This document shows, piece by piece, positions 1 to 64,000 of a DNA stretch of 64,000 nucleotides. Position numbers and translations under genes: made by a program. This DNA comes from Siminovitchia terrae (lineage in GTDB: Bacteria; Bacillota; Bacilli; Bacillales; Bacillaceae_C), in assembly GCF_003605405.2 (NCBI RefSeq), contig NZ_QYTW02000015.1, positions 1 to 64,000 of the forward strand, in the 5' to 3' direction. The notes beneath the pieces were generated by a model that had not been told where the DNA came from, did no database searches, and worked only from the letters and a program-made list of their open reading frames with translations. Every line of letters begins with the position of its first letter. Positions within the stretch are counted from its first letter, which is position 1.

Positions 1-58
1 TTTCGTTTCGTTCAGTTTTCAAAGATCAAACTTTAAGTTGCTCTCTCGAGCGACTCCT
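1..58 (-). other. rRNA operon leader (upstream of 16S)
   Basis: Read on the minus strand, this stretch ends in TGATCTTTGAAAACTGAACG, the conserved box found in Bacillus pre-16S leaders, preceded by a GTCGCTCGAGAGAGC segment. The 16S gene itself lies beyond the left edge of the window. The call rests on this motif and on the two sigma-A promoters just upstream. Confidence 0.75.
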
Positions 59-60
59 CT

Positions 61-89
61 ATTTTATCACATTCGTTTTCGGTTGTCAA
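61..89 (-). promoter_or_regulatory. rRNA operon promoter P2 (proximal)
   Basis: On the minus strand there is a perfect TTGACA -35 (84-89) and a TAAAAT -10 (61-66) with a 17-nt spacer, immediately before the rRNA leader. This is a textbook sigma-A rRNA promoter. Confidence 0.8.
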
Positions 90-136
90 CAACTTTTTTT
101 AAATTGTTTTTCAACCTCTTTCGAAGCGACCTTTAT

Positions 137-166
137 AGAATAACATGTGTCCTGATAATCTGTCAA
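137..166 (-). promoter_or_regulatory. rRNA operon promoter P1 (distal)
   Basis: On the minus strand there is TTGACA (161-166) and TATTCT (137-142) with an 18-nt spacer. A 28-bp segment that starts at the -35 box (161-188) is also present at P2 (84-111), so the two promoters look like a local duplication. Tandem promoters are usual for Bacillus rrn operons. Confidence 0.7.
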
Positions 167-331
167 CAACTTTTTTTAAATTGTTTTTAATGACGTTTAA
201 CTTCTCTATCGGACAGGTAATAATATATCACAGTATTTTAGAAGATGCAATAGTTTTTTAGAAAAATATCTTTTCATCTTCTGCAAAATCTGCACATAAA
301 TATAATAGCAGACATCTATTCATTTGGGAAG

Positions 332-517
332 GTGATTATCATTTTAACTAGTATTGCTCTTACTATTTCTTTCTTAATGGCTCTTTATCTTTTTTGCTAT
401 TCTTACATTGAAGCAATTCGGATCAGTAACTCAGATGAAAAGGTTGAAGCTGGGACTTTCATTTTCATGTCTTGTATGGCATTTGTTTTTTCAGGCTTTA
501 CGTATGTCTTCATATAA
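332..517 (+). CDS. small two-helix membrane protein, unknown
   Basis: About 58-61 residues with a hydrophobic N-terminal helix, a short polar loop (SNSDEKVEAG) and a second hydrophobic helix to the C-terminus. I do not recognise the family. The start is unclear: the GTG at 332 lies inside the ribosome binding site GGGAAGGTG, so the best-spaced in-frame codon is ATT at 341 (ATC at 338 is also possible). It reads away from the rRNA operon and converges with the EamA gene, whose stop is only 5 nt away. Confidence 0.5.
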   Translation: MIIILTSIALTISFLMALYLFCYSYIEAIRISNSDEKVEAGTFIFMSCMAFVFSGFTYVFI

Positions 518-521
518 CCAT

Positions 522-1397
522 TTATCTTCTTGTACCCTCGATAATAAATAGAGAGACACTTAAAATGATGATAATGCCCCCTGCTATTTGTGTAAAGAAA
601 ACTTTTTCTCCGAGTATGATATGAGCAAGTATTGTAGCACCAACGGGCTCAAATAATATAGCCATTGAAATGACAGTTGTACTAATCCATCTCAAGGCCC
701 AGTTAAGTACAGAGTGCCCCAACAGGTTTGGTAAAATAGCCAGCAGCAAAAAGTAGATCCATTCTGAAGTTGGATATGGATACAACGGCTCTTGTATAAT
801 TAATACATATCCGGTTAAAACAATCGCACTGAAAAAGTAAACGATAAATGTATATGTCATCAAAGAAAGCTTCTTCCTAATCATCTGTCCAATCAGCAAG
901 TAAGCTGTAATGAGAGCACAGGCTGCTAATGCCAGCATATCTCCAAACAGAGCGCTTCCGCTTATACGAAAGTCTCCCCAGCTAATAATGATGCTCCCAA
1001 TGACAGCAATAGTAGCTGAAACGATTGCCTTGTAGGAAAACCTCTCTTTGAAAATAATGAACGTACCAAAGAAGGCGAAGAGCGGCTGCAATGTAACAAG
1101 AACTGTCGAACTTGCGACTGATGTGTATTCAAGCGATTCAAACCAAAGAATAAAATGAAATGAGAGAAAAATTCCTGCCAATGCAGAATAAAGCCACTCC
1201 CTTTTTGAAACTTCCTTTAGCTCTTTAACATATTTCAGGAAAAAGATCGGTGCCATAATCAAAAGTGAAAACCACATTCGATAAAAAGCAATCACCCCTG
1301 CCTCAGCTGTAGACAGCTTAACTAAAATGGCGGAGGTTGAAATAGAAATAACGGCCAGAATGACGGCTACATATGGATTGATTTTCGATGTTTCCAT
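522..1397 (-). CDS. EamA/DMT-family transporter
   Basis: This is a drug/metabolite transporter family permease of about 291 residues with ten hydrophobic segments in two EamA repeats; the second repeat holds the LEPVGA-type motif (FEPVGATILAHIILGE) near the C-terminus. Members export amino acids or metabolites, and the substrate cannot be read from sequence. I place the start at the ATG at 1397 (METSKINPYVAV), because the 17-residue upstream extension from 1448 lacks a ribosome site and a hydrophobic pattern. It is divergent from the MgtC gene; the shared gap of about 100 nt must hold both promoters. Confidence 0.85.
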   Translation of the reverse strand: METSKINPYVAVILAVISISTSAILVKLSTAEAGVIAFYRMWFSLLIMAPIFFLKYVKELKEVSKREWLYSALAGIFLSFHFILWFESLEYTSVASSTVLVTLQPLFAFFGTFIIFKERFSYKAIVSATIAVIGSIIISWGDFRISGSALFGDMLALAACALITAYLLIGQMIRKKLSLMTYTFIVYFFSAIVLTGYVLIIQEPLYPYPTSEWIYFLLLAILPNLLGHSVLNWALRWISTTVISMAILFEPVGATILAHIILGEKVFFTQIAGGIIIILSVSLFIIEGTRR

Positions 1398-1499
1398 GTC
1401 GCATTGTTCCTTTATGTATTTAATTTGTATGATAAAGTGAGTTAACAATTATCTTTCTCATTTCCAAATCCATTCATATAAAAGATAGGAGAGATGATA

Positions 1500-2192
1500 A
1501 TGGAAATGATAGACGTAGACCTACTAATAAAATTATGTATATCAGCGGCTCTAGGTTTAGTAATAGGGCTGGAAAGAGAGCTGAAAAGAAAGCCTTTAGG
1601 TTTGAAAACCAGTCTTGTCATTTCAATCATAAGCTGCCTTTTAACAATTGTCTCTATTGAATCAGCCTATCTTTTTCCTGGAAGCGATGATGTCAGAATC
1701 CAGATGGATCCGCTCCGACTAGCTGCACAAATCGTTTCAGGTATTGGTTTTCTCGGTGCTGGCGTCATATTGAGACGTGGGAATGACCATATTTCCGGAC
1801 TTACTACTGCCGCAATGATCTGGGGAGCTGCAGGTATCGGGATAGCTGTAGGAGCCGGATTTTACATTGAAGCTTTTGCAGGTGTTATTCTACTCATTAT
1901 TAGCGTAGAATTGATCCCTTTCGCTTTAACAAAGATAGGTCCGAAAAAACTTATGAAAAGAGACCTTCTTATTAAGATTAAAGTAAATGAAAGGAAAAGT
2001 ATTGAGCACGTTCTTTTAAAATTGAAAGAAGAGAAGATCCACATCACCCACACGCGCATCAAAGATTTACAGGAACAATCCGCGCATTTATTAGAGTTAA
2101 AGACACGGGTTAACGCAAAGAGATCAATCACAGATATCTATTATACGATCTCTGAAATGAGTGATGTTCTCGAAATTGAGATAATCAATTAA
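1500..2192 (+). CDS. MgtC/SapB family membrane protein
   Basis: This has an N-terminal MgtC domain of about 140 residues: four to five helices, the LGLVIGLERE motif, the R-LAAQIVSGIGFLGAG signature and the GLTTAAMIWGAAGIG segment. A soluble ACT-like C-terminal domain of about 75 residues follows, rich in Lys/Glu. MgtC proteins are linked to Mg2+ limitation, acid phosphate stress and membrane potential; the biochemical role is not settled. The ATG at 1500 is chosen because AGGAG at 1487-1491 sits 8 nt upstream; the ATG at 1494 is too close. Confidence 0.85.
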   Translation: MEMIDVDLLIKLCISAALGLVIGLERELKRKPLGLKTSLVISIISCLLTIVSIESAYLFPGSDDVRIQMDPLRLAAQIVSGIGFLGAGVILRRGNDHISGLTTAAMIWGAAGIGIAVGAGFYIEAFAGVILLIISVELIPFALTKIGPKKLMKRDLLIKIKVNERKSIEHVLLKLKEEKIHITHTRIKDLQEQSAHLLELKTRVNAKRSITDIYYTISEMSDVLEIEIIN

Positions 2193-2251
2193 AAATTCCT
2201 CTTGCACTTTTTATAAAAGTTTATATAATAGATAATGTGTTCAATTTTAAC

Positions 2252-2324
<73 letters not shown>

Positions 2325-2332
2325 TCCTTCAA

Positions 2333-2369
2333 AACGCTTGATCCATAAAGGATTGAGCGTTTTTTTTTT
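2333..2369 (+). terminator. tRNA-Ala terminator
   Basis: A 12-bp stem (AACGCTTGATCC/GGATTGAGCGTT) with a 5-nt loop, followed by a T run. It begins 9 nt after the tRNA. Confidence 0.9.
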
Positions 2370-2435
2370 GCAAAAAATTTCTTCGTATGTTTCTAAGTGT
2401 CCCAGAAATAATATCATTCGAAAGGAGACATGAAC

Positions 2436-2795
2436 ATGGAAGAACAAAGTTTTACAAAAGCAGCATTGCAGGAATATAAGGATGGTATTGGTTTATTTAC
2501 GAAAAAAATGCCTGAAATTGCAAAAGCGTATAATCATTTTACACAGGCCTGTTTCGAGGAAGGCAATCTTTCACAAAAAGAAAAACAAATGATCGCTCTG
2601 GGAATAAGCATTTATGCACAGGATGAGTATTGTATCATTTACCACACAAAGGGATGCCTTGACCAAGGATGTACCGAAGGAGAAATCTTGGAAACAATCG
2701 GTGTTACTGCTGCATTCGGAGGCGGTGCGGCAATGAGCCAAGCTGTCACACTCGTTCAACAGTCAATGGAAGAGTTACGCAAATCAACCCACTAA
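2436..2795 (+). CDS. carboxymuconolactone decarboxylase-family (AhpD-like) protein
   Basis: 119 residues of all-helical AhpD/CMD fold, resembling B. subtilis YurZ. Most of the family has a Cys-x-x-Cys-x-x-x-His redox centre after a conserved Glu; here the centre reads DEYCIIYHTKGC, so the second Cys is Tyr and only Cys-Ile-Ile-Tyr-His remains. It may still be a redox or CoA-handling protein, but classical AhpD disulfide chemistry is doubtful. I use the ATG at 2436, 8 nt after AGGAG; the ATG at 2430 is too close. Confidence 0.8.
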   Translation: MEEQSFTKAALQEYKDGIGLFTKKMPEIAKAYNHFTQACFEEGNLSQKEKQMIALGISIYAQDEYCIIYHTKGCLDQGCTEGEILETIGVTAAFGGGAAMSQAVTLVQQSMEELRKSTH

Positions 2796-2813
2796 TACTT
2801 GGAACTCATTAGG

Positions 2814-2846
2814 AAAAGCTGCCCTTATTAAGGACAGCTTTTTTTA
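2814..2846. terminator. bidirectional terminator
   Basis: AAAAGCTG and CAGCTTTT pair, with an inner CCTT/AAGG stem, followed by a T run on the plus strand. It serves the AhpD-like gene and, in reverse, the convergent symporter gene. Confidence 0.8.
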
Positions 2847-2849
2847 TTA

Positions 2850-4511
2850 CTATTTAAATGCCGCAGGATAAACGGTCAAATCCAATCCCCATAAAACAGG
2901 AAGAATGAAGAATACGAATGCGACAATTAACATCAACACGAATATATTAACCCAAAACCCAACCCGGATCATTTCAACGATCTTTAATTTTCCAGTTGCA
3001 AACATAATCGCGTTAGGCGGAGTTCCTACTGGCAGCATAAATGCACAATTGGCTGCCATGGCAGCTGGAACCATTAGAGCAAACGGGTGAATGTTGATTG
3101 CAAGAGCCAATGAAGCCAAAACAGGCAAAATCATTGTAGCTGTCGCGGTATTGGATGTAAATTCTGTCAAGCCAAGCACAAGCGCCGTTGAAAGCAGGAT
3201 AATCAGAATGAAATGAACTCCTTGCAGGACAGTCAGCTGGGTTCCTATCCATTCAGCCAGACCTGTATCAATAAAGCCGCCAGCTATTGATAAGCCGCCT
3301 CCAAATAATAGCAAAATTCCCCATGGAATCTCTTTTGCATTATCCCACTCAAGTAAACGTCCTTTCCCCCTTTGTGAAGGGATCAAAAACAATATGATAG
3401 CAGCAAGAATAGCAATTAATGTATCTGAGAGTGTGGTAATGCCTAAGACGTTCTCCCAAAGAAACGTTCTTGTAATCCACATGAACGCTGCAAATAAAAA
3501 TAAAAGCAATACCATTGTTTCTTCAAAGCTGATTTTACCTAATGCTGTTTTTTCATCTTCAATCAGTTCTTTTCCGCCTGGCAGTTCCTTCAGTTTCACT
3601 GGAAAAGCGACCCTAGTGATATATAGCCAAGTCGAAATAATCATGATAATCACCACTGGTGTTGCAAACGCCATCCAACTCGCAAAAGAAATTTGAGCAC
3701 CAAAAAGCTTATTAATTGTCGCTGCCAAAATGATATTCGGCGGTGTCCCAATCAATGTTCCAAGCCCGCCGATCGTTCCGGCATAACCAATTGCCAAAAT
3801 GATGGCCTTTTCAAAATTGCGGTTATCATCAGGGTCTGTCTTTCCGCTTCCTTTCATAGCAGCAGTAGCCTGGTACACAATAGCGGTTCCAATCGGAATC
3901 ATCATCATGACTGCAGCAGTATTAGAAACCCACATTGATAAAAATCCGGTTGCCACCATAAAGCCCAAAACAATTCTTCGTACGTTCGTCCCAATTAAAG
4001 AAATGATCGTCAATGCGATTCGCTTATGAAGATTCCACTTCTCCATGGCAATGGCTATAAAGAAACCACCTAGAAATAAAAAGATAATCGGATCACCGTA
4101 TGAAGCGGTTACATCGGAGCCAGCCATGGCCCCTGTCATTGGCAGCAGAACAATCGGGAGCAATGAAGCCGCAGGAATCGGGATGGCTTCAGTAACCCAC
4201 CAGGTTGCCACCCACAGTGTAACAGCAAGGACTGATTTCCCTTCCGGACTCAGTCCTTCAGGTGAAAAAAACAATTGCGTCAGAATAAATAATAACGGGC
4301 CTAGCACTAAACCGATTTTTTGAGGCGTTTTATAAGAACCCGGACCTTTTCCATCTCCTCTCTGTTCCCCCGCCGTATCATTTTGTTCTGATCTTCGAGA
4401 ATATTTATCTGCAGCTTTTTTCCTTGGCATTGTAAACATCAAGAGATCCTTTGTCCGCTGATGCGCTTTCCACAGTGCCTCCCATGCAGATAGTACATGT
4501 GATCTTTCCAT
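2850..4511 (-). CDS. DASS-family Na+/dicarboxylate symporter (SdcS-like)
   Basis: This is a divalent anion:Na+ symporter (SLC13 family), about 553 residues and closely similar in layout to S. aureus SdcS, importing succinate, fumarate or malate with Na+. Both family signatures are present: SNTAAVMMMIPIG in the first half and TSNTATATMILPVLASL in the second, each flanked by a Thr-Pro-Pro-Asn motif (GTPPNIILA and GTPPNAIMF). An unusual N-terminal extension of about 65 polar residues, with many Lys, Arg and Asp, precedes the first helix. The ATG at 4511 is 11 nt from AAGGAG; a TTG at 4517 (5 nt) is an alternative. The neighbouring two-component system probably controls it. Confidence 0.9.
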   Translation of the reverse strand: MERSHVLSAWEALWKAHQRTKDLLMFTMPRKKAADKYSRRSEQNDTAGEQRGDGKGPGSYKTPQKIGLVLGPLLFILTQLFFSPEGLSPEGKSVLAVTLWVATWWVTEAIPIPAASLLPIVLLPMTGAMAGSDVTASYGDPIIFLFLGGFFIAIAMEKWNLHKRIALTIISLIGTNVRRIVLGFMVATGFLSMWVSNTAAVMMMIPIGTAIVYQATAAMKGSGKTDPDDNRNFEKAIILAIGYAGTIGGLGTLIGTPPNIILAATINKLFGAQISFASWMAFATPVVIIMIISTWLYITRVAFPVKLKELPGGKELIEDEKTALGKISFEETMVLLLFLFAAFMWITRTFLWENVLGITTLSDTLIAILAAIILFLIPSQRGKGRLLEWDNAKEIPWGILLLFGGGLSIAGGFIDTGLAEWIGTQLTVLQGVHFILIILLSTALVLGLTEFTSNTATATMILPVLASLALAINIHPFALMVPAAMAANCAFMLPVGTPPNAIMFATGKLKIVEMIRVGFWVNIFVLMLIVAFVFFILPVLWGLDLTVYPAAFK

Positions 4512-4539
4512 CGTCAACGTCTCTCCTTTAAATTAATAA

Positions 4540-4553
4540 AAAAAGCGCTTTCA
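4540..4553 (-). promoter_or_regulatory. candidate cre box (CcpA site)
   Basis: On the minus strand TGAAAGCGCTTTTT matches the catabolite-responsive element consensus (TGAAARCGYTTTCA) except at the last positions. It lies 30 nt upstream of the symporter start, so repression by CcpA during growth on sugars is likely. No experiment supports it here. Confidence 0.55.
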
Positions 4554-4647
4554 CTAAATCCAGGATAATCTTACATGCATTATCCCCATTAATGAACCCT
4601 GTTAAATTAATTTAAAAGTTTTGTAAGTAAAGTAAGCGAGACGTTAC

Positions 4648-5364
4648 TTACATATACTGACTAATTATTTCCATATTCTCTTTTCGCAGACAATATTTGT
4701 TTGCAGGACGCCCCATTGTTCCATAATCTACCTTTACATTCAAAAATTGAATCTCCGATAAAAAAATTAAGTACTTCCTCATGGAAACCCGCGAAATTCC
4801 CACTTCTACAGCAAGCTCTTCAGTAGAGAAGAAGTGATTATTTTTCTCCAAAATCTGTATAATGATCTTTTTTAATGTCGCCTTTGTCAATCCTTTCGGG
4901 ATATCAGTAAAACCGGACTTGTTTCCCTCCCGCTTAAATAACTGGTCGATTTCAGCCTGTTGCAGCTTTTCCTTACGCTCATTTAATAGTTGTTTGTTTT
5001 TCTCATATTTCCTTAATGAAGCCTGGAATCGTTTAAACTCGAATGGTTTGATTAAATAGTCAACAACCCCGAGATGAAGAGCCGATTGGATCGTATCAAT
5101 ATCACTCGCAGCAGAGATAATGATCACATCAATGTCTTTTCTGCTCGCCCTAATTTGCGACAAGAGCTCCAATCCCAATTCCCCAGGCATATAGATATCC
5201 AATAATAACAAGTCAGCATCACTCCTTTCCAACACTTTCAATGCTTCTTCTACATTCGCAGCAATTCCAGAACATGAAAATCCAGACACAGCTTCTAAAT
5301 ATCTTTTATTTATCTCTGCTACCATCGGGTCATCTTCTACGATTAAAACACTACTCAACATCAT
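4648..5364 (-). CDS. CitB/DcuR-type response regulator
   Basis: The receiver domain spans about residues 5-120 with acidic pocket E10/D11/D12, phosphoacceptor D56 (LLLLDIYMPG) and the conserved Lys in YLIKPFEF. A linker and a C-terminal HTH (LAVEVGISRVSMRKYLIFL) follow, as in B. subtilis MalR and DctR. It overlaps the kinase gene by 4 nt (ATGA), so the pair is translationally coupled. The exact start is uncertain (ATG 5364, ATG 5361 or TTG 5358), because the ribosome site AGAGGGTGG abuts the first ATG. Its likely target is the adjacent dicarboxylate symporter. Confidence 0.9.
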   Translation of the reverse strand: MMLSSVLIVEDDPMVAEINKRYLEAVSGFSCSGIAANVEEALKVLERSDADLLLLDIYMPGELGLELLSQIRASRKDIDVIIISAASDIDTIQSALHLGVVDYLIKPFEFKRFQASLRKYEKNKQLLNERKEKLQQAEIDQLFKREGNKSGFTDIPKGLTKATLKKIIIQILEKNNHFFSTEELAVEVGISRVSMRKYLIFLSEIQFLNVKVDYGTMGRPANKYCLRKENMEIISQYM

Positions 5365-6959
5365 CCACCCTCTTCTTTATACGGAAACCTCACCATGAAT
5401 GAAGTGCCTGTTTCATCCGAATCAAATGTGATTATTCCTCCCAATGCTTCAACGCTTTGCCGAACATTATATAGTCCAAACCCTTTATCCGGACCTTTTG
5501 TGGATTTGGCTTTTTGAAAAATAGTCCCTCTTATGTCCCCTCTAATCCCTTTCCCGTTATCTTTGATTGTAATCGTACAATGGGAATCATCGTATTCAAT
5601 ATTAAGAACAACCCTTTTTTCGACATTTTTCCTTACCGCATCAAACGCATTATCAATCAAGTTTCCTATAATCGTAATCAAGTGATGGGAGATATTTGGA
5701 TCCGCTGATTCCGGTAATGGCTTATTTGCTGAAAAAGACAGCTTGACCTGATTTTCTCTCGCGTAGCTTCCTTTGCTCAGCAAAAAGCCAGCCATCACCG
5801 GGTCCTTAACAATATTGGACACCGATCCTGTTTCCGCTTGAAAAAGCTTCGTTTGTTTTCGCAAATAATTCTCCAACCCGTCATACTCCTTGATATGCAG
5901 CATACCAGTGATGACATGAAGGATGTTCATGAATTCATGAGTTTGGGCACGCAATGCCTCCGCATATGTCCGAATACCTGTGAGTTGTTCGACCAACGTC
6001 TTCAATTCAGATTTGTCGCGAAAAGTGGAGATAGCGCCCACAACCTGACCGTTAACAGTAACCGGTACGCGGTTCACGAGTATAGGCAGACCATTAATAT
6101 CGCTTTCCTGATCATATTCCGCTTTATTGGATTGTAAAATTCTTATCAAACGGCTGACAGGCAAATACTCATCAATCTTCCTTCCTATCGGGTCAGGCGG
6201 AAGGCCGGCTTTTTGAAAAATCCTTATTGCCTCAGCATTGGCCACCACAATGTCATACTCGGGATTTACAGCGATAATGCCTTCCCTGACCGATTCAAGC
6301 ATGGCGTTTCGTTCCTCAAGTAGATTAGCAATTTTGTAGGGTTGCAACCCAAATAAAATCCGATTGATTCTTCTTGCTAAAAGAACTGCACCGACAACTC
6401 CTATTACTATTCCAACACCCATCCCGGCATAAATAATATAATTGCTTTTATTGACGGCTTCCTTCACGTTTTTCAGGGAAATCCCTACTGAAACAGCCCC
6501 AATCTGTTTCCCTTGATCATTATAAACGGGATGAAAAGCACGCAGAGAAGGACCTAACGTCCCCTCGGCAATGGACGTGTATCGCTTTCCTTTTAAGACC
6601 GGAAGTTCGTCCCCTCCAACGAACTCCTTCCCAATTAACTTGAAATTAGGGTGGGTCTTTCTCTTTCTATCCATATCCATGACCACGATAAAAAGCATAT
6701 TTGTATCCTGTCTAATTTTTCTTATGAAAGCCTGAACATCCTCTGTTTGTGCATCACCTTCCAAAGATTGTTTGACAATAGGAACTTCACTGACCGTTTG
6801 CGCTATTCCCATCGCCTTTTCAGCCTGATGCATTTCAATATTATGAGCAGTTGTATTAGCCAACAGGATCCCAGTTACTGATAACGCAACAACTACAACG
6901 GTTACAACAAAAATGATAATGGCTGATTGAAGTGATATATATTTTTTGCCGAAGTTCAT
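5361..6959 (-). CDS. DcuS/CitA/MalK-type sensor histidine kinase
   Basis: 532 residues. An N-terminal helix (about 10-35) is followed by an extracytoplasmic Cache-like sensor domain (about 40-170; the RKTHPNFKLIG segment is typical of citrate/C4-dicarboxylate sensors), a second helix, a PAS domain (about 215-320), the phosphorylation helix (HEFMNILHVITG) and a HATPase domain with N box (NLIDNAFDA), DNGKG and GFGLYNVR boxes. This is the complete architecture of a C4-dicarboxylate or citrate sensor. The first gene of the pair, reading towards the symporter. The RBS GGGGAAAG supports the ATG at 6959. Confidence 0.92.
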   Translation of the reverse strand: MNFGKKYISLQSAIIIFVVTVVVVALSVTGILLANTTAHNIEMHQAEKAMGIAQTVSEVPIVKQSLEGDAQTEDVQAFIRKIRQDTNMLFIVVMDMDRKRKTHPNFKLIGKEFVGGDELPVLKGKRYTSIAEGTLGPSLRAFHPVYNDQGKQIGAVSVGISLKNVKEAVNKSNYIIYAGMGVGIVIGVVGAVLLARRINRILFGLQPYKIANLLEERNAMLESVREGIIAVNPEYDIVVANAEAIRIFQKAGLPPDPIGRKIDEYLPVSRLIRILQSNKAEYDQESDINGLPILVNRVPVTVNGQVVGAISTFRDKSELKTLVEQLTGIRTYAEALRAQTHEFMNILHVITGMLHIKEYDGLENYLRKQTKLFQAETGSVSNIVKDPVMAGFLLSKGSYARENQVKLSFSANKPLPESADPNISHHLITIIGNLIDNAFDAVRKNVEKRVVLNIEYDDSHCTITIKDNGKGIRGDIRGTIFQKAKSTKGPDKGFGLYNVRQSVEALGGIITFDSDETGTSFMVRFPYKEEGG

Positions 6960-7130
6960 GATCTTTCCCCGCTTTGTCGTAAAAATAACTGCCTAATGAT
7001 GCGATTTATCCCTTAATCTAAAGTTTCGAAAAAGTTAGTTCTCCAAATTAGTAGCAGGACAATGCTTAGCTTAGCAAGCTAAAGCCAAATCACCTAAAAA
7101 AAAGCCCTTCGCTTCCCGATTTTTCCCATG

Positions 7131-7160
7131 GAAAAGGCCGGCAAACGACGCCGGCCTTTT
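7131..7160. terminator. bidirectional terminator
   Basis: An 11-bp GC-rich stem (AAAAGGCCGGC/GCCGGCCTTTT) with a 7-nt loop lies just after the TerC stop codon. Confidence 0.85.
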
Positions 7161-7167
7161 ATTTCTA

Positions 7168-7887
7168 TTAAGCTGAATGCCTAACTTTCCTTTTGGCTTG
7201 TCCTCTTTTGTTCACCATATATCCCGCCAATAGAATGAATGCAGTGATTCCGATAGTTACAGAATAAACCTCAAACTTATCCGATATATTCGTAATGCTT
7301 TGGATGTATTGATCCTTCAGGATCATTTCTCCAGCAGTCCAAGCTAGGATTCCCGATCCAATATATGCGATCCACGCGAACCTTTCCATTGCTTTTACAA
7401 TAAAAACTGATCCGTATATCATAACCGGTATGCTGATGGCGACTCCAATGGCCACCATTGCAATCTGTCCATTTGCCGCACCCGCAACTGCCACCACATT
7501 GTCCAGACTCATGATAACATCAGCCAATATAATGGTCCCTACCGCATTTAAAAAGGAGCTATGGGCCGAAACTGTTGTCGCGTCATCTCCACCAACAAGC
7601 ACTTTGAATGCAATCCAAAGAAGAAGCATTCCCCCTACAAGCTCAACAAATGGAATTCTCAACAGCCAGACAATGATCACTGCAAATAATATTCTTAAAC
7701 CCACAGCGCCTGCAGTTCCCCACACAATCGCCTTATTGCGCAGTTCCCTCGGAAGATTCCTTGTTGCCATGGCAATGACAACAGCATTATCTCCCGAAAG
7801 CACGATATCAATGGCGATGATCTTCAATAAAGCAATCATGGCGGCCGATGAAATTGTGATACCGAATATTGTTGTGGCTATTTCCAT
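7168..7887 (-). CDS. TerC-family membrane protein (YjbE type)
   Basis: 239 residues with about seven helices and the inverted-repeat acidic motifs LSGDNAVVIAMA (first half) and MSLDNVVAVAGAANG (second half), the signature of the TerC/YjbE group. Related B. subtilis proteins (MeeF, MeeY) export Mn2+ and metallate secreted enzymes, so divalent metal export is the best inference. The ATG at 7887 follows AAGGAAG; the ATG at 7911 has no ribosome site. I looked upstream for the Mn-sensing yybP-ykoY riboswitch and did not see it. Confidence 0.87.
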   Translation of the reverse strand: MEIATTIFGITISSAAMIALLKIIAIDIVLSGDNAVVIAMATRNLPRELRNKAIVWGTAGAVGLRILFAVIIVWLLRIPFVELVGGMLLLWIAFKVLVGGDDATTVSAHSSFLNAVGTIILADVIMSLDNVVAVAGAANGQIAMVAIGVAISIPVMIYGSVFIVKAMERFAWIAYIGSGILAWTAGEMILKDQYIQSITNISDKFEVYSVTIGITAFILLAGYMVNKRGQAKRKVRHSA

Positions 7888-8104
7888 AATGCTTCCTTCT
7901 TTCTTTAACATGTTCTACATAATCCATTTATTATAACACAACCTTATATAGGCGTAATCCGACAAAGATAAGATTACTACTAGACTATATTGTTACAAAA
8001 TGTTCGTTTTCATCAGAGTATTTGTCCAATCAGCTAGCTTAGTACATCAATATATTAATAACAAAAGGTTAAAAGCCTTTAAACTAATATAAGGAGTGGT
8101 AAAT

Positions 8105-8497
8105 GTGCGCTTTGAAGTAGGTGATTTCGAATTGGAAGGATCACGTAGACATAGGAGAAGAGACGAATTTTGCGATTGCGGGGATGTGAGATGTGATTGG
8201 GATTGGGGTGATGATTGTGATTGCGATCGTGACGAGCGCCATGAGCATCATCACGAAGGAAAACGCGAGCACAGACATTGCAGAAGCTGCATTTGCGATC
8301 GAATCAGAAGATTGGAGTTTAACGAGAGAGTGACTTTGTTTTTAAAGAGTTCAAGCAAGATTGAAAATGTAAGATTCGTCTGCTTTAAAGAGAAAGATTG
8401 CTGTGCAGAATTTGTAAAACATCATGAAGGCCACGATGAACTGTTTTTAGTTAAGTGCAAAGATATTGAGGCAATTCGAATTAAATCAAAACATTAA
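8105..8497 (+). CDS. Cys/Asp/His-rich protein with CotZ/ExsY-like motif
   Basis: 130 residues. The first half is very rich in Asp, Cys, His and Arg (for example CDCGDVRCDWDWGDDCDCD and HEHHHEG); the middle holds HCRSCICDRIRRL, similar in pattern to the HCVCDVV motif of spore coat/exosporium proteins CotY, CotZ and ExsY. The second half looks like a compact beta domain with further Cys residues. A spore-surface or metal-binding role is inferred. The start is the GTG at 8105, 8 nt after AAGGAG; the nearby ATG at 8103 is out of frame and closes after 5 codons. Confidence 0.65.
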   Translation: MRFEVGDFELEGSRRHRRRDEFCDCGDVRCDWDWGDDCDCDRDERHEHHHEGKREHRHCRSCICDRIRRLEFNERVTLFLKSSSKIENVRFVCFKEKDCCAEFVKHHEGHDELFLVKCKDIEAIRIKSKH

Positions 8498-8696
8498 ATC
8501 TGTAAGTATTCATAGGGTGTGCTTTCCGTCGCCACCCTCTCAATAATTACTCCCACATTCCTGATCGGAAAGCTTGCTCCATGCTTTTTCAACGGGGTAG
8601 TATATACCTCGTTCTTTTGTTTTTATATAAAAGGTAGCAAGCAAAAATACTGGACCTTTCGGGGGAGGGCATTCCTTTCTTCCCTGGGAGGTTCAC

Positions 8697-9101
8697 TTAA
8701 ATAGAAAGCAGTGTTTCCAGATTTCGTACAAGCTCTTTTCCCTTTTTAATATACTTATCATCCACTGCCCCATCCGGATCCTCCGGCTCAGCAAACTGAT
8801 TGAAAGAAGCTGTCATATTTCCTGGATCAGGGCCATCGTCCAGACCTTCTTGATATACGTGATTAAGTACAAACGGCTTGCCCAGTTCAACGACGGCACC
8901 ACTTTTATCAAGCTGGCCGTCGACAGCCGTAAAAGGGATACGTAAAAATTGATAGCCATCATCATTTGCCATTTTATAATCAAAAAAACCTTTATCATAG
9001 TCCCAATTCCCACCAATCGTATAACCACGCGGTTTGAGCAGTTGCTCCAATTTATACAGGTTAAAGCGTCTTCCCTCAATTGCAGAGTCAATTTGGATCA
9101 T
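8697..9101 (-). CDS. yugN: YugN-like family protein
   Basis: About 135 residues matching the YugN family by its GYTIGGNWDYDKGFFDYK and YQFLRIPFTAVDGQ segments and acidic C-terminal part. The function is unknown in B. subtilis. The ATG at 9101 is chosen, with GGGAGTG 6-7 nt upstream; an ATG at 9116 has no such site. It lies downstream of rocG but is separated from it by a strong terminator, so it is probably transcribed on its own. Confidence 0.85.
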   Translation of the reverse strand: MIQIDSAIEGRRFNLYKLEQLLKPRGYTIGGNWDYDKGFFDYKMANDDGYQFLRIPFTAVDGQLDKSGAVVELGKPFVLNHVYQEGLDDGPDPGNMTASFNQFAEPEDPDGAVDDKYIKKGKELVRNLETLLSI

Positions 9102-9160
9102 TATTTTCACTCCCATGGTATGTTTTATATTATTGTTCCTAAGAGTGGGACAGATATACT

Positions 9161-9200
9161 AAAAAGACTGCCGATACAAATATGCAGCGGCAGTCTTTTT
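9161..9200. terminator. rocDG terminator
   Basis: A perfect 13-bp stem (AAAAAGACTGCCG/CGGCAGTCTTTTT) with a 14-nt loop, 17 nt after the rocG stop codon; works in both directions. Confidence 0.9.
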
Positions 9201-9217
9201 GAAAAAATGTATAGTTT

Positions 9218-10462
9218 TTACACCCATCCCCTGAAGCGGGACGCTTCAGCAACATTACGAAGTCCGAGCATGTACGCTGCAAGGCGCATATTGACTCTGC
9301 GGCTTTGGGAAAGGTTGTAGACATTGTTAAATGACTCAACCAACTTCTCCCTTAATCTTTCATTGACTTCTTCTTCTGTCCAGTAGTAGCCCTGGTTATT
9401 CTGCACCCATTCAAAATAGGATACTGTAACCCCACCAGCGCTTGCAAGCACATCCGGAACAAGCAAGATTCCACGCTCGGTCAGAATTTTTGTTGCTTCT
9501 TCTGTTGTCGGGCCATTGGCTGCTTCCACCACGATGGATGCCTTGATGTTTGGCGCATTTTCACCAGTGATTTGATTGGCTACTGCAGCCGGAACAATAA
9601 TATCACAATCAAGTTCGAATAATTCCTTATTCGATATTGTATTTTCAAATAAAGTAGTCACTGTACCAAAGCTATCTCTCCGGTCAAGCAAGTAATCGAT
9701 ATCCAGTCCGTCCGGATCATGCAATGCACCGTAGGCATCGGAAATGCCGACAATTTTTGCACCAGCATCATAAAGGAATTTCGACAGGAAACTTCCTGCA
9801 TTACCGAAGCCCTGAATAACAATTCTAGCATCTTTCAAATCGATGCCGCGTTTCTTAGCGGCTTCTTCAATACAAATGGTTACACCTTGAGCGGTAGCTT
9901 TTTCTCTTCCTTGAGACCCGCCCAGGACAATTGGCTTACCTGTAATAAAGCCAGGAGAATCATTTTCACGGAGACGGCTGTACTCATCCATCATCCAAGC
10001 CATGATTTGGGAGTTTGTATATACATCTGGTGCCGGAATATCTTTTGTTGGACCGACAACCTGGCTAATCGCCCGAACATATTCACGGCTGAGGCGTTCA
10101 ATTTCGCCCATTGACATTGTGCGCGGATCACAAATGATACCGCCTTTTCCACCGCCATATGGCAAATTTACAATTCCACATTTGATGGTCATCCATAAGG
10201 ACATCGCTTTTACTTCTTCCTCTGTCACTTGCGGATGATAGCGTACCCCACCTTTTGTGGGACCTACAGAATCATTGTGCTGTGCACGGAAGCCGGTAAA
10301 AACTTTGACTGACCCGTCATCCATCTTTACAGGTATTCTGACAGTAAGCATTCTAATTGGCTCTTTCAGCAATTCATACATTTCCTCGCCAAATCCAAGC
10401 TTGTTAAGGCTTTCTTTTATAACCTCTTGTGTTGATGTAAATAAGTTCAGATTTTCTGCCAT
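9218..10462 (-). CDS. rocG: NAD-dependent glutamate dehydrogenase
   Basis: 414 residues converting glutamate to 2-oxoglutarate and ammonia. All family motifs are present: [12 protein letters not shown], the catalytic lysine in [13 protein letters not shown], the catalytic Asp in [10 protein letters not shown], the nucleotide fold GFGNAGSF, and the C-terminal [10 protein letters not shown], almost identical to B. subtilis RocG/GudB. The ATG at 10462 gives the usual length; its RBS (GAGGCGAG) is weak. It is the second gene after rocD, 46 nt downstream, so ornithine aminotransferase feeds it. No insertion of the kind that inactivates gudB is seen. Confidence 0.95.
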
Positions 10463-10508
10463 CGTTTTTTCTCGCCTCTTTGTTTTGTAATCAACTAACA
10501 TTATAACA

Positions 10509-11699
10509 CTAGGACAGGACTTTTTTAATACGCTCCAACGCCCAATCTGCTTCTTCCCGGGTTATAACCAGCGGGGGTGCGAATCTAATGACATTCTCAT
10601 GAGTTTCCTTACACAAAAGACCTTCGTCTTTTAACGCCTCGCAATATTTTCGGGCTCCCTCATGCAATTCCACTCCAATGAACAATCCTCTCCCTCTTAT
10701 TTCCTTTATTATAGAATTATTAATCTCTCTTAATTTTGACACAAAATAGTCACCAAGTTCAAGTGAATGATCAGAAAGATTTTCATTTTCAATTACTTCA
10801 AGAGCAGCGACCGACACCGCACATGCCAAAGGGTTCCCTCCAAACGTCGATCCATGTGAACCTGGATCAAAAACTCCCAGTATATTTTCATTGGCACAAA
10901 CGCATGAAATCGGAAATACTCCGCCGCCCAGTGCCTTCCCTAAAATATACATATCAGGATCGACTCCCTCCCAGTCACAGGCAAACATTTTTCCGGATCT
11001 TCCAAGGCCCGCCTGAATCTCATCCGCTATGAATAACACGTTACGTTCTTTACACGTATCATAAGCATCCTTTAAAAATCCTTCAGGCGGAATCACTACC
11101 CCTGCTTCGCCTTGAATGGGTTCTATTAGAAATGCAGCGGTATTTGGAGTAATAGCCTCCTTCAAAGCCTCTAAATCTCCGTATGGAACCAGTTTGATTC
11201 CTGGTAACAACGGGCCAAATCCGCGTTGGTACTCTTTTTCCGAAGAAAGAGACACTGCTGTCATCGTCCTGCCATGAAAATTCCCTTCACACGCGATGAT
11301 CTCCGCTTGGTTATCAGGTATTCCTTTAACATCATAGGCCCAGCGACGTGCCGCTTTGAAAGCCGTTTCCACTGCCTCTGCACCAGTATTCATCGGTAGT
11401 GCCATTTTTTTGTTAGTCAGCTTTGTAATTTTTTCGTACCATCGTCCCAGCTGATCATTGTGAAAAGCTCTCGAAGTCAAAGTGACCTTATCCGCCTGGT
11501 CCTTTAAGGCCTGAATTATTTTGGGATGTCGATGTCCTTGATTGACTGCCGAATAAGCACTCAGCATATCCATGTACCGATTGCCTTCCGGATCATGGAC
11601 CCACACACCTTTCGCATCCGATATGACAATTGGCAAGGGATGATAATTCCGTGCTCCATATTTTTCAGTCTGCTCAATAATCTGATCTGTTTTCTTCAT
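10509..11699 (-). CDS. rocD: ornithine aminotransferase
   Basis: 396 residues, class III PLP aminotransferase that turns ornithine plus 2-oxoglutarate into glutamate semialdehyde plus glutamate. The PLP lysine is K255 ([10 protein letters not shown]), the cofactor Asp is D226 (ADEIQAG), and GNFHGRT and NTGAEAVE are intact. With rocG it forms a short arginine/ornithine degradation operon. I searched upstream for a sigma-54 (-24/-12) promoter as in the B. subtilis roc regulon and found no convincing match, so regulation may differ. Confidence 0.95.
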
Positions 11700-12321
11700 G
11701 ATCTCAACCCCTTAAAAATATTAAGAAAAACACAAGCGCAAGACGATTCCTAAGAAAGCAGCTTGGAAACAACTTGATCCTTTCCAGAGTTAGGCCTTAG
11801 ACCTGAACAAAGCACATACGTATTATTTATTAAAACTCTTAAGTGAAAGCCCAGCTGTATAGTCTCTCGATAACAAATTTCAATTCTGATTTTTTCCATG
11901 TTTCGGAAGTTGCAGGAGTACTTTCCATAGCCTTATGAGCTAGTTCCCTGGCAGCTTTTATACATGTCAAACAACATTTTTTCTGTCCGCCAAGTTGACG
12001 AAGATAATTTTATCAACAGTCGTCTTTCAATTTTCCCTGATTACAAGAAGATTAAAACCCGTAAAAAATCAAATTATTCCCTCTCTATAATTATTTTATT
12101 AGGTTGCCTAATAGCTTGAGATATAATCGCAGGAATTAATGTTAGACTCTTACACATATAAGGATGAAGAAAGTGATGGTATTTTTCAAGCTGTTTGATC
12201 GTTAATTTTAAAAATTTCAAAAGTTTTTTGATAAAGATTTACTGGGCCCAAGGCTCAAAGGTGTTACATCAAGCCGAGCATAGCAAAATATAATTTTCCT
12301 AAGCCTTGCTCATTTATCCAC
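11700..12321. other. long intergenic region upstream of rocD
   Basis: About 620 nt without a convincing gene. On the minus strand 11839-12009 is open for 56 codons with protein-like composition (KKCCLTCIKAARELAHKAM) but no start codon after the upstream stop; it may be a gene remnant. The rocD promoter must lie here; I could not assign its boxes. Confidence 0.4.
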
Positions 12322-12352
12322 AAAAAAGCTGAATCCCTATTGGAACTCAGCT
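12322..12352 (-). terminator. yugI terminator
   Basis: On the minus strand an 11-bp stem (AGCTGAGTTCC/GGGATTCAGCT, with G-U pairs) and 4-nt loop is followed by a run of T. It lies 14 nt after the yugI stop codon. Confidence 0.8.
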
Positions 12353-12365
12353 CGCTTAGAAATTG

Positions 12366-12761
12366 TTATTTTTTAATTAAATCATCACGCTCAGATTTAT
12401 CAATCCACTCTTGTAACTTGTCTTTTAGTGTATTGAATCCTTCCTGATCCACTTCGTCAAGCTTGACGCTGCCCTGTCGGCGCGCGCGTGGCTTCTTTGT
12501 TGCTTCTGCAGGAGGTTCCTCTTGCAATGCTCTGATAGAAAGGCTGATTTTTCCTTGCTCTTCGTTGATTTGAAGGACTTTTACTTTCACTTCATCCCCG
12601 ACAGAAAGCACATCATTAATGTCTTTGACAAATCCGTGTTTAATCTCTGAAATATGGACAAGGCCTTGAGTCTCCTCGTCGAGCGCTACAAATGCCCCAT
12701 ACGGTTGAATGCCTGTCACCTTTCCGGTCAGTAGGTCACCTTGTTTATACTTTACAGTCAT
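12366..12761 (-). CDS. yugI: S1-domain RNA-binding protein, general stress protein 13
   Basis: 131 residues: one S1 domain (about 5-75, GKVTGIQPYGAFVALDEE and GLVHISEI), a basic proline-rich linker (KKPRARRQG) and a conserved C-terminal tail GFNTLKDKLQEWID. It matches B. subtilis YugI (GSP13), a cold/stress-induced ribosome-associated protein. The ATG at 12761 follows GGGAGTG; the upstream in-frame extension is hydrophobic and phenylalanine-rich and is not part of the protein. A family-A repeat lies 118 nt upstream. Confidence 0.92.
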   Translation of the reverse strand: MTVKYKQGDLLTGKVTGIQPYGAFVALDEETQGLVHISEIKHGFVKDINDVLSVGDEVKVKVLQINEEQGKISLSIRALQEEPPAEATKKPRARRQGSVKLDEVDQEGFNTLKDKLQEWIDKSERDDLIKK

Positions 12762-12879
12762 GAAAACACTCCCAATGTATATTTGATTTTCTCCTATGAA
12801 CGCAATTGAAAATATTAACATAAAACAAAAAAAAAAGCAAAAATTGACTATATCTTCTACTTTCCCCAAATTGAACAGG

Positions 12880-13069
12880 ATCAACTGCGCCTTGGCGTAT
12901 TTGCGCCCAGATTTTATCGAGCTCCGCTCGATAAATTTCCTCTGAAAATCTGATGCATCCGCCGGAGGCTTTAACTTTATTCAGCCGGGGTTTAAACCCC
13001 CACTGATTGGAATACCAATAGGCATTCATCTCACCACTTACTGAAGTGGGTGACTTCTGCTGAATGAAG
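12880..13069 (-). repeat. family-A repeat, copy 1
   Basis: 190-bp element upstream of yugI. Its plus-strand start (GGATCAACTGCGCC) and end (TGAATGAAG, then TTAAAC) match the family. Minor differences: GATGCATCCG replaces GTGGCATCCG, and GGTTTAAACCCCC replaces GGTTTGAACCCCC. Confidence 0.93.
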
Positions 13070-13116
13070 TTAAACTTTCAAGAAACATGAAATCATGTGT
13101 TTAAAATAACTAAATA

Positions 13117-13160
13117 GGGGCAATACTTAATGTAGGACATTCCAATATTCCCCCTTTTTT
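13117..13160 (+). terminator. orphan terminator-like hairpin
   Basis: An imperfect stem between GGGGCAATACTTAATG and CATTCCAATATTCCCC is followed by six T residues. No plus-strand gene precedes it within several kilobases. Confidence 0.45.
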
Positions 13161-13169
13161 ATTAAATGG

Positions 13170-13197
13170 TCGTGGCTTTTTCAAGCCACGAATTTTT
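13170..13197 (+). terminator. orphan terminator-like hairpin
   Basis: A perfect 9-bp stem (TCGTGGCTT/AAGCCACGA) with a 4-nt loop and a following ATTTTT. It lies between family-A copy 1 and yugF, with no upstream plus-strand gene; it could close a small RNA or attenuate yugF. Confidence 0.5.
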
Positions 13198-13344
13198 CTT
13201 TGTTAAAAAGCAGGTTCGACATACAGAAAGTACAATTGAAGCAGTCATCCAGACTTCATTTGCGAAAGCAGCTGAAAATTTGCCACATCAACATTTACCT
13301 CGCGTTTTTTCTATTTTCGTGGGCCTATCAAGGAGGGAACTAGT

Positions 13345-14166
13345 TTGCAAGGAAAAAAAGTATGGATCAACGGCATACGTCTGTATTATGAAGAAAGTGG
13401 AAGCTCCAGCACTGCACAAACAATCGTTCTTCTACACGGCTTTTTATCATCCGCCTTCAGTTTCCGCATGCTTGTCCCTTATTTAGAAAAAGACTTTCAT
13501 GTTCTTTCGATAGACCTCCCTCCTTTTGGATACAGCGACAAAACAAAAAAGTTTCATTACTCCTATAAAAACATGGCAGCGACAGTTTTACGGCTGCTCG
13601 AGGTAGTCAATGTGGAGCGTTTTTCAGTGGCTGGACATTCGATGGGAGGACAGATTGCCCTGAACATGATACTACAGTCACCAAAAAACATCGATAAAGT
13701 CATCCTTCTTTCAAGCTCCAGCTATTATTCACGGGCAAAAAGGCACCATATACTCGCTTCTTATCTACCTTTTTTCCCCATCTTCATCAAGCATTACTTA
13801 TCAAAAACGGGTGTGATTGGTAATCTTAAAAGTGTTGTCTATGACCAGACTTTAATCGACAGCTCCATGATCGAAGGTTATGCACAGCAATTTGAAGATA
13901 CGAGGATTTTTCCTGCACTGGCCAGACTACTCAGACATCGGGAAGGCGATTTGTCAATAAAGGCTCTTCAGAGCATCCAAACACCTTGTCTATTAATTTG
14001 GGGAGACCATGATAAAATTGTTCCCTTAAACATCGGAAAAAGGCTTGCACGGGATTTGCCACATGCTCGGCTCGTTGTTTTAAAAGAAACAGGACACCTC
14101 GTTCCAGAAGAAAGACCAAAGGAAGTTTATCAAGAAATCCAATTTTTTCTCAATTTGAGTACTTGA
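13345..14166 (+). CDS. yugF: alpha/beta hydrolase
   Basis: 273 residues of alpha/beta-hydrolase fold. Nucleophile elbow GHSMGG (S99), oxyanion HGF (31-33), acid in WGDHDKIVP and catalytic His in TGHLVPEERP are all present, with a small cap domain between. It is close to B. subtilis YugF by its HGFLSSAFSFR, DLPPFG and RHREGDL segments. Substrate unknown. TTG start 8 nt after AAGGAGG. The next gene, patB, begins 66 nt downstream on the same strand and may be cotranscribed. Confidence 0.9.
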   Translation: MQGKKVWINGIRLYYEESGSSSTAQTIVLLHGFLSSAFSFRMLVPYLEKDFHVLSIDLPPFGYSDKTKKFHYSYKNMAATVLRLLEVVNVERFSVAGHSMGGQIALNMILQSPKNIDKVILLSSSSYYSRAKRHHILASYLPFFPIFIKHYLSKTGVIGNLKSVVYDQTLIDSSMIEGYAQQFEDTRIFPALARLLRHREGDLSIKALQSIQTPCLLIWGDHDKIVPLNIGKRLARDLPHARLVVLKETGHLVPEERPKEVYQEIQFFLNLST

Positions 14167-14232
14167 TAGCTGACACTCTTGCTACAAATAGCTATAATTG
14201 GGGCTAAAATGAGCAGGAGAGGTGTTCGACGA

Positions 14233-15399
14233 TTGATTAACTTTAATGAAAACATCGACCGAAAAAATACTCGGTCCCTAAAATGGGACGGCATGAAAAA
14301 TCTATTCGGCAGGGAAGACCTTCTCCCCATGTGGGTAGCAGATATGGATTTCCGCCCACCAAAGGAAGTTAGTGATGCTTTAAAAGAGAAAGTGGATCAT
14401 GGAATATTCGGCTATACAATCGTCACTGAAAGTTTAAACGAAGCAATCTGCGATTGGACAAACACACGCCACGACTGGAGCATCAAACCTGAGTGGCTGC
14501 TATACAGTCCCGGCGTCATTCCATCCGTACATACAGCCATTCAGGCATTTACTGAGCCCGGCGATAAAATTCTGGTCCAGTCACCTGTGTACACACCTTT
14601 TTTCCATATGATTGAAAGAAATTCAAGAGAGGTGGCTATTTCACAGCTTATTTTGAAAAACGGACGCTATGAAATTGATTTCGACGATTTCGAAAAGAAA
14701 CTCGGAAGCGGAGTGAAAATGTTATTATTAAGCAGTCCGCACAATCCTGCTGGAAGAGTTTGGGAAAAGGAAGAATTGATCAAAATAGCAGAGCTTTGCA
14801 AGAAATATAATGTATTGATCGCTTCTGATGAAATTCACGCTGATCTTGTCCCAGCACCTCATAAGCATATTCCAATTGCTTCATTAGATGAGTCATTTGC
14901 CGACATCACCTTGACATTCATGGCTCCGACAAAGACCTTTAACCTGGCTGGAGTTCAGGCTTCTTTTATGGTGGTACCCAATAAAACACTGCGAACGAAA
15001 ATAGCGGCTGTTCAGGCAAGCGACGGCTTTTCCATGCTGAATACATTCGGCTCGATTGCAATGGAGGCCGCATACAGGCATGGGGGTGCTTGGCTTGATG
15101 AAGTTTTGGAATATATCCGTTCCAACATTGATTATGTGAAAGAAACAATCAGTTCTCAGCTTCCTGATTTAGATGTGATTGATCCTGAAGGGACCTACCT
15201 CGTTTGGATCGACTGCCGCAAACTCGGACTTTCTGATGCAGAACTAAAGAAGCGCATTCTAGAAAAAGGAAAACTAGCTTTGAATTTCGGGCATGCCTAC
15301 GGTCCTGGAGGAGAAGGTTTTGTCCGGATGAATGTAGCATGCCCTAAAGAAACAGTGATTGAAGGCGTGAAAAGGCTCCAAATGGCATTAGGCAAATAA
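14233..15399 (+). CDS. patB: PLP-dependent cystathionine beta-lyase/aminotransferase
   Basis: 388 residues, fold type I, MalY/PatB group. K234 in APTKTFNLAG is the PLP lysine, D199 lies in SDEIHADL, and the PMWVADMDF and SSPHNPAGR motifs are intact. PatB cleaves cystathionine and Cys-conjugates to thiols, pyruvate and ammonia. The TTG at 14233 (MINFNEN) is chosen: GAGGTG lies 8 nt upstream and the length then equals B. subtilis PatB; the longer reading from 14179 adds unrelated residues. Confidence 0.92.
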   Translation: MINFNENIDRKNTRSLKWDGMKNLFGREDLLPMWVADMDFRPPKEVSDALKEKVDHGIFGYTIVTESLNEAICDWTNTRHDWSIKPEWLLYSPGVIPSVHTAIQAFTEPGDKILVQSPVYTPFFHMIERNSREVAISQLILKNGRYEIDFDDFEKKLGSGVKMLLLSSPHNPAGRVWEKEELIKIAELCKKYNVLIASDEIHADLVPAPHKHIPIASLDESFADITLTFMAPTKTFNLAGVQASFMVVPNKTLRTKIAAVQASDGFSMLNTFGSIAMEAAYRHGGAWLDEVLEYIRSNIDYVKETISSQLPDLDVIDPEGTYLVWIDCRKLGLSDAELKKRILEKGKLALNFGHAYGPGGEGFVRMNVACPKETVIEGVKRLQMALGK

Positions 15400-15488
15400 G
15401 TTTGACAGGGGTTGTCAAGAAAATCATAAAAATTGATTTTGTATGACGGCCCTTTTTTATTTTCTAAGAACGTTCTTTTTCCCCATCT

Positions 15489-16019
15489 TTATTTCGCCGG
15501 CTTTTTGTTTTTCGTTATTTCCCCACAGGCTATCCTGTACCCTGAGCTTCCGGCGGGCTGAGACATTCCGTCATCAGCTTGTTCATGTATAACAAGCGAA
15601 GTCCCGTCTTTTGTATAAAGAGAGGTTTTCTTTTCCTCAAAGGTGACAGCATTCGCTGTCATATTCACCTTGGCTGTACCGTCCTCGTCCACTATGAGAT
15701 TCGGCAAATCTCCTGCATGCGATCCCTTTTGATTGAGCAAACCATGCTCTTTTTTATCCGGATTAAAATGGTCTCCTGCTGATTCAAAATCTGGCGGCTC
15801 ACATGTTCCTTTTTCATGGATATGCATGGCAAGCTCACCCGCAGGCAGTCCTTTTAATTCGCCTTTCAGTTTTATCCCCTTTGCCTGCTCTTCAAAATTG
15901 ATTTTTCCAATCGAATCGCCATCCGAATTTTTCATATCCACATCAAATTTCTTTGGCGGCTGATTCATACATCCTGCCAAAATAAAAAAAGCAAAGATCA
16001 TAAAGCCCAGTATTCTCAT
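15489..16019 (-). CDS. Cu,Zn superoxide dismutase-like lipoprotein
   Basis: 176 residues. The lipoprotein signal peptide ends in LAGC (lipidated Cys about residue 17). The SOD domain keeps every metal ligand I can place: HIH (AMHIHEKGTC), GDHFNP, the Zn ligands in EHGLLN and GSHAGDLPN, and the last Cu ligand in VIHEQADD; the disulfide Cys pair (GTC and IACG) and the active Arg in GYRIACG are also present. B. subtilis YojM is reported to lack some copper ligands, so this copy looks more likely to be active. RBS GGAGGGAG 5 nt before the ATG. Confidence 0.88.
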   Translation of the reverse strand: MRILGFMIFAFFILAGCMNQPPKKFDVDMKNSDGDSIGKINFEEQAKGIKLKGELKGLPAGELAMHIHEKGTCEPPDFESAGDHFNPDKKEHGLLNQKGSHAGDLPNLIVDEDGTAKVNMTANAVTFEEKKTSLYTKDGTSLVIHEQADDGMSQPAGSSGYRIACGEITKNKKPAK

Positions 16020-16243
16020 AGTCTCCCTCCTGCCTCTTTTTTCCCATTCTTTCCATTGCGCAGAAGGTTTATTCAGGGATGACAGAGGGTGTACAGAGTA
16101 CTCAAAGCCATCTGTAGTGAATAAACTGTACCCTCGTTCAAAGTTCACCTACATTGAAAAACATAAGCAGTTTCTCGTTTTCAAATGAAAACCTCTCCCA
16201 TTGATTTGGATTGAACAATAGGATACTTTTTATATGCTGGGTT

Positions 16244-16280
16244 CTCCATGGTAAATAAATTTACCATGGAGGGCTTTTTT
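16244..16280 (+). terminator. strong orphan terminator
   Basis: A perfect 12-bp stem (CTCCATGGTAAA/TTTACCATGGAG) with a TAAA loop and GGCTTTTTT tail, oriented on the plus strand. No plus-strand coding gene lies upstream; the nearest (patB) ended 845 nt earlier. A possible promoter TTGAAC-N16-TATGCT (16211-16238) lies just before it. Confidence 0.7.
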
Positions 16281-16303
16281 ATGCCGCCCAATTCGATAAA
16301 AAA

Positions 16304-16322
16304 AAGCACCAATATGGTGCTT
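16304..16322 (-). terminator. terminator of small membrane protein gene
   Basis: On the minus strand AAGCACC-ATAT-TGGTGCTT is followed by a run of eight T. It overlaps the stop codon of the gene ending at 16321. Confidence 0.8.
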
Positions 16323-16545
16323 ATATGTGCTTGTGCTTGCTGTTTCTTTCGCGATTAATCTGTTCTTCGATCTCTTTCGTTTTTAGTTCCTGCTTCTTTG
16401 ATACTTTTTTGATCACGATAAAAGTCAAAACACAGGCTACGCCAAAAATGGCCATTGAAATAGCTGCTGGAATATATTCCGATTTGTCTTCCGGAAAATA
16501 TAAAAACGGCATGTATAATACAAATGACTGTAATATGGACAGCAC
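16321..16545 (-). CDS. small membrane protein, unknown
   Basis: About 74 residues: two hydrophobic helices (FVLYMPFLYF and ISMAIFGVACVLTFIVI) and a charged cytoplasmic tail (KKVSKKQELKTKEIEEQINRE) that could be coiled. No recognised family. The ATG at 16554 abuts the ribosome site AGAGGAAGGG; the GTG at 16545 is 9 nt away and is the more likely start. Confidence 0.6.
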   Translation of the reverse strand: MLSILQSFVLYMPFLYFPEDKSEYIPAAISMAIFGVACVLTFIVIKKVSKKQELKTKEIEEQINRERNSKHKHI

Positions 16546-16634
16546 GTTAAACATCCCTTCCTCTTGATTGCATTACTTTCATTATACCCATATAACAGCA
16601 TCACTTCCAATAGAGGAAAGGTGGCAAAAGTGTG

Positions 16635-16656
16635 AAAGCCGCCAAGCGGCGGCTTT
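16635..16656. terminator. GC-rich hairpin after the cyclophilin gene
   Basis: A 9-bp stem AAAGCCGCC/GGCGGCTTT with a short AAGC loop, 110 nt beyond the cyclophilin stop. The T run on the minus side is only three, so termination is uncertain. Confidence 0.4.
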
Positions 16657-16766
16657 ATCAAAATATGCGTAAAACTTTGGGACAAGCCTCTGCCCTCTCT
16701 CAATTGAGCGAAATCTGAGATAATCGTGCGAAATCGCTCATTCGTTGTGCAAACACCTTCCGAACA

Positions 16767-17474
16767 TTATTCTTTAATGATATCGATACTTTCGATTGCA
16801 ACATCTTCGACCGGCTTGTCTGCCATGCCTGTTTTTACATTGGCAATTTTGTCAACGACATCCATGCCCTCGATGACTTGTCCAAAAACTGTATGGCGAT
16901 GGTCAAGATGCGGTGTTCCGCCATGTTCCATATAAGCATCGACGATTTCATTCGGAAAACCAGCCCTCTCCATTTGCCCCTTCATTCCAGGATCCATATG
17001 GCTGTTTTGGACGATAAAAAATTGGCTGCCGTTTGTTCCCGGTCCAGCATTTGCCATTGAAAGTGCTCCGCGAAGATTGAAAAGGTCCACAGAAAATTCA
17101 TCTTCGAAAGGTTGGCCGTAAATGCTTTCTCCGCCTCTTCCTGTACCGGTCGGGTCACCGCCCTGGATCATGAAATCTTTGATAACACGATGAAAAATGA
17201 TTCCATTATAATATCCATCTTTACTGTGCTTTATGAAGTTTTCCACTGTTTTAGGAGCTTGTTCAGGGAACAATTTTATTTTGATTGATCCAAGATTCGT
17301 ATTCATTTGAACGACTTTCTCATTTTCTGCAACTTCTGTTGTCAATTGCGGGTAAGCAACTTGTTCTGACATGTTTATATCTCCTTTTCTCTTTTCTATT
17401 TTTTCTTTTTGGCCACATCCGGCCGCCAAAAAGAAAATTATCCAACAAATCATTAAAAGATTCCACTTTTTCAA
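16767..17474 (-). CDS. cyclophilin-type peptidyl-prolyl isomerase, lipoprotein form
   Basis: 235 residues. TTG start 8 nt after GGAGG, then a lipoprotein signal peptide ([20 protein letters not shown]), so the long form should be anchored outside the cytoplasmic membrane. The cyclophilin domain follows with [25 protein letters not shown] and HTVFGQV; it includes an insert of about 25 residues ([21 protein letters not shown]) common in Firmicute lipoprotein PPIases. An internal ATG at 17372 has an even better ribosome site (AAAGGAG, 8-9 nt) and would give a soluble form of 201 residues. Confidence 0.88.
17372..17388 (-). promoter_or_regulatory. internal ribosome binding site and start of a soluble cyclophilin
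   Basis: On the minus strand AAAAGGAGATATAAACATG lies in frame inside the lipoprotein cyclophilin, 34 codons after its TTG start and beyond the signal peptide. Translation from here would leave out the membrane anchor. Confidence 0.6.
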
Positions 17475-17580
17475 CTTACAAACCTCCATTGATTACTTTA
17501 CAGTATATAAGCTGAAAAATCATCATTCTTTCATTTTGACCATATGTCAGCCATAATAGTAACATAGAGGTGATCATTAC

Positions 17581-17991
17581 ATGGAAAATGGACAAATTGT
17601 CAGAGCTTTTAGAAAAACAGGGGCGTACATAGGAGAACTTACTAAGGTCCAGCAAGATGTCTGTATTGTGCGTGTACTGGCTGTTTTAAAACATCCGATG
17701 CAAGGCAATCTCCATCATCCGCGAGAAGTGGAAGTCCCTTTCTTTCATGAAAGGAAAGCCCATGCCTTTCGAGAACAGATCCAGGTTCCATCCAATATGG
17801 TTCGGCCATATGAAGATGATATTCCCAAGTACGAAGACAGTTTGCAGGACGCAGTGCAAAAACTCCATGATGAACTGGCCTCCAAACCTGAAAATCCCTT
17901 CAGCAAACGCAGTCTTGAAGCCTTAAAAATTTTAATTCCCGAATATGAATTAATGTATGGCATTGAATGGCCGAACATTGCCAAAAGCTGA
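17581..17991 (+). CDS. kapB: KapB, activator of the KinB sporulation pathway
   Basis: 136 residues with the KapB pattern: VRAFRKTGAYIGEL, VLAVLKHPMQGNLHHP, VPFFHERKA and MVRPYEDD. In B. subtilis KapB is needed for phosphorelay signalling through KinB. Despite its old name, I see no lipobox here. No kinB lies beside it in this window, although patB and yuxJ, its usual neighbours, do. RBS GAGGTGATC, ATG at 17581. Confidence 0.88.
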   Translation: MENGQIVRAFRKTGAYIGELTKVQQDVCIVRVLAVLKHPMQGNLHHPREVEVPFFHERKAHAFREQIQVPSNMVRPYEDDIPKYEDSLQDAVQKLHDELASKPENPFSKRSLEALKILIPEYELMYGIEWPNIAKS

Positions 17992-18014
17992 ATCTGTCGA
18001 TTCGGCTTTTTTTC
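17986..18014 (+). terminator. kapB terminator
   Basis: Nine-base-pair stem AGCTGAATC/GATTCGGCT, 4-nt loop, T run; it starts inside the stop codon region of kapB. Confidence 0.88.
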
Positions 18015-18122
18015 ATGGTTTCGGAGAATGTCCACCCAGCATGCGTCTAAGTTGAATATTTTAACAACTAAAGTATACTATATTTAGATACACGAAATAA
18101 ATAACAATGAGAAGGTGTTATT

Positions 18123-19328
18123 ATCAGTATCGAGAAACGCAATTTATGGATCATGTGGATCTGCAATTTTATTATTGCGGCCAGTATGACGATGGTATTG
18201 CCTTTTCTTTCGTTGTATATCAGTACATTCGGAGACTTCAGCGCCGAATATGTTCAGCGTTGGTCAGGTTTTATTTTCGGAGTTACATTTGTCACAGCTT
18301 TTTTTATGTCTCCTATTTGGGGACGAATTGGGGATAAATACGGATTCAAGCCGATTTTGATCATTAACGGCCTCGGAATTGCATCAAGTATTTTCTTAAT
18401 GGGGTTCATGCATCACGTTCATGGACTTTTTTTATTGAGGCTGGTTATGGGAATTGTCACTGGTTTCATTCCAACTTCCATCGCGCTCATCGCGAAACAA
18501 ACACCGAAAAAAGAAGCGGGTGAGACGCTCGGAACCTTACAGATGGGGACTGTATCCGGAACTCTTTTCGGCCCCCTTATCGGTGGAGTAATGGCAGATT
18601 CATTCGGCTTCCAATATACGTTTATCATCACTTCCTTGTCAATTGTTCTAGCGACGATGGTCGTGATTTTTGGAATTGTTGAAAAGTCAAACGGTTTGAA
18701 CAAAGTAAAAGAAAGACCTTCTAGAAAAGCTGTCATCCAGCTAATTTTACAGCGAAGGATGCTTGTTAGCGTCATGGCAATTGCGTTCATAGTCCAAGCA
18801 GGATTATTCAGCATACAGCCACTCCTCTCTCTTTATGTAAGTCAACTGACAAAAGCGGACAGTGTCGCCTTTTTATCCGGACTTGCCTTTTCAGCAACAG
18901 GATTCGGCAACTTGCTTCTCACGAGGAAATGGGGAAAACTTGGCGATGAAATCGGTTTTGATAAAGTATTGATGATTTTGCTCGTACTGTCCGCTGTGCT
19001 GATCGTTCCACAAGCTCTTGTCACGGATCTTTGGCAGCTGGTTATTTTGAGATTCCTTTTTGGAATGGCTGTCGGTGGAATGCTTCCATGCATTACGGCT
19101 TACATTAGAACCGAAGCACCTTTTGAGCTTCAAGGAGAAGTCCTTGGTTATAATCAAAGTTTCCGATTCCTGGGTAATGTGGTTGGCCCGGTAATCGGCG
19201 GTGTTTTGTCAGGATATATAGGCATTTCCTCCGTTTTTTACGTAACCGGATTTTTATTTCTTCTGGCTTTCGGAGTGTTATGGTGGAGCGCTAAACAAAG
19301 CGAGGCAAAAATAAAGGAAATATATTAA
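18123..19328 (+). CDS. yuxJ: MFS multidrug-type transporter
   Basis: About 401 residues with twelve hydrophobic helices and the MFS loop motif GRIGDKYGFKP (helices 2-3) and its weaker copy GKLGDEIGFDK in the second half. Matches the B. subtilis YuxJ position after kapB. The first ATG (18153) lies inside helix 1 and leaves out the basic KRNLWI turn, so I extend upstream. No ATG, GTG or TTG fits the ribosome site GAGAAGGTG (18109-18117); the ATC at 18123 or ATT at 18120 is the probable initiator. Confidence 0.8.
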   Translation: MSIEKRNLWIMWICNFIIAASMTMVLPFLSLYISTFGDFSAEYVQRWSGFIFGVTFVTAFFMSPIWGRIGDKYGFKPILIINGLGIASSIFLMGFMHHVHGLFLLRLVMGIVTGFIPTSIALIAKQTPKKEAGETLGTLQMGTVSGTLFGPLIGGVMADSFGFQYTFIITSLSIVLATMVVIFGIVEKSNGLNKVKERPSRKAVIQLILQRRMLVSVMAIAFIVQAGLFSIQPLLSLYVSQLTKADSVAFLSGLAFSATGFGNLLLTRKWGKLGDEIGFDKVLMILLVLSAVLIVPQALVTDLWQLVILRFLFGMAVGGMLPCITAYIRTEAPFELQGEVLGYNQSFRFLGNVVGPVIGGVLSGYIGISSVFYVTGFLFLLAFGVLWWSAKQSEAKIKEIY

Positions 19329-19452
19329 AGAAAAGCGAAAGGCGCGCAGCTTAGGCGACAAGCACAAGGCGAATTGCGAGGAGGCAGTTCTTCAGCCACC
19401 ACAGCAATTTGACTTGTGACCTCGAGCCGATGGCGCCTGTAGCTAGACATAT
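19326..19452. repeat. family-B GC-rich intergenic repeat (short form)
   Basis: Begins AAAGAAAAGCG, contains GGCGACAAGCACAAGG and ACCTCGAGCCGATGGCGCC, ends CTGTAGCTAGACATA, the same borders as the other family-B/C copies. It starts within the yuxJ stop codon. Confidence 0.7.
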
Positions 19453-19519
19453 TAAACCTTAATGTGAACAAAATATTTCATCTAATTTTATACTTTATTA
19501 ATTGCTTAAAGAAAAGGGG

Positions 19520-19549
19520 AGCATCCTAAAAAAAGATGCTTCTTTTTTT
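19520..19549 (+). terminator. terminator beyond yuxJ
   Basis: Stem AGCATC/GATGCT with a nine-base A-rich loop and TCTTTTTTT tail, separated from yuxJ by the family-B repeat. Confidence 0.7.
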
Positions 19550-19772
19550 GTCAATATATCTGCAATTTCCGGTGAAATTCCCCTTTTTTATTTGTGAACA
19601 TTTTATGACATTTTCAGATAGTCAGATGCATCTCTACCTATTTAATATCTTCAGAAGCAAAAAAATGCTTTTCAACTGACAGCCATGAAACAGGTAAATA
19701 ACTACGCTATAATTTCTGTGAGTCAATATTTGTGACATTTCAGGTTTATATGGAACTGAAGGGGGAGATGTT

Positions 19773-22175
19773 TTGTCACTTTTACATATTGCAATCTTTG
19801 CACCACTGCTGTTTGCAATTTTCATTCCGTTTCTATTTAAAAGATTGCGCCTCATACACACAGGCTGGTTCGTCTTCGGTCTATCCATCATCCTATTCAT
19901 TTATTTTTTGCAGTTTTTGTCAGATATTCGAGACTATGAAATACAAGAAACTATAGATTGGATTCCTTCACTTGGCATCAATTTTACTGCCTATGTAGAT
20001 GGGCTCAGTTTATTATTCGCCTTGCTGATTACAGGCATCGGCTCATTAGTTGCTCTTTATTCCATTTATTATCTTTCAAAAGAAAAGGAGGATTTGGGGA
20101 GTTTTTACGTCTATTTACTCATGTTCATGGGGGCCATGCTTGGTGTGGTTCTTTCGGACAATCTGATCGTCCTTTATACCTTTTGGGAGCTTACTTCCTT
20201 CTCTTCATTTCTTTTGATTGGTTATTGGTACCATAAAGAACGTTCACGTTATGGGGCACAAAAGTCCATGCTGATTACTGTTTTCGGAGGATTGGCAATG
20301 CTTGGAGGCTTCCTGCTTCTCTATTTGATGACAGGCACCTTCAGTATCAGGGAGATCGTCTCCATGACATCGGATATAACTGCTGATCCATTTTTTATCC
20401 CTGCATTAGTTTTAGTTTTATTAGGGGCTTTCACGAAATCCGCTCAGTTCCCATTCCATATTTGGCTGCCAGATGCAATGGAAGCACCAACTCCGGTAAG
20501 CGCCTACCTCCATTCAGCAACAATGGTAAAAGCCGGCATCTACCTGGTTGCCCGTTTAAGCCCGATTTTTGCAGCACAGGGAACATGGTTCTGGCTTGTG
20601 GCCGGTTTCGGTATTTTCACTTTAACGTGGGCTTCTTTTAACGCAGTAAAGCAAACTGATTTAAAAGCAATTTTGGCCTATTCAACAGTGAGTCAGCTCG
20701 GATTGATCATGTCTCTTCTTGGAGTAGGAGCTGCTGCTCTCCATTACAGTTTTTTGGATGACAATTTATATATGGCCGCTACTTTTGCCGCCGTATTTCA
20801 TTTGATCAACCACGCTACTTTCAAAGGCAGCCTGTTCATGGTTGTTGGGATTGTGGACCATGAAACAGGTACACGCGATATAAGGAAGCTTGGCGGTTTG
20901 ATGCAGATTATGCCCATCACTTTCACTATCGCATTGATCGGAACCTTTTCCATGGCCGGACTGCCTCCTTTTAACGGATTTTTGAGCAAAGAAATGTTTT
21001 TGGCAGCCATGGTGAATGTAATTTCGCTTGATATTTTCAACATGGAAACGTGGGGTGTATTGTTTCCTGTAATTGCTTGGATTGGAAGTGTCTTTACATT
21101 TGTTTACAGCATGCTGCTTCTGTTTAAAACGTTCACTGGAGACTTTAAACCGGAAAAACTGGAAAAGAAGCCGCATGAAGCACCATTTGGCATGCTTCTC
21201 CCACCTATTATTTTGGGAGCGCTTGTCGTTGTATTCGGATTTTTTCCAAACATCCTTTCGGCATCCATCATCGAGCCAGCGGCTAAAGCCATCGCGCCAG
21301 TACTAATTGATGCAGGGCAGGAATACAATTCGCACATCAGCTTTTGGCACGGTTTTACTCCCGAATTGTATATGACAATAGGCATCATTATTTTTGGAGC
21401 TTTCTTATATGTGACACTGCCCACATGGGGAAAAATATATAGGCGGTTTCCGGAGAAACTGTCAATTAACTATTTTTATGACCAAGGTCTTATTCGGGCT
21501 GAAAGCGGATCCCGCGGTCTGACTAATTCTTATATGAACGGATCCATCCGAACGTACATGATCTATATCCTTATTTCCTTTGTCGGAATACTGACGTTTT
21601 CTATCATAAGAAAAGATGCCTTTTCCTTTACGACAGAAGGCTTGGCGCCCATTGGGTTATATGAAGTGGTGCTCGGGATCATTATTTTTGGTGCATCTAT
21701 AACAATTCTAGTAGCCAAATCAAGATTAACGTCGATTATTGCTTTGGGAGCCGTTGGCTATACTGTCGCACTATTCTTTGTGCTGTTCAGAGCGCCGGAT
21801 CTTGTGTTAACACAGCTTGTCATTGAAACTATTTCCGTCGCGTTATTTTTGCTCGCATTTTATCACTTGCCAAAAATCAACCGTAAAGAGGAACGGATCG
21901 GTTTCAAACTGACAAATGCTCTTGTAGCAGCAGGCGTCGGAGTGATTGTTACGATCATCGCCTTTTCAGCATTAAGCAATAGGCTATTTGAATCAATCTC
22001 TCAATACTATGTTGAAAATACCGCGGAAAAAGCAGGCGGATTCAATATGGTCAATGTCATACTTGTCGACTTTAGGGGATTTGATACCATGTTTGAAATT
22101 GCCGTTCTCGGCATCGCAGCCCTCGGTATTTACGGCATGATTAAGCTCCGCCTGTCTAGGAGGGAAGACCTGTGA
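19773..22175 (+). CDS. mrpA: Mrp antiporter subunit A
   Basis: 800 residues, the large membrane subunit related to NuoL of complex I. It has about 20 helices, including the quinone-oxidoreductase-like core (TPVSAYLHSATMVKAGIYL, NHATFKGSLFM) and the C-terminal MrpA-specific part (VLFRAPDLVLTQLVIETISVAL). Mrp complexes exchange Na+ for H+ and keep the cytoplasm near neutral in salt or alkali. TTG start at 19773, 6-7 nt after GGGGGAG; the ATG inside that site is out of frame. A TATAAT at 19708-19713 is a possible -10 box without a clear -35. Confidence 0.95.
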   Translation: MSLLHIAIFAPLLFAIFIPFLFKRLRLIHTGWFVFGLSIILFIYFLQFLSDIRDYEIQETIDWIPSLGINFTAYVDGLSLLFALLITGIGSLVALYSIYYLSKEKEDLGSFYVYLLMFMGAMLGVVLSDNLIVLYTFWELTSFSSFLLIGYWYHKERSRYGAQKSMLITVFGGLAMLGGFLLLYLMTGTFSIREIVSMTSDITADPFFIPALVLVLLGAFTKSAQFPFHIWLPDAMEAPTPVSAYLHSATMVKAGIYLVARLSPIFAAQGTWFWLVAGFGIFTLTWASFNAVKQTDLKAILAYSTVSQLGLIMSLLGVGAAALHYSFLDDNLYMAATFAAVFHLINHATFKGSLFMVVGIVDHETGTRDIRKLGGLMQIMPITFTIALIGTFSMAGLPPFNGFLSKEMFLAAMVNVISLDIFNMETWGVLFPVIAWIGSVFTFVYSMLLLFKTFTGDFKPEKLEKKPHEAPFGMLLPPIILGALVVVFGFFPNILSASIIEPAAKAIAPVLIDAGQEYNSHISFWHGFTPELYMTIGIIIFGAFLYVTLPTWGKIYRRFPEKLSINYFYDQGLIRAESGSRGLTNSYMNGSIRTYMIYILISFVGILTFSIIRKDAFSFTTEGLAPIGLYEVVLGIIIFGASITILVAKSRLTSIIALGAVGYTVALFFVLFRAPDLVLTQLVIETISVALFLLAFYHLPKINRKEERIGFKLTNALVAAGVGVIVTIIAFSALSNRLFESISQYYVENTAEKAGGFNMVNVILVDFRGFDTMFEIAVLGIAALGIYGMIKLRLSRREDL

Positions 22176-22594
22176 AAACGAATGACATCATCTTACAGAC
22201 GGTGACTAAAATTGTTTCCTTCATCATTTTGATGTTCGCCCTTCATATATTTTTTGCCGGGCATAACAATCCAGGCGGCGGTTTTGTTGGCGGGCTCCTG
22301 ACCTCAGGAGCTATCGTTCTACTGCTGCTCGCTTATGATATAAAGACAGTCGCTAACAGCCTGCCAATCGATTTTAAAATAACGGTGGCTGTCGGACTAT
22401 TGTTCGCGGTTGGAACCGGACTTGGTTCTTTTCTTTTCGATGTTCCATTTCTAACACATGCATTTGGTGAATTAACCATTCCAATCCTTGGCGAGTTACA
22501 CCTCAATACTGCGGTATTGTTTGATATAGGAGTATATTTAGCTGTCGTCGGCTCAACAATGACCATTATCCAAACGATTGGGGAGGGAGAATAA
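22172..22594 (+). CDS. mrpB: Mrp antiporter subunit B
   Basis: 140 residues, four helices, with the MnhB signature [20 protein letters not shown] start overlapping the mrpA stop by 4 nt (GTGA), RBS AGGAGGGA. Part of the seven-gene mrp operon. Confidence 0.95.
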
Positions 22595-22926
22595 TGGAAA
22601 TATTCATGTCAGTATTAATCGGCTTCTTATTCGCGAGTGCCGTTTATCTAATGTTATCTAAAAGCCTTCTCCGCATCATCATCGGAACTGGTCTATTAAG
22701 CCACGGGGCTCATTTGATGCTTTTGACAATGGCCGGCTTAAAAAAAGGGACTGTGCCTCTTCTTGGTGAACAGGCGAAGGCTTATACAGACCCTATTCCG
22801 CAAGCATTGATCTTAACAGCGATTGTCATCAGCTTTGGCGTGACAGCCTTTTTCCTAGTTCTGGCCTACAGAGCTTACCAGGAGCTGGGGACAGATAACA
22901 TAGACGAGATGAGAGGGACAGAATAA
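22594..22926 (+). CDS. mrpC: Mrp antiporter subunit C (NuoK-like)
   Basis: 110 residues, three helices, homologous to NuoK of complex I, with [16 protein letters not shown] and [17 protein letters not shown] overlaps the mrpB stop by one base (TAATG) with GGGAGGGAG upstream. Confidence 0.95.
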
Positions 22927-24420
22927 ATGATTAACTTGCTCATATTACCCATCATCATTCCATTCGTAGCTGCCGTTATATTAATCTTCTTCAAGAAAGA
23001 TATTGTTGTCCAACGGTGGATTTCCATAATCGCAGCGGCAGGAGGCCTGGCGGTATCCATTATTCTTATTCGTACGGTTTACAATGAGGGGATCCAGACA
23101 GTGAACCTAGGAAGCTGGGAGGCACCTTTTGGAATCACACTTGTATCCGATATGCTGTCTGCTCTTCTTGTGACAGCTACGTCCCTGATTACACTTTGCT
23201 GCATCCTTTTTTCGTTTCGGTCCATTGGAAAGGAAAGGGAAAGCAGCTTCTACTATCCTGTTGTCCAATTCCTTGTTGTGGGGGTGAATGGAGCCTTTAC
23301 AACGGGAGATATATTTAACATGTTTGTCTTTTTCGAGGTCATGCTCATGTCTTCATACGTCCTCCTAGTGATTGGAGGAACCAAAATCCAACTTCGAGAA
23401 TCGATCAAATATATTTTGGTGAATATTACTTCATCGGCTTTATTTGTCATTGCTGTCGCCTATTTGTATTCCATTGTCGGGACACTGAACATGGCGCATA
23501 TTTCACAGCGGATTGCCGAAGTGGATCAGCCTGCTATTTTAACGGTCCTTGCTGTCCTCTTCCTCATCGTGTTCGGCCTGAAAGGAGCCATTTTTCCGCT
23601 GTTCTTTTGGCTTCCTGGTGCGTATTATGCACCGCCCGCTCCGATTATGGCATTGTTCGGAGCACTGCTTACGAAAGTGGGAGTCTACTCCATTTTAAGG
23701 ACCTATACACTGTTTTTCTACCATGATACAGGGTTCACCCATGAAATATTGACCATCCTGTCATTAATCACTGTTGTTCTCGGATCGATTGCGGCCATAG
23801 CCTATAAAGATATGAAAAAGATTGTTATCTATAACATTATCATTGCCATCGGGGTCATCACTTACGGGATCGGAGCAATGAATGCTGACGCCCTCACTGG
23901 CTCTGTTTTTTACCTTATTCATGACATGCTCATCAAGGCAGTACTCTTCCTTTTGGTGGGGCTCATCGTTTTTATTACCGGCTCCACCGATTATACGAAA
24001 TTCAGTGGATTGATCAAACATTATCCGCTGCTGGGATGGTCCTTTTTCATCTCTGTGCTGGCTCTCGCCGGAATCCCGCCGCTCAGCGGATTTGTCGGTA
24101 AAATTCTGATTGTGAGTGGCGGTTTTTCAAAAGGAGATCTTGTGGGAGCCTTGATTATCTTGATGTCCAGCCTGTTCGTTCTCTATTCACTGATGCGAGT
24201 GTTCATCAACGGATTTTGGGGCGATCCTTCAGGTAGTATGAAGAAGCCGGAGTTAAAGATCGGAAGCATGTTATTTCCGATTATCATTCTCGTCATATCA
24301 TCCATTTCGTATGGGGTCTTCTCTGAATGGATGAATATGTACATAACTCAAGCTGTTGAAGTATTGATCGATCCAACTGTGTACATCGATGCTGTTTTAG
24401 GAAATGCGCAAGCGCCTTGA
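22927..24420 (+). CDS. mrpD: Mrp antiporter subunit D (NuoM/N-like)
   Basis: 497 residues, 14 or so helices, antiporter-like subunit with the conserved Glu in FFEVMLMSSYVLL and the lysine-bearing GLKGAIFPLFFWLPGAY and KAVLFLLVGL segments used for proton transfer in complex I-like pumps. It starts at the base after the mrpC stop. The gap to mrpE (221 nt) is much longer than the other junctions, owing to a repeat remnant. Confidence 0.95.
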   Translation: MINLLILPIIIPFVAAVILIFFKKDIVVQRWISIIAAAGGLAVSIILIRTVYNEGIQTVNLGSWEAPFGITLVSDMLSALLVTATSLITLCCILFSFRSIGKERESSFYYPVVQFLVVGVNGAFTTGDIFNMFVFFEVMLMSSYVLLVIGGTKIQLRESIKYILVNITSSALFVIAVAYLYSIVGTLNMAHISQRIAEVDQPAILTVLAVLFLIVFGLKGAIFPLFFWLPGAYYAPPAPIMALFGALLTKVGVYSILRTYTLFFYHDTGFTHEILTILSLITVVLGSIAAIAYKDMKKIVIYNIIIAIGVITYGIGAMNADALTGSVFYLIHDMLIKAVLFLLVGLIVFITGSTDYTKFSGLIKHYPLLGWSFFISVLALAGIPPLSGFVGKILIVSGGFSKGDLVGALIILMSSLFVLYSLMRVFINGFWGDPSGSMKKPELKIGSMLFPIIILVISSISYGVFSEWMNMYITQAVEVLIDPTVYIDAVLGNAQAP

Positions 24421-24593
24421 TCCTTGAAAGAAAACAAGACCCCATTCCCTATGAAGTGAAAAGGGTTAACCCAATTCGTACTGAACTAGGGGCTGGCTAG
24501 CCTCAAATCACCACGGCCTGGGGTTTTGGCAGGCTCAGAACGCGACAGTCTGTCACTTCATCTGGACTTCCTGTCAATCGGGGCTCGATCATC
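24421..24593. repeat. degenerate family-B repeat inside the mrp operon
   Basis: GC-rich, non-coding, with GGCAGGCTCAGAACGCGACA and a following CTTCCTGTCAATCG, matching part of the family-B copy at 38940-39005. It separates mrpD from mrpE; I see no clear terminator in it. Confidence 0.6.
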
Positions 24594-24641
24594 ATGTTAA
24601 ATAAATTTCGGAATGACCACGCAAAGGAGGAAGAGTGTCCC

Positions 24642-25118
24642 TTGGCATTTCAAATACTACTGAACTTTTTGCTTGCTGTTACGTGGATGTTTTTTGAAAG
24701 CTCGATGGAATTGTCCACTTTTATCGTTGGATATCTGCTTGGCGCGCTTGTCATATTTTTTATGCGCAGATTTTTTTCATCAAGATTTTATGTATATCGC
24801 CTCTTTTCCATTATCAAGCTAATGCTAATCTTTCTAAGGGAGCTGCTATTATCTAATCTGGCTGTGCTGAAAGTGGTGCTAAGTCCGAAGCTCGATATCC
24901 AACCAGGAATTTTTGCAATGGAAACAAGGCTGACATCGGATTGGGAAGTCACTTTACTGGCGAATTTGATTACATTGACGCCAGGGACACTTGTAGTGGA
25001 TGTGTCCTCAGATAATAAAATTCTTTATGTGCACGCCATGGATATAGAAGATGCAGAAGAAGCGATTGAGGATATAAGGAGTTCATTTGAAAAGGCAATT
25101 ATGGAGGTGAGCCGCTGA
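24642..25118 (+). CDS. mrpE: Mrp antiporter subunit E
   Basis: 158 residues, same length as B. subtilis MrpE: short helices, then a soluble domain with SPKLDIQPGIFAMETRL, LITLTPGTLVVDVS and YVHAMDI. I place the start at the TTG at 24642 (MAFQILLNF), 11 nt after AAAGGAGG; an upstream ATG at 24594 adds 16 polar residues that the family lacks and has no ribosome site. Confidence 0.93.
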   Translation: MAFQILLNFLLAVTWMFFESSMELSTFIVGYLLGALVIFFMRRFFSSRFYVYRLFSIIKLMLIFLRELLLSNLAVLKVVLSPKLDIQPGIFAMETRLTSDWEVTLLANLITLTPGTLVVDVSSDNKILYVHAMDIEDAEEAIEDIRSSFEKAIMEVSR

Positions 25119-25402
25119 TGCTGGAAATCATAATCAAAATAGCTCTGTTAGGGTTTGCGGTGTCTTCCTTCATACTATTAATTCGTTTAATTAAAGGCCC
25201 CTCAACTCCAGACCGGGTTATTGCATTGGATTCCATGGGAATCAATTTGATTGCTATTACGGCACTCATGTCAATGCTGCTTGCGACAAGCGCCTATCTT
25301 GATGTCATCCTTCTTCTGGGAATTCTTTCTTTCATCGGAACAGTAGCTTTCTCGAAATTCCTAGAGAAAGGAGTCATCGTTGAATATGAGCGTAACCGCT
25401 GA
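25118..25402 (+). CDS. mrpF: Mrp antiporter subunit F
   Basis: 94 residues, three helices, with RLIKGPSTPDRVIALDSMG, the MnhF signature. ATG overlaps the mrpE stop by one base. Confidence 0.95.
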   Translation: MLEIIIKIALLGFAVSSFILLIRLIKGPSTPDRVIALDSMGINLIAITALMSMLLATSAYLDVILLLGILSFIGTVAFSKFLEKGVIVEYERNR

Positions 25403-25724
25403 AATCATCATAGCCGTGTTCATACTGATTGGTATGGTTTTAAGCCTTGTTTCTTCTTTTGGAGTCATGAGACTTCCGGACGTATACACTAGAAACCATG
25501 CCGCCTCTAAATCAACAACGCTTGGAGTGATGTCCACCTTGATAGGTGCCCTTCTTTTCTTTTACCACCATGAAGGTGTCATTCATTCTCGCATTTTGCT
25601 CGGAATCGTTCTGATATTCGTTACCGCTCCTGTTGCAGGACATGTAATCAGCCGGGCAGCATATAATACTGGAATCAAATTGTCGGAACGAAGTGTACAA
25701 GATGATTTGAAAAGAGACAAATAG
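25380..25724 (+). CDS. mrpG: Mrp antiporter subunit G
   Basis: 114 residues, three helices, with GVMRLPDVYTRNHAASKSTTLG and TAPVAGHVISRAAY. Overlaps mrpF by about 20 nt. TTG at 25380 (6 nt from AAAGGAG) or ATG at 25386 are both possible. Last gene of the operon. Confidence 0.93.
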   Translation: MNMSVTAEIIIAVFILIGMVLSLVSSFGVMRLPDVYTRNHAASKSTTLGVMSTLIGALLFFYHHEGVIHSRILLGIVLIFVTAPVAGHVISRAAYNTGIKLSERSVQDDLKRDK

Positions 25725-25726
25725 AT

Positions 25727-25774
25727 ATCCCGCCTATAACCGGTAAAAGGCTTATGGGCGGGATCATTTTTTTT
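25727..25774. terminator. mrp operon terminator
   Basis: Stem ATCCCGCC/GGCGGGAT extended by ATAA/TTAT and an inner CC/GG pair, followed by eight T. It also ends against the convergent amidase gene. Confidence 0.9.
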
Positions 25775-25775
25775 A

Positions 25776-27188
25776 TCAAGGCTGCTCCAACAACGAGGCA
25801 AAGCGATAAATATTCGCCTCATCGAAAGCTTTTCCGATCAGTTGAATCCCGATTGGAAGTCCAGTTTCCGAAGAGCCGCATGGCATGGATAGACTTGGCA
25901 AACCTGTTAGGTTGAACGGACCGGTAAATCGATTAAGTACCTGACTGCTATGAATGGTTGAACCGTTCATAGTGATTTCACGCTGGCCGATATCTACTGG
26001 GAGAATGGGGACAGTTGGAGTAACAATGATATCTGCCTCTGTAAAAATCTTCTCAAAACCCCTGATAGCTTGTTTTTTGATTTGCTGTGCCGCTATATAT
26101 TGTGTAGCATGCGTATCTTGAGCTGTGAACAAACGTGCCCTGACTTCGTCATCCCACTCACTTGAATAATCATGCAACCTTTTTTCATGGAGGGTATAGG
26201 CTTCGCTTGTTAAAGTTGTCCTAAATGCAGCAAGTATTTCCTCCATATCAGGAAGGTTAACCGATTTGATTTCTGCACCAGCTTCTTCAAGCTTTTTAAT
26301 CGCCTTTAGATAATGCTCCTCAACCTCCGAATCCACTCCCTTGAAGAAATCTCCTGAAGGAATTCCTATTACCGCTCCTTTTATGTCCGTTCCGATTAAT
26401 GCGGTGTAGTCTTCTGTTGGTATATCGATTGAATACGGATCGTTTTCATCATATCCTGCCAGCACATTCATTAAAATAGCATTGTCACGAACGGTCTTAC
26501 TCATTGGTCCGACATGATCAAGTGTCCAAGCAAGAGGAAAAACACCAAAGTTGCTCACTCTTCCAAATGTCGGCTTCATTCCAACAATCCCGGTAAATGA
26601 AGCTGGAATCCTAATAGATCCTCCTGTGTCTGTTCCAAGCGCTCCAAAACAAAACGAAGCAGCTAAAGCAGCTCCTGAACCACTGCTGGAGCCTCCTGTA
26701 ATTTTATTAGTGTTGTGGGGATTTTTAACAGGTCCTACAAACGATCGGTCTCCCGATGTCCCATAAGCCACTTCGTGCATATTCAATTTCCCTAAAAAAA
26801 TCGCACCGGCTTCTTTCAGCTTTTTTATCACCGTAGCATCGTGGTCAGGGGTATATTCTTTAAAAATGGCTGAGCCCATTGTAGTTGTAATACCCTCAGT
26901 ATAGATATTATCTTTTATTGCAATGGGAATTCCATGAAGGGGGCCTCTTAATTCTCCATCCTTGATTTCACGTTCAGCCTTTTTCGCCTGCTCCATCGCT
27001 TCTTCGGCTGTCACAGTGATCAAAGAATTGAACCGTCCATCCTCTTCTTTAATCTTTTTCAGCAGCTGATTCGTTACATTAACCGGTGATAGTTGTTTAT
27101 TTCGGATTGCCTTAGAAAGTGTTGCCAAATCCCTATTTATAAAATCTTCTTCATGTGTATGGGTCAATCCATGTTCCAGTTTCCTCAC
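25776..27188 (-). CDS. amidase signature-family hydrolase (GatA-like)
   Basis: About 470 residues. The Ser-cisSer-Lys triad is intact: Lys in GIPIAIKDN, cis-Ser in GGSSSGSGAA, nucleophile Ser in GTDTGGSIRIPA. It resembles GatA but lies without gatB or gatC, so it is probably a free-standing amidase of unknown substrate. I choose the GTG at 27188, 5 nt after GGAGG; the upstream ATG at 27215 has no ribosome site. Confidence 0.88.
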   Translation of the reverse strand: MRKLEHGLTHTHEEDFINRDLATLSKAIRNKQLSPVNVTNQLLKKIKEEDGRFNSLITVTAEEAMEQAKKAEREIKDGELRGPLHGIPIAIKDNIYTEGITTTMGSAIFKEYTPDHDATVIKKLKEAGAIFLGKLNMHEVAYGTSGDRSFVGPVKNPHNTNKITGGSSSGSGAALAASFCFGALGTDTGGSIRIPASFTGIVGMKPTFGRVSNFGVFPLAWTLDHVGPMSKTVRDNAILMNVLAGYDENDPYSIDIPTEDYTALIGTDIKGAVIGIPSGDFFKGVDSEVEEHYLKAIKKLEEAGAEIKSVNLPDMEEILAAFRTTLTSEAYTLHEKRLHDYSSEWDDEVRARLFTAQDTHATQYIAAQQIKKQAIRGFEKIFTEADIIVTPTVPILPVDIGQREITMNGSTIHSSQVLNRFTGPFNLTGLPSLSMPCGSSETGLPIGIQLIGKAFDEANIYRFASLLEQP

Positions 27189-27257
27189 CCTTACCTCCAC
27201 CCTTCCAAAAAGCATGTAATTAAATTATATCAAGTGATGAGTTTATTGCTAGGGATA

Positions 27258-27537
27258 AGAAAAACGCAGGCTCCTTGATCATCGATGTGCAGACTGGAGT
27301 GCTTCTTACGAGATAATTGGAGAGTGCCTGCTTATCGCAAAGCTAGACGAGCGCTGCTGAAAGGCGTAGTTTGCCTTCAGCAGCGCTTGGCTTAATCCTT
27401 ACGCCGATTGCACCCGGCTGGCTCAAGCAGCAACATCCTGCCGCTTCGCCTGCACTAGCACATCCCTGTGCGTCACAGCCAGACAACACGGCGACGATAG
27501 GCGCTGGAGCTGGACAACAAAGCACTTTGTTCAAAAT
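27258..27537. repeat. family-B GC-rich repeat
   Basis: About 280 bp. Shares GTACAGACTGGAGTGC-like (here GTGCAGACTGGAGTGC), GAGAGTGCCTGCTTATCG, TAGTTTGCCTTCAGCAGCG and the terminal AGCTGGACAACAAAGCACTT with the copy at 38695-39089. Its right end touches family-A copy 2. Confidence 0.85.
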
Positions 27538-27538
27538 G

Positions 27539-27728
27539 ATCAAATGCGCCTTGGCGTATTTGCGCCCAGATTTTATCGAGCTCCGCTCGATAAATTTCCT
27601 CTGAAAATCTGTGGCATCCGCCGGAGACTTTAACTTTATTCAGCCGGGGTTTGAACCCCCACTGAATGGAATACCAATAGGCATTCATCTCACCACTTAC
27701 AGAAGTGGGAGACTTCTGCTGAATGAAG
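27539..27728 (-). repeat. family-A repeat, copy 2 (tandem with copy 3)
   Basis: 190 bp, near-consensus. Its plus-strand right end TGAATGAAG runs directly into ATCAAATGCGCC of copy 3 with no intervening base, and it is the only copy not followed by TTA. Confidence 0.95.
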
Positions 27729-27918
27729 ATCAAATGCGCCTTAGCGTATTTGCGCCCAGATTTTATCGAGCTCTGCTCGATAAATTTCCTCTGAAAATCT
27801 GTGGCATCCGCCGGAGGCTTTAACTTTATTCAGCCGGGGTTTGAACCCCCACTGATTGGAATACCAATATGCATTCATCTCACCACTTACAAATGTGGAA
27901 GACTTCTGCTGAATAAAG
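27729..27918 (-). repeat. family-A repeat, copy 3 (tandem with copy 2)
   Basis: 190 bp; end reads GAATAAAG then TTAAAC. The tandem arrangement fixes both borders of the element to the base. Confidence 0.95.
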
Positions 27919-28255
27919 TTAAACCTAAAAAACTTATACTTTATCTTTCAAAAAAACCCACTATAAAATGGAAGACTTGTATTGTTAACCATACAGCTGC
28001 TCTACTCTCCTATAAACAGCAATCGTATTTGTGCCAAAATGGCACACTCTTTCCCAGACTATAACTAGATTTACATTTTGTGATGTAGCTGGGAACCAAA
28101 ATGCTGCTGGTGAAAATTCAGCGAAGTCTTTGATTCACTAACTCTCGGTCAATCATCTTTGCCATAACCTAAAATCTGTAATCTCATGTCATAATCCATT
28201 TTTCCTTCGTACAGTCTTTTTTAGCATCCAGGGCTAATTCTTACCGTGGCATTGC
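27919..28255. other. intergenic region without gene
   Basis: About 335 nt, AT-rich. The only structure seen is the palindrome TGTGCCAAAATGGCACA near 28030-28047, which could be an operator. No gene, no terminator. Confidence 0.4.
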
Positions 28256-28651
28256 CTATTCCTGGCTGGGCAGTTCTTTAGGCACGATGGCCACTGTACA
28301 TCTCGAGATACAAATTAGGCGATTTTCTTCATCCTTTATCCGAATATCCCAAACCATGGTGGTTTTCCCACGATGTACTGCCTCGGCTATGGCTGTCACC
28401 AGACCGCCCCTTTTAGGGCGTACGTGATTGGCGTTGATTTCCAAACCAAAGCACACCTCTTTTTCAAGGTCAATCAAGGCAGCAGTCCCAACGCTAGCCG
28501 CCGTTTCCGCCAATGCAACAGATGCGCCGCCATGTAAATATCCATAAGGTTGCCTTGTACGTTCATCAACTGGCATTGTTGCTGTAACTCTTCCATCTCC
28601 AATTTCAACGAGTTCTATTCCCAAAGATTGATGCAATCCTATATGTCTCAT
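28256..28651 (-). CDS. menI: hotdog-fold thioesterase, DHNA-CoA thioesterase type
   Basis: 131 residues matching B. subtilis YuxO/MenI, which releases CoA from 1,4-dihydroxy-2-naphthoyl-CoA in menaquinone synthesis. The hotdog motif PYGYLHGGASVALAETAAS carries the catalytic Glu; LEINANHVRP and CISRCTVAIV follow. ATG at 28651 after GGGGGA; a longer in-frame reading from 28759 is not conserved. In B. subtilis yuxO also lies beyond mrpG. Confidence 0.9.
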   Translation of the reverse strand: MRHIGLHQSLGIELVEIGDGRVTATMPVDERTRQPYGYLHGGASVALAETAASVGTAALIDLEKEVCFGLEINANHVRPKRGGLVTAIAEAVHRGKTTMVWDIRIKDEENRLICISRCTVAIVPKELPSQE

Positions 28652-28784
28652 CTGGAGTCCCCCAAATATATTCTCATTCTTAAATTCTATACCGATATAA
28701 TCCTTTTTTAAAAGAAGAAGCCCTCCGGCTTTTTTACCGATGGGCAAATAAGATATCATAAGACTGCCAATCGACAGTTATAAA

Positions 28785-29021
28785 TCAAAAATATGGGGAT
28801 CCGAATGGCGCTCCATATCCGTAAGGTGCACCATAGCCAAACGGGGCTCCCCCGTAAGGTACCGGGCCATAGGGATAAAATGGACGGGGCCTGAATATAG
28901 CGTTCCCGATACCGGCACCGATACCGCCTCCTATTAAACCGCCGATAAAACCGCCTAGTAAGGGAGCGCCGAAGAAAAAGCGGCTTTCGGCATAAGGGTC
29001 CACATTTCGATAGTACATCAT
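28785..29021 (-). CDS. small Gly/Tyr/Pro-rich protein
   Basis: 78 residues: a glycine-zipper segment (GGFIGGLIGGGIGAGIG) that could insert in membranes, then a tail of GAPYGYG/GAPFGYG-type repeats. RBS AAAAGGAGG, ATG at 29021. Similar composition is seen in small spore-coat or envelope proteins; no family assigned. Confidence 0.7.
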   Translation of the reverse strand: MMYYRNVDPYAESRFFFGAPLLGGFIGGLIGGGIGAGIGNAIFRPRPFYPYGPVPYGGAPFGYGAPYGYGAPFGSPYF

Positions 29022-29130
29022 ACAGGTAGCCTCCTTTTATATAAGAGCTCAAAGCTCCTCTATACTTGTGTATGCGGCAAATGTACAGATGACATGGGCA
29101 AATTTCATACAAACAAGCCCGTTCCGTCCA

Positions 29131-30633
29131 TTATCCTTGCGTGTTTTCTCCTATTGCAAGCATGGCGAGAGTCCGTACCATCACTCCGGTAGCTCCTGAA
29201 GGCCCGAGATCGCTTTCCCCGTCGGATGTTGCAGTTCCAGCAATATCCAAGTGAACCCACGGAGTATTTTCCACAAATTCCCCGATGAACGCTCCACCCA
29301 TGATAGCATGCCCTTCCCTACCAGGAGAATTATTCAAATCGGCAATCTTGCTGGAACGTACCCTTTTCTTATCATTTTCTGTGTAAGGCAATGGCCAGAT
29401 AAACTCTCCAGTTTTGTTAGACGCTTCTTTCACTTCTTGATAAAATTCCTCATTATTCGTGATTGCTCCCGTTTTATCAAGACCGAGTGCAATGATGACT
29501 CCGCCGGTCAAAGTAGCCACATCCACCAAGCGGTCCGCACCATGCATTTTCGCATACGTGACCGCATCCGCCAGAACGAGGCGCCCCTCCGCATCTGTAT
29601 TCAACACCTCAATTGTTTTTCCGTTCATTGATGTGATTACATCGTCCGGCTTGAATGCTTTTTCACTGATCACATTATCAGTGGCTGGAATGACTGCAAC
29701 TACATTCCTTTCAGGCTTGATACGGCCAATCACTTCCATTGCTCCCAGTACAGAAGCTGCACCACCCATATCCGTTTTCATCCCGACTATTCCATCCTTC
29801 GGCTTGATAGAATAACCGCCAGTATCAAATGTTATCCCTTTTCCTACCAGCCCGAGAACATCCGTCCAGTCCGCTTTTCCTTGGTACTTCAATACAATCA
29901 TAAATGGCGGTTCTTCGGACCCCTGATTTACCGCAAGGAATGCTCCCATTCCAAGCTTCTCAATTTCCTCTTTTTCCAAAAGTTCTATTTCAAAGCCATA
30001 TTCATCTGCCAATTTAGCAGCGTATGCAGCCAAATCAGAAGGCTGCAACAGGTTACTTGGTGTATTTACAAGCGTTCTTGCATGGTTTACCCCTGTACCG
30101 AATACCCATCCTGTCTTCACAGCAGGGTCGATTTTCTTTTTATCTTCATTTGTAAAAACAGTTATGGTATCAATAATAACTTCTGGTTTATTGGATTTTT
30201 TCCTATAGCCGGCAAATTCATATGCCGCCATGGTATAGGCTTCACTCACAGTCCAGGCGGCTTTTTCAGCAGAAATGTCTCCTGCGATAAATGTGTCCAA
30301 GGCGATGGAAAATGATTTCACTCGTAAATCTTTTAATTTCTTGGAAGCCTTTCCGACCGCTTCCCGCAGCCTTTCAACTGTCAGCTCCTTTTCTTTGCCT
30401 AACCCGATAAAAATAAATCGTTTAACAGGAGTATTGCCTAAACTATGTAAGACCGTGACTAATTTATATTTGGCAGAAATATCACCTGTTTTAACAAGCT
30501 CTGTCAGTTTCCCCTGAAACGCATCATCAAGCTGCTTCAATCCTTCTAAAAACTTTTCCGGCTGATCCAGCAAACCGATCAACATGCATTCCTGTTCACT
30601 CTCATATGGATTTTCATTTGAAATATAAAACAT
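29131..30633 (-). CDS. pepA: leucyl aminopeptidase (M17)
   Basis: 500 residues, cytoplasmic hexameric di-zinc exopeptidase (B. subtilis YuiE). The family signature NTDAEGRLVLADA is intact, metal ligands are in GKGITFDTGGYSIKP and KTDMGGAASV, and an N-terminal macro-like domain fills residues 1-170. ATG at 30633 follows AAAGGAGTGG; the longer reading adds a non-conserved hydrophobic stretch. Confidence 0.93.
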   Translation of the reverse strand: MFYISNENPYESEQECMLIGLLDQPEKFLEGLKQLDDAFQGKLTELVKTGDISAKYKLVTVLHSLGNTPVKRFIFIGLGKEKELTVERLREAVGKASKKLKDLRVKSFSIALDTFIAGDISAEKAAWTVSEAYTMAAYEFAGYRKKSNKPEVIIDTITVFTNEDKKKIDPAVKTGWVFGTGVNHARTLVNTPSNLLQPSDLAAYAAKLADEYGFEIELLEKEEIEKLGMGAFLAVNQGSEEPPFMIVLKYQGKADWTDVLGLVGKGITFDTGGYSIKPKDGIVGMKTDMGGAASVLGAMEVIGRIKPERNVVAVIPATDNVISEKAFKPDDVITSMNGKTIEVLNTDAEGRLVLADAVTYAKMHGADRLVDVATLTGGVIIALGLDKTGAITNNEEFYQEVKEASNKTGEFIWPLPYTENDKKRVRSSKIADLNNSPGREGHAIMGGAFIGEFVENTPWVHLDIAGTATSDGESDLGPSGATGVMVRTLAMLAIGENTQG

Positions 30634-30753
30634 TTGCGAACCACTCCTTTTGTTAAAATTATAGAGGAAACATTCAAGGCTTTCGAGTTTTCTAAAAGGA
30701 TGATTTCTTTTTAAACTGTTGTGGTAATATAGAAAAAGAATGGTCAATAAGAA

Positions 30754-31040
30754 CAAAAGCGAATGTCACTCGTACAGACTGGAATGCTTTCGACAAGGCC
30801 AAGTGATAAGGAAGTGCGAAAGTTACCTGCTAGCTAGACAAGAGCTGAAGAAAGCGTGCTTTGTCTTCAAAAGCCCTTTTATCCTTTGACACTAGACTAG
30901 CAAGGACACCCTCGTCCTATCGCTTCACCTGCATTGCCCTTCCTTTGCGTCGCAGCTGGGAACACTCGGCCGCTTCAAAAACCGCATCTGTGGCGTTAAG
31001 CTCCGGACGCGACATGCTGTCCGTCAGAGCTAGACATAGC
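30754..31040. repeat. family-B GC-rich repeat
   Basis: Fills most of the pepA-yuiD gap. Contains GTACAGACTGGAATGC, GATAAGGAAGTGCGA and a GAGCTAGACATAGC end, diverged from the copies at 27258 and 38695 but in the same orientation. Confidence 0.75.
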
Positions 31041-31108
31041 ATACATAATAAAACAATCAAAAATATTAGGTGTTTTATTGTTTCCTCAACAAGAAAGGAT
31101 GTCAATTG

Positions 31109-31588
31109 ATGGATCTGTTTTTAAATTTCCCTCTTTGGTTTGCTCTCACAGCAATCTTCTTTGCTCAATTTGTGAAAGTTCCCCTTCATTTCATCGTTAC
31201 AAAAAAATGGGATTGGTCCTTGCTGACTTCTACAGGTGGAATGCCCAGTTCCCACTCTGCAGCAGTAGCTGCCCTTTCTACCGGGATTGCTCTCCAGGAA
31301 GGACTTGGGTCACCATTATTCGCTGTATCTGCTGTATTTGCCATAATTGTTATGTTCGATGCAACAGGAGTACGAAGACAGGCTGGAGAACATGCGATTG
31401 TTTTAAATCAGCTCACTTCTGACTTTCAGCGTTTTATAGAAGAGGCAAAGGATTGGCCTGAAAAACCCGAACATGAAAAAAGGGATGAATTAAAAGAGTT
31501 GCTTGGACATAAACCAGTGGAAGTATTTTTTGGAGGATTGACTGGAATCGGACTCGCACTTATTCTTTATTATTTTTTGAACCTGTAA
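31109..31588 (+). CDS. yuiD: divergent PAP2-family membrane protein
   Basis: 159 residues, DUF212 (YuiD) family with about five helices. The motif GGMPSSHSAAV and the later RRQAGEHA recall acid phosphatase/haloperoxidase active sites, though the family is untested. ATG at 31109 after AAAGGATG. Confidence 0.9.
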   Translation: MDLFLNFPLWFALTAIFFAQFVKVPLHFIVTKKWDWSLLTSTGGMPSSHSAAVAALSTGIALQEGLGSPLFAVSAVFAIIVMFDATGVRRQAGEHAIVLNQLTSDFQRFIEEAKDWPEKPEHEKRDELKELLGHKPVEVFFGGLTGIGLALILYYFLNL

Positions 31589-31624
31589 TTAAACCTAGGC
31601 CACATCACATTACAAGATCATGCA

Positions 31625-31814
31625 ATCAAATGCGCCTTGGCGTATTTGCGCCCAGATTTTATCGAGGTCCGCTCGATAAATTTCCTCTGAAAATCTGCGG
31701 CATCCGCCGGAGGCTTTGACTTTATTCAGCCGGGGTTTGAACCCCCACTGAATGGACTACCAATATGCTTTCATCTCACCACTTACAGAAGTGGGAGATT
31801 TCTGCTGAATGAAG
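31625..31814 (-). repeat. family-A repeat, copy 4
   Basis: 190 bp, between yuiD and a terminator. Differences: GAGGTCCGCTCG in the hairpin arm, ACTACCAATATGCTTTC. Followed by TTAAAT. Confidence 0.95.
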
Positions 31815-31877
31815 TTAAATTATCCAAAAAAGAAGAAACTAGTTCCACCCTTTTCAAAAGACACGCTCAAACACAGA

Positions 31878-31910
31878 AATGGATCTGATTAAAATCAGAT
31901 CCATTTTTTT
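31878..31910 (+). terminator. yuiD-side terminator
   Basis: A 13-bp stem (AAATGGATCTGAT/ATCAGATCCATTT) followed by a T run. It now lies 290 nt from yuiD, with family-A copy 4 between them. Confidence 0.85.
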
Positions 31911-32289
31911 AATTAGTAACTAAATTTCTTTTTTTAAATCCTACTGAAATAGTAACGATAATACTACAAATACTAACAATAGTACCTACAACACCAATAA
32001 CAGTTACCCAAAGACCAGGAACTATAAAACCTACTGGGACAAGAACGATAAAACTAAGAACTATAAATGCTTGATAAATCGCAGAAATAATTTTCACAGC
32101 AAGATTATTAAAGAATGATAAAATTAAAGGTGGTAAAAATAGTACTGCTATTATTCCAATAGATAACCATAAAATTGCTGGCTCATCGAACGAGACAGTA
32201 TTAGGCCCTGTTGGATTTTTAGCGGCTAATAATACAGCGATGACAGCTAATACCATAGTCAAAAACACTATAGAAAACCTTTTAACCAT
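31909..32289 (-). CDS. small four-helix membrane protein, unknown
   Basis: 126 residues with an N-terminal signal-like helix (FLTMVLAVIAVLLAA) and three more hydrophobic helices; short polar ends (KKRNLVTN). RBS AAAGGAG 7 nt before the ATG. AT-rich codon use differs from its neighbours and it is bracketed by family-A copies 4 and 5, so it may be a recent arrival. Confidence 0.65.
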   Translation of the reverse strand: MVKRFSIVFLTMVLAVIAVLLAAKNPTGPNTVSFDEPAILWLSIGIIAVLFLPPLILSFFNNLAVKIISAIYQAFIVLSFIVLVPVGFIVPGLWVTVIGVVGTIVSICSIIVTISVGFKKRNLVTN

Positions 32290-32340
32290 AACAAAACTCC
32301 TTTTCAGTTAAAACATAGGTGAAAAATCCTGTATTGACTG

Positions 32341-32534
32341 ATCAAATGCGCCTTGGCATATTTACCCCTAGATTTTATCGAGCTCCGCTCGATAAATTTC
32401 CTCTGAAAATCTGTGGCATCTGCCGGAGGCTTTAGCTTTATTCAGCCGGGGGTTGAACCCCCACTGAATGGAATACCTACCAATATGCTTTCATCTCACC
32501 ATTTATAGAAGTGGGAGAATCCTGCTGAATGAAG
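32341..32534 (-). repeat. family-A repeat, copy 5
   Basis: 194 bp; a 4-base insertion (TACC) gives GAATACCTACCAATATGC. Several other substitutions (GGCATATTTACCCCTAG), so an older copy. Followed by TTAATT. Confidence 0.93.
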
Positions 32535-32541
32535 TTAATTG

Positions 32542-32994
32542 TTATAAATCTTGAGATAAGCGGACCATATCTCTGCATTGTATTCCAGATTCAAAAATCT
32601 CTTCTGTGTAGCGCCTAATAAAAAAGTCTATATCAACACCAGTAATTCTGAAACCACATTTTTGGTAAAAAGCCAATTGCCCTATGCTTGAGTTTCCAGT
32701 ACCTACTTCTATTGTTTTGTAACCTTTTGATTTTGCTATTTGAATAGCATTCATCACTAATTGTTTCCCAATTCCTCTGCCATGATGGTCTTCCAAAACG
32801 GCAACATTCACTAACTCCACCGTTTCAGGCCTTGTCGGAAGAAGTACATACACCCCAATAGTTTCACTGCCAATCTTGGCTATAAAGCATTCTCCCCTTT
32901 CCACATATTCCTGAACGTGTTTTTGAGAAGGATCAGCTAATAACAACAAATCCATGGGGGGTTCTTCATCCATATTTAATTTTCGAATATCCAT
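32542..32994 (-). CDS. GNAT-family N-acetyltransferase
   Basis: 150 residues. Acetyl-CoA motif A is seen in VAVLEDHHGRGIGKQLV, with GFRITG in motif B. Substrate unknown. ATG at 32994 after AGGAGCG. The stop codon lies 7 nt from family-A copy 5. Confidence 0.85.
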   Translation of the reverse strand: MDIRKLNMDEEPPMDLLLLADPSQKHVQEYVERGECFIAKIGSETIGVYVLLPTRPETVELVNVAVLEDHHGRGIGKQLVMNAIQIAKSKGYKTIEVGTGNSSIGQLAFYQKCGFRITGVDIDFFIRRYTEEIFESGIQCRDMVRLSQDL

Positions 32995-33154
32995 AATCGC
33001 TCCTAGTACCAAAATGTATTTCCTTTTATTTTACCATTCTTTATTGATGAATAAAGCTTGTTCACATCAGCTTTTTCATGGAAGAAAACATAGAGCATTT
33101 ATACTTTTTGATGTTATGTCCGAGAAAGCACCTCATCCATCATGATTAAGTCGC

Positions 33155-33383
33155 TCAAATAATGAAAGAGCGGCCGTTGCCGCCCTTATCATTAAAAATT
33201 TTTCCACACGGGCTCTTCACAAACTTCAGCCTTCCATCCAGTTCCTGTCTGTTCGGCAAATTCATTTCTATTCCCCTTAATATGTGCCATGTTAAGGGGG
33301 CATTGTTATTCAATCCCGCCCTTAACAAAGTACACAATTCTTGCTGTGGAATTGCATCTACCGAAGAACGATGACTAGGGAAA
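33155..33383. other. intergenic region downstream of the DinB remnant
   Basis: Holds a hairpin of CCCCTTAA and TTAAGGGG (33273-33302). On the minus strand it is open for much of its length, running out of frame past the DinB stop, but has no ribosome site and no recognised family. Confidence 0.35.
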
Positions 33384-33738
33384 TTACCGAAAAAACGGAA
33401 CTTCTTTGACACCTGCCATACGTGCGTATACAAAAAGTTGACCTTTATGGTGAATCTCGTGATCATACATTGCAGTAAGGTATCTTTTTTTGGGACCTTG
33501 AAGTTTCGGATGCAATGAATTATTTTCGTCCTCTAACTCTGCATCAGTCAATAATTCGTATGCAGCCTTTGTTTTTTCTGTGAACGCCTTTACCGTTTCG
33601 CGCACGTCTCCCATCGTCTTATATTCAGGAAAGTCTGGCGGGGTTAATTCCTCCGTCTTAACCATTGAAACGAACACATCATTCCATCCTGCAACATGCA
33701 ATGCTAGTTCACCAAGTGTCATAGCATCTTCCCACGGT
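33384..33738 (-). pseudogene. DinB-family protein, 5'-truncated
   Basis: The C-terminal two thirds of a DinB/YfiT-like four-helix metalloprotein: first metal His in LGELALHVAGW and the second pair in YDHEIHHKGQL are present. Usual members have about 35-40 more N-terminal residues with the first helix. Here coding sequence is replaced at 33739 by family-A copy 6, beyond which lies only the yuiC terminator, so the 5' end is lost. Without its promoter, RBS and helix 1 it is probably not functional. Confidence 0.75.
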
Positions 33739-33927
33739 ATCAAATGCGCCTTGGCGTATTTGCCCCCAGAATTTATCGAGCTCCGCTCGATAAATTCCCT
33801 CTGAAAATCTGTGGCATCCGCCGGAGGCTTTAACTTTATTCAGCCGGGGTTTGAATCCCCACTGAATGGAATACCAATAGCATTCATCTCACCACTTATA
33901 GAAGTGGGAGATTTCTGCTGAATGAAG
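33739..33927 (-). repeat. family-A repeat, copy 6 (truncates DinB gene)
   Basis: 189 bp. Its left border falls exactly where the DinB coding sequence stops; followed on the right by TTAAAT. Confidence 0.95.
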
Positions 33928-33957
33928 TTAAATGAAGTTTGTCGAATAGTACTGGCA

Positions 33958-33994
33958 CCAAAAAGGCTGCGGATTCAATTATCCGTCAGCCCTT
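33958..33994 (-). terminator. yuiC terminator
   Basis: AAGGGCTG and CAGCC arms with an inner CGGAT/ATCCG stem around TTGAAT, ending in TTTTT on the minus strand. Confidence 0.75.
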
Positions 33995-33998
33995 CATT

Positions 33999-34640
33999 CT
34001 AGTCTTCTGTTTTCAAATAAGACTGCCTGAACACTTGCATTGTCTCATCCTCATTCAGGGCAGTCAATTCATCTTCCGTTATTTTTCCGGATCCCCTTTT
34101 AATGATATGTACATCCAGCGTTCGTTTTCCCCAATTGCTATATACTTCATCAACAGTTTCATAATAAAGATCGAGTTTATTCCCTTTAATGGCTGAACCT
34201 GTATCGGCAACGACACCATATCCATATCCCGGAATAAATAAAATGGTGCCAATCGGAAATACCTTTGGATCCGCCGCTACTGTTGAATATAAGTCTCTTT
34301 TCACTTTTACCCCTGAGTATGTAATGCCATAAGACGGATGTCCAGGCTGTTTTCCTGTAGATTCTTCTCCCGCTGTATATCCAGTAGCAACAACCTTTTT
34401 CGCAGGATATCGAGACCAATCGAATGCCTCCTCCAATGGTCGTGTTTCTTCCTCAGCAAGTTTCCCCACTTGAATGGCATCAGATACTGGCTCATCTTTC
34501 AACTTTTTTGAATCTGACAATATCATTTGGGCAGTCGTTCTTAAATCCATGCCCGACAACGATTCAAACGTTGCTCCTATTGCCGCTGTAAACAAAAGCA
34601 GCATCAATAATCTCCTGATATATAGGTAACGCGTAAACAT
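33999..34640 (-). CDS. yuiC: 3D-domain protein, stationary-phase cell-wall hydrolase type
   Basis: 213 residues: N-terminal membrane anchor ([15 protein letters not shown]), linker, then the 3D domain (about 85-190) with the conserved Asp pattern in [18 protein letters not shown], as in B. subtilis YuiC and the catalytic part of MltA/RpfB. Likely a peptidoglycan lytic transglycosylase. ATG at 34640 after AGAGGAGTG. Confidence 0.9.
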
Positions 34641-34767
34641 TCATTCACTCCTCTCAGGGTTATTGTTTCCCTTTTGAGGAGGTTTATTCATTTAATGGAA
34701 AAAGGAAGCCAGTATTCCAGGATACGATTTAAGCGACGAAAGTAGGCCTTTAGGTCAGCTTATCCCA

Positions 34768-34945
34768 ATCAAACACGCCTTGGCGTATTTGCGCCCAGAT
34801 TTTATCGAGCTCCGCTCGATAAAATCTGTGGCATCCGCCGGAGGCTTTAACTTTATTCAGCCGGGGGTTGAACCCCCACTTAATCGAATACCAACAGGCA
34901 TTCATCTCACCACTTACAGAAGTAGGAGACTTCTACTGAATGAAG
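34768..34945 (-). repeat. family-A repeat, copy 7 (short subtype)
   Basis: 178 bp. Lacks the internal segment TTTCCTCTGAAA between the TCGAGCTCCGCTCGA hairpin and ATCTGTGG, as copy 11 does. Flank TTAGAA differs from the usual TTAAA. Confidence 0.93.
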
Positions 34946-34994
34946 TTAGAAGCAAACAAACGCCTGGATAAAATTCCTGAGGCGTTTGTACAAA

Positions 34995-35312
34995 TTAAAA
35001 CATTCGATATCCTTTTTTACGCAAAACCCGCATTGTAAAGCCTGCTGCGACAGCTCCTACCAAACCGCTTGACAAAATGATCAAATCAGCTGCGGCAAGA
35101 TTGGAAATACTTGTTCCCAGACTTGAAAAAGAAGCTGATGGAGATGTGAAATAATCTAGCAATTTCACTTTATCCACAATTAATATGGCGACAAGCGGAT
35201 AAATAAACGCCATAATCCATGTCATCCTCAGCAGCATATTAAGTAAAAATCCAATCCCAAAAAATAGGACAAAAAATAATAATATTGATATTAACAGGAC
35301 TGGAAGTGGCAT
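34995..35312 (-). CDS. yuiB: YuiB membrane protein
   Basis: 105 residues, three to four helices, matching B. subtilis YuiB (FFVLFFGIGFLLNMLLRMTW, AAGF-MRVLRKKGYRMF). Function unknown. ATG at 35312 after GAGGGGG; upstream residues of the longer reading are polar and not conserved. In B. subtilis yuiB and yuiC are adjacent; here copy 7 lies between. Confidence 0.88.
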   Translation of the reverse strand: MPLPVLLISILLFFVLFFGIGFLLNMLLRMTWIMAFIYPLVAILIVDKVKLLDYFTSPSASFSSLGTSISNLAAADLIILSSGLVGAVAAGFTMRVLRKKGYRMF

Positions 35313-35394
35313 AGCTGTTTTCCCCCTCGATTTCACTTTCATACCAAGTTTACTGAATGGTTGATAGAGCGTCAATGCAAAGACTCGGACGAAT

Positions 35395-35534
35395 TCATGA
35401 CAATTATGAAGAAATCAGAAGCGTCTTGATTAGCCTGAGCAAATAAGACTATTCGAAGAGTGCAGTTCTTCAGCCATCACAGAAAATGTGGCTTATAGCT
35501 TCGGAAGGATTAGAACGAAACTGATCGGACCCTT
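35395..35534. repeat. degenerate family-B repeat
   Basis: Non-coding; GCAGTTCTTCAGCCATCACA matches the core of the copy at 19326 (GCAGTTCTTCAGCCACCACA). Borders are worn. Confidence 0.5.
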
Positions 35535-36017
35535 TTAGAGAAATAATTTATATGTTGTATACCCAAATTGATTGCCCGGGTTAATGGCATTCATCTCTTT
35601 TTGAAGAGGTCCGTATCCTCCTTTTATTAGCTCCGTAATCATAACAGAGGTCTGCTTGTCATCAAGAAGACTATCAGGTGTCATCCAACAGGCCTCTTCA
35701 AGCTCTTTCTCTTGAACGAGGACCGTTGTATTTTTCGGGTTGCAGGCAAAGATCATCATATTATCGCTGATAGAGGATTGCAATACTCCTGTCCTTACGC
35801 CAAGCAGACCAGCCACCGTACACATGATCCCTGTTTCTTCAAGTACTTCTCTTTCAACCGCTTCATCCAGCGTTTCACCAGGTTCGACAAATCCTGCAGG
35901 TAAAGTCCACTTTCCCTTGGCTCCGCCGTATTTTTTTTTCACAACAAGCCATCGTCCATTCTGATCAATGACCACTCCACAAACGGCCAGCCAAACCTTT
36001 CCTCGGTCTTGGCTCAT
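35535..36017 (-). CDS. Nudix hydrolase
   Basis: 160 residues. Complete Nudix box: G-F-V-E-P-G-E-T-L with REVLEETGI, the RE..EE..G metal site. Substrate (a nucleoside diphosphate derivative) not predictable. ATG at 36017 is 6 nt from GGGGGAG; ATG at 36023 is too close. Confidence 0.9.
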   Translation of the reverse strand: MSQDRGKVWLAVCGVVIDQNGRWLVVKKKYGGAKGKWTLPAGFVEPGETLDEAVEREVLEETGIMCTVAGLLGVRTGVLQSSISDNMMIFACNPKNTTVLVQEKELEEACWMTPDSLLDDKQTSVMITELIKGGYGPLQKEMNAINPGNQFGYTTYKLFL

Positions 36018-36130
36018 CCTCATCTCCCCCACACTTTCTATGAAAAGCAATTTCCAGAAACGATACGATTTTCCCCTATGTATTCTCTTAAAAAAGGCAG
36101 AATCCAAATAGATTCTGCCTTCATTACTCA

Positions 36131-37348
36131 TTACTTAAGCAAATTGAATTTCCCTTTTTTCATTGTCAGCGGAACACCGCCAATCATATAAAGGGCACGG
36201 TTGTCGATCATTTTCTTCATAAATGAAGCTTTTGTTCCTGTAACCTTTTTGCCGAAGACAACACCAATAGCATCATCATCACCAAGGGAACAAACAGTTC
36301 CTTTGTTATCAAAAATAAAGTTGTTAACTGGTGTTTTTCCGTTAAGAAGGTTTACCAAATTATTTGCAACAAACTCACCTTGCTGCATCGCAATTTGAGC
36401 AGTTGGTGGATAAGGGCGATTGATTTCTTCGTTGATGACGAGCGAGCAGTCGCCAATAACGAATACATCGGATAAACCAGGTGCACGAAGGTCTGGCTCA
36501 ACTTTTACCCTGCCACGCATATTTTCAATGCCTGATTCCACAATAATCGGGTTGCCGCGCACTCCCGCTGCCCAAACCACTGTACTAGCTTTGATTTCCT
36601 CTGTTTCGTCTTCACCTTTAGCAACAACGATTCCTTCTTGAGTTGCTTCTTTGATAGCAGTACCAATACGAAATTCTACATTTTTTCTTTCAAGCAATGC
36701 GGTTGCATATGCAACAAGCTCAGGATCGAAGCCAGGAAGAGCTGTAGGAGCAGCTTCCACACAGACTACTTTCACCATATCTTTTTCAATATCATATTCC
36801 TTACAAAGTTCAGGAATGCGGTTGCCTATCTCTCCAAGGAATTCAATACCTGTAAAGCCGGCGCCGCCGACAACAATTGTCAAGCGCTCAGGTTTTTGAT
36901 CAATTTTATAAGTCGCAAATTGATATTCAATATGTTCGCGGATTTGTCTAGCTGTATCTACATTCGTAATCGAAAATGCATACTTATCAAGCCCTTGAAT
37001 TCCAAATGTTTCTGGAGCTCCACCTAAAGCGATTACGAGGTAGTCATAAGAAAGCTCATTCCCTTTTTCAAGTTGGACTGTTTTAGCTTCAGTATCAACT
37101 TTTAAAGCGGTGTCTTTTACGAAATTAACTTTGCTTCTGTCGACAACATTTGCAATATCATAACGGACCTGATCAGGAGACAATGTACCGGCAGAAGCTT
37201 CATGCAACCATGTTGTTTCATAATGGTAATCATTTCTATTGACTAAAACAATGTCGGCATCGTTACTTCCGAGCTGTTTTTGAAGACGTGTCACTGTCAT
37301 TAATCCGCCGTAACCAGCGCCTAATACTACAATCTTTGGCTTTCTCAA
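36131..37348 (-). CDS. yumB: type II NADH dehydrogenase (NDH-2)
   Basis: 405 residues, membrane-peripheral flavoprotein passing electrons from NADH to menaquinone. FAD motif GAGYGG (about 10-15), NADH motif [15 protein letters not shown], and the quinone-site motif [11 protein letters not shown] are intact. The TTG at 37348 ([15 protein letters not shown]) is chosen: GGAAGTGA lies just upstream and the length equals B. subtilis YumB. Divergent from yumC. Confidence 0.93.
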
Positions 37349-37363
37349 TCTAATCACTTCCAC

Positions 37364-37694
37364 CTTTTCGTCTTATTATTAAACATTTGTACAGATGAAA
37401 TGCATATTAGGAAAGTAATAATAAATTATGTGATGCACTTCACGTACACAAGCAAAAAAATGTCACAAAAAATAGACATATGTCTCAATACATCATATGG
37501 CTTTTATATTCTTTTTTCAAGCAGTTTTTTGGAAGAATAACAATTCTGAAATTTACAAAATAAAAACTGTTTACACTGCTTTTTTCCGCTGTCCCTAGGC
37601 CATTTTATATGACAAGATTATGCATTGTATGGCACAATAGGTACGTGTTAGGATGACATAATGAAGTTGTTTATGAACTTAGGAGGGGTTTTCT
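37364..37694. other. yumB-yumC divergent intergenic region
   Basis: 331 nt, AT-rich, holding both promoters. It contains an FNR/CRP-type palindrome (37429-37444) and, nearer yumC, GACAAGATTATGC-type sequences that could be promoter boxes but do not reach consensus. Confidence 0.5.
37429..37444. promoter_or_regulatory. candidate FNR/CRP-type operator
   Basis: TGTGATGCACTTCACG matches TGTGA-N6-TCACA with one mismatch. It lies 80 nt upstream of the yumB start. Redox or oxygen control would suit NADH dehydrogenase, but the spacing differs from a Rex box. Confidence 0.4.
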
Positions 37695-38693
37695 TTGAAA
37701 GAAGATCAGCAAGTTTTTGATATGACCATCATCGGGGCAGGTCCTGCCGGGATGTTCACTGCCTTTTATGCTGGGATGAGGAATTCATCGGTTAAAGTGA
37801 TAGAAAGTCTTCCACAACTCGGGGGGCAATTGGCAGCCCTATATCCGGAAAAATATATATATGATGTGGCCGGTTTTCCAAAAATCAAGGCACAGGATCT
37901 GGTCAACAACCTAAAGGAGCAGCTTAAGCTATTCTCTCAAACCATTTGTCTTGGACAATCCGTCCAAAATGTTGAAAAGCTGGAAGATGGAACTTTTAAA
38001 CTGACAACAGACAAAGAGATCCATTATTCCAAATCAATTATCATTACTGCAGGAATCGGCGCCTTCCAGCCAAGAAAGCTTGAAGTGGAAAAAGCTGAAC
38101 AATACGAAGACAAAAATCTACACTATTTTGTAGATGTCATGAAAAAGTTCGAGGGGCAAAGAGTCGTCATCTTAGGTGGAGGAGATTCCGCTGTTGACTG
38201 GGCATTGATGCTCGAACCGATTGCTGAGAAGGTGACACTTGTCCACCGCAGAGATAAATTCCGTGCTCACGAAAGCAGCGTTAACCAACTGAAAGAATCT
38301 TCGGTTGAAATCAAAACACCTTTTGCCGCTTCAGACATTATTTGTGATGAAGAATCTATCAAAAAGCTTGTCATCCAGGAAGTCAGAGGCGATGCCGTGG
38401 AAGAAATCGAATTGGATGCTCTCATCTGTAATTACGGATTTGTTTCATCACTCGGACCAATTAAGGACTGGGGCATTGAGATTGAAAAGAACTCCATTGT
38501 TGTCAACTCCAAAATGGAAACAAACATTCCGGGAATCTATGCCGCCGGCGACATCACAACATATGATGGAAAAGTAAAATTGATTGCTACTGGATTTGGT
38601 GAAGCACCGACAGCCGTCAGCAACGCAAAAGCTTACATCGATCCAAAGGCAAGAGTGCAGCCAATGCATAGTACTTCCTTATTTGATAAGTAA
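37695..38693 (+). CDS. yumC: ferredoxin-NADP+ reductase (thioredoxin reductase-like)
   Basis: 332 residues, TrxR-like FNR that reduces ferredoxin or flavodoxin from NADPH. FAD motif GAGPAGM (15-21), NADP motif [10 protein letters not shown] in the middle, no CxxC between them, and the C-terminal [24 protein letters not shown] start after AGGAGGGG. Confidence 0.95.
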
Positions 38694-38694
38694 A

Positions 38695-39089
38695 TAAGAA
38701 AAGCGCAAGCGCCTTGCTCATCGACGTACAGACTGGAGTGCTCTGACGAGATAAAGGATAAGGAAGTGCGAGAGTGCCTGCTTATCGGCGACAAGCATAA
38801 GACGGGCGCTGAAGAAGGTGTAGTTTGCCTTCAGCAGCGGTTGGCTTATGTCCTCGAGCGATGGCACTCGCAGCTGGACAACACGGAGACGAAGGCCGCC
38901 TCAAGCCGCCGGCTTCGGTGGCACTAGTACTTCCTGTACGTCGGCAGGCTCAGGACGCGACGTCCTGTCGCTTCGCTTGCACTAGTACTTCCTGTACGTC
39001 GAAGCCGATGTAGACTACGTAGGAAGAAGCGCGAAGTCTGCTAGTCGATAGGCGCGGGAGCTGGACAACAAAGCACTTTGTTCAAAATG
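38695..39089. repeat. family-B GC-rich repeat, long form
   Basis: About 395 bp between yumC and yutM. Begins AAGAAAAGCGCAAGCGCC, ends AGCTGGACAACAAAGCACTT. Contains an internal short duplication of CACTAGTACTTCCTGTACGTC. Confidence 0.88.
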
Positions 39090-39116
39090 TTAAACCTTTT
39101 CTTATCTTGAAAATAT

Positions 39117-39148
39117 AAAGCCTGAACAGAATTTCTGTTCAGGCTTTT
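39117..39148. terminator. bidirectional yumC/yutM terminator
   Basis: A perfect 15-bp stem (AAAGCCTGAACAGAA/TTCTGTTCAGGCTTT) with a 1-nt centre and T run. Confidence 0.9.
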
Positions 39149-39153
39149 TAAAA

Positions 39154-39516
39154 TTAACATTCTTCCGGCGTTCCCGACACTTTAGCAGTCCGGAAGGATG
39201 AACCGCACCCACAAGATACAAGTGCGTTCGGATTCTCTATCGTAAAACCGCCGCCCATTAGAGACTGTTTAAAGTCAATGACAGTACCAGCGACAATCGG
39301 CGCAGTCTCTTCATCAATGACAACACCTATTCCGTGTTGCTCGAAGAATGTATCCTTTTCGGCTCTTTCATGGTCAAGACTCATGCCGTATGATAAACCA
39401 CTACAGCCGCCACCATTAATGGAAAAACGGAAATTGGCTCCTTCTTCTCCATTTTCTTTCATCATTTTTTTGATCTGCACTGCAGCTGATTCGGTCAATG
39501 TAATTAGATCACTCAT
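39154..39516 (-). CDS. yutM: A-type Fe-S carrier (HesB/IscA/ErpA)
   Basis: 120 residues. The three cluster-binding cysteines are present: one in NGGGCSGLSY and two in SCGCGSSF. Delivers Fe-S clusters to target enzymes. RBS GAGGGGGTG before the ATG. In B. subtilis yutM and yuzB also neighbour each other; the intervening dapF and yutK are absent here. Confidence 0.93.
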   Translation of the reverse strand: MSDLITLTESAAVQIKKMMKENGEEGANFRFSINGGGCSGLSYGMSLDHERAEKDTFFEQHGIGVVIDEETAPIVAGTVIDFKQSLMGGGFTIENPNALVSCGCGSSFRTAKVSGTPEEC

Positions 39517-39599
39517 GAATCTGCACCCCCTCTTGCGAGAAATGAAGTCCTTCCTTTATTATAAACCTAGAAGGGTCTATTCTCAACCAATCGGTTTCA

Positions 39600-39790
39600 A
39601 TCAAATACGCCTTGGCGTATTTGCGCCAAGATTTTATCGAGCTTCTCTCGATAAATTCCCTATGAAAATCTGTGGCATCCGCCAGAGGCTTTAACTTTAT
39701 TCAGCCAGGGTTTGAACCCCCACTGAATGGGAATACCAATGTGCTTTCATCTCACCACTTACAGAAGTGAGAGACTTCTGCTGAATGAAG
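39600..39790 (-). repeat. family-A repeat, copy 8 (abuts yuzB stop)
   Basis: 191 bp with ATACGCC, GCTTCTCTCG and GCCAGAGGC variants. The next three plus-strand bases, TTA, are the yuzB stop codon. Confidence 0.95.
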
Positions 39791-40027
39791 TTAAAACATC
39801 GGATTATCCTCTATATATTGGTAAATGTTTTTGACCAAATCCTCAGGATTCTCCCCAGTGACCACTTCTCCATTTACAAGTGCATACAAAGTTTCATCGC
39901 ACAAATCGCAATGATCTAGACAGCCATATTCCATAATGTCCAAGTCCGGATCTTCTTCTAACTTTTGCATTGCTTCATACCCGCCCATGCCAAGGTTACT
40001 GATGCAAAATTCTATGATAGGATTCAT
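39791..40027 (-). CDS. yuzB: YuzB (UPF0349) small protein
   Basis: 78 residues with cysteines in EFCISNLG and EYGCLDHCDLC, thioredoxin-fold-like and possibly metal- or disulfide-linked; C-terminus YIEDNPMF as in B. subtilis YuzB. ATG at 40027 after GAGGTGAAG. Function unknown. Confidence 0.9.
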   Translation of the reverse strand: MNPIIEFCISNLGMGGYEAMQKLEEDPDLDIMEYGCLDHCDLCDETLYALVNGEVVTGENPEDLVKNIYQYIEDNPMF

Positions 40028-40249
40028 TTGCTTCACCTCATTACCAGTCCTTATCCTACTCTTTTCGCACGGGTTAGTCAATTTGAAAGGCTTCTTAGTC
40101 CAGCTCAACAGACCGAAACATATTAATCCTGTTGTATATCAAGGTAGATTCCGCTATACTGTACGTTGGATATATAACTCATAAAACGACATATTTTTTT
40201 GTTTTTTCTTTACTATAGGATAATTAGACGGCAAAAGGAGATTGTTTGC

Positions 40250-41317
40250 ATGAAAAAATTAGTACTGCTGGGCGGTGGGTATGGAAATATGCGGATGCTG
40301 CACCGTTTGCTGCCAAATAACTTACCAGAAGATGTATCCATCACCTTGATTGATCGAGTGCCATACCACTGTCTTAAAACAGAATACTACGCATTGGCTG
40401 CAGGAACAGTTTCAGATCAGGAAGTCCGTGTACCTTTTCCTGAACATCCGCGCCTTGAATTAAAATATGGTGAAATCACAAACATTGACCTTGAGAACAA
40501 ACTGGTTCATCTGGATGAAGGAGAGCCTGTCCCATATGATGATCTGGTGATCGGTCTTGGATGTGAAGATAAGTATCATAATATCCCTGGAGCCAAAGAA
40601 CATACACATAGTATTCAAAATATAGAAAAGGCCCGTGAGACGTATCAAACCTTAAACAATCTGCCAGCTAATTCTGTTGTCAGTATTGTAGGCGGAGGCC
40701 TGAGCGGAGTGGAGCTCGCAAGTGAACTCAGAGAAAGTCGCGAGGACTTGGTCATCAAACTATTTGACCGTGGAAAGATCATTCTCTCTGCATTTCCAGA
40801 AAGAGTAAGCCGCTATGTACAAAATTGGTTCCAAACAAACGGTGTTGAAGTCATTAATGGAGCGAACATTACAAAAGTGGAAGACCAGACCCTTTTTAAT
40901 CATGATGAGCCGGTTCATACAGATGTTATTGTTTGGACTGCCGGTATCCAGCCAAACTGGATTGTGCGTGAATTGGATGTAGAAAAGGATAAGCAAGGTA
41001 GGGTCGTATTGACAAAGCATCATAATATTCCAGTTGATGAGCATGTGTATGTTGTTGGAGACTGTGCCAGCCTTCCTTATGCCCCTAGTGCTCAGCTCGC
41101 GGAAGGACAAGCAGACCAAATCGCTCAAATCCTTCAAAAGCGCTGGAGCGGACAAGAACTCCCAGCAGAATTGCCTACCATTAAGCTCAAAGGTGTCCTT
41201 GGCTCACTTGGTAAAAAGCAGGGCTTTGGACTAATGGCGGAGCGTGCTATCACCGGACGTATCGCTCGTATTCTGAAATCAGGAATTCTATGGATGTATA
41301 AATATCACAACGGATAA
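40250..41317 (+). CDS. yutJ: NDH-2-like flavoprotein
   Basis: 355 residues, pyridine nucleotide-disulfide oxidoreductase family, with FAD motif GGGYGNMR (7-14), NAD motif VGGGLSGVELASE and GDCASLPYAPSAQLAEGQ. Related to NDH-2, and the MYKYHNG end could touch the membrane. ATG at 40250 after AAAGGAG. Confidence 0.9.
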   Translation: MKKLVLLGGGYGNMRMLHRLLPNNLPEDVSITLIDRVPYHCLKTEYYALAAGTVSDQEVRVPFPEHPRLELKYGEITNIDLENKLVHLDEGEPVPYDDLVIGLGCEDKYHNIPGAKEHTHSIQNIEKARETYQTLNNLPANSVVSIVGGGLSGVELASELRESREDLVIKLFDRGKIILSAFPERVSRYVQNWFQTNGVEVINGANITKVEDQTLFNHDEPVHTDVIVWTAGIQPNWIVRELDVEKDKQGRVVLTKHHNIPVDEHVYVVGDCASLPYAPSAQLAEGQADQIAQILQKRWSGQELPAELPTIKLKGVLGSLGKKQGFGLMAERAITGRIARILKSGILWMYKYHNG

Positions 41318-41375
41318 AAAAGCATCACGCACGAAAACCATGGAATAAAAATATAGTCTAATTCATTTTATCCTT

Positions 41376-41405
41376 AGTCGGAATCAGTTTTTTCTGATTC
41401 CGACT
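41376..41405. terminator. yutJ/yuzD convergent hairpin
   Basis: A perfect 12-bp stem (AGTCGGAATCAG/CTGATTCCGACT) around six T. No external T run, so a terminator role is likely but weaker. Confidence 0.55.
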
Positions 41406-41411
41406 ATCTAT

Positions 41412-41735
41412 TTATTCTGAGCGATAACCGTATTCTTCCATCTTCTGGTACACATCTTTTAACCGAGGATTCCCCTCTCCAATTATTTCTGCGTCCATCG
41501 TTACAACAGGATAAAACAAATCTTCGTCGATTACCCGCTCTGCAAATTCTTTTACTGATTCCTCATCAGGAGGGTTAAAAATATCGATATATCGGATTTT
41601 AAAAGGCTGTTCCGGAAATTTTCGCGAAATCGCTGCTTCCAGCCACTCATATGTTTCCATCGAGGATGGCAAGTTAACGCAGCTTGCACAAATCTGCTTA
41701 GCCCCGTAAACAAATATTTCGGCTTCTTTCTTCAT
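41412..41735 (-). CDS. yuzD: YuzD, thioredoxin-fold protein
   Basis: 107 residues, DUF1462. A CASC motif (GAKQICASCVNLPSS) sits where thioredoxin-like proteins hold their redox Cys pair, followed by RYIDIFNPP. Putative disulfide oxidoreductase. ATG at 41735. Confidence 0.9.
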   Translation of the reverse strand: MKKEAEIFVYGAKQICASCVNLPSSMETYEWLEAAISRKFPEQPFKIRYIDIFNPPDEESVKEFAERVIDEDLFYPVVTMDAEIIGEGNPRLKDVYQKMEEYGYRSE

Positions 41736-42021
41736 CGCATCCACACTCCTTTTCATTCATTGTACCCTTTTTAAAGAAAATTCCCAACGAGAGAAGCCCG
41801 TTCATAAAACAGTCGAACATTGAAAAACACGCCTGGCCGTACCCACAAATTTCAGAATAGACTCAGGCATTGAAACCGGATTTTGATGTTTCTGCAAATT
41901 GATCCTTTGAAGTCTCTCCCTCAATATAGCACTAAACACAGACTTTAATCATGTCCAAACATAGCCATAGATTTTTTTTGCGTTTCTGATTATAATGGGA
42001 TAAGGAAGGGAGTAGATCTGA

Positions 42022-42258
42022 ATGTCTGAACAAGCAATGTACAGTCAAGTTCAAGAAGTACTCGATAAATTACGGCCTTTTCTTCTTCGTGACGGCGGTG
42101 ACTGCGAACTCGTGGATGTAGATGAAGGGATTGTAAAACTTCGTCTTTTGGGGGCTTGCGGTACATGCCCAAGCTCTACAATTACATTGAAAGCCGGTAT
42201 CGAGCGGGCATTGGTTGAGGAAGTGCCTGGCGTCGTTGAAGTAGAACAGGTATTTTAA
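42022..42258 (+). CDS. yutI: NifU-type Fe-S scaffold
   Basis: 78 residues, NifU C-terminal domain: [18 protein letters not shown] and cluster-binding [10 protein letters not shown]. Supplies clusters with yutM. ATG follows GGGAGTAG. Confidence 0.94.
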
Positions 42259-42261
42259 TTC

Positions 42262-42290
42262 GCGATTCGGATTTTTCCGAATCGCTTTTT
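42262..42290 (+). terminator. yutI terminator
   Basis: GCGATTCGGA and TCCGAATCGC stem followed by five T. Confidence 0.88.
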
Positions 42291-42312
42291 ATTATGAAGT
42301 TAAGCAACATCC

Positions 42313-43305
42313 TCAAAGCCAATCAACTGCTGGCAGCTTTTTTTTCACCCCCGCCATCGAATAAAAAGAACGAAGAAACCGTTCATAATCCTGCGTATCC
42401 CTTAAATATTTGGCCAATGTCTCTTCTAGCTGCTTTTTTCCCGATTGTAAATTTGTATTGTAATATTCCTCCACACACACAAAGTAATGAAGCGGAAATA
42501 ACAATCTTGCATAGATAAGTCTCCAGGCAAACGGTGATATCGATGATAGAGATTGGTACTCGTTTAAAAAATTTGTCATGTCCGGGTAAAGTGTCCGGCT
42601 GCTTCTGAAGTAACGATCTCGAATCCATTCCGAAATGTCCCTTGACGGATGGTCAAAGACCCAATCGAAAGGGTTCCTGATTTCTTGTTCGTCCTTCCAT
42701 AGATCATCATAAAATCGTTCATGGCAAATCGTTCCATAATCAAAACGATGAAGCTGCTCGTCCAGCTCAGTATCTGTCACGTATTGAATAGCATTCTCGC
42801 ACAACCCCATATAATATGGGAAAGATTCAATGAACATCTTGTCAAATTCCTCTCTTGGCGGCTCATGAAGCAAACCTGTCCATACTTTCTCCATTTGATC
42901 AAGCCTAACAGCCCAATAGTCCTTCCACTCGCCTACTCTATTCAAATTAGTAATGGGAGCCTGCAGGCTTTTTCCCCTGTTATGAAATCTTGCCAGTTGA
43001 CGACCAGTCTTGAGGTTTCGATTAGCCCCATGAAATTGATTTTGAAGAGCCACATAATCCTCATTTTCATGTGTGACCAAATACTTTCCTTCCTTGCTTG
43101 CTACAAACCTTGACACTTTTTTATCTGAATGCTTTGCCATGTGCTCTGACATTTCATATAATTCTATTAGAACCTCCTGTTCCACATGAGTCACAGAAAC
43201 AATAGTATACAACAAACCGTTTGAAAAAAAGCGGGTTTGTCGTCCAATTCGGATTGATCGATCTGCTTTGATGTCAAAATACTTCTCCAAAATATCCATA
43301 AGCAT
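42313..43305 (-). CDS. yutH: YutH spore-coat protein (CotS-like kinase fold)
   Basis: 330 residues, of the aminoglycoside phosphotransferase-like CotS/CotI/YutH group. LARFHNRG and HERFYDDLW are recognisable remnants of the kinase fold. Spore coat component in B. subtilis. ATG at 43305 after GAGGGATG. Confidence 0.88.
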   Translation of the reverse strand: MLMDILEKYFDIKADRSIRIGRQTRFFSNGLLYTIVSVTHVEQEVLIELYEMSEHMAKHSDKKVSRFVASKEGKYLVTHENEDYVALQNQFHGANRNLKTGRQLARFHNRGKSLQAPITNLNRVGEWKDYWAVRLDQMEKVWTGLLHEPPREEFDKMFIESFPYYMGLCENAIQYVTDTELDEQLHRFDYGTICHERFYDDLWKDEQEIRNPFDWVFDHPSRDISEWIRDRYFRSSRTLYPDMTNFLNEYQSLSSISPFAWRLIYARLLFPLHYFVCVEEYYNTNLQSGKKQLEETLAKYLRDTQDYERFLRSFYSMAGVKKKLPAVDWL

Positions 43306-43455
43306 AAAAACATCCCTCTCTTATCACTTTTTCCCCTATATAAGTATATGAGCGAGATTGGTTATTTTGCTGAAGGTTTGTTTTTTACATGGAAATTGCC
43401 GGGGAGGAAAAAATGAGATTCAGACAGAACTACATGACATAAAGGGTGAGAAGAA

Positions 43456-43956
43456 ATGACCTCAGAAAGAAAAATGACAAAGCTGGAACAGACTGCACGT
43501 CGCTTATTGAATGAGCGCGGCGTTACCATCGAAGATATTGCGGAACTTGTGATGTACTTGCAAAAAAAATACCATCCCGACCTCACAATCGAGGAATGCA
43601 TATTTAATATCGAGCGTGTCCTTCGTAAGAGGGAAGTGCAAAATGCCATATTGACCGGTATTCAGCTTGATATGATGGCGGAACAAGGGAAGCTGGATGA
43701 ACCGCTTCAAACTATTATCGGTACAGATGAGAGCATGTACGGAGTAGATGAAATTTTAGCCTTCTCTATAGTCAATGTCTACGGCTCGATCGGGTTTACT
43801 AATTATGGTTATATTGACAAGCAGAAGCCAGGCATTTTGGAGCATTTGAACGACCATTCTACAGGAGAAGTTCATACTTTTCTCGATGACATCGTCGGCG
43901 CTATTGCTGCAGCGGCCTCCAGTAGGCTTGCCCACAGTGCTAAAGGCGAGGAATAA
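43456..43956 (+). CDS. yutG: phosphatidylglycerophosphatase A-like protein
   Basis: 166 residues, PgpA family with the pattern TDESMYGVDEILAFSIVNVYGSIG and a C-terminal DDIVGAIAAAASSRL. B. subtilis YutG acts on phosphatidylglycerophosphate as a minor enzyme. RBS GGGTGAG. Confidence 0.88.
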   Translation: MTSERKMTKLEQTARRLLNERGVTIEDIAELVMYLQKKYHPDLTIEECIFNIERVLRKREVQNAILTGIQLDMMAEQGKLDEPLQTIIGTDESMYGVDEILAFSIVNVYGSIGFTNYGYIDKQKPGILEHLNDHSTGEVHTFLDDIVGAIAAAASSRLAHSAKGEE

Positions 43957-43984
43957 AGCTATAGAATAGGGGACAATGATGAAA

Positions 43985-44026
43985 AAAAAGGTCCCAACCT
44001 GCCAATAGGCAAGTTGGGACCTTTTT
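43985..44026 (+). terminator. yutG terminator
   Basis: Long stem AAAAGGTCCCAAC/GTTGGGACCTTTT with inner GCC/GGC and a T run, ending 4 nt before family-A copy 9. Confidence 0.9.
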
Positions 44027-44029
44027 ACA

Positions 44030-44219
44030 ATCAAATGCACCTTGGCGTATTAGAGCCTAGATTTTATCGAGCTCCGCTCGATAAATTTCCTCTGTAAATC
44101 TGTGGCATCCGCCGGAGGCTTTAACTTTATTCAGCCGGGGTTTGAACCCCCACTGAATGGAATACCAATAGGCATTCATCTCACCACTTACAGAAGTGAG
44201 AGACTTCTGCTGAACGAAG
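44030..44219 (-). repeat. family-A repeat, copy 9 (abuts yutF stop)
   Basis: 190 bp; AATGCACC, TATTAGAGCCTAG and GAACGAAG variants. The next bases, TTA, are the yutF stop codon. Confidence 0.95.
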
Positions 44220-44984
44220 TTAAATGTTCCATTCTTCAAGAGTATCCAGTACATGTGTCGGTTGACTTTTCTTTTCCTTTAATGCTTCCCTTGTCGTTAC
44301 TCCCGTATGAACGAGGAGCGTGTCCATTCCAATATTAATGCCCGCCAAAATATCCGTGTCGTAATTATCTCCAACCATCAGAGTTTTTTCCTTGATAGAT
44401 CCTAGCACTTTTAAAGCCTGCTCCATGATGATGCGATGTGGCTTGCCTATAAATATGGGTTCCGTTTGAGTCGAAATAGATACGACCGACGTAATTGCTC
44501 CGTTACCTGGAAGCAATCCCTTCTCCGTCGGCAGCGCTATGTCCCCATTCGTGGAAAAGAACATAGCTCCTTTCCTAACAGAAAGGCAAGCTTTCGCTAG
44601 CTTTTCATACGTTATTTTCCGATCTATTCCAATAATAACCGCTTCTGGATCCTCGTCTGTTAACTTAAGACCTCTCTCTTCCAAGGCAGACATAAGCCCT
44701 GTTTCTCCAATCACATAGATTGAAGTATTAGGATGATGATCATACAAATAGTTGGCCGCTGCCATGGAGGTTGTAAATACCTCTTCCTCTTTGGCTTCCA
44801 TTCCCAAATGATTTAAATGTTCAGCCACTTGCCTAGGGGTTTTCGAGGAATTATTAGTTACAAACAAAAAAGGAATATCTTTTTTTCTCAAGCGAGCTAC
44901 AAACTGGACAGCCTCTGGAATGCTCTCTTTGCCTCTGTACATCGTACCATCCAAGTCAATCAGATAGCCTTCATACTCCTTCAC
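44220..44984 (-). CDS. yutF: NagD-family HAD phosphatase
   Basis: 254 residues. HAD motif I LIDLDGTM (D10, D12), motif II VTNNSS, and motif IV GDNYDTDILAG are intact. Broad phosphatase on nucleotides or sugar phosphates. GTG start at 44984, 8 nt after GGAAGGGTGG, as in B. subtilis. Confidence 0.92.
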   Translation of the reverse strand: MKEYEGYLIDLDGTMYRGKESIPEAVQFVARLRKKDIPFLFVTNNSSKTPRQVAEHLNHLGMEAKEEEVFTTSMAAANYLYDHHPNTSIYVIGETGLMSALEERGLKLTDEDPEAVIIGIDRKITYEKLAKACLSVRKGAMFFSTNGDIALPTEKGLLPGNGAITSVVSISTQTEPIFIGKPHRIIMEQALKVLGSIKEKTLMVGDNYDTDILAGINIGMDTLLVHTGVTTREALKEKKSQPTHVLDTLEEWNI

Positions 44985-45007
44985 CGGACATTCCACCCTT
45001 CCAAACG

Positions 45008-45445
45008 TCACTTCTTAAATGCCGATACAGGTCCCAACTCGTTTGTTAAATAATCTCTTACTTTTGGCGCAAATTTTTTAAGGGCACTGATCTCTTCTTT
45101 CAACATTGTCTGAACCTGTTCATGGTTAACCTCAATATATTGTTGTACGAGCATTTTTCTAAAGCCAATAACAACCTTAAGGCTGTCGCTCATGTCATCT
45201 GTGACAACTTTTTCATCAGTAAGAATATCAATGATATCGTCATAGCTCCCCGGATCTCTCATGATAAAACCATCAATCATAGCATTGCCAGTATCAAGAA
45301 TGGATTCAATGACGGTCTGTGCAATTCTTTCCAGTGCGGCCTTTTCAATCATTGTCTCCCATTCATTTTTTTCTTCAAAAAACAGTAGTTGTTTTTCCAT
45401 ATACGCCAAAGTTTTTTCTATTTTTTCGCGATCAACAAAGTACAC
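45008..45445 (-). CDS. yutE: DUF86/HepT-like protein YutE
   Basis: 145 residues of helical HepT-like fold with VIGFRKMLVQQYIEV, where the family's RX4-6H/Y nuclease motif appears as R with a later Tyr. No MntA nucleotidyltransferase is adjacent, so toxin function is doubtful. GTG start at 45445 (MYFVDREK). Confidence 0.85.
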   Translation of the reverse strand: MYFVDREKIEKTLAYMEKQLLFFEEKNEWETMIEKAALERIAQTVIESILDTGNAMIDGFIMRDPGSYDDIIDILTDEKVVTDDMSDSLKVVIGFRKMLVQQYIEVNHEQVQTMLKEEISALKKFAPKVRDYLTNELGPVSAFKK

Positions 45446-45556
45446 AGTTCTGATTACCTCCATGAGTTGTTGTTACTATCTTATCAAATAAATGGTCTAT
45501 AGACGAATAGATGCAATGATTGAGGGCATTTTAAACATAAAAAAGGTGGTAGTCGT

Positions 45557-45865
45557 ATGGATGAAACAAACCGGGATCATCTTGATAAAGAGGAAATCAC
45601 ATATACAGATGTATCCAATGTGGAAACCCAAAGAAATTTCCTTATTCCAGAGGAGCTTCCCGAAGGGTCTTTGGGTTCGCCGAGAGGAAAGGTTACACGC
45701 GTGGAAAATAAATCCACTCCATGGAAAGAAGGACAGCGCCATTACAGTGCTTTTAACTACGAATTCAAATCAATGCACCAAAACAGACCCCGCAAGTTTC
45801 CTGGTGCCCATCCGACACATGATGATCCGAACCAAGACACAGAGCCACCATATCAAGACAGCTAA
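45557..45865 (+). CDS. DUF3905-like small hydrophilic protein
   Basis: 102 residues, highly polar, with RHYSAFNYEFKSMHQ and PGAHPTHDDPN. Conserved in spore formers; function unknown. RBS AAAGGTGG, ATG at 45557. Confidence 0.75.
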   Translation: MDETNRDHLDKEEITYTDVSNVETQRNFLIPEELPEGSLGSPRGKVTRVENKSTPWKEGQRHYSAFNYEFKSMHQNRPRKFPGAHPTHDDPNQDTEPPYQDS

Positions 45866-45940
45866 CCCCGTAAAAAAATGGCCAAAATTATTATGCTTGG
45901 CTATTTTTTATGGGGTGCGTTGGAATTAACAGGCGTTTTC

Positions 45941-46123
45941 GCTTTTCTATTGTCAAGCTACAGATGGCTGAGGCTCGAGGTCGCTTCGATCCATCCATTA
46001 AAAGTCAAAGGACGACTTCATTGGATGGCTCTCCGACGGACAGGATGTCCTAGTGCCGCCGGCGCCACAGGACGTGGCCACATTAGACGGCCTGCGCTTG
46101 TCGCCCCTGCGCGGCCGTCTTCC
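45941..46123 (-). repeat. family-C GC-rich repeat, tandem unit 1
   Basis: 183-bp unit starting GCTTTTCTATTGTCAAGCTA. Contains a hairpin of CATCCATT and AATGGATG around GACTTTGACTTT-like arms and the palindromic GTGCCGCCGGCGCCAC. Confidence 0.88.
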
Positions 46124-46312
46124 GCTTTTCTATTGTCCAGCTACAGACGGCTGGGGCTCGAGGTCGCTTCGATCCATCCATTGAAGTCAAAGGACGACTT
46201 CATTGGATGGATCTCCGACGGACAGGATGTCCTAGTGCCGCCGGCGCCACAGGACGTGGCCACATTAGACGGCCAGCGCTTGTCGCCCCTGAGCGGCCGT
46301 CTTCCGCTTTTC
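46124..46312 (-). repeat. family-C GC-rich repeat, tandem unit 2
   Basis: 182-bp second unit, over 95% like unit 1 by eye, plus a final GCTTTTC. The next base starts the yutD stop codon. Confidence 0.88.
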
Positions 46313-46588
46313 TTATTTATCAATCTTTTTCAATACAAAGTACGCACAGCCGAAGTTACAGTACTCATATAGATATTCCGACAAGGTACTGATTTTTGTA
46401 TCGAATGATGCCTTATGATTGTCGTCTGAGAAAAAGCCCTTCAGGCGTAGCTGACCATATCCCCAGTCACCAACAATGTAATCATACTTCATCAATATAT
46501 CGCTGAAGCGGGCTTTCAATGCTTCCTCATTGAAGCCGTCCCTGAATTCTTCAACGAGCTCATATTGCTTATTCTGTATCGCAACCAA
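46313..46588 (-). CDS. yutD: YutD family protein
   Basis: 91 residues with KYDYIVGDWGYGQLRLKGFF and YLYEYCNFGCAYFVL, DUF1027. Conserved, unknown function. TTG start with GGGTGAG close upstream. Confidence 0.88.
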   Translation of the reverse strand: MVAIQNKQYELVEEFRDGFNEEALKARFSDILMKYDYIVGDWGYGQLRLKGFFSDDNHKASFDTKISTLSEYLYEYCNFGCAYFVLKKIDK

Positions 46589-46702
46589 TTATCTCACCCG
46601 CTTAAATTTTTCAACTTCTTCCTTAAATTATAACTCAAACGGCAACAATTTCTAGTAAAAAAACCTTCTTAACGTACATCCTACTAAAGAGGAGGTGTAT
46701 TT

Positions 46703-47341
46703 TTGAAAACAGCAAGGGTTGCATCGATTGTCTTAAGTGTCATGATATTGGGTGCCTGCGCAGCTAATGAGCGCCAGACCGCAAAAGATGATGGAGTTTA
46801 CAAAGAAAGCGGGAACACAATCAATAGAGATGACCGGCACGATTTATATAACCGTTCAAATAACAATCAAAATTATGGCTTTGTGCGTGAAGTTAAAAGC
46901 CCTGTTCCTGACGAAACAGCGGATTTCGGACGCGGTGATGCCTTGGATAGGGAAAAGACCGCCAGTATAATCAGCAAAATGACCGTTGCTCTACCGAATG
47001 TTCTCGACAGCAGTGTAGTGGTAACAGATGCCGAGGTATTAATTTCCTATAAATTAAGCGAAACGGATAATAAAACGAGATTTGAGACAGCTGACCAAGT
47101 TAAGAAAACTGCAATGTCCGTTGTACCACGCTGGTATCACGTATATGTTACAGACGACCCGGCCTTGAAGCAGAACGTTGAAAACATTGGCTCTATGGAC
47201 CCTTATTCATCAAATAAGGATAATGCAATCAAAGACACCATCCGCATGATGAAAGAGAGTTCACCGCAAGGCCGAAAAGTGAGTGAAACGGAAAATGAAA
47301 ATGGCGAATCAAAAGAAGATCGCATGATCAATTCAAGATAG
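46703..47341 (+). CDS. yutC: YhcN/YlaJ-type sporulation lipoprotein
   Basis: 212 residues. Signal peptide with lipobox LGAC (lipidated Cys about 19), low-complexity linker rich in Asn/Asp, then the YhcN/YlaJ domain (DALDREKTASIISKM ... VPRWYHVYVTDDP). Spore-membrane lipoprotein class. TTG start after GAGGAGGTG. Confidence 0.87.
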   Translation: MKTARVASIVLSVMILGACAANERQTAKDDGVYKESGNTINRDDRHDLYNRSNNNQNYGFVREVKSPVPDETADFGRGDALDREKTASIISKMTVALPNVLDSSVVVTDAEVLISYKLSETDNKTRFETADQVKKTAMSVVPRWYHVYVTDDPALKQNVENIGSMDPYSSNKDNAIKDTIRMMKESSPQGRKVSETENENGESKEDRMINSR

Positions 47342-47361
47342 CCGTGCAGCATTAAAATTAT

Positions 47362-47398
47362 CGGCCCGTGATTTTTCATGGGCCCTGCTTATTTTTTT
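47362..47398 (+). terminator. yutC hairpin
   Basis: GGCCCGTGA/TCATGGGCC stem; the T run begins only after CTGCTTA, so a weak terminator that may let lytH be read through. Confidence 0.45.
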
Positions 47399-47425
47399 AC
47401 ATGTGGCGAAGGAGGTGACAGCTAT

Positions 47426-48400
47426 TTGAGAATAATCTTACTGTTGGCGATCATGATATTTTCTTCCGGAATATCAGTTAAAGCCAACGAAATGACTCAG
47501 TCTGAGATGAACGAAAAAAGAATGGAACTTTATAAAAAGACAGAAATAGCTACTGGAGTCCCATGGTTTTATTTGGCCGCAGTCGATCAATATGAGCGGA
47601 GCATCCGGAATGTCAGAAAAGATTTGCCGAAACCCAATGGCCTGCTGGGGATATATATTCAGCCAGAACATTGGACTGGTATAACTAACCCTGATAAAAA
47701 GGACGTCAATCCAAAATCCATTAGTTTTTTCAACGGACTTGGCCAGGATGGAACTGGTGATGGAATTGCAGACCCAAATCATACAGAAGACGTATTGTTT
47801 ACAATCGGAAATTACATTGCCCAATATGGTACAGACGATACCAGATTTAGGCTAGCTTTATGGAATTATTACAAAAGAGATAAAACCGTCGGTGCCATTA
47901 TGTCTAATACACAAGTTTATAGGAAGATGAATCGAATTAACTTGGATGAAAAAGCCTTCCCTATCCCAAAGGGATACAATTATTCTTATCGCGATACTTG
48001 GGGGCATCGTCGAGGCTGGGGAGGCCGAAGAATCCATGAAGGCACCGATATTTTTGCTGGGTATGGAACCCCTGTCCGAGCCGTTGCTTACGGTGTTGTG
48101 GAACTTAAGGGATGGAATAAATATGGTGGATGGAGGGTTGGCATTAGGGATTTAAATAACACTTATCATTACTATGCTCACTTGAATGGCTTTGCCAAAG
48201 GGTTGAAGATTGGGGATGTTGTTCAGTCTGGGGAAGTTATTGGCAATGTCGGAAGTTCTGGTTACGGTCCTCCAGGGACCTCTGGAAAATTCCCTCCACA
48301 CCTTCATTTCGGGATGTACAAAGACGATGGCATAAAGGAATGGTCATTTGATCCTTATCATTATTTAAAAGTGTGGGAAAGAACTGAAAGAAAAAAATGA
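47426..48400 (+). CDS. lytH: LytH-type L-Ala-D-Glu endopeptidase (M23)
   Basis: 324 residues, secreted. N-terminal signal peptide (IILLLAIMIFSSGISVKA), a lysozyme-like helical region (about 40-170) and a C-terminal M23 domain with zinc ligands in RIHEGTDIFAGYG and HLHFGM. In B. subtilis LytH shapes spore cortex peptidoglycan. TTG at 47426, 7 nt after AAGGAGGTGA. Confidence 0.92.
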   Translation: MRIILLLAIMIFSSGISVKANEMTQSEMNEKRMELYKKTEIATGVPWFYLAAVDQYERSIRNVRKDLPKPNGLLGIYIQPEHWTGITNPDKKDVNPKSISFFNGLGQDGTGDGIADPNHTEDVLFTIGNYIAQYGTDDTRFRLALWNYYKRDKTVGAIMSNTQVYRKMNRINLDEKAFPIPKGYNYSYRDTWGHRRGWGGRRIHEGTDIFAGYGTPVRAVAYGVVELKGWNKYGGWRVGIRDLNNTYHYYAHLNGFAKGLKIGDVVQSGEVIGNVGSSGYGPPGTSGKFPPHLHFGMYKDDGIKEWSFDPYHYLKVWERTERKK

Positions 48401-48428
48401 AGCTTTGGGATGTGTTCCCAAAGCTTCA
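48398..48428. terminator. lytH/metS bidirectional terminator
   Basis: A 13-bp stem (TGAAGCTTTGGGA/TCCCAAAGCTTCA); the T run is on the minus side, so it mainly closes metP-metS. Confidence 0.85.
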
Positions 48429-48436
48429 TTGAAGAT

Positions 48437-48553
48437 TTAAACTTTTCTTTTTGCTTCTTTTGACTTGGAGATGGCCAATGCGACACTCGCTCCAAAGCCG
48501 CCCCAAATAATGATAACACCGATAATCATCATTGCAATCGCGCTGCCGCCCAT
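48437..48553 (-). CDS. metS: small subunit of NSS methionine/alanine transporter
   Basis: 38 residues: MGGSAIAMMIIGVIIIWGG starts a single helix, followed by a Lys-rich tail (SKSKEAKRKV). It matches the MetS family, found with MetP transporters. The ATG overlaps the metP stop by one base (TAATG), so translation is coupled. Confidence 0.88.
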   Translation of the reverse strand: MGGSAIAMMIIGVIIIWGGFGASVALAISKSKEAKRKV

Positions 48554-50073
48554 TATCCTACCTCCCTTTCATCAACTGAAGACTCATAATCAAGATCCTG
48601 ATTTTTCCATGGTTTTAAGGACATCAGAATACCAAAGAACATGGCTCCAAGTGCAACAGTCCATCCGTATTTAAACAGGAATTCACGTGGGTAGTCTCCG
48701 CCGCCATAATCTCCGACTAGATTTTGGCGCAAATTATCAAACATCATATAACCAAGAACAATTGGAGTGATGACTGATAATGAAATTCTCCACCAGACTC
48801 CAAGTCTGATATCTGAAACAGAATCTGCATAAGATTGAAGCGGTTTCAACTGTTTGGCAAACCATGCGATAAAGATTACCTCAAACAGGCCAGCCATCGC
48901 AACTCCAAATTGGTTTATGAAATAGTCAGCAACATCAAGCAAGTTCAAACCGTTTTGTGTTGCGAAGACAAGGGAGACGATTGCTGTCAACCCGCCTCCG
49001 AATGTAACTGCCTTTGTTCTGGAAACATTGAATTTTTCCTGAATACCAGCCATATATGTCTCAACAATGGAGATCAGTGATGTCAACCCGGCAAGTGTCA
49101 GTGATATGAAGAACAAAATACCAAAAATTTGCTGGAACCCAGGTAATTCATTGATGATAGTTGGAAAGACTGAAAACGCAAGAAGCACTCCGCCTTGTAC
49201 AACCTCATTGACACCAACACCTTGTTGTGCTGCCATGAATCCCAAGGCCGCAAATATGCCGAAACCGGCGAGCAGCTCAAAACCTGAGTTCGCAAAACCT
49301 GTAATAAAGGCGCTGTTTGTGATGTCATTTTTCTTTGGCAAATAACTTGAATAAGTAATCATAATGGCAAAACCGATTGATAAGCTGAAGAAAATCTGTC
49401 CATATGCCGCAACCCATACTTTTCCGTTTCCGATCGCACTCCAATCAGGTTTAAAGAATTGATTTAATCCTTCAACCGCCCCATCTAATGTAAGGGCACG
49501 TATGACAATTACTGTGAACAGAACGACAAGCAATGGAATCATGATTTTGTTTCCTGCTTCAATACCTTTTTTAACACCTGCAAATAAAATTCCCAATACA
49601 ATGACCCAAACTAAAATGAGAGGAACTAGGACTCCGGGAACAAAGCTGCCGAAGGAAGCCGTGTCGCCCACTTTCAAATAATCGGCGACCAAGAAGTTCG
49701 TTGTATCACTGCCCCAGTCCAATTTAAAGGAAAAATAGGTATAGGCCAATGCCCATGCAATGATGACCGAATAATATGTTGCAATAACAAATGAAATACC
49801 GATTTGCCACCAACCGATCCACTCTCCACCTTTTCTGATCCTAGCCAACGCAAGTGGTGCCGATCCCCGGTATTTATTACCGATGGTAAACTCCAAAATC
49901 AGCAATGGGATTCCTGCTGTCAGCAAGGCAAACAAATAAGGAAGAAAGAAGGCCCCTCCTCCATTATCATACGCAACGGCCGGAAAACGCCAAATATTGC
50001 CCAGTCCAATCGCTGAGCCAACAGCAGCAAAAATAAATCCAGCTCTTGAACCAAATTGCGCACGATTCTCCAT
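48553..50073 (-). CDS. metP: NSS-family Na+-dependent methionine/alanine transporter
   Basis: 506 residues, 12 helices, LeuT fold. Na+/substrate motif VGSAIGLGNIWRFPAVAYDNGGGAF in helix 1 (unwound centre), FFSLSIGFAIMITYSSYLP in helix 6. With metS it forms a two-gene operon. RBS GAGGGGGG. Confidence 0.92.
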   Translation of the reverse strand: MENRAQFGSRAGFIFAAVGSAIGLGNIWRFPAVAYDNGGGAFFLPYLFALLTAGIPLLILEFTIGNKYRGSAPLALARIRKGGEWIGWWQIGISFVIATYYSVIIAWALAYTYFSFKLDWGSDTTNFLVADYLKVGDTASFGSFVPGVLVPLILVWVIVLGILFAGVKKGIEAGNKIMIPLLVVLFTVIVIRALTLDGAVEGLNQFFKPDWSAIGNGKVWVAAYGQIFFSLSIGFAIMITYSSYLPKKNDITNSAFITGFANSGFELLAGFGIFAALGFMAAQQGVGVNEVVQGGVLLAFSVFPTIINELPGFQQIFGILFFISLTLAGLTSLISIVETYMAGIQEKFNVSRTKAVTFGGGLTAIVSLVFATQNGLNLLDVADYFINQFGVAMAGLFEVIFIAWFAKQLKPLQSYADSVSDIRLGVWWRISLSVITPIVLGYMMFDNLRQNLVGDYGGGDYPREFLFKYGWTVALGAMFFGILMSLKPWKNQDLDYESSVDEREVG

Positions 50074-50220
50074 TTAAATCCCCCCTCTTTAAAAATAGTA
50101 GTTTTTTGCAGAAAAGTATGAATATTAATTAATTAGCATAGTTACTCATTCTTATTTTGTCAAAATGGAGTTATGCGTAAATTCTATAAAAAATTTAATT
50201 GAAATTATTTAAAAATAAAT

Positions 50221-50245
50221 AAAAGACAGCCGAAAGCTGTCTTTT
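50221..50245. terminator. nhaC terminator
   Basis: AAAAGACAGC/GCTGTCTTTT stem, 5-nt loop; overlaps the nhaC stop codon. Confidence 0.85.
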
Positions 50246-51836
50246 ATCTCCCTGGATTTTCTTCCATCACCGTCTGTTTTTGTGAAACCTTATTTTTTCT
50301 TGTAGTCAGAGCGAAAATCCCCAGTAGTATGGCTACTGTAGCTAGTCCCAGCAATCCATTGTCCGTCAATCCCATTACAACAAACCCGATACCTGCAATC
50401 AATGCCGATGTCAGAGCATATGGAAGCTGGGTGATCACATGATCCATATGATTACATCCTGCACCAGTTGATGAAAGAATCGTGGTATCCGAAATAGGCG
50501 AACAATGATCTCCAAAGACGGAACCTGCAAGGACGGCTGCGAGCGCCGGCAGCATCATGGACATATCAGTTGCAGCGACCACCTGTCCAGCAATCGGCAA
50601 TAAAATACCGAAAGATCCCCATGACGTACCCGTTGCGAATGCCATCAATCCGGCAACAGCAAACATGATGACTGGTAAGAAGGAAATATTCAGCTGCGAG
50701 TTTTTAACGACATCTCCAAGAAATACACCCGTGCCCAACTCTTCAATCAAAGTGATGATCGCCCAAGCAAATACCAAAATCATGACAGCTGGCAGCATAG
50801 ATTTCATTCCTACTCTGATCCCTTTAAATAGGAGTTTGGCATCCATGGAATCATTGATTGCTTTTTGGCGAAGAAATAAAATAGCAGCAACAATTAAACC
50901 AAATAAGCCGCCAAAAATAAGAGCAAGCGCCACATCAGCGTTGCCGAAAATGTCCATGATAGTTGCTCCACTTTTACTTTCTTTTAAGCCACTCCAAATA
51001 ATAGCGGCAATCGTTCCGGCAAAAAGAGCCACAATTGGCCAGACGAGATCTCCTACTGTCCCATTTTCACTGGAAGGCAGATCTTCTTTTATTTCACCAG
51101 GTATCGCTTTGTTAGGATCATAAGGAATACCTGTTTCCAACGTGCGTTTTTCATGTGTTCTCATGGCTCCAAAGTCAGCGTTTCTTATGGCAATAATAAA
51201 GACAAGCCCAAGAGTCGCCCACACATACAAGTTCATCGGAATGATTTGAAGGAAAGCTGTAAACGCAGAAATCTCAGTAATATTATGCGTTGCAAGAACT
51301 GTCCCTATGATTCCGATAATGAAAGCCCCCCAGCTTGAAATAGGTGAAATGACACAAATTGGCGCTGAGGTTGAATCAATCAGATAAGCCAGTTTTGCCC
51401 TGGATACGCGATGGCGGTCCGTTATAGGACGTGCCACCTGACCGACTGCAAGGGCATTGAAATAATCATCAATAAAAATAATAATGCCAAAAATCGCGGT
51501 TAAAATTTGTGCACCCGTACGGCTTTTTACTTTCGTCATCGCCCATTCTCCGAAGGCCCTGCTTCCACCCGCAATATTAATAAGTGCGGTTATCGCCCCT
51601 AACAAAAATAGGAAAGCTAATATACATATGTTCCAAGAATTTAATCCGCCGTCTTCGACAAAAATTCCTTTGACTGCATCCCATAAATAAGAAAGGGATT
51701 GTCCAACATTGCCTTTACCCAATAATAAGGCTGATACAATGATACCTGTCCCTAAAGAGAGCAACACCCTGCGTGTAAGAATGACCATCAATATCGCCAG
51801 TAACGGCGGCAATAGCGAATAAATCGATTGCTCCAT
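50244..51836 (-). CDS. nhaC: NhaC-family Na+/H+ antiporter
   Basis: 530 residues, about 12 helices, with the family motifs IIFIDDYFNALAVGQVARP and GDHCSPISDTTILSSTGA. Could exchange Na+ for H+ or for an organic substrate, as some members do (malate/lactate). ATG at 51836 after AGGAGG. Confidence 0.88.
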   Translation of the reverse strand: MEQSIYSLLPPLLAILMVILTRRVLLSLGTGIIVSALLLGKGNVGQSLSYLWDAVKGIFVEDGGLNSWNICILAFLFLLGAITALINIAGGSRAFGEWAMTKVKSRTGAQILTAIFGIIIFIDDYFNALAVGQVARPITDRHRVSRAKLAYLIDSTSAPICVISPISSWGAFIIGIIGTVLATHNITEISAFTAFLQIIPMNLYVWATLGLVFIIAIRNADFGAMRTHEKRTLETGIPYDPNKAIPGEIKEDLPSSENGTVGDLVWPIVALFAGTIAAIIWSGLKESKSGATIMDIFGNADVALALIFGGLFGLIVAAILFLRQKAINDSMDAKLLFKGIRVGMKSMLPAVMILVFAWAIITLIEELGTGVFLGDVVKNSQLNISFLPVIMFAVAGLMAFATGTSWGSFGILLPIAGQVVAATDMSMMLPALAAVLAGSVFGDHCSPISDTTILSSTGAGCNHMDHVITQLPYALTSALIAGIGFVVMGLTDNGLLGLATVAILLGIFALTTRKNKVSQKQTVMEENPGR

Positions 51837-51960
51837 ATTTTCCTCCTGTTCCGACACAGACCTCATTGCTGTGCACTGCTGCCTAAGCTACCATTATACT
51901 TTATAATAGAAAAATAGTTTTTCCAAACCTCAAATTTTAGCAACACCTGTGTTTACATAG

Positions 51961-51982
51961 AAAAAACCACACACATGTGGCT
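51961..51982 (-). terminator. possible yunB terminator
   Basis: On the minus strand GCCACATGTGTGTGGT is followed by TTTTT; 150 nt beyond the yunB stop. Confidence 0.45.
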
Positions 51983-52133
51983 TCGACAAAACAGCACTAG
52001 CAAAGCTTCTACAATATATATTTTTTCAAAATCTGTCGTTTTTTTCCACTGCCTCCATCTCGTCCACCTCTTTGAAAAGGTTTACATTATTATTATATAA
52101 GTATAATATCATTAAAAATTATGGTTGACAATA

Positions 52134-52901
52134 CTACGGTGTATTCTGCGTACCTGGAACTTGGATGGATGGGTTCATTGTCCCAGTATTATTATAAAAT
52201 TGAGGGACATCCCCGGGATATAAGCCGATTGCAATAGGTACTTCTTGTTCCACTTTCGCCAGCTCTGTGCCGAATGGGATAATAATTTGAACGTTAACAC
52301 TGACACGTACAGACACTGTTACAAACATATTATTGATCGGATATTGCTCCACCTTCGTTTCCACATTTGTGTTTACGCTACCCACAGGAGTGAACCTGAT
52401 GGGAATCCGTGGACCAAGATTTCCGAGTAAAGCATTGTGAGTTGCTTGACCTAATGGAAATGAATATACGATTCCTTCTCCTTTTGCAGATTGATCATAT
52501 GAAAATTGTACGCCCGTCTCCTCATAAAAGGCAGCCAGATCTCCCGCTTCTGCTTGCCGTAAATTCATTTGGATTGCTTTAGAAATATCCGCCTGGGTTT
52601 CATTGATAATATCAGTCTTGAACTGAACACTCTTTCCACCAACTCCATCCGGAACAATCTCCGTAATCTCCCTTAAATCTTTTACTTCGGGAATGACGTC
52701 TTTGACCGCTTTGCTTACTACCATCGGCGCAATTTTACGGGTTTGGGACTCTGCATAATTCAATAAAGTCGGTTTAATCCCTTTATTCACAATCCACAGT
52801 CCAGCGGCTGTGGAGAAAGTAAAAAAAACAAAAGATATCAACAGAACATAACGGAAAGGCAGTGGCCCCCGCCGGTATTTACGTCTACGAAATCGAGCCA
52901 A
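52134..52901 (-). CDS. yunB: sporulation protein YunB
   Basis: 255 residues: basic N-terminus (RFRRRKYRRG), one membrane helix (YVLLISFVFFTFSTAAGLW), then an extracytoplasmic domain ending in Thr/Gln/Asn-rich sequence. A SigE-controlled protein in B. subtilis. TTG at 52901 after AAGGGGGGA. Confidence 0.9.
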   Translation of the reverse strand: MARFRRRKYRRGPLPFRYVLLISFVFFTFSTAAGLWIVNKGIKPTLLNYAESQTRKIAPMVVSKAVKDVIPEVKDLREITEIVPDGVGGKSVQFKTDIINETQADISKAIQMNLRQAEAGDLAAFYEETGVQFSYDQSAKGEGIVYSFPLGQATHNALLGNLGPRIPIRFTPVGSVNTNVETKVEQYPINNMFVTVSVRVSVNVQIIIPFGTELAKVEQEVPIAIGLYPGDVPQFYNNTGTMNPSIQVPGTQNTP

Positions 52902-53014
52902 AAATAATCCCCCCTTATACAAACATATGCGTACAAGGAGGGGATTAGCGCACGTTTATTAAATATCATTCAGGCCACTTAATTGTGTGCCATTAGGGTA
53001 CACCCTAGATTCTG

Positions 53015-53317
53015 TCAAACCATTTTAAGCAAAGCTTCTCGCCCTTTCGTTCCCGGAGTAATGCCAAGCTCCGCAGCAGCAATCGTTACAGATTCCAGCG
53101 GTGCATCAAGCAATTGGGCAATCGTCCTTACGCCAACCGCTCTTCCGGCAATAATCCCCCGGTCTTTCAGCTTGCTGTTTAACAGCCCAACATCAAGAGC
53201 ACCGCACATAATGTATCCTCGGTCATTTGATACAGTCAGTAACGTTGTTTTCGGCAAACAAACAGTGGAAGCGACAAACATATGCCCTTCAATCATTACC
53301 GGCTCAATACTAACCAT
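53015..53317 (-). CDS. yunC: YunC (DUF1805) protein
   Basis: 100 residues with GYIMCGALDVGLLN and RAVGVRTIAQLLDAPL, the DUF1805 pattern. Unknown function. ATG at 53317, 9 nt after GGGAGGG. Confidence 0.9.
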   Translation of the reverse strand: MVSIEPVMIEGHMFVASTVCLPKTTLLTVSNDRGYIMCGALDVGLLNSKLKDRGIIAGRAVGVRTIAQLLDAPLESVTIAAAELGITPGTKGREALLKMV

Positions 53318-53465
53318 CCATTCCACCCCTCCCGATTCCCATTATATGAAAGTCGGGATCATTAGTTGCCCAAAGGCAGGGCGTAAAGATTTAATAACCG
53401 CGTTCAAAAGCTCCGCAGCAGAATAACCGGTTTGTCGACGTTAAAAGAAGTGGTTCATATCATGA

Positions 53466-54836
53466 TCAAGCATATCGGTTCTTCAATTCCCATTCCATCA
53501 GATCGCGGACAAATTCCGGTAAATAGTATATCTTCCTCCGTGCATTTTTTATTGGTGGGAGAAATACACCAAAAGTGAACATATCCAAGGTTGCCAGTTC
53601 ATATATTCTCTCCCGGTCCAATGGCTCTCCGGCAATCTTGATAGATCCGCTTTCCTTGTTGTATTCTATTTCATGGTAAACAAATTTTCCCATCATCACT
53701 CCCCTGAATCCAAGCCCTTGAAACTCAAGCTCAGATAAGCCGCTTTCTTCAGCTTTCAGGAGTACCTCTTCAAGCTCTGTGCCTGAAAGTTCTACGACGC
53801 ATGGGTTGATCGGATGCGGAAGCATGCGATGCAAATCATACTTCGTCACCTTTCCTTTCTCAAGCGCTGAAAGGACAAGACCAGAATTGACAAGAGCGCA
53901 ATCCGCTTTGCACCATTTGTATAATGCTTCACACAGTATAACCGGTAACTCGGACTGTTCCAGCCAAGAATAATTCAGCGGTTCAGGGAGTGTGACCACC
54001 TCGGTTTGCAACAAATCTTTTCCAATTTCATCCAAATCTTTAATGTATTCCGCTGCATTCGGAGGATTATCCAAAACGGCTGTATCGAAAAGGATAGCCG
54101 TATAATTTTTCCATAAAAATGGCCCAGTATCTACTTCGGCCTCTATGTAACCGATATACTCCCCATATCTTCCCGCAGCACCCAACGTAGTATAATTCAC
54201 TTTCTTTCCATTCATAAAAACATGATGGGTATGACCGCCCAAAATCAAATCAACACGTGGGTTATTCTCCGCAACCACTTCATCATCATGCATGCCCAAG
54301 TGGGATAAAACAATAATGATGTCCACCTGCTTCTGTAATTCGGCAATTTGGCTCTCCAGCTCAGAAAGTGGTTCAGATAGTTCCCAGCCCAGTAATTTGT
54401 ATAAAGGCCGATAATAGGCAGTTGCTGCAGTAACACCAATTTTGGTTCCTTTTGAGGTTCTATATATTTGATAAGGTAGTGCCCATGAAGGTCTAGTCCC
54501 ACCAGACAAATACAGATTTGCTGCCAATACATCAAATTTGGCATCATTATATAGTTGATTTAAAGCATCATGCGGTAATGTAAGTCCTTCATTATTACCT
54601 ATAGTGACTGCGGTATACTCTGAATCATTTAAAAGCTCCACATTCCCCTTCCCAAGGGTCCCTTCCGTAAAAGAGTGCCGTCTGTCAACAAAATCACCAC
54701 AATCAAAAATAAAAACGTCTTCTCCATTTGCTTCATGCAGAGATTTTCTTTCTTTCAAAAATTTTCTGATCCTCGGCCACTTTTCAAAATGGCTGTGGAC
54801 ATCATTTGTATGATAGATATGAATTTTTTCTCTCAC
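53466..54836 (-). CDS. yunD: metallophosphatase/5'-nucleotidase YunD
   Basis: 456 residues, UshA-type but without a signal peptide, so cytoplasmic. Metal motifs HTNDVHSHF, DCGDFVD, GNNE, SHLG and GGHTHHVF are all present; C-terminal nucleotidase domain follows. GTG at 54836 after GAAGGAAGTG. Confidence 0.9.
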   Translation of the reverse strand: MREKIHIYHTNDVHSHFEKWPRIRKFLKERKSLHEANGEDVFIFDCGDFVDRRHSFTEGTLGKGNVELLNDSEYTAVTIGNNEGLTLPHDALNQLYNDAKFDVLAANLYLSGGTRPSWALPYQIYRTSKGTKIGVTAATAYYRPLYKLLGWELSEPLSELESQIAELQKQVDIIIVLSHLGMHDDEVVAENNPRVDLILGGHTHHVFMNGKKVNYTTLGAAGRYGEYIGYIEAEVDTGPFLWKNYTAILFDTAVLDNPPNAAEYIKDLDEIGKDLLQTEVVTLPEPLNYSWLEQSELPVILCEALYKWCKADCALVNSGLVLSALEKGKVTKYDLHRMLPHPINPCVVELSGTELEEVLLKAEESGLSELEFQGLGFRGVMMGKFVYHEIEYNKESGSIKIAGEPLDRERIYELATLDMFTFGVFLPPIKNARRKIYYLPEFVRDLMEWELKNRYA

Positions 54837-54916
54837 AAATACACTTCCTTCAGTCATTAGAGAGGCGCAGGCGTTTTCTACTGTGCAGTAATCGTTTAAC
54901 CATGACGAAATGCTTA

Positions 54917-55759
54917 TTAGAACAAATCAAGCTGTTTGGCAGCAAGTCCGTCATACTCTATGTCCATCAATCGAATAAATTCCTTTGCATTACCAGCAGC
55001 ATCACCGCCGGAATTATTATTGAATAGCACATAGATATCTTTCGTTTGCTTTTGAAGCTTTAGAATATTTTCCTTCCATTCCAGCAATTCCTCTTGATTG
55101 TAACGGTATAAATAGCGGACCTCCCGCCAATTTTTCCCATTGGGCTTCATCCATGCCGCGATATTTCTACCGTGCATGCGGACAAGCGTTTTTTCCTTAT
55201 TGGTTGCCTGAAGTACTGTTGGAACTGATCCTTCTCCCGCCTGCGGCTCATCACAGATGCTGTGAATCCACCCTTCAGCTTCCATAAAGCCTAAAGTCTG
55301 TGAACGGAACCTGGCTGAAAACCAAGACTGGTTGCGAAACTCAAGGGCGACCGGATATCCAGTCATTTTTTCACGGCAATACCGCAAATAAGCAACGTTT
55401 TCCCTCTTGCAATCAAACCATGGGGGAAACTGAAAAAGGACCATCGCAAGCTTCCCGCTACCCTTACTTGGTGCAAGAGATTCCTTAAACGCATCAAACA
55501 TTTCCTCTTTTGACGAAAATGGAATTTCTCCCCGCTGATGCCCCGTCATTCCTTGAAAAGCCTTGATGACAAACTGAAAATCAGCGGGCGTATCTTTGAC
55601 CCACTTCTCCATATTGCTAGCAGATTGAACCGCATAAAAAGACGAATCCACTTCCACTGTTGGAAAGTGCGCTCCATATTCCTGTAATTTATCACTTGTC
55701 GCTGTTCCTGTTGGGTATATATTATGGTCACCCCATCCAGTTACTCCTATATAAATCAT
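54917..55759 (-). CDS. yunF: DUF72 family protein
   Basis: 280 residues, TIM-barrel-like DUF72: YIGVTGWGDHNIYP, VEVDSSFYAVQS, FQFPPWF, ALEFRNQSWF, LVRMHGRN and YVLFNNNSGGDAAGNA are conserved. Function unknown. ATG at 55759 after AGGTGAG. Confidence 0.9.
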   Translation of the reverse strand: MIYIGVTGWGDHNIYPTGTATSDKLQEYGAHFPTVEVDSSFYAVQSASNMEKWVKDTPADFQFVIKAFQGMTGHQRGEIPFSSKEEMFDAFKESLAPSKGSGKLAMVLFQFPPWFDCKRENVAYLRYCREKMTGYPVALEFRNQSWFSARFRSQTLGFMEAEGWIHSICDEPQAGEGSVPTVLQATNKEKTLVRMHGRNIAAWMKPNGKNWREVRYLYRYNQEELLEWKENILKLQKQTKDIYVLFNNNSGGDAAGNAKEFIRLMDIEYDGLAAKQLDLF

Positions 55760-55792
55760 ATTCTCACCTGCTTTCAGTGTAGCATGATTCAA

Positions 55793-56053
55793 AGTTCGTC
55801 GACCAATACTTCATCTCATTATAATCCCTTTTGGATGAAATAAAAAATTGGCTGGATGAGATTTTGAACTCTAGAATTTGTGCCTATGCCGCCCCTTAAA
55901 TATAAGCACATATCTGTTTGTACTCTTGATTCGAAGGATTTTCATCCCTTTGAGCTTCATAAAAGGGGCTCATAAAATTCTCTCCATTAAGATAAAAAAT
56001 GATAAGTGTGGGACAAGCTGAAGCATCCACCTCTTATTCTTTGATTACATTCC
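55793..56053. other. intergenic region without gene
   Basis: 261 nt of AT-rich DNA between yunF and family-A copy 10. No gene or clear hairpin seen. Confidence 0.4.
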
Positions 56054-56242
56054 ATCAAATGCGACTTGGCGTATTTGCACCCAGATTTTATCGAGCTCCG
56101 CTCCAATAAATTTCCTCTGAAAATCTGTGGCATCCGCCGGAGGCTTTAACTATATTCAGCCGGTTTGAACCTCCACAGAATGGAATACCAATAGGCATTC
56201 ATCTCACCACTTACTGAAGTGGGAGACTTCTGCTGAATGAAG
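56054..56242 (-). repeat. family-A repeat, copy 10
   Basis: 189 bp, diverged: GCGACTTGG, CCGCTCCAATAAA (hairpin arm broken) and GCCGGTTTGAACCTCC (two G lost). Followed by TTAAAA. Confidence 0.93.
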
Positions 56243-56321
56243 TTAAAATAAGTGCTGTTGAATATTTACTAAAAAGCTGGTAGAATTTTCTACGTATTTT
56301 TATTGAAAGGAAGGTGATTTC

Positions 56322-56489
56322 ATGAGTGATTTAGAACAAATTAAACTCATGAAGCCACCATTTCCCAAGCTACGATGTTTTTCTTTCAAACCTATATTAC
56401 CTAGGGAGGATTATTTTGAAGAAAAACATCGGAAACAAAACAGCGAGCTTATTATTACTGATTGTATTAGTAGGATTTCCACAAATTAG
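56322..56489 (+). CDS. short upstream reading frame, possible leader peptide
   Basis: 55 codons with a strong ribosome site (GAAAGGAAGGTGATTTC) and ATG. It overlaps the start of the MFS gene in another frame by 74 nt. Sequence MSDLEQIKLMKPPFPK... resembles no family. It could couple or regulate translation of the transporter. Confidence 0.5.
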   Translation: MSDLEQIKLMKPPFPKLRCFSFKPILPREDYFEEKHRKQNSELIITDCISRISTN

Positions 56490-57588
56490 CGAAACCATTT
56501 TTAGCCCATCGTTACCTTCCATCGCGGAAGCATTTGAAACTTCTATGAGTGATGCACAGCTTACGATGAGTATATACTTTATTGCTTTTGCTTTCGGGGT
56601 ATTTTTCTTTGGGCGTATATCCGATAAAATCGGTCGTCGCAAGGCTATGCTTTATGGCGTGTTTTTATATTTTGTTGGTAATGTGCTTTGTTTAGCAGCA
56701 AATGAAATGGTGGTTTTATTAGTCGCACGCTTTGTTCAAGCGTTTGGCGCAAGTGTTGGTTCTGTCATAACACAAACAATTTTACGTGAAAGCTTTTCTG
56801 GCGTTGAGCGTCATAAATTGTTCGCTCAAATTTCAGCTGCCCTTGCCTTCACCCCTGCCATTGGTCCATTAATCGGTGGCTTTACCGATTATTATTTTGG
56901 CTTTCAAGTCGTGTTTTGGGTGTTAGTCTCTATGAGCGTTATTGTATTTTTCTATGCTTTTTTACGCTTACCTGAAACAGCACCTTCTTCAATCGAAATG
57001 AAGCCTCTACTGCCGATAATAAAGGGCATGATTACAAATGCTCGTCTATGGCGCTATGGTGTATTAATAGGCGGTATTAACGGCGTATTATTTAGCTATT
57101 ATACCGAGGCGCCGTTTATTTTTACGCAATACTTTTCACTAACAAGTGCGATGTATGGGTTTCTAGGCATTATCGTTGCACTCGCTTCTATTGCAGGTGC
57201 GATGCTGTCTAAACGTCTTGTTATCCGCATAACTCCTGAGAAGATTATCTTACGCGGGTTAACCATTATGCTCATCGGTACATTGGTCTCCACTTCGGTA
57301 CATTTTTTACCGATTTCATTACAATTGCCAACCATGATAGTTAGTGTGTTTATTATATTATTTGGTACAGGTACCGCTTTACCAAACTGTCTAAGCCTAG
57401 CACTCATTGACTTTCAAGATGTCATTGGTTCAGCGAGTGCGATATTCAGCTTGGGCTATTATTTACTCGTGAGCATTATAACCTATGGTATGAGCGTTTT
57501 TCATAATGGCACAGTCCTTGCGATGCCACTATATTTTTTAATGTTGGGGCTTGTTATGCTGCTAATAAGCTCACGATTACAACAATAA
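56416..57588 (+). CDS. Bcr/CflA-type MFS efflux transporter
   Basis: 390 residues, 12 helices. Motif A GRISDKIGRRKAM after helix 2 and the PSLPSIAEAF opening are typical of Bcr/CflA drug exporters. TTG start after AGGGAGG. Codon use is more AT-rich than the yut/yun genes, and it lies in an accessory stretch, so transfer is likely. Confidence 0.87.
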   Translation: MKKNIGNKTASLLLLIVLVGFPQISETIFSPSLPSIAEAFETSMSDAQLTMSIYFIAFAFGVFFFGRISDKIGRRKAMLYGVFLYFVGNVLCLAANEMVVLLVARFVQAFGASVGSVITQTILRESFSGVERHKLFAQISAALAFTPAIGPLIGGFTDYYFGFQVVFWVLVSMSVIVFFYAFLRLPETAPSSIEMKPLLPIIKGMITNARLWRYGVLIGGINGVLFSYYTEAPFIFTQYFSLTSAMYGFLGIIVALASIAGAMLSKRLVIRITPEKIILRGLTIMLIGTLVSTSVHFLPISLQLPTMIVSVFIILFGTGTALPNCLSLALIDFQDVIGSASAIFSLGYYLLVSIITYGMSVFHNGTVLAMPLYFLMLGLVMLLISSRLQQ

Positions 57589-57616
57589 AAAATGGATCCC
57601 GAATGGGATCCATTTT
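57589..57616 (+). terminator. MFS gene terminator
   Basis: AAAATGGATCCC/GGGATCCATTTT stem with GAAT loop and T run. Confidence 0.9.
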
Positions 57617-57830
57617 TTGTTTTGCCCCTTACTAATTTAGACACGAGAATTCAAGATTATAGAAACCCCTACAACCTTCTGAAAGTGACTGGCATTTTCC
57701 AGTTGTTTGCAAGAACCGGACCCCAAAAATACAAAATCAGACGGAAGCATATCAAATTCAATATGCCCCGCCTGACCTATTTTATGGGCTCTTAGACAGC
57801 CCCGCCTTAGTAAAAAAAGCATCAAATGTA

Positions 57831-58880
57831 TTACATTTCTCCGCTTAATTCAACTAGAATTTTTGCTTGAGATTTATCGTTTGTTAATGCCTCGAATCCT
57901 TCTTCTACAATGTTCTCTAATTCTATTTGAGATGTAATGATACCTTGGGGTTTTAATTGACCTGTACCCATTAAGTCGATTGTTTGTCGGAATGTTGTTG
58001 GTGTATAAGCAATTGTTGAAGTCACTTTAACACCAGTATTTGTTAATTGCATCGGATTCCATTCGATTGGGCGTGCAAAAATAGAGACAATAACCATTGT
58101 ACCGCGAGCACGTGTTACATCAATCGCTTGTTTGAAGGTTGGAGCGACACCAGCAACTTCAAATGAAACGTCTACACCATCAGGGATAATAGCCTTTACC
58201 GCTTCAACAGGGTTTACTTCTCCTGAATTGTAAACATGTGTTGCGCCAAGCTCTTTTGCTTTCGCCAAACGTTGCTCAGATAAGTCGAATACAAAGATTT
58301 TACTTGCGCCAGCTGCTTTTGCAGCAATAGTAGTTAATAAACCAATCGGACCAGCACCAAATACCGCCACTGTATCGCCAAACTGCATGTTAGCTTCTTT
58401 AACTGCTTGTACAGCAACTGCTGTGGGCTCCACTAATGCACCGTCTTGTAAGGTCATACTTTCAGGCAATTTATAAAGGTGTTTTTCGCCTACATTAACA
58501 TGAGAAGCAAAGCCACCGTCTGAACCTAGTCCGATAAATTGGAATCCGTCATACGCATCAACGTCTTCTGGTTTGTTACCGTAAGTGTACATTGGATTAA
58601 TTGCGACACGATCACCAACTTCTACAGATGTTACGCCTTTACCTACTTTTTCTACTATACCTGCAAATTCGTGCCCCATTGTTAGTGGTGCTTGCTGCCC
58701 AGTTAGTGGGTGCTGTTCTTCGACCGGAATAAATACTGGACCTTCTTGATATTCATGTAAATCAGATCCACAAATTCCTGTCCAAGCGACACGCACAGTT
58801 ACCTCTTTATCTTTCATTTGCTTTAGTTTGCGTTCCTCCACACGAATATCCTTTTCACCATACCATACTGCTGCTTTCAT
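57831..58880 (-). CDS. bdhA: zinc-dependent 2,3-butanediol dehydrogenase
   Basis: 349 residues, MDR family. Catalytic zinc ligands in GICGSDLHEY and GHEFAGIVEKVG; NAD fold GAGPIGLLTTIAAKAAGA. The structural-zinc cysteines usual in ADH are missing, as in (R,R)-butanediol dehydrogenases such as B. subtilis BdhA, which interconvert acetoin and 2,3-butanediol. ATG at 58880, 8 nt after GGAGG. Confidence 0.87.
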   Translation of the reverse strand: MKAAVWYGEKDIRVEERKLKQMKDKEVTVRVAWTGICGSDLHEYQEGPVFIPVEEQHPLTGQQAPLTMGHEFAGIVEKVGKGVTSVEVGDRVAINPMYTYGNKPEDVDAYDGFQFIGLGSDGGFASHVNVGEKHLYKLPESMTLQDGALVEPTAVAVQAVKEANMQFGDTVAVFGAGPIGLLTTIAAKAAGASKIFVFDLSEQRLAKAKELGATHVYNSGEVNPVEAVKAIIPDGVDVSFEVAGVAPTFKQAIDVTRARGTMVIVSIFARPIEWNPMQLTNTGVKVTSTIAYTPTTFRQTIDLMGTGQLKPQGIITSQIELENIVEEGFEALTNDKSQAKILVELSGEM

Positions 58881-59267
58881 CATTAATGCCTCCAATATTA
58901 GTTTTATTTAACTCTGAAAAAGTAATAAACTACTTATCTTGTTTAGACATTATTTATCTTTTTAAACATCATTCTACGTGTTATTGAAATAACATCTCCT
59001 TTTTCCACACCATTTGAGCCAACTGGACTACTAACTAAAAAAACTTAGACAGTGTTCCTTCAGATACACGTTACACAGTAACTTGGCTTTCCGCAGGACC
59101 TCCTTGATAAGCACTATCTGGTGCAAAAAAATTTACCATCCACGTGAATTGAAATACTTGAATCATGATATATACAATCCATTTATCTTCAATTCGAGAT
59201 AATCATAACACATAATATCTCCCCCTTCAACAAATTAAGACCCTTGTCCAACATGGTTCATTCCGAA
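58881..59267. other. intergenic region upstream of bdhA
   Basis: About 390 nt, AT-rich, holding the bdhA promoter region; the palindrome-rich stretch near 58935-58975 could bind a regulator. No gene seen. Confidence 0.35.
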
Positions 59268-59417
59268 TCTATTTTATCGAGCTCCGCTCGATAAAATCTG
59301 TGGCATCCGCCGGAGGCTTTAACTTTATTCAGCCGGGGTTTGAACCCCCACTGAATAGAATACCAATATCCAATCATCTCACTACTTACTAAAGTGAGAG
59401 ACTTCTGCTGAATGAAG
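59268..59417 (-). repeat. family-A repeat, copy 11 (truncated, short subtype)
   Basis: About 150 bp. The left 30 bp are gone; the rest is intact but lacks the TTTCCTCTGAAA segment as in copy 7. Followed by TTAAAA. Confidence 0.9.
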
Positions 59418-59855
59418 TTAAAAATTACCTTCTGTTAAATCCTTATATTCCTATTAGGCGAAGATATATACATAACACACATCTCAACAAAAAAAGCTTC
59501 TAACAAGATCCCTCATTTCACTAAAACTGTACAGTTTAAGAAATACCTTGTCGAAGAAGGGGCAACTCAAAATTCACCAAACTTCCCATCATTTATTCGT
59601 GTCGAACACCGCGTATAGATCCACCTCAATGAAGTTTCATTTTTTACAATCGATATAAAGCTCATGCTTGTTTTTTAGACAGCCTATCATCTTAATTAGT
59701 ATGGCGTAATCTAATTTTCCGGCTGTTTCACGATTTCTTTCATCACTGTACGGGTCACTTCATCCCCCAATAAGTAAGCGCTTGTGATCTTTAGAATCAG
59801 AAATTATAATAAAAATGAAACAGCGTTAACAAGCTTTAAGTTGGAGGAGATAATC
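59418..59855. other. intergenic region without gene
   Basis: About 440 nt, AT-rich. A partial cre-like GTAAGCGCTTGTG lies near 59772-59784. No gene recognised. Confidence 0.35.
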
Positions 59856-60323
59856 ATGACAGATTTCACTATACGCCTTGCCACCCCCGAGGACCGCAAG
59901 GAGATTTTCAACGTTCATCGTGATTCAGTCCACAACCTCTGTTCAGAGCAATACACGGAGGAACAGATCAACATGTGGCTGGATGGGAGGGATCCGGATG
60001 TTTACCTCCCAGCGATAGAACGCGGGGAGCTTTGGGTCGCCGTGTCAGACGGGTCAATCCTTGGTTTCGTTGAAGTGGAAGGCAACGAGATCACCAAGCT
60101 TTTTGTCTCCGGAGCAGCAGCGGGGGCTGGAGTTGGTAAAGCCTTGATGATGAAGGCCATCGGGTATATTCGACAGGATGGAAAGGTACGAATTTATTTA
60201 GAAGCCACAACCACTGCACGGGATTTCTATCGCAAATTGGGCTTCGTTGAGACGGGAACAGGAACTTTCTCGCGAGGAGGAGCGGCAGTTTCGGTGGAAA
60301 TCGTCAAGATGGAGCTTGTCTGA
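59856..60323 (+). CDS. GNAT-family N-acetyltransferase
   Basis: 155 residues. Fold strands and acetyl-CoA loop with AGAGVGKALMMKAI (Q/RxxGxG/A type), and FYRKLGFVETG near the C-terminus. Substrate unknown. ATG at 59856 after GGAGGAG. Confidence 0.85.
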   Translation: MTDFTIRLATPEDRKEIFNVHRDSVHNLCSEQYTEEQINMWLDGRDPDVYLPAIERGELWVAVSDGSILGFVEVEGNEITKLFVSGAAAGAGVGKALMMKAIGYIRQDGKVRIYLEATTTARDFYRKLGFVETGTGTFSRGGAAVSVEIVKMELV

Positions 60324-60462
60324 ATCCAAGCAATCCATTCAAAAGGACATACACATTCTCAAACCGAGATTGCCTTTAGTAGATGAGGTCTAAATTTTAC
60401 ATGTTCCAGAAAAATAAATTTAAAGACAAAGGTCTCAGCACTTGGCACACAAAGATGAAAAT

Positions 60463-60514
60463 AAAAAAGTAACTCCCAAATGATTGCTGAGCTATCTGGG
60501 TGGTTACTTTTTTG
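60463..60514 (+). terminator. terminator
   Basis: AAAAAGTAAC/GGTTACTTTTT stem with inner CCCA/TGGG; a near copy of this hairpin and its flanks occurs at 61334-61370. Confidence 0.75.
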
Positions 60515-60718
60515 TTGCGACAAGTAATGCTAAGAAGACATAAGTCCCTAACCGTGGAGAATAAGCTGCTCACACTTAGAATTTTGTATGCTATTGCTTC
60601 CCCTTAATGAATGTCCGAATCCCTAAAAAGCATTGTATAAGCAATTAATATGCGCTATACTTTTTTAAAAAATTTCCCTGAGGAAAGTTTTTTTACTTAA
60701 TACAAATGAGGTGGCGCA

Positions 60719-61204
60719 ATGCTCAATTTTTCTCAAATTTTTTGGGAGGGTCTTATTCTATCTTTTATTTTTTCATTTGTTGTTCTAGCCTCGCTATACT
60801 ATAATCCTAGATTATGGTTAAACGATTATCCAAAGGATATTCAGAAAGCTTCGCTTCCAAAGACAAAAAAAGAGAAAACACAATTTCTATTAATTGGCCT
60901 ACCACTGATCGTTATATTACTTATTATCCCTTATCTATCTTCATTACACTACAGTGATAATATTAGTTTTTTATCGTTATTTCTCCACTTCTTTTTAATT
61001 TTTTCTGTAATAAGCTTGGTTGATCTGCTATTTATCGATTGGCTTATTTTCTGCTATATTAGCCCTAAATTTATTGAAATTCCAGGTACTTCCTCATTAA
61101 ACAGTCATAAGAGTTATCTTTTTCATTTAATAGGCTTTTTAAAAGGCATCATCATATATGGGATATTTAGCTTCATTTTGGCCGGAATTCGATACATCGT
61201 TTAA
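60719..61204 (+). CDS. membrane protein, unknown
   Basis: 161 residues, four hydrophobic helices, very AT-rich. No family recognised. RBS GAGGTGG, ATG at 60719. It sits between two copies of one terminator, suggesting local duplication or capture. Confidence 0.65.
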   Translation: MLNFSQIFWEGLILSFIFSFVVLASLYYNPRLWLNDYPKDIQKASLPKTKKEKTQFLLIGLPLIVILLIIPYLSSLHYSDNISFLSLFLHFFLIFSVISLVDLLFIDWLIFCYISPKFIEIPGTSSLNSHKSYLFHLIGFLKGIIIYGIFSFILAGIRYIV

Positions 61205-61333
61205 ACTATTTCGGTGAGTGAAGGCAGGTCGACCGCCGGTCTCTAGTTCGCTCTTTGTGGTCAACATGAAAAAATGTTCCAACACTTTTCGTCAGGCAAT
61301 AGCTCTTTAGAAGCCAGTTCACAAAGATGAAAA

Positions 61334-61370
61334 TAAAAAAGTAACTACCCAATGGTGGTTATTTTTTTGT
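61334..61370 (+). terminator. terminator (copy of the one at 60463)
   Basis: AAAAAAGTAACTACCC stem with GGTGGTTATTTTTTT. Flanks CAAAGATGAAAATAAAAAAG and GTTGCGAC match the first copy. Confidence 0.7.
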
Positions 61371-61412
61371 TGCGACAGTATCGCATTACTTCACACTAGT
61401 ATTAGGGAATAT

Positions 61413-62000
61413 CTAATCATTTAATCCCTTTCCATTTAAAATGTGCTGCATATATTTCTCGATTCTTGACTCCCGTGTTACAGATTTTTTGGGTGCTGAA
61501 AAATATAGGCTGTATGCCCTTTGCCTTCCTGGTGTCAGTGCCTCAAAAGCAGTTTTTAAATCAGGAATTTCCTCGAATTTATTTTGAAGTTCTTTAGGAA
61601 TACTGAATTCTGTATTCTTTTTTACTGTCAATCCGGCTTTTTCAATCTCAATAGCCTGATGAATATAGGTTTTCAAAATAGTTTCCAACTCAACTATTTC
61701 CTGAAGGTTGTTAAACCGAATCTGGCGCGCCGCTTGTACATTCTCCGTTTGCTGGACTAGAATCCCGTGGGTATCCTTCAACAAGGCGCCTTTTGGAAAC
61801 AAAAGCGCACAATATTCTTTAAACCCTTGTATCAACACAATGTTTTTCTTCTCAAACGTGTAACAGGGGTTCCTCCACTTAAATTCTTCGGACAACTCAC
61901 AGTCAAGAATGATATTTCTCAACTTCTCATACTCTTTCTTCCACTTCTTTGCTTTACTTAAAAATTCTTCAACTTTTGGATTCGTTTCACTATTTTTCAT
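61413..62000 (-). CDS. ydeI: YdeI/DUF1801-type protein
   Basis: 195 residues with EEFKWRNPCYTFEKKNIVLIQGFKEYCALLFPKG, typical of the YdeI family, and a C-terminal YdeI helix (LTPGRQRAYSLYFSAPK). Function unknown. RBS GAGGGGTGA. Copy 12 of family A begins 40 nt upstream, so its promoter must lie in or beyond the repeat. Confidence 0.85.
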   Translation of the reverse strand: MKNSETNPKVEEFLSKAKKWKKEYEKLRNIILDCELSEEFKWRNPCYTFEKKNIVLIQGFKEYCALLFPKGALLKDTHGILVQQTENVQAARQIRFNNLQEIVELETILKTYIHQAIEIEKAGLTVKKNTEFSIPKELQNKFEEIPDLKTAFEALTPGRQRAYSLYFSAPKKSVTRESRIEKYMQHILNGKGLND

Positions 62001-62039
62001 TAAGGATCACCCCTCTTGCATTTTTTCGAAAATCAGGAA

Positions 62040-62228
62040 ATCAAATGCGCCTTGGCGTATTTGCGCCCAGATTTTATCGAGCTCCGCTCGATAAATTTCC
62101 CCTGAAATTCTGTGGCATCCGCCGGAGTCTTTAACTTTATTCAGCAGGGTTTAAACCCCCACTGAATGGAATCTTAATATGCATTCATCTTACCACTTAC
62201 AGAAGTGTGAGACTTCTGCTGAATGAAG
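62040..62228 (-). repeat. family-A repeat, copy 12
   Basis: 189 bp; CCCCTGAAATTC and GCAGGGTTTAAACCC variants. Followed by TTAAAT. Confidence 0.95.
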
Positions 62229-62420
62229 TTAAATCAACCTGTCCAGTTCAGTCAGGGAGCTTGTGTCACTAGTTTGCCCTGTTAGTTTCAAAAGGAAATC
62301 CTATTTAACGTTCAAAGCAAACACTAGCACTCAGTTTATTTGTGTAAAAGCTGAATTACTACCATTTAAATAGCCAAAATGGACTTATTAAAACTATACA
62401 TCATTTTCAATTTGATATAT
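62229..62420. other. intergenic region without gene
   Basis: About 190 nt of AT-rich DNA; nothing recognised. Confidence 0.35.
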
Positions 62421-62453
62421 AAAAAAATTCCCTTGCCACTATGGGACAAGGGA
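62421..62453 (-). terminator. terminator of the gene ending at 62492
   Basis: On the minus strand TCCCTTG/CAAGGGA stem followed by ATTTTTTT. Confidence 0.8.
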
Positions 62454-62491
62454 CAGAGTTATTTATAAACAACCTCTCAATTCTATTCGCA

Positions 62492-63751
62492 TTACAATTC
62501 GTCTAAGGCAAGAACCTCTCCAGTTAATGCATTCACTCCATAAACACAGTCTAATTTTCCGCATAAGATATATTGTTTTTGTGAAGTATCATAAACATAA
62601 TAAGGCTTTAACTCAAACCTATCCTTCAACTTATCGTATGCTACATCTTTCGCAATTGTGGCCGTTTCCGCTTTCTGAAATTGATTAAACATTTCTAGCA
62701 TCGGTAGATTATCAATATAATTTACTGCGTAAAATTGTTTAGAATCAATTATCACTGTCATTTTCCTTTGAAATATACGATTATCTTGTTTCTTCATTTT
62801 TAAGGTAGCATGGACATATTGCTTATGACGATGCAAGGTTTTGAGAATCCACTTATCTGTATCATGAGGATATTCTTGTCTTAAAAAATTGTTGACTGCC
62901 GTGATACATTTTTCTTGTTCTATATTTGTAATTGGAAATGCTTCAGGGCTTGGCTCTCTAGAAAGTGCTTCATCTAGCGTTACCTCCTCCACGAGATTGA
63001 GTTCTTTTCTTACAAATGGCACACCAAGAGAGGTATCCCATGACATTATTTTATCAACTGTAGTATTAGAGTTTACAACGAATTCAAATGGGATTATCTT
63101 GGTTTGATCATTCGTAATATATACTTCCTCTAACCCATATATCGGAATAAGCTGCTGCTTTGCATCAACTGGAAATTCAATCAATTGCAATTGCGCCTTT
63201 ACCACATCATTAATCTTTTCAAGCGAAAGATTATAAATTTCTTTTCTTATTTGTTGTTGTACTGGAAATTGGCCATGTACGGTGAACATGGTAAGCTTCC
63301 CCTCAGCATCAAAGCTAATCTCAATCATTCCCGAAGGCGAAACATCAACACCATCTATGCACTCCCGGAACAAAAATTCCCTTTCCCCTTCCTTCTGCAA
63401 TTGAAAATGCTGTCGATATGTAAGACCTGTCTCCTTCTCAATCCATTGGATGATAGCATTCGTATCCAAATGATCAAACAAAACAGTTTTTGCGAAAGAT
63501 TTCCCTCCAACGAAAATCACACTTCTCACTTTCCCACTATTTAAATCCAACTCAATCACTGCTGTCCCATCTGGATTTAAATCATCCTCTGGAATAGGAA
63601 TATGCTGTGGAACCCATTCTGTACTTAATGTATAAAGGGTTTCATTAAAAACATTTACAGTCCGCCCGAGATTATATCTCGCCAAATCATATGAATCCAA
63701 TCCAAATTTTGCTCTCAGTGCACGGATAAATTCCTTTATTCTTCCGTCCAT
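62492..63751 (-). CDS. large hydrophilic protein, YcdB/YcdC-like, unknown
   Basis: 419 residues with no signal peptide and no helix of membrane length. Repeated beta-rich segments (SGMIEISFDAEGKLTMFTVHG, LDCVYGVNALTGEVLALDEL) suggest PepSY/YcdB-like repeats that bind or inhibit partners. ATG at 63751; a GAGGGGACAAGG-like stretch precedes it. Function not known. Confidence 0.6.
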   Translation of the reverse strand: MDGRIKEFIRALRAKFGLDSYDLARYNLGRTVNVFNETLYTLSTEWVPQHIPIPEDDLNPDGTAVIELDLNSGKVRSVIFVGGKSFAKTVLFDHLDTNAIIQWIEKETGLTYRQHFQLQKEGEREFLFRECIDGVDVSPSGMIEISFDAEGKLTMFTVHGQFPVQQQIRKEIYNLSLEKINDVVKAQLQLIEFPVDAKQQLIPIYGLEEVYITNDQTKIIPFEFVVNSNTTVDKIMSWDTSLGVPFVRKELNLVEEVTLDEALSREPSPEAFPITNIEQEKCITAVNNFLRQEYPHDTDKWILKTLHRHKQYVHATLKMKKQDNRIFQRKMTVIIDSKQFYAVNYIDNLPMLEMFNQFQKAETATIAKDVAYDKLKDRFELKPYYVYDTSQKQYILCGKLDCVYGVNALTGEVLALDEL

Positions 63752-63882
63752 TCCTTGTCCCCTCGTTTCTATTCATCCTCAAAACAATAGAAAAGAACGT
63801 CTTCATAATAAAGATAGAAATTAACAATGAAAAACGTTATTCGGATTACCTTGTGAAAATCCGTATTAGTTAGATAATCAAT

Positions 63883-64000
63883 TTACCTTAGAGTCCATTT
63901 TTCTGCAACTTTGTGACTTATCATCAATACTGGTATCAGTAATATCGTTACGATTAAGGCACTTATAACCGTGCCTGCATTTAAGATTCCATTAAGATGT
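63883..64000 (-). CDS. membrane protein, C-terminal end only
   Basis: About 38 residues at the right edge: GTVISALIVTILLIPVLMI is a terminal helix, then HKVAEKWTLR. The gene runs out of the window, so family is unknown; a transporter is plausible. Confidence 0.5.
   Translation of the reverse strand, partial: HLNGILNAGTVISALIVTILLIPVLMISHKVAEKWTLR

Follow-up and report, generated by a model that had tools for sequence, protein, structure and literature searches.

Family A, a 190-letter Siminovitchia repeat apparently parasitic on a single-strand transposase

Introduction

The described repeats closest to family A, a 190-letter non-coding element in a genome of the genus Siminovitchia (Bacillaceae), are the palindrome-associated transposable elements (PATEs), REPINs, and bcr1. 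PATEs of Haloquadratum walsbyi have been reported to lack a transposase and inverted terminal repeats, to carry IS605-like near-terminal palindromes and a short targeting oligonucleotide, and to have ends matching IS605-type elements in the same or related genomes (PMC3119063). REP and REPIN sequences are described as high-copy, structured single-strand repeats with units of 21 to 65 nt that are tied to HUH enzymes, the RAYT proteins (PMC3116915, PMC6006769). The bcr1 repeats of the Bacillus cereus group are given as folded sequences of 147 to 167 bp with a TTTAT motif, present in 39 copies on average and up to 130, whose mobility is possibly site-specific-recombination-like (PMC6542083, PMC2267715). 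For IS200/IS605 elements (IS608, ISDra2), published accounts report a target 5' of the left end, a guide at the foot of a hairpin pairing with the site of cleavage, a lagging-strand bias, and insertion without duplication (PMC5934647, PMC5371812, PMC6006769). Retargeting of IS608 through guide changes and longer pairing has so far been presented as an engineering result (PMC5934647).

Like PATEs, family A is transposase-free, lacks inverted repeats, and carries near-terminal palindromes, but it has no partner sharing its ends among the loci examined, forms one homogeneous family of about 600 copies (an estimate), is strongly biased toward one replication strand, and has a single long-range helix that takes in the target. 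It shares with IS200/IS605 elements the 5' target, the lagging-strand bias, and the lack of duplication, and a putative guide lies at one hairpin foot; however, it has neither tnpA nor tnpB, and instead of two 4-nt guides there is a single internal one, set within a long-range helix of 15 pairs. At 190 bp, family A is longer than REP and REPIN units, and it differs from them further in its fixed 5' target and in that no RAYT gene was seen bounded by it. Its likeness to bcr1, compared by description only, lies in size, folding, copy number, and association with a short motif (TTTAT in bcr1). Overall, family A seems to act as a parasite that relies on a single-strand transposase, with sites chosen partly by base-pairing.

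Results and Discussion

Family A copies in the analyzed stretch

The initial annotation of the 64,000-nucleotide stretch analyzed here (the window) had listed twelve family A copies, and a BLASTN search with a single copy as query recovered them all at the coordinates given, with E values from 3e-97 to 9e-54. Every one of the 12 is on the minus strand, on which the repeat had been read, and eleven are near full length, as had been stated; end-to-end alignment gave 88.9 to 100% identity to the copy at 27539. The copy at 12880..13069 is 95.8% identical to the latter, follows TTTAA, and ends in GTTGAT; those at 32341..32534 and 34768..34945, the second with a small deletion, follow ATTAA and TCTAA, respectively. 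BLASTN and flank inspection placed further copies at 31625..31814, 33739..33927, 56054..56242, and 62040..62228. The site of the copy at 39600..39790 is cleanly empty in relatives, and that of the copy at 44030..44219 is occupied in genomes G001 and G003. The copy at 59268..59417 lacks the right end, and its BLASTN alignment is restricted to element positions 1 to 159.

The remaining two copies, at 27729..27918 and 27539..27728, form a head-to-tail pair. The first follows TTTAA, and the second is directly preceded by GCATTTGAT, which is the right end of the adjoining copy. This exact right-left junction is compatible with a circular single-strand intermediate, although the pair is old, its members being 95.3% alike.

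Insertion sites

In the host-genome sample, TTTAA stands directly 5' of 44 of the 49 full-length copies, and 47 of the 49 have the right end TTGAT. For the 44030 copy, the candidate target and left cleavage pentamer TTTAA lies outside the element at 44220..44224 and the right end TTGAT at 44030..44034, both on the minus strand. The initial annotation did not mention the TTTAA directly 5' of most copies. The ends that it gave are present in the copies, no terminal inverted repeats were seen when these ends were inspected, and empty sites in relatives bear out its claim of insertion without target-site duplication. At the level of sequence comparison, ends, target, and lack of duplication are thus documented; IS200/IS605 elements likewise insert 3' of a short, constant target and do not duplicate it.

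The 39600 site is empty in Siminovitchia fortis (G002) and Siminovitchia fordii (G005), and G001 and G003 hold decayed orthologous copies. The 32341 copy is missing from the orthologous place in G003, where the right flank has diverged, and one G003 copy faces an empty site in G001. Two assemblies named Fredinandcohnia onubensis provide another such pair, one filled and one empty, with flanks 99.6% and 95.2% identical. At the F. onubensis site, filled and empty alleles do not agree in the base that directly follows the element on its 3' side, nor do the 39600 site and G002; at 39600, the empty allele of G005 has the filled base, and we read this difference as a mutation.

These sites bear on the idea that family A is an ordinary MITE moved by a DDE transposase, as its size, its copy number, and the absence of genes might suggest. 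The terminal inverted repeats and target duplication expected of such elements were not seen at the ends or empty sites, and together with the extreme strand bias this leaves the idea almost no chance of being correct.

Orientation relative to replication

Judged by local GC skew, 57 of 58 sampled host-genome copies lie on the G-rich strand, which is the lagging-strand template. The same strand carries 55 of 60 copies in five further genomes and 19 of 20 in five additional ones, three of these 20 having a skew under 0.02. Pooled over eleven genomes, 131 of 138 copies are on the G-rich strand and seven on the opposite strand, an orientation typical of IS200/IS605 elements. TTTAA is about equally common on the two strands (1,092 versus 1,188 occurrences). 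Where the flanking open reading frames (ORFs) are discordant in direction, 26 of 27 copies are oriented with the G-rich strand, and the same holds for all four copies to which both flanking ORFs are opposed. Orientation therefore tracks replication, not the neighboring genes. The replication-strand bias was absent from the initial annotation.

Predicted fold and guide sequence

The minimum-energy DNA fold of family A has a predicted energy of -47.2 kcal/mol (z = -7.9), and none of 200 shuffles was as good. As a single strand, the element is predicted to fold into two domains, in the first of which both the left end of the element and the target outside it are paired to an internal segment. RNAalifold applied to 20 copies from several genera returned the same long helix unprompted, with compensatory changes in 15 of 36 pairs; within the long helix, such changes affect 5 of 12 pairs, and 0 of 500 shuffles scored as high on each measure. 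In the 44030 copy (minus strand), the arms of this compensated helix, delimited by fold, RNAalifold, and shuffle test, would be the left-end arm at positions 1 to 10 (44210..44219) and the internal arm CTGAATAAAG at positions 86 to 95 (44125..44134). The internal guide TTAAA (positions 96 to 100; 44120..44124), complementary to the target, follows at the 5' foot of the right structured domain (positions 101 to 185; 44035..44119). That domain and the left hairpin region (positions 17 to 41; 44179..44203) were predicted by fold and RNAalifold. The initial annotation had made no mention of the left end pairing over a long range with the internal segment.

The hairpins CCACTT/AAGTGG and TTTATCGAGC/GCTCGATAAA claimed previously are present, as is GGGG..CCCC; subterminal hairpins occur at both ends, as in IS200/IS605 elements. 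The proposed right-end hairpin GGCG/CGCC may form as a local alternative, but the minimum-energy DNA fold instead pairs CGCC with the GGCG of the GCCTCCGGCGG motif.

The RNA fold is also strong (z = -5.9), and 4 of 57 copies start directly after an ORF end, as might be expected if family A were a functional structured RNA or gene-regulatory element whose structure acts in transcripts. We consider this very improbable, given the presence and absence of copies at orthologous sites and an orientation that follows replication instead of adjacent genes; moreover, no Rfam family matched the repeat at gathering score, and just two sub-threshold matches were obtained.

Covariation between guide and target was assessed in 287 stretches, which yielded 197 distinct records, of which 162 were unique and 153 well located. 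No helix was visible in 68 of the 287 stretches (22 of them from G030); the other losses were repeats. The guide-target match was equaled in 0 of 5,000 global and 4 of 5,000 within-genome shuffles. The guide base differs from TTAAA in 78 cells, and the target base matches it in 15 of these. With repeats still included, the 19 copies with guide TGAAA have the site TTTAA in 9 cases and TTTCA in 3, and 20 of the 22 copies with guide TCAAA have the site TTTAA. Guide and target are thus loosely but significantly linked; a strict rule by which the guide sets the target was ruled out by the table of guides against targets. An earlier run with a poor arm locator, now superseded, had given paired fractions of 0.800 versus 0.739 shuffled for the inner arm (0 of 2,000) and 0.798 versus 0.751 for the target (10 of 2,000 as high). 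One guide, at the foot of the right domain, is predicted to pair with the target, and inspection of the left hairpin revealed no TTAAA guide such as IS608 would have there.

Family A might be self-addressing, with one guide in the 15-pair helix pairing with both left end and target and a changed guide leading to a matching new target; its spread might then depend on some enzyme other than a standard Y1 transposase or on one acting wholly from another replicon. We put this forward tentatively, as a somewhat unlikely reading.

Candidate mobilizing enzymes

Most likely, family A is a non-autonomous transposon that moves as a single strand in the manner of IS200/IS605 elements, with a Y1-type transposase supplied in trans. 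At the replication fork, its minus strand would be exposed on the lagging-strand template and fold into the two domains. Cleavage by the Y1-type (HUH) transposase would fall 3' of TTTAA on the left side and behind TTGAT on the right, and the excised single strand would be circularized and inserted 3' of another TTTAA without target duplication. A single internal segment, CTGAATAAAG-TTAAA, would help in site choice by pairing with the left end and, over its final five bases, with the target. We infer the enzyme class, the circularization, the pairing in single-stranded DNA at integration, and a mobilizer that has been lost or lies elsewhere.

The Y1-type link drawn by the initial annotation is supported in part. 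Its mechanism is well supported by behavior like that of IS200/IS605 elements in target, lack of duplication, strand bias, fold, and guide covariation. The IS605-family element with both ends matching family A to which that link looked was not found: comparison of PF01797 matches with the repeat in 25 genomes gave 0 of 60 Y1 loci bounded by family A ends, 44 of the 60 being additionally compared with the family A structure model. That annotation had itself named the absence of a Y1 element sharing these ends as a ground for rejecting its reading, and such an absence is what these 60 loci in 25 genomes show. Loss of the mobilizer and its supply in trans would, however, look the same. A separate family A copy lies within 1.5 kb of four Y1 loci (L032, L082, L083, and L477).

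The IS200-like gene L031 was rejected as mobilizer, its ends being unlike family A; a flank comparison with L077 and L079 points to a start of the L031 element after TTGAT. TnpB has 15 matches in the host genome, and family A copies (6 distinct ones) lie within 7 of the corresponding loci. In the three loci that were read (L064, L065, and L073), the copies are not ends of the tnpB element; the others were compared by BLAST. The left hairpin of family A resembles the left end of the tnpB element L065 of the same genome; no right-end match was found among the loci examined.

G000, G001, G003, G032, and G022, all of which bear copies, contain RAYT-type genes that belong to one group and have open frames, and two genomes without a Y1 match (G002 and G004) hold either no copies or a single weak model hit. 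This co-occurrence raised the idea that a RAYT, likewise described as a single-strand HUH enzyme (PMC6006769), disperses family A as a large REP/REPIN-like sequence. The idea is weakened because the RAYT genes have flanking palindromes of their own (GGGGTCTGACCCC type) and because copy-bearing genomes without RAYT exist, and we regard it as unlikely. The flanks of RAYT loci L033, L082, L083, L160, and L161 are GGGGTC..GACCCC-type palindromes, not family A; at L082 and L083, one family A copy lies about 800 bp off, beyond another gene. Copies occur without any Y1 match in G030, G156, and G276; in G005, which also bears copies, the Y1 matches found are IS200-like remnants.

The same genomes raise the question of a single-strand-acting mobilizer other than a recognizable Y1 transposase. 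No PF01797 match was found in copy-bearing G030, G023, G156, or G276, even though two copies in G156 are 99.5% alike, and the loci examined included no autonomous element with family A ends. However, most such assemblies are drafts, a mobilizer may have been lost or may sit on another replicon, and the 5' target, lack of duplication, lagging-strand bias, and guide pairing match published descriptions of IS200/IS605 elements (PMC5371812, PMC5934647). An enzyme of another kind is therefore improbable, and a Y1-type transposase acting in trans remains our preferred reading.

Distribution of family A

By extrapolation, the host genome holds ~600 copies, or about 2% of its sequence (an estimate). 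If the preferred reading holds, about this share of a bacterial genome would consist of a DNA parasite that is oriented by replication, is addressed in part by base-pairing, and has no visible mobilizer, and its hundreds of insertions, some with altered guide and target, would form a natural record that could show how a single-strand transposon chooses its sites. Family A copies were found in several genera. Plasmid and phage collections gave no match; in IMG/VR, two exact-pattern searches returned 0 and 8 stretches, and 3 of the 8 (L369, L372, and L374) are relatives as judged by the model.

Abundance of family A in S. terrae

A search with the copy at 27539 recovered 12 family A copies in the window, all on the minus strand and 11 aligning end to end, in agreement with the count of the initial annotation. 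Across the S. terrae assembly (5.3 Mb, 68 contigs), two first-pass searches returned 598 and 607 candidates, of which 40 and 13, respectively, were scored. Contig C23 (352.6 kb) carries 41 copies or fragments, and five more were found within the 40 kb of contig C12 examined. Extrapolation from C23 alone, a contig chosen for already holding matches, gives an estimated total of about 620 copies, or roughly 2% of the genome. Both ends of C23 (positions 1-61 and 352539-352597) fall within family A copies, and the repeat may therefore break the assembly. Among the congeneric genomes, all Siminovitchia, first-pass candidates numbered 139 in Bacillus sp. HF117_J1_D, 348 in B. norwichensis, and 23 in S. 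fordii. No match was obtained by DNA search in S. fortis or S. thermophila; the structure model gave a single weak match in the latter.

Element ends and empty sites

Read on the minus strand, most window copies are preceded by TTTAA and terminate in ...ATTTGAT. Among 49 full-length S. terrae copies from the window, C23, and the 40 kb of C12, the target 5' of the element was TTTAA in 44, ATTAA in 2, and TTGAA, TTGAT, or TCTAA in 1 each, and the right end was TTGAT in 47. The copy preceded by TTGAT belongs to a head-to-tail pair in the window and directly adjoins the right end of its neighbor. Four copies start directly after the end of an open reading frame (ORF) (window 39790 and 44219; C23 144358 and 173883), since TTTAA at the target may include the stop codon TAA.

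Filled and empty alleles were compared between genomes. The filled allele at window 39600 reads CCGATGTTTTAA|element|TGAAACCGATTGG, while the site is empty in S. fortis (CCGATGTTTTAACGAAACCGATTGG) and in S. fordii (CCGATGTTTTGATGAAACC); Bacillus sp. HF117_J1_D and B. norwichensis hold decayed orthologous copies. At a second site, one B. norwichensis copy corresponds to an empty site in Bacillus sp. HF117_J1_D at the same TTTTAA. The third comparison involves two assemblies both named Fredinandcohnia onubensis but catalogued as separate species: locus L308 has a copy after ...CTATTAA, whereas L306 continues without the element, the flanks being 99.6% and 95.2% identical. No target duplication was seen in any of these comparisons, in agreement with the initial annotation. 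The first base 3' of the element differs between filled and empty alleles at the F. onubensis site and between 39600 and S. fortis, which we take to be mutation. Copies are also missing from the B. norwichensis orthologs of window 32341 and 56054, where the flanks are too diverged for clean empty sites.

Predicted structure and the long-range helix

The initial annotation had called for the consensus to be folded. As single-stranded DNA with TTTAA included, it is predicted to be strongly structured (-47.2 kcal/mol, z of -7.9), forming two domains; the z score as RNA is -5.9. Domain 1 is predicted to be closed by a helix of TTTAACTT.ATTCAGC with GCTGAAT.AAGTTAAA, located 70 to 80 nt downstream, with 15 pairs around one mismatch and three hairpins enclosed. 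Domain 2 would start with GCCT..GGCG and end with CGCC.AGGC, followed by the tail GCATTTGAT.

RNAalifold, applied to 20 hand-chosen short-form copies from Siminovitchia and other genera, recovered the long helix unprompted (columns 4-15 with 96-107) and found compensatory changes in 15 of 36 pairs. In the long helix, 94.6% of cells were paired and 5 of 12 pairs had changed on both sides. None of 500 shuffles reached any of these measures, although kinship among sequences can lift covariation counts above shuffles even without structure. Sliding the partner arm by one column lowered pairing to 40 to 45%. Other genomes provide further instances of the helix, such as CTTGAATCAGC/GCTGATTCAAG in G030 and CTTATTTCA/TGAAATAAG in G028. 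A longer right domain with extra hairpins (about 164 to 168 nt versus 106 to 109 nt) is present in genomes G127, G230, G254, G276, G317, G040, and G026 and partly in G205; whole long-form copies, from G127 and one from G276, measure 245 to 249 bp.

Guide-target pairing

The internal arm ends in five bases, usually TTAAA, that complement the target; this stretch is referred to here as the guide. Pairing was assessed in 153 unique copies with a well-located helix, out of 287 stretches, with the helix located from bases inside the element only. The observed complementarity was matched by 0 of 5,000 global shuffles and 4 of 5,000 within-genome shuffles. Where the first guide base is G, the target is TTTAC in both of two copies, compared with C at that position in 2 of 145 copies with the usual base; guide TTACA goes with targets AGTAA and GGTAA (2 of 3 versus 2 of 144). 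However, where a guide base departed from TTAAA, the target carried the matching base in only 15 of 78 cells. Before repeat removal, guide TGAAA (n = 19) faced TTTAA in 9 copies and TTTCA in 3, and guide TCAAA (n = 22) faced TTTAA in 20. Taken together, the shuffle results and the few matching departures suggest, at the sequence level, that guide pairing contributes to the target word without dictating it. The F. onubensis copy has guide TTAAT, and its target ATTAA is already present in the empty allele; this guide may have changed after insertion.

Orientation relative to replication

The strand richer in G than in C is the lagging-strand template. In the S. terrae sample, this strand carries 57 of 58 copies and fragments, the sole exception being a 47-bp fragment, while TTTAA occurs 1,092 times on it and 1,188 times on the other strand. 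By mechanical ORF calls, gene direction does not account for this bias: the upstream ORF was opposed to the copy in 17 of 57 cases and both neighbors were opposed in 4, and where neighboring ORFs were discordant, 26 of 27 copies still lay on the G-rich strand. In five other genomes, 55 of the 60 copies fetched among 76 listed places were on the G-rich strand by local GC skew (G032, 21/24; G030, 25/26; G040, 4/5; G028, 4/4; G024, 1/1). Five more genomes gave 19 of 20 copies fetched from 87 places, three of the 20 having a skew below 0.02. Pooled over eleven genomes, the proportion was 131 of 138. The orientation of IS200/IS605 elements has been described as mirroring replication direction (PMC5371812).

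Candidate mobilizers

Of the four S. terrae matches to the Y1 transposase class, one is an intact IS200-like gene, one a broken relative, one a fragment, and one a gene resembling REP-associated tyrosine transposases (RAYT) that scores 70.9 bits, below the NCBIfam cutoff of 80. Sixty Y1 loci from 25 genomes were surveyed, all by DNA comparison and 44 by model. Four of them (L032, L082, L083, and L477) have a family A copy no more than 1.5 kb away, but none of the 60 Y1 genes is bounded by family A ends, and no full IS605-family element sharing these ends, as sought by the initial annotation, was found among them. PF01797 had no match in the copy-bearing genomes G030, G023, G156, and G276. The left hairpin of family A resembles those of a tnpB element (L065) and a tnpA/tnpB element (L463), but the right end of L065 is unlike that of family A. 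Open RAYT-like genes at L033 (S. terrae contig C13), L082, L083, L160, and L161 are flanked by their own GGGGTC..GACCCC-type palindromes, and their genomes also carry family A.

Family A behaves like a non-autonomous IS200/IS605 element, as first suggested; its membership in the strict sense is putative, as a Y1-carrying element with such ends was not found. PATEs are the nearest known kind, and Geobacillus is reported to contain elements resembling them. Family A is distinguished by its long-range helix and loose guide-target pairing.

Distribution

The plasmid and phage collections yielded no family A match, no Rfam family reached its gathering score over the repeat, and no description was found in the literature searched, largely open access, on PATEs, IS605 miniatures, bcr1, single-strand transposition, and Siminovitchia repeats. 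Within the family, the right-domain model matched 14 of 34 genomes; under stricter filters, it matched 15 of 299 genomes drawn from the order, which belonged to 8 of 117 genera. A set of 80 named loci surrounding a single gene of the window included matches in F. onubensis (two) and Niallia endozanthoxylica. The model also matched three of eight IMG/VR contigs (L369, L372, and L374), which are classed as viral; L369 and L374 hold the same relative, which has lost the guide segment.

Another dispersed repeat, of about 180 bp, occurs at window 45937-46313, 38694-39094, and 27255-27543. It has many matches in S. fortis, a genome without family A, and part of it matches the Rfam Bacillaceae-1 RNA (RF01690) at 46037-46102, 46219-46284, and 38933-38998.
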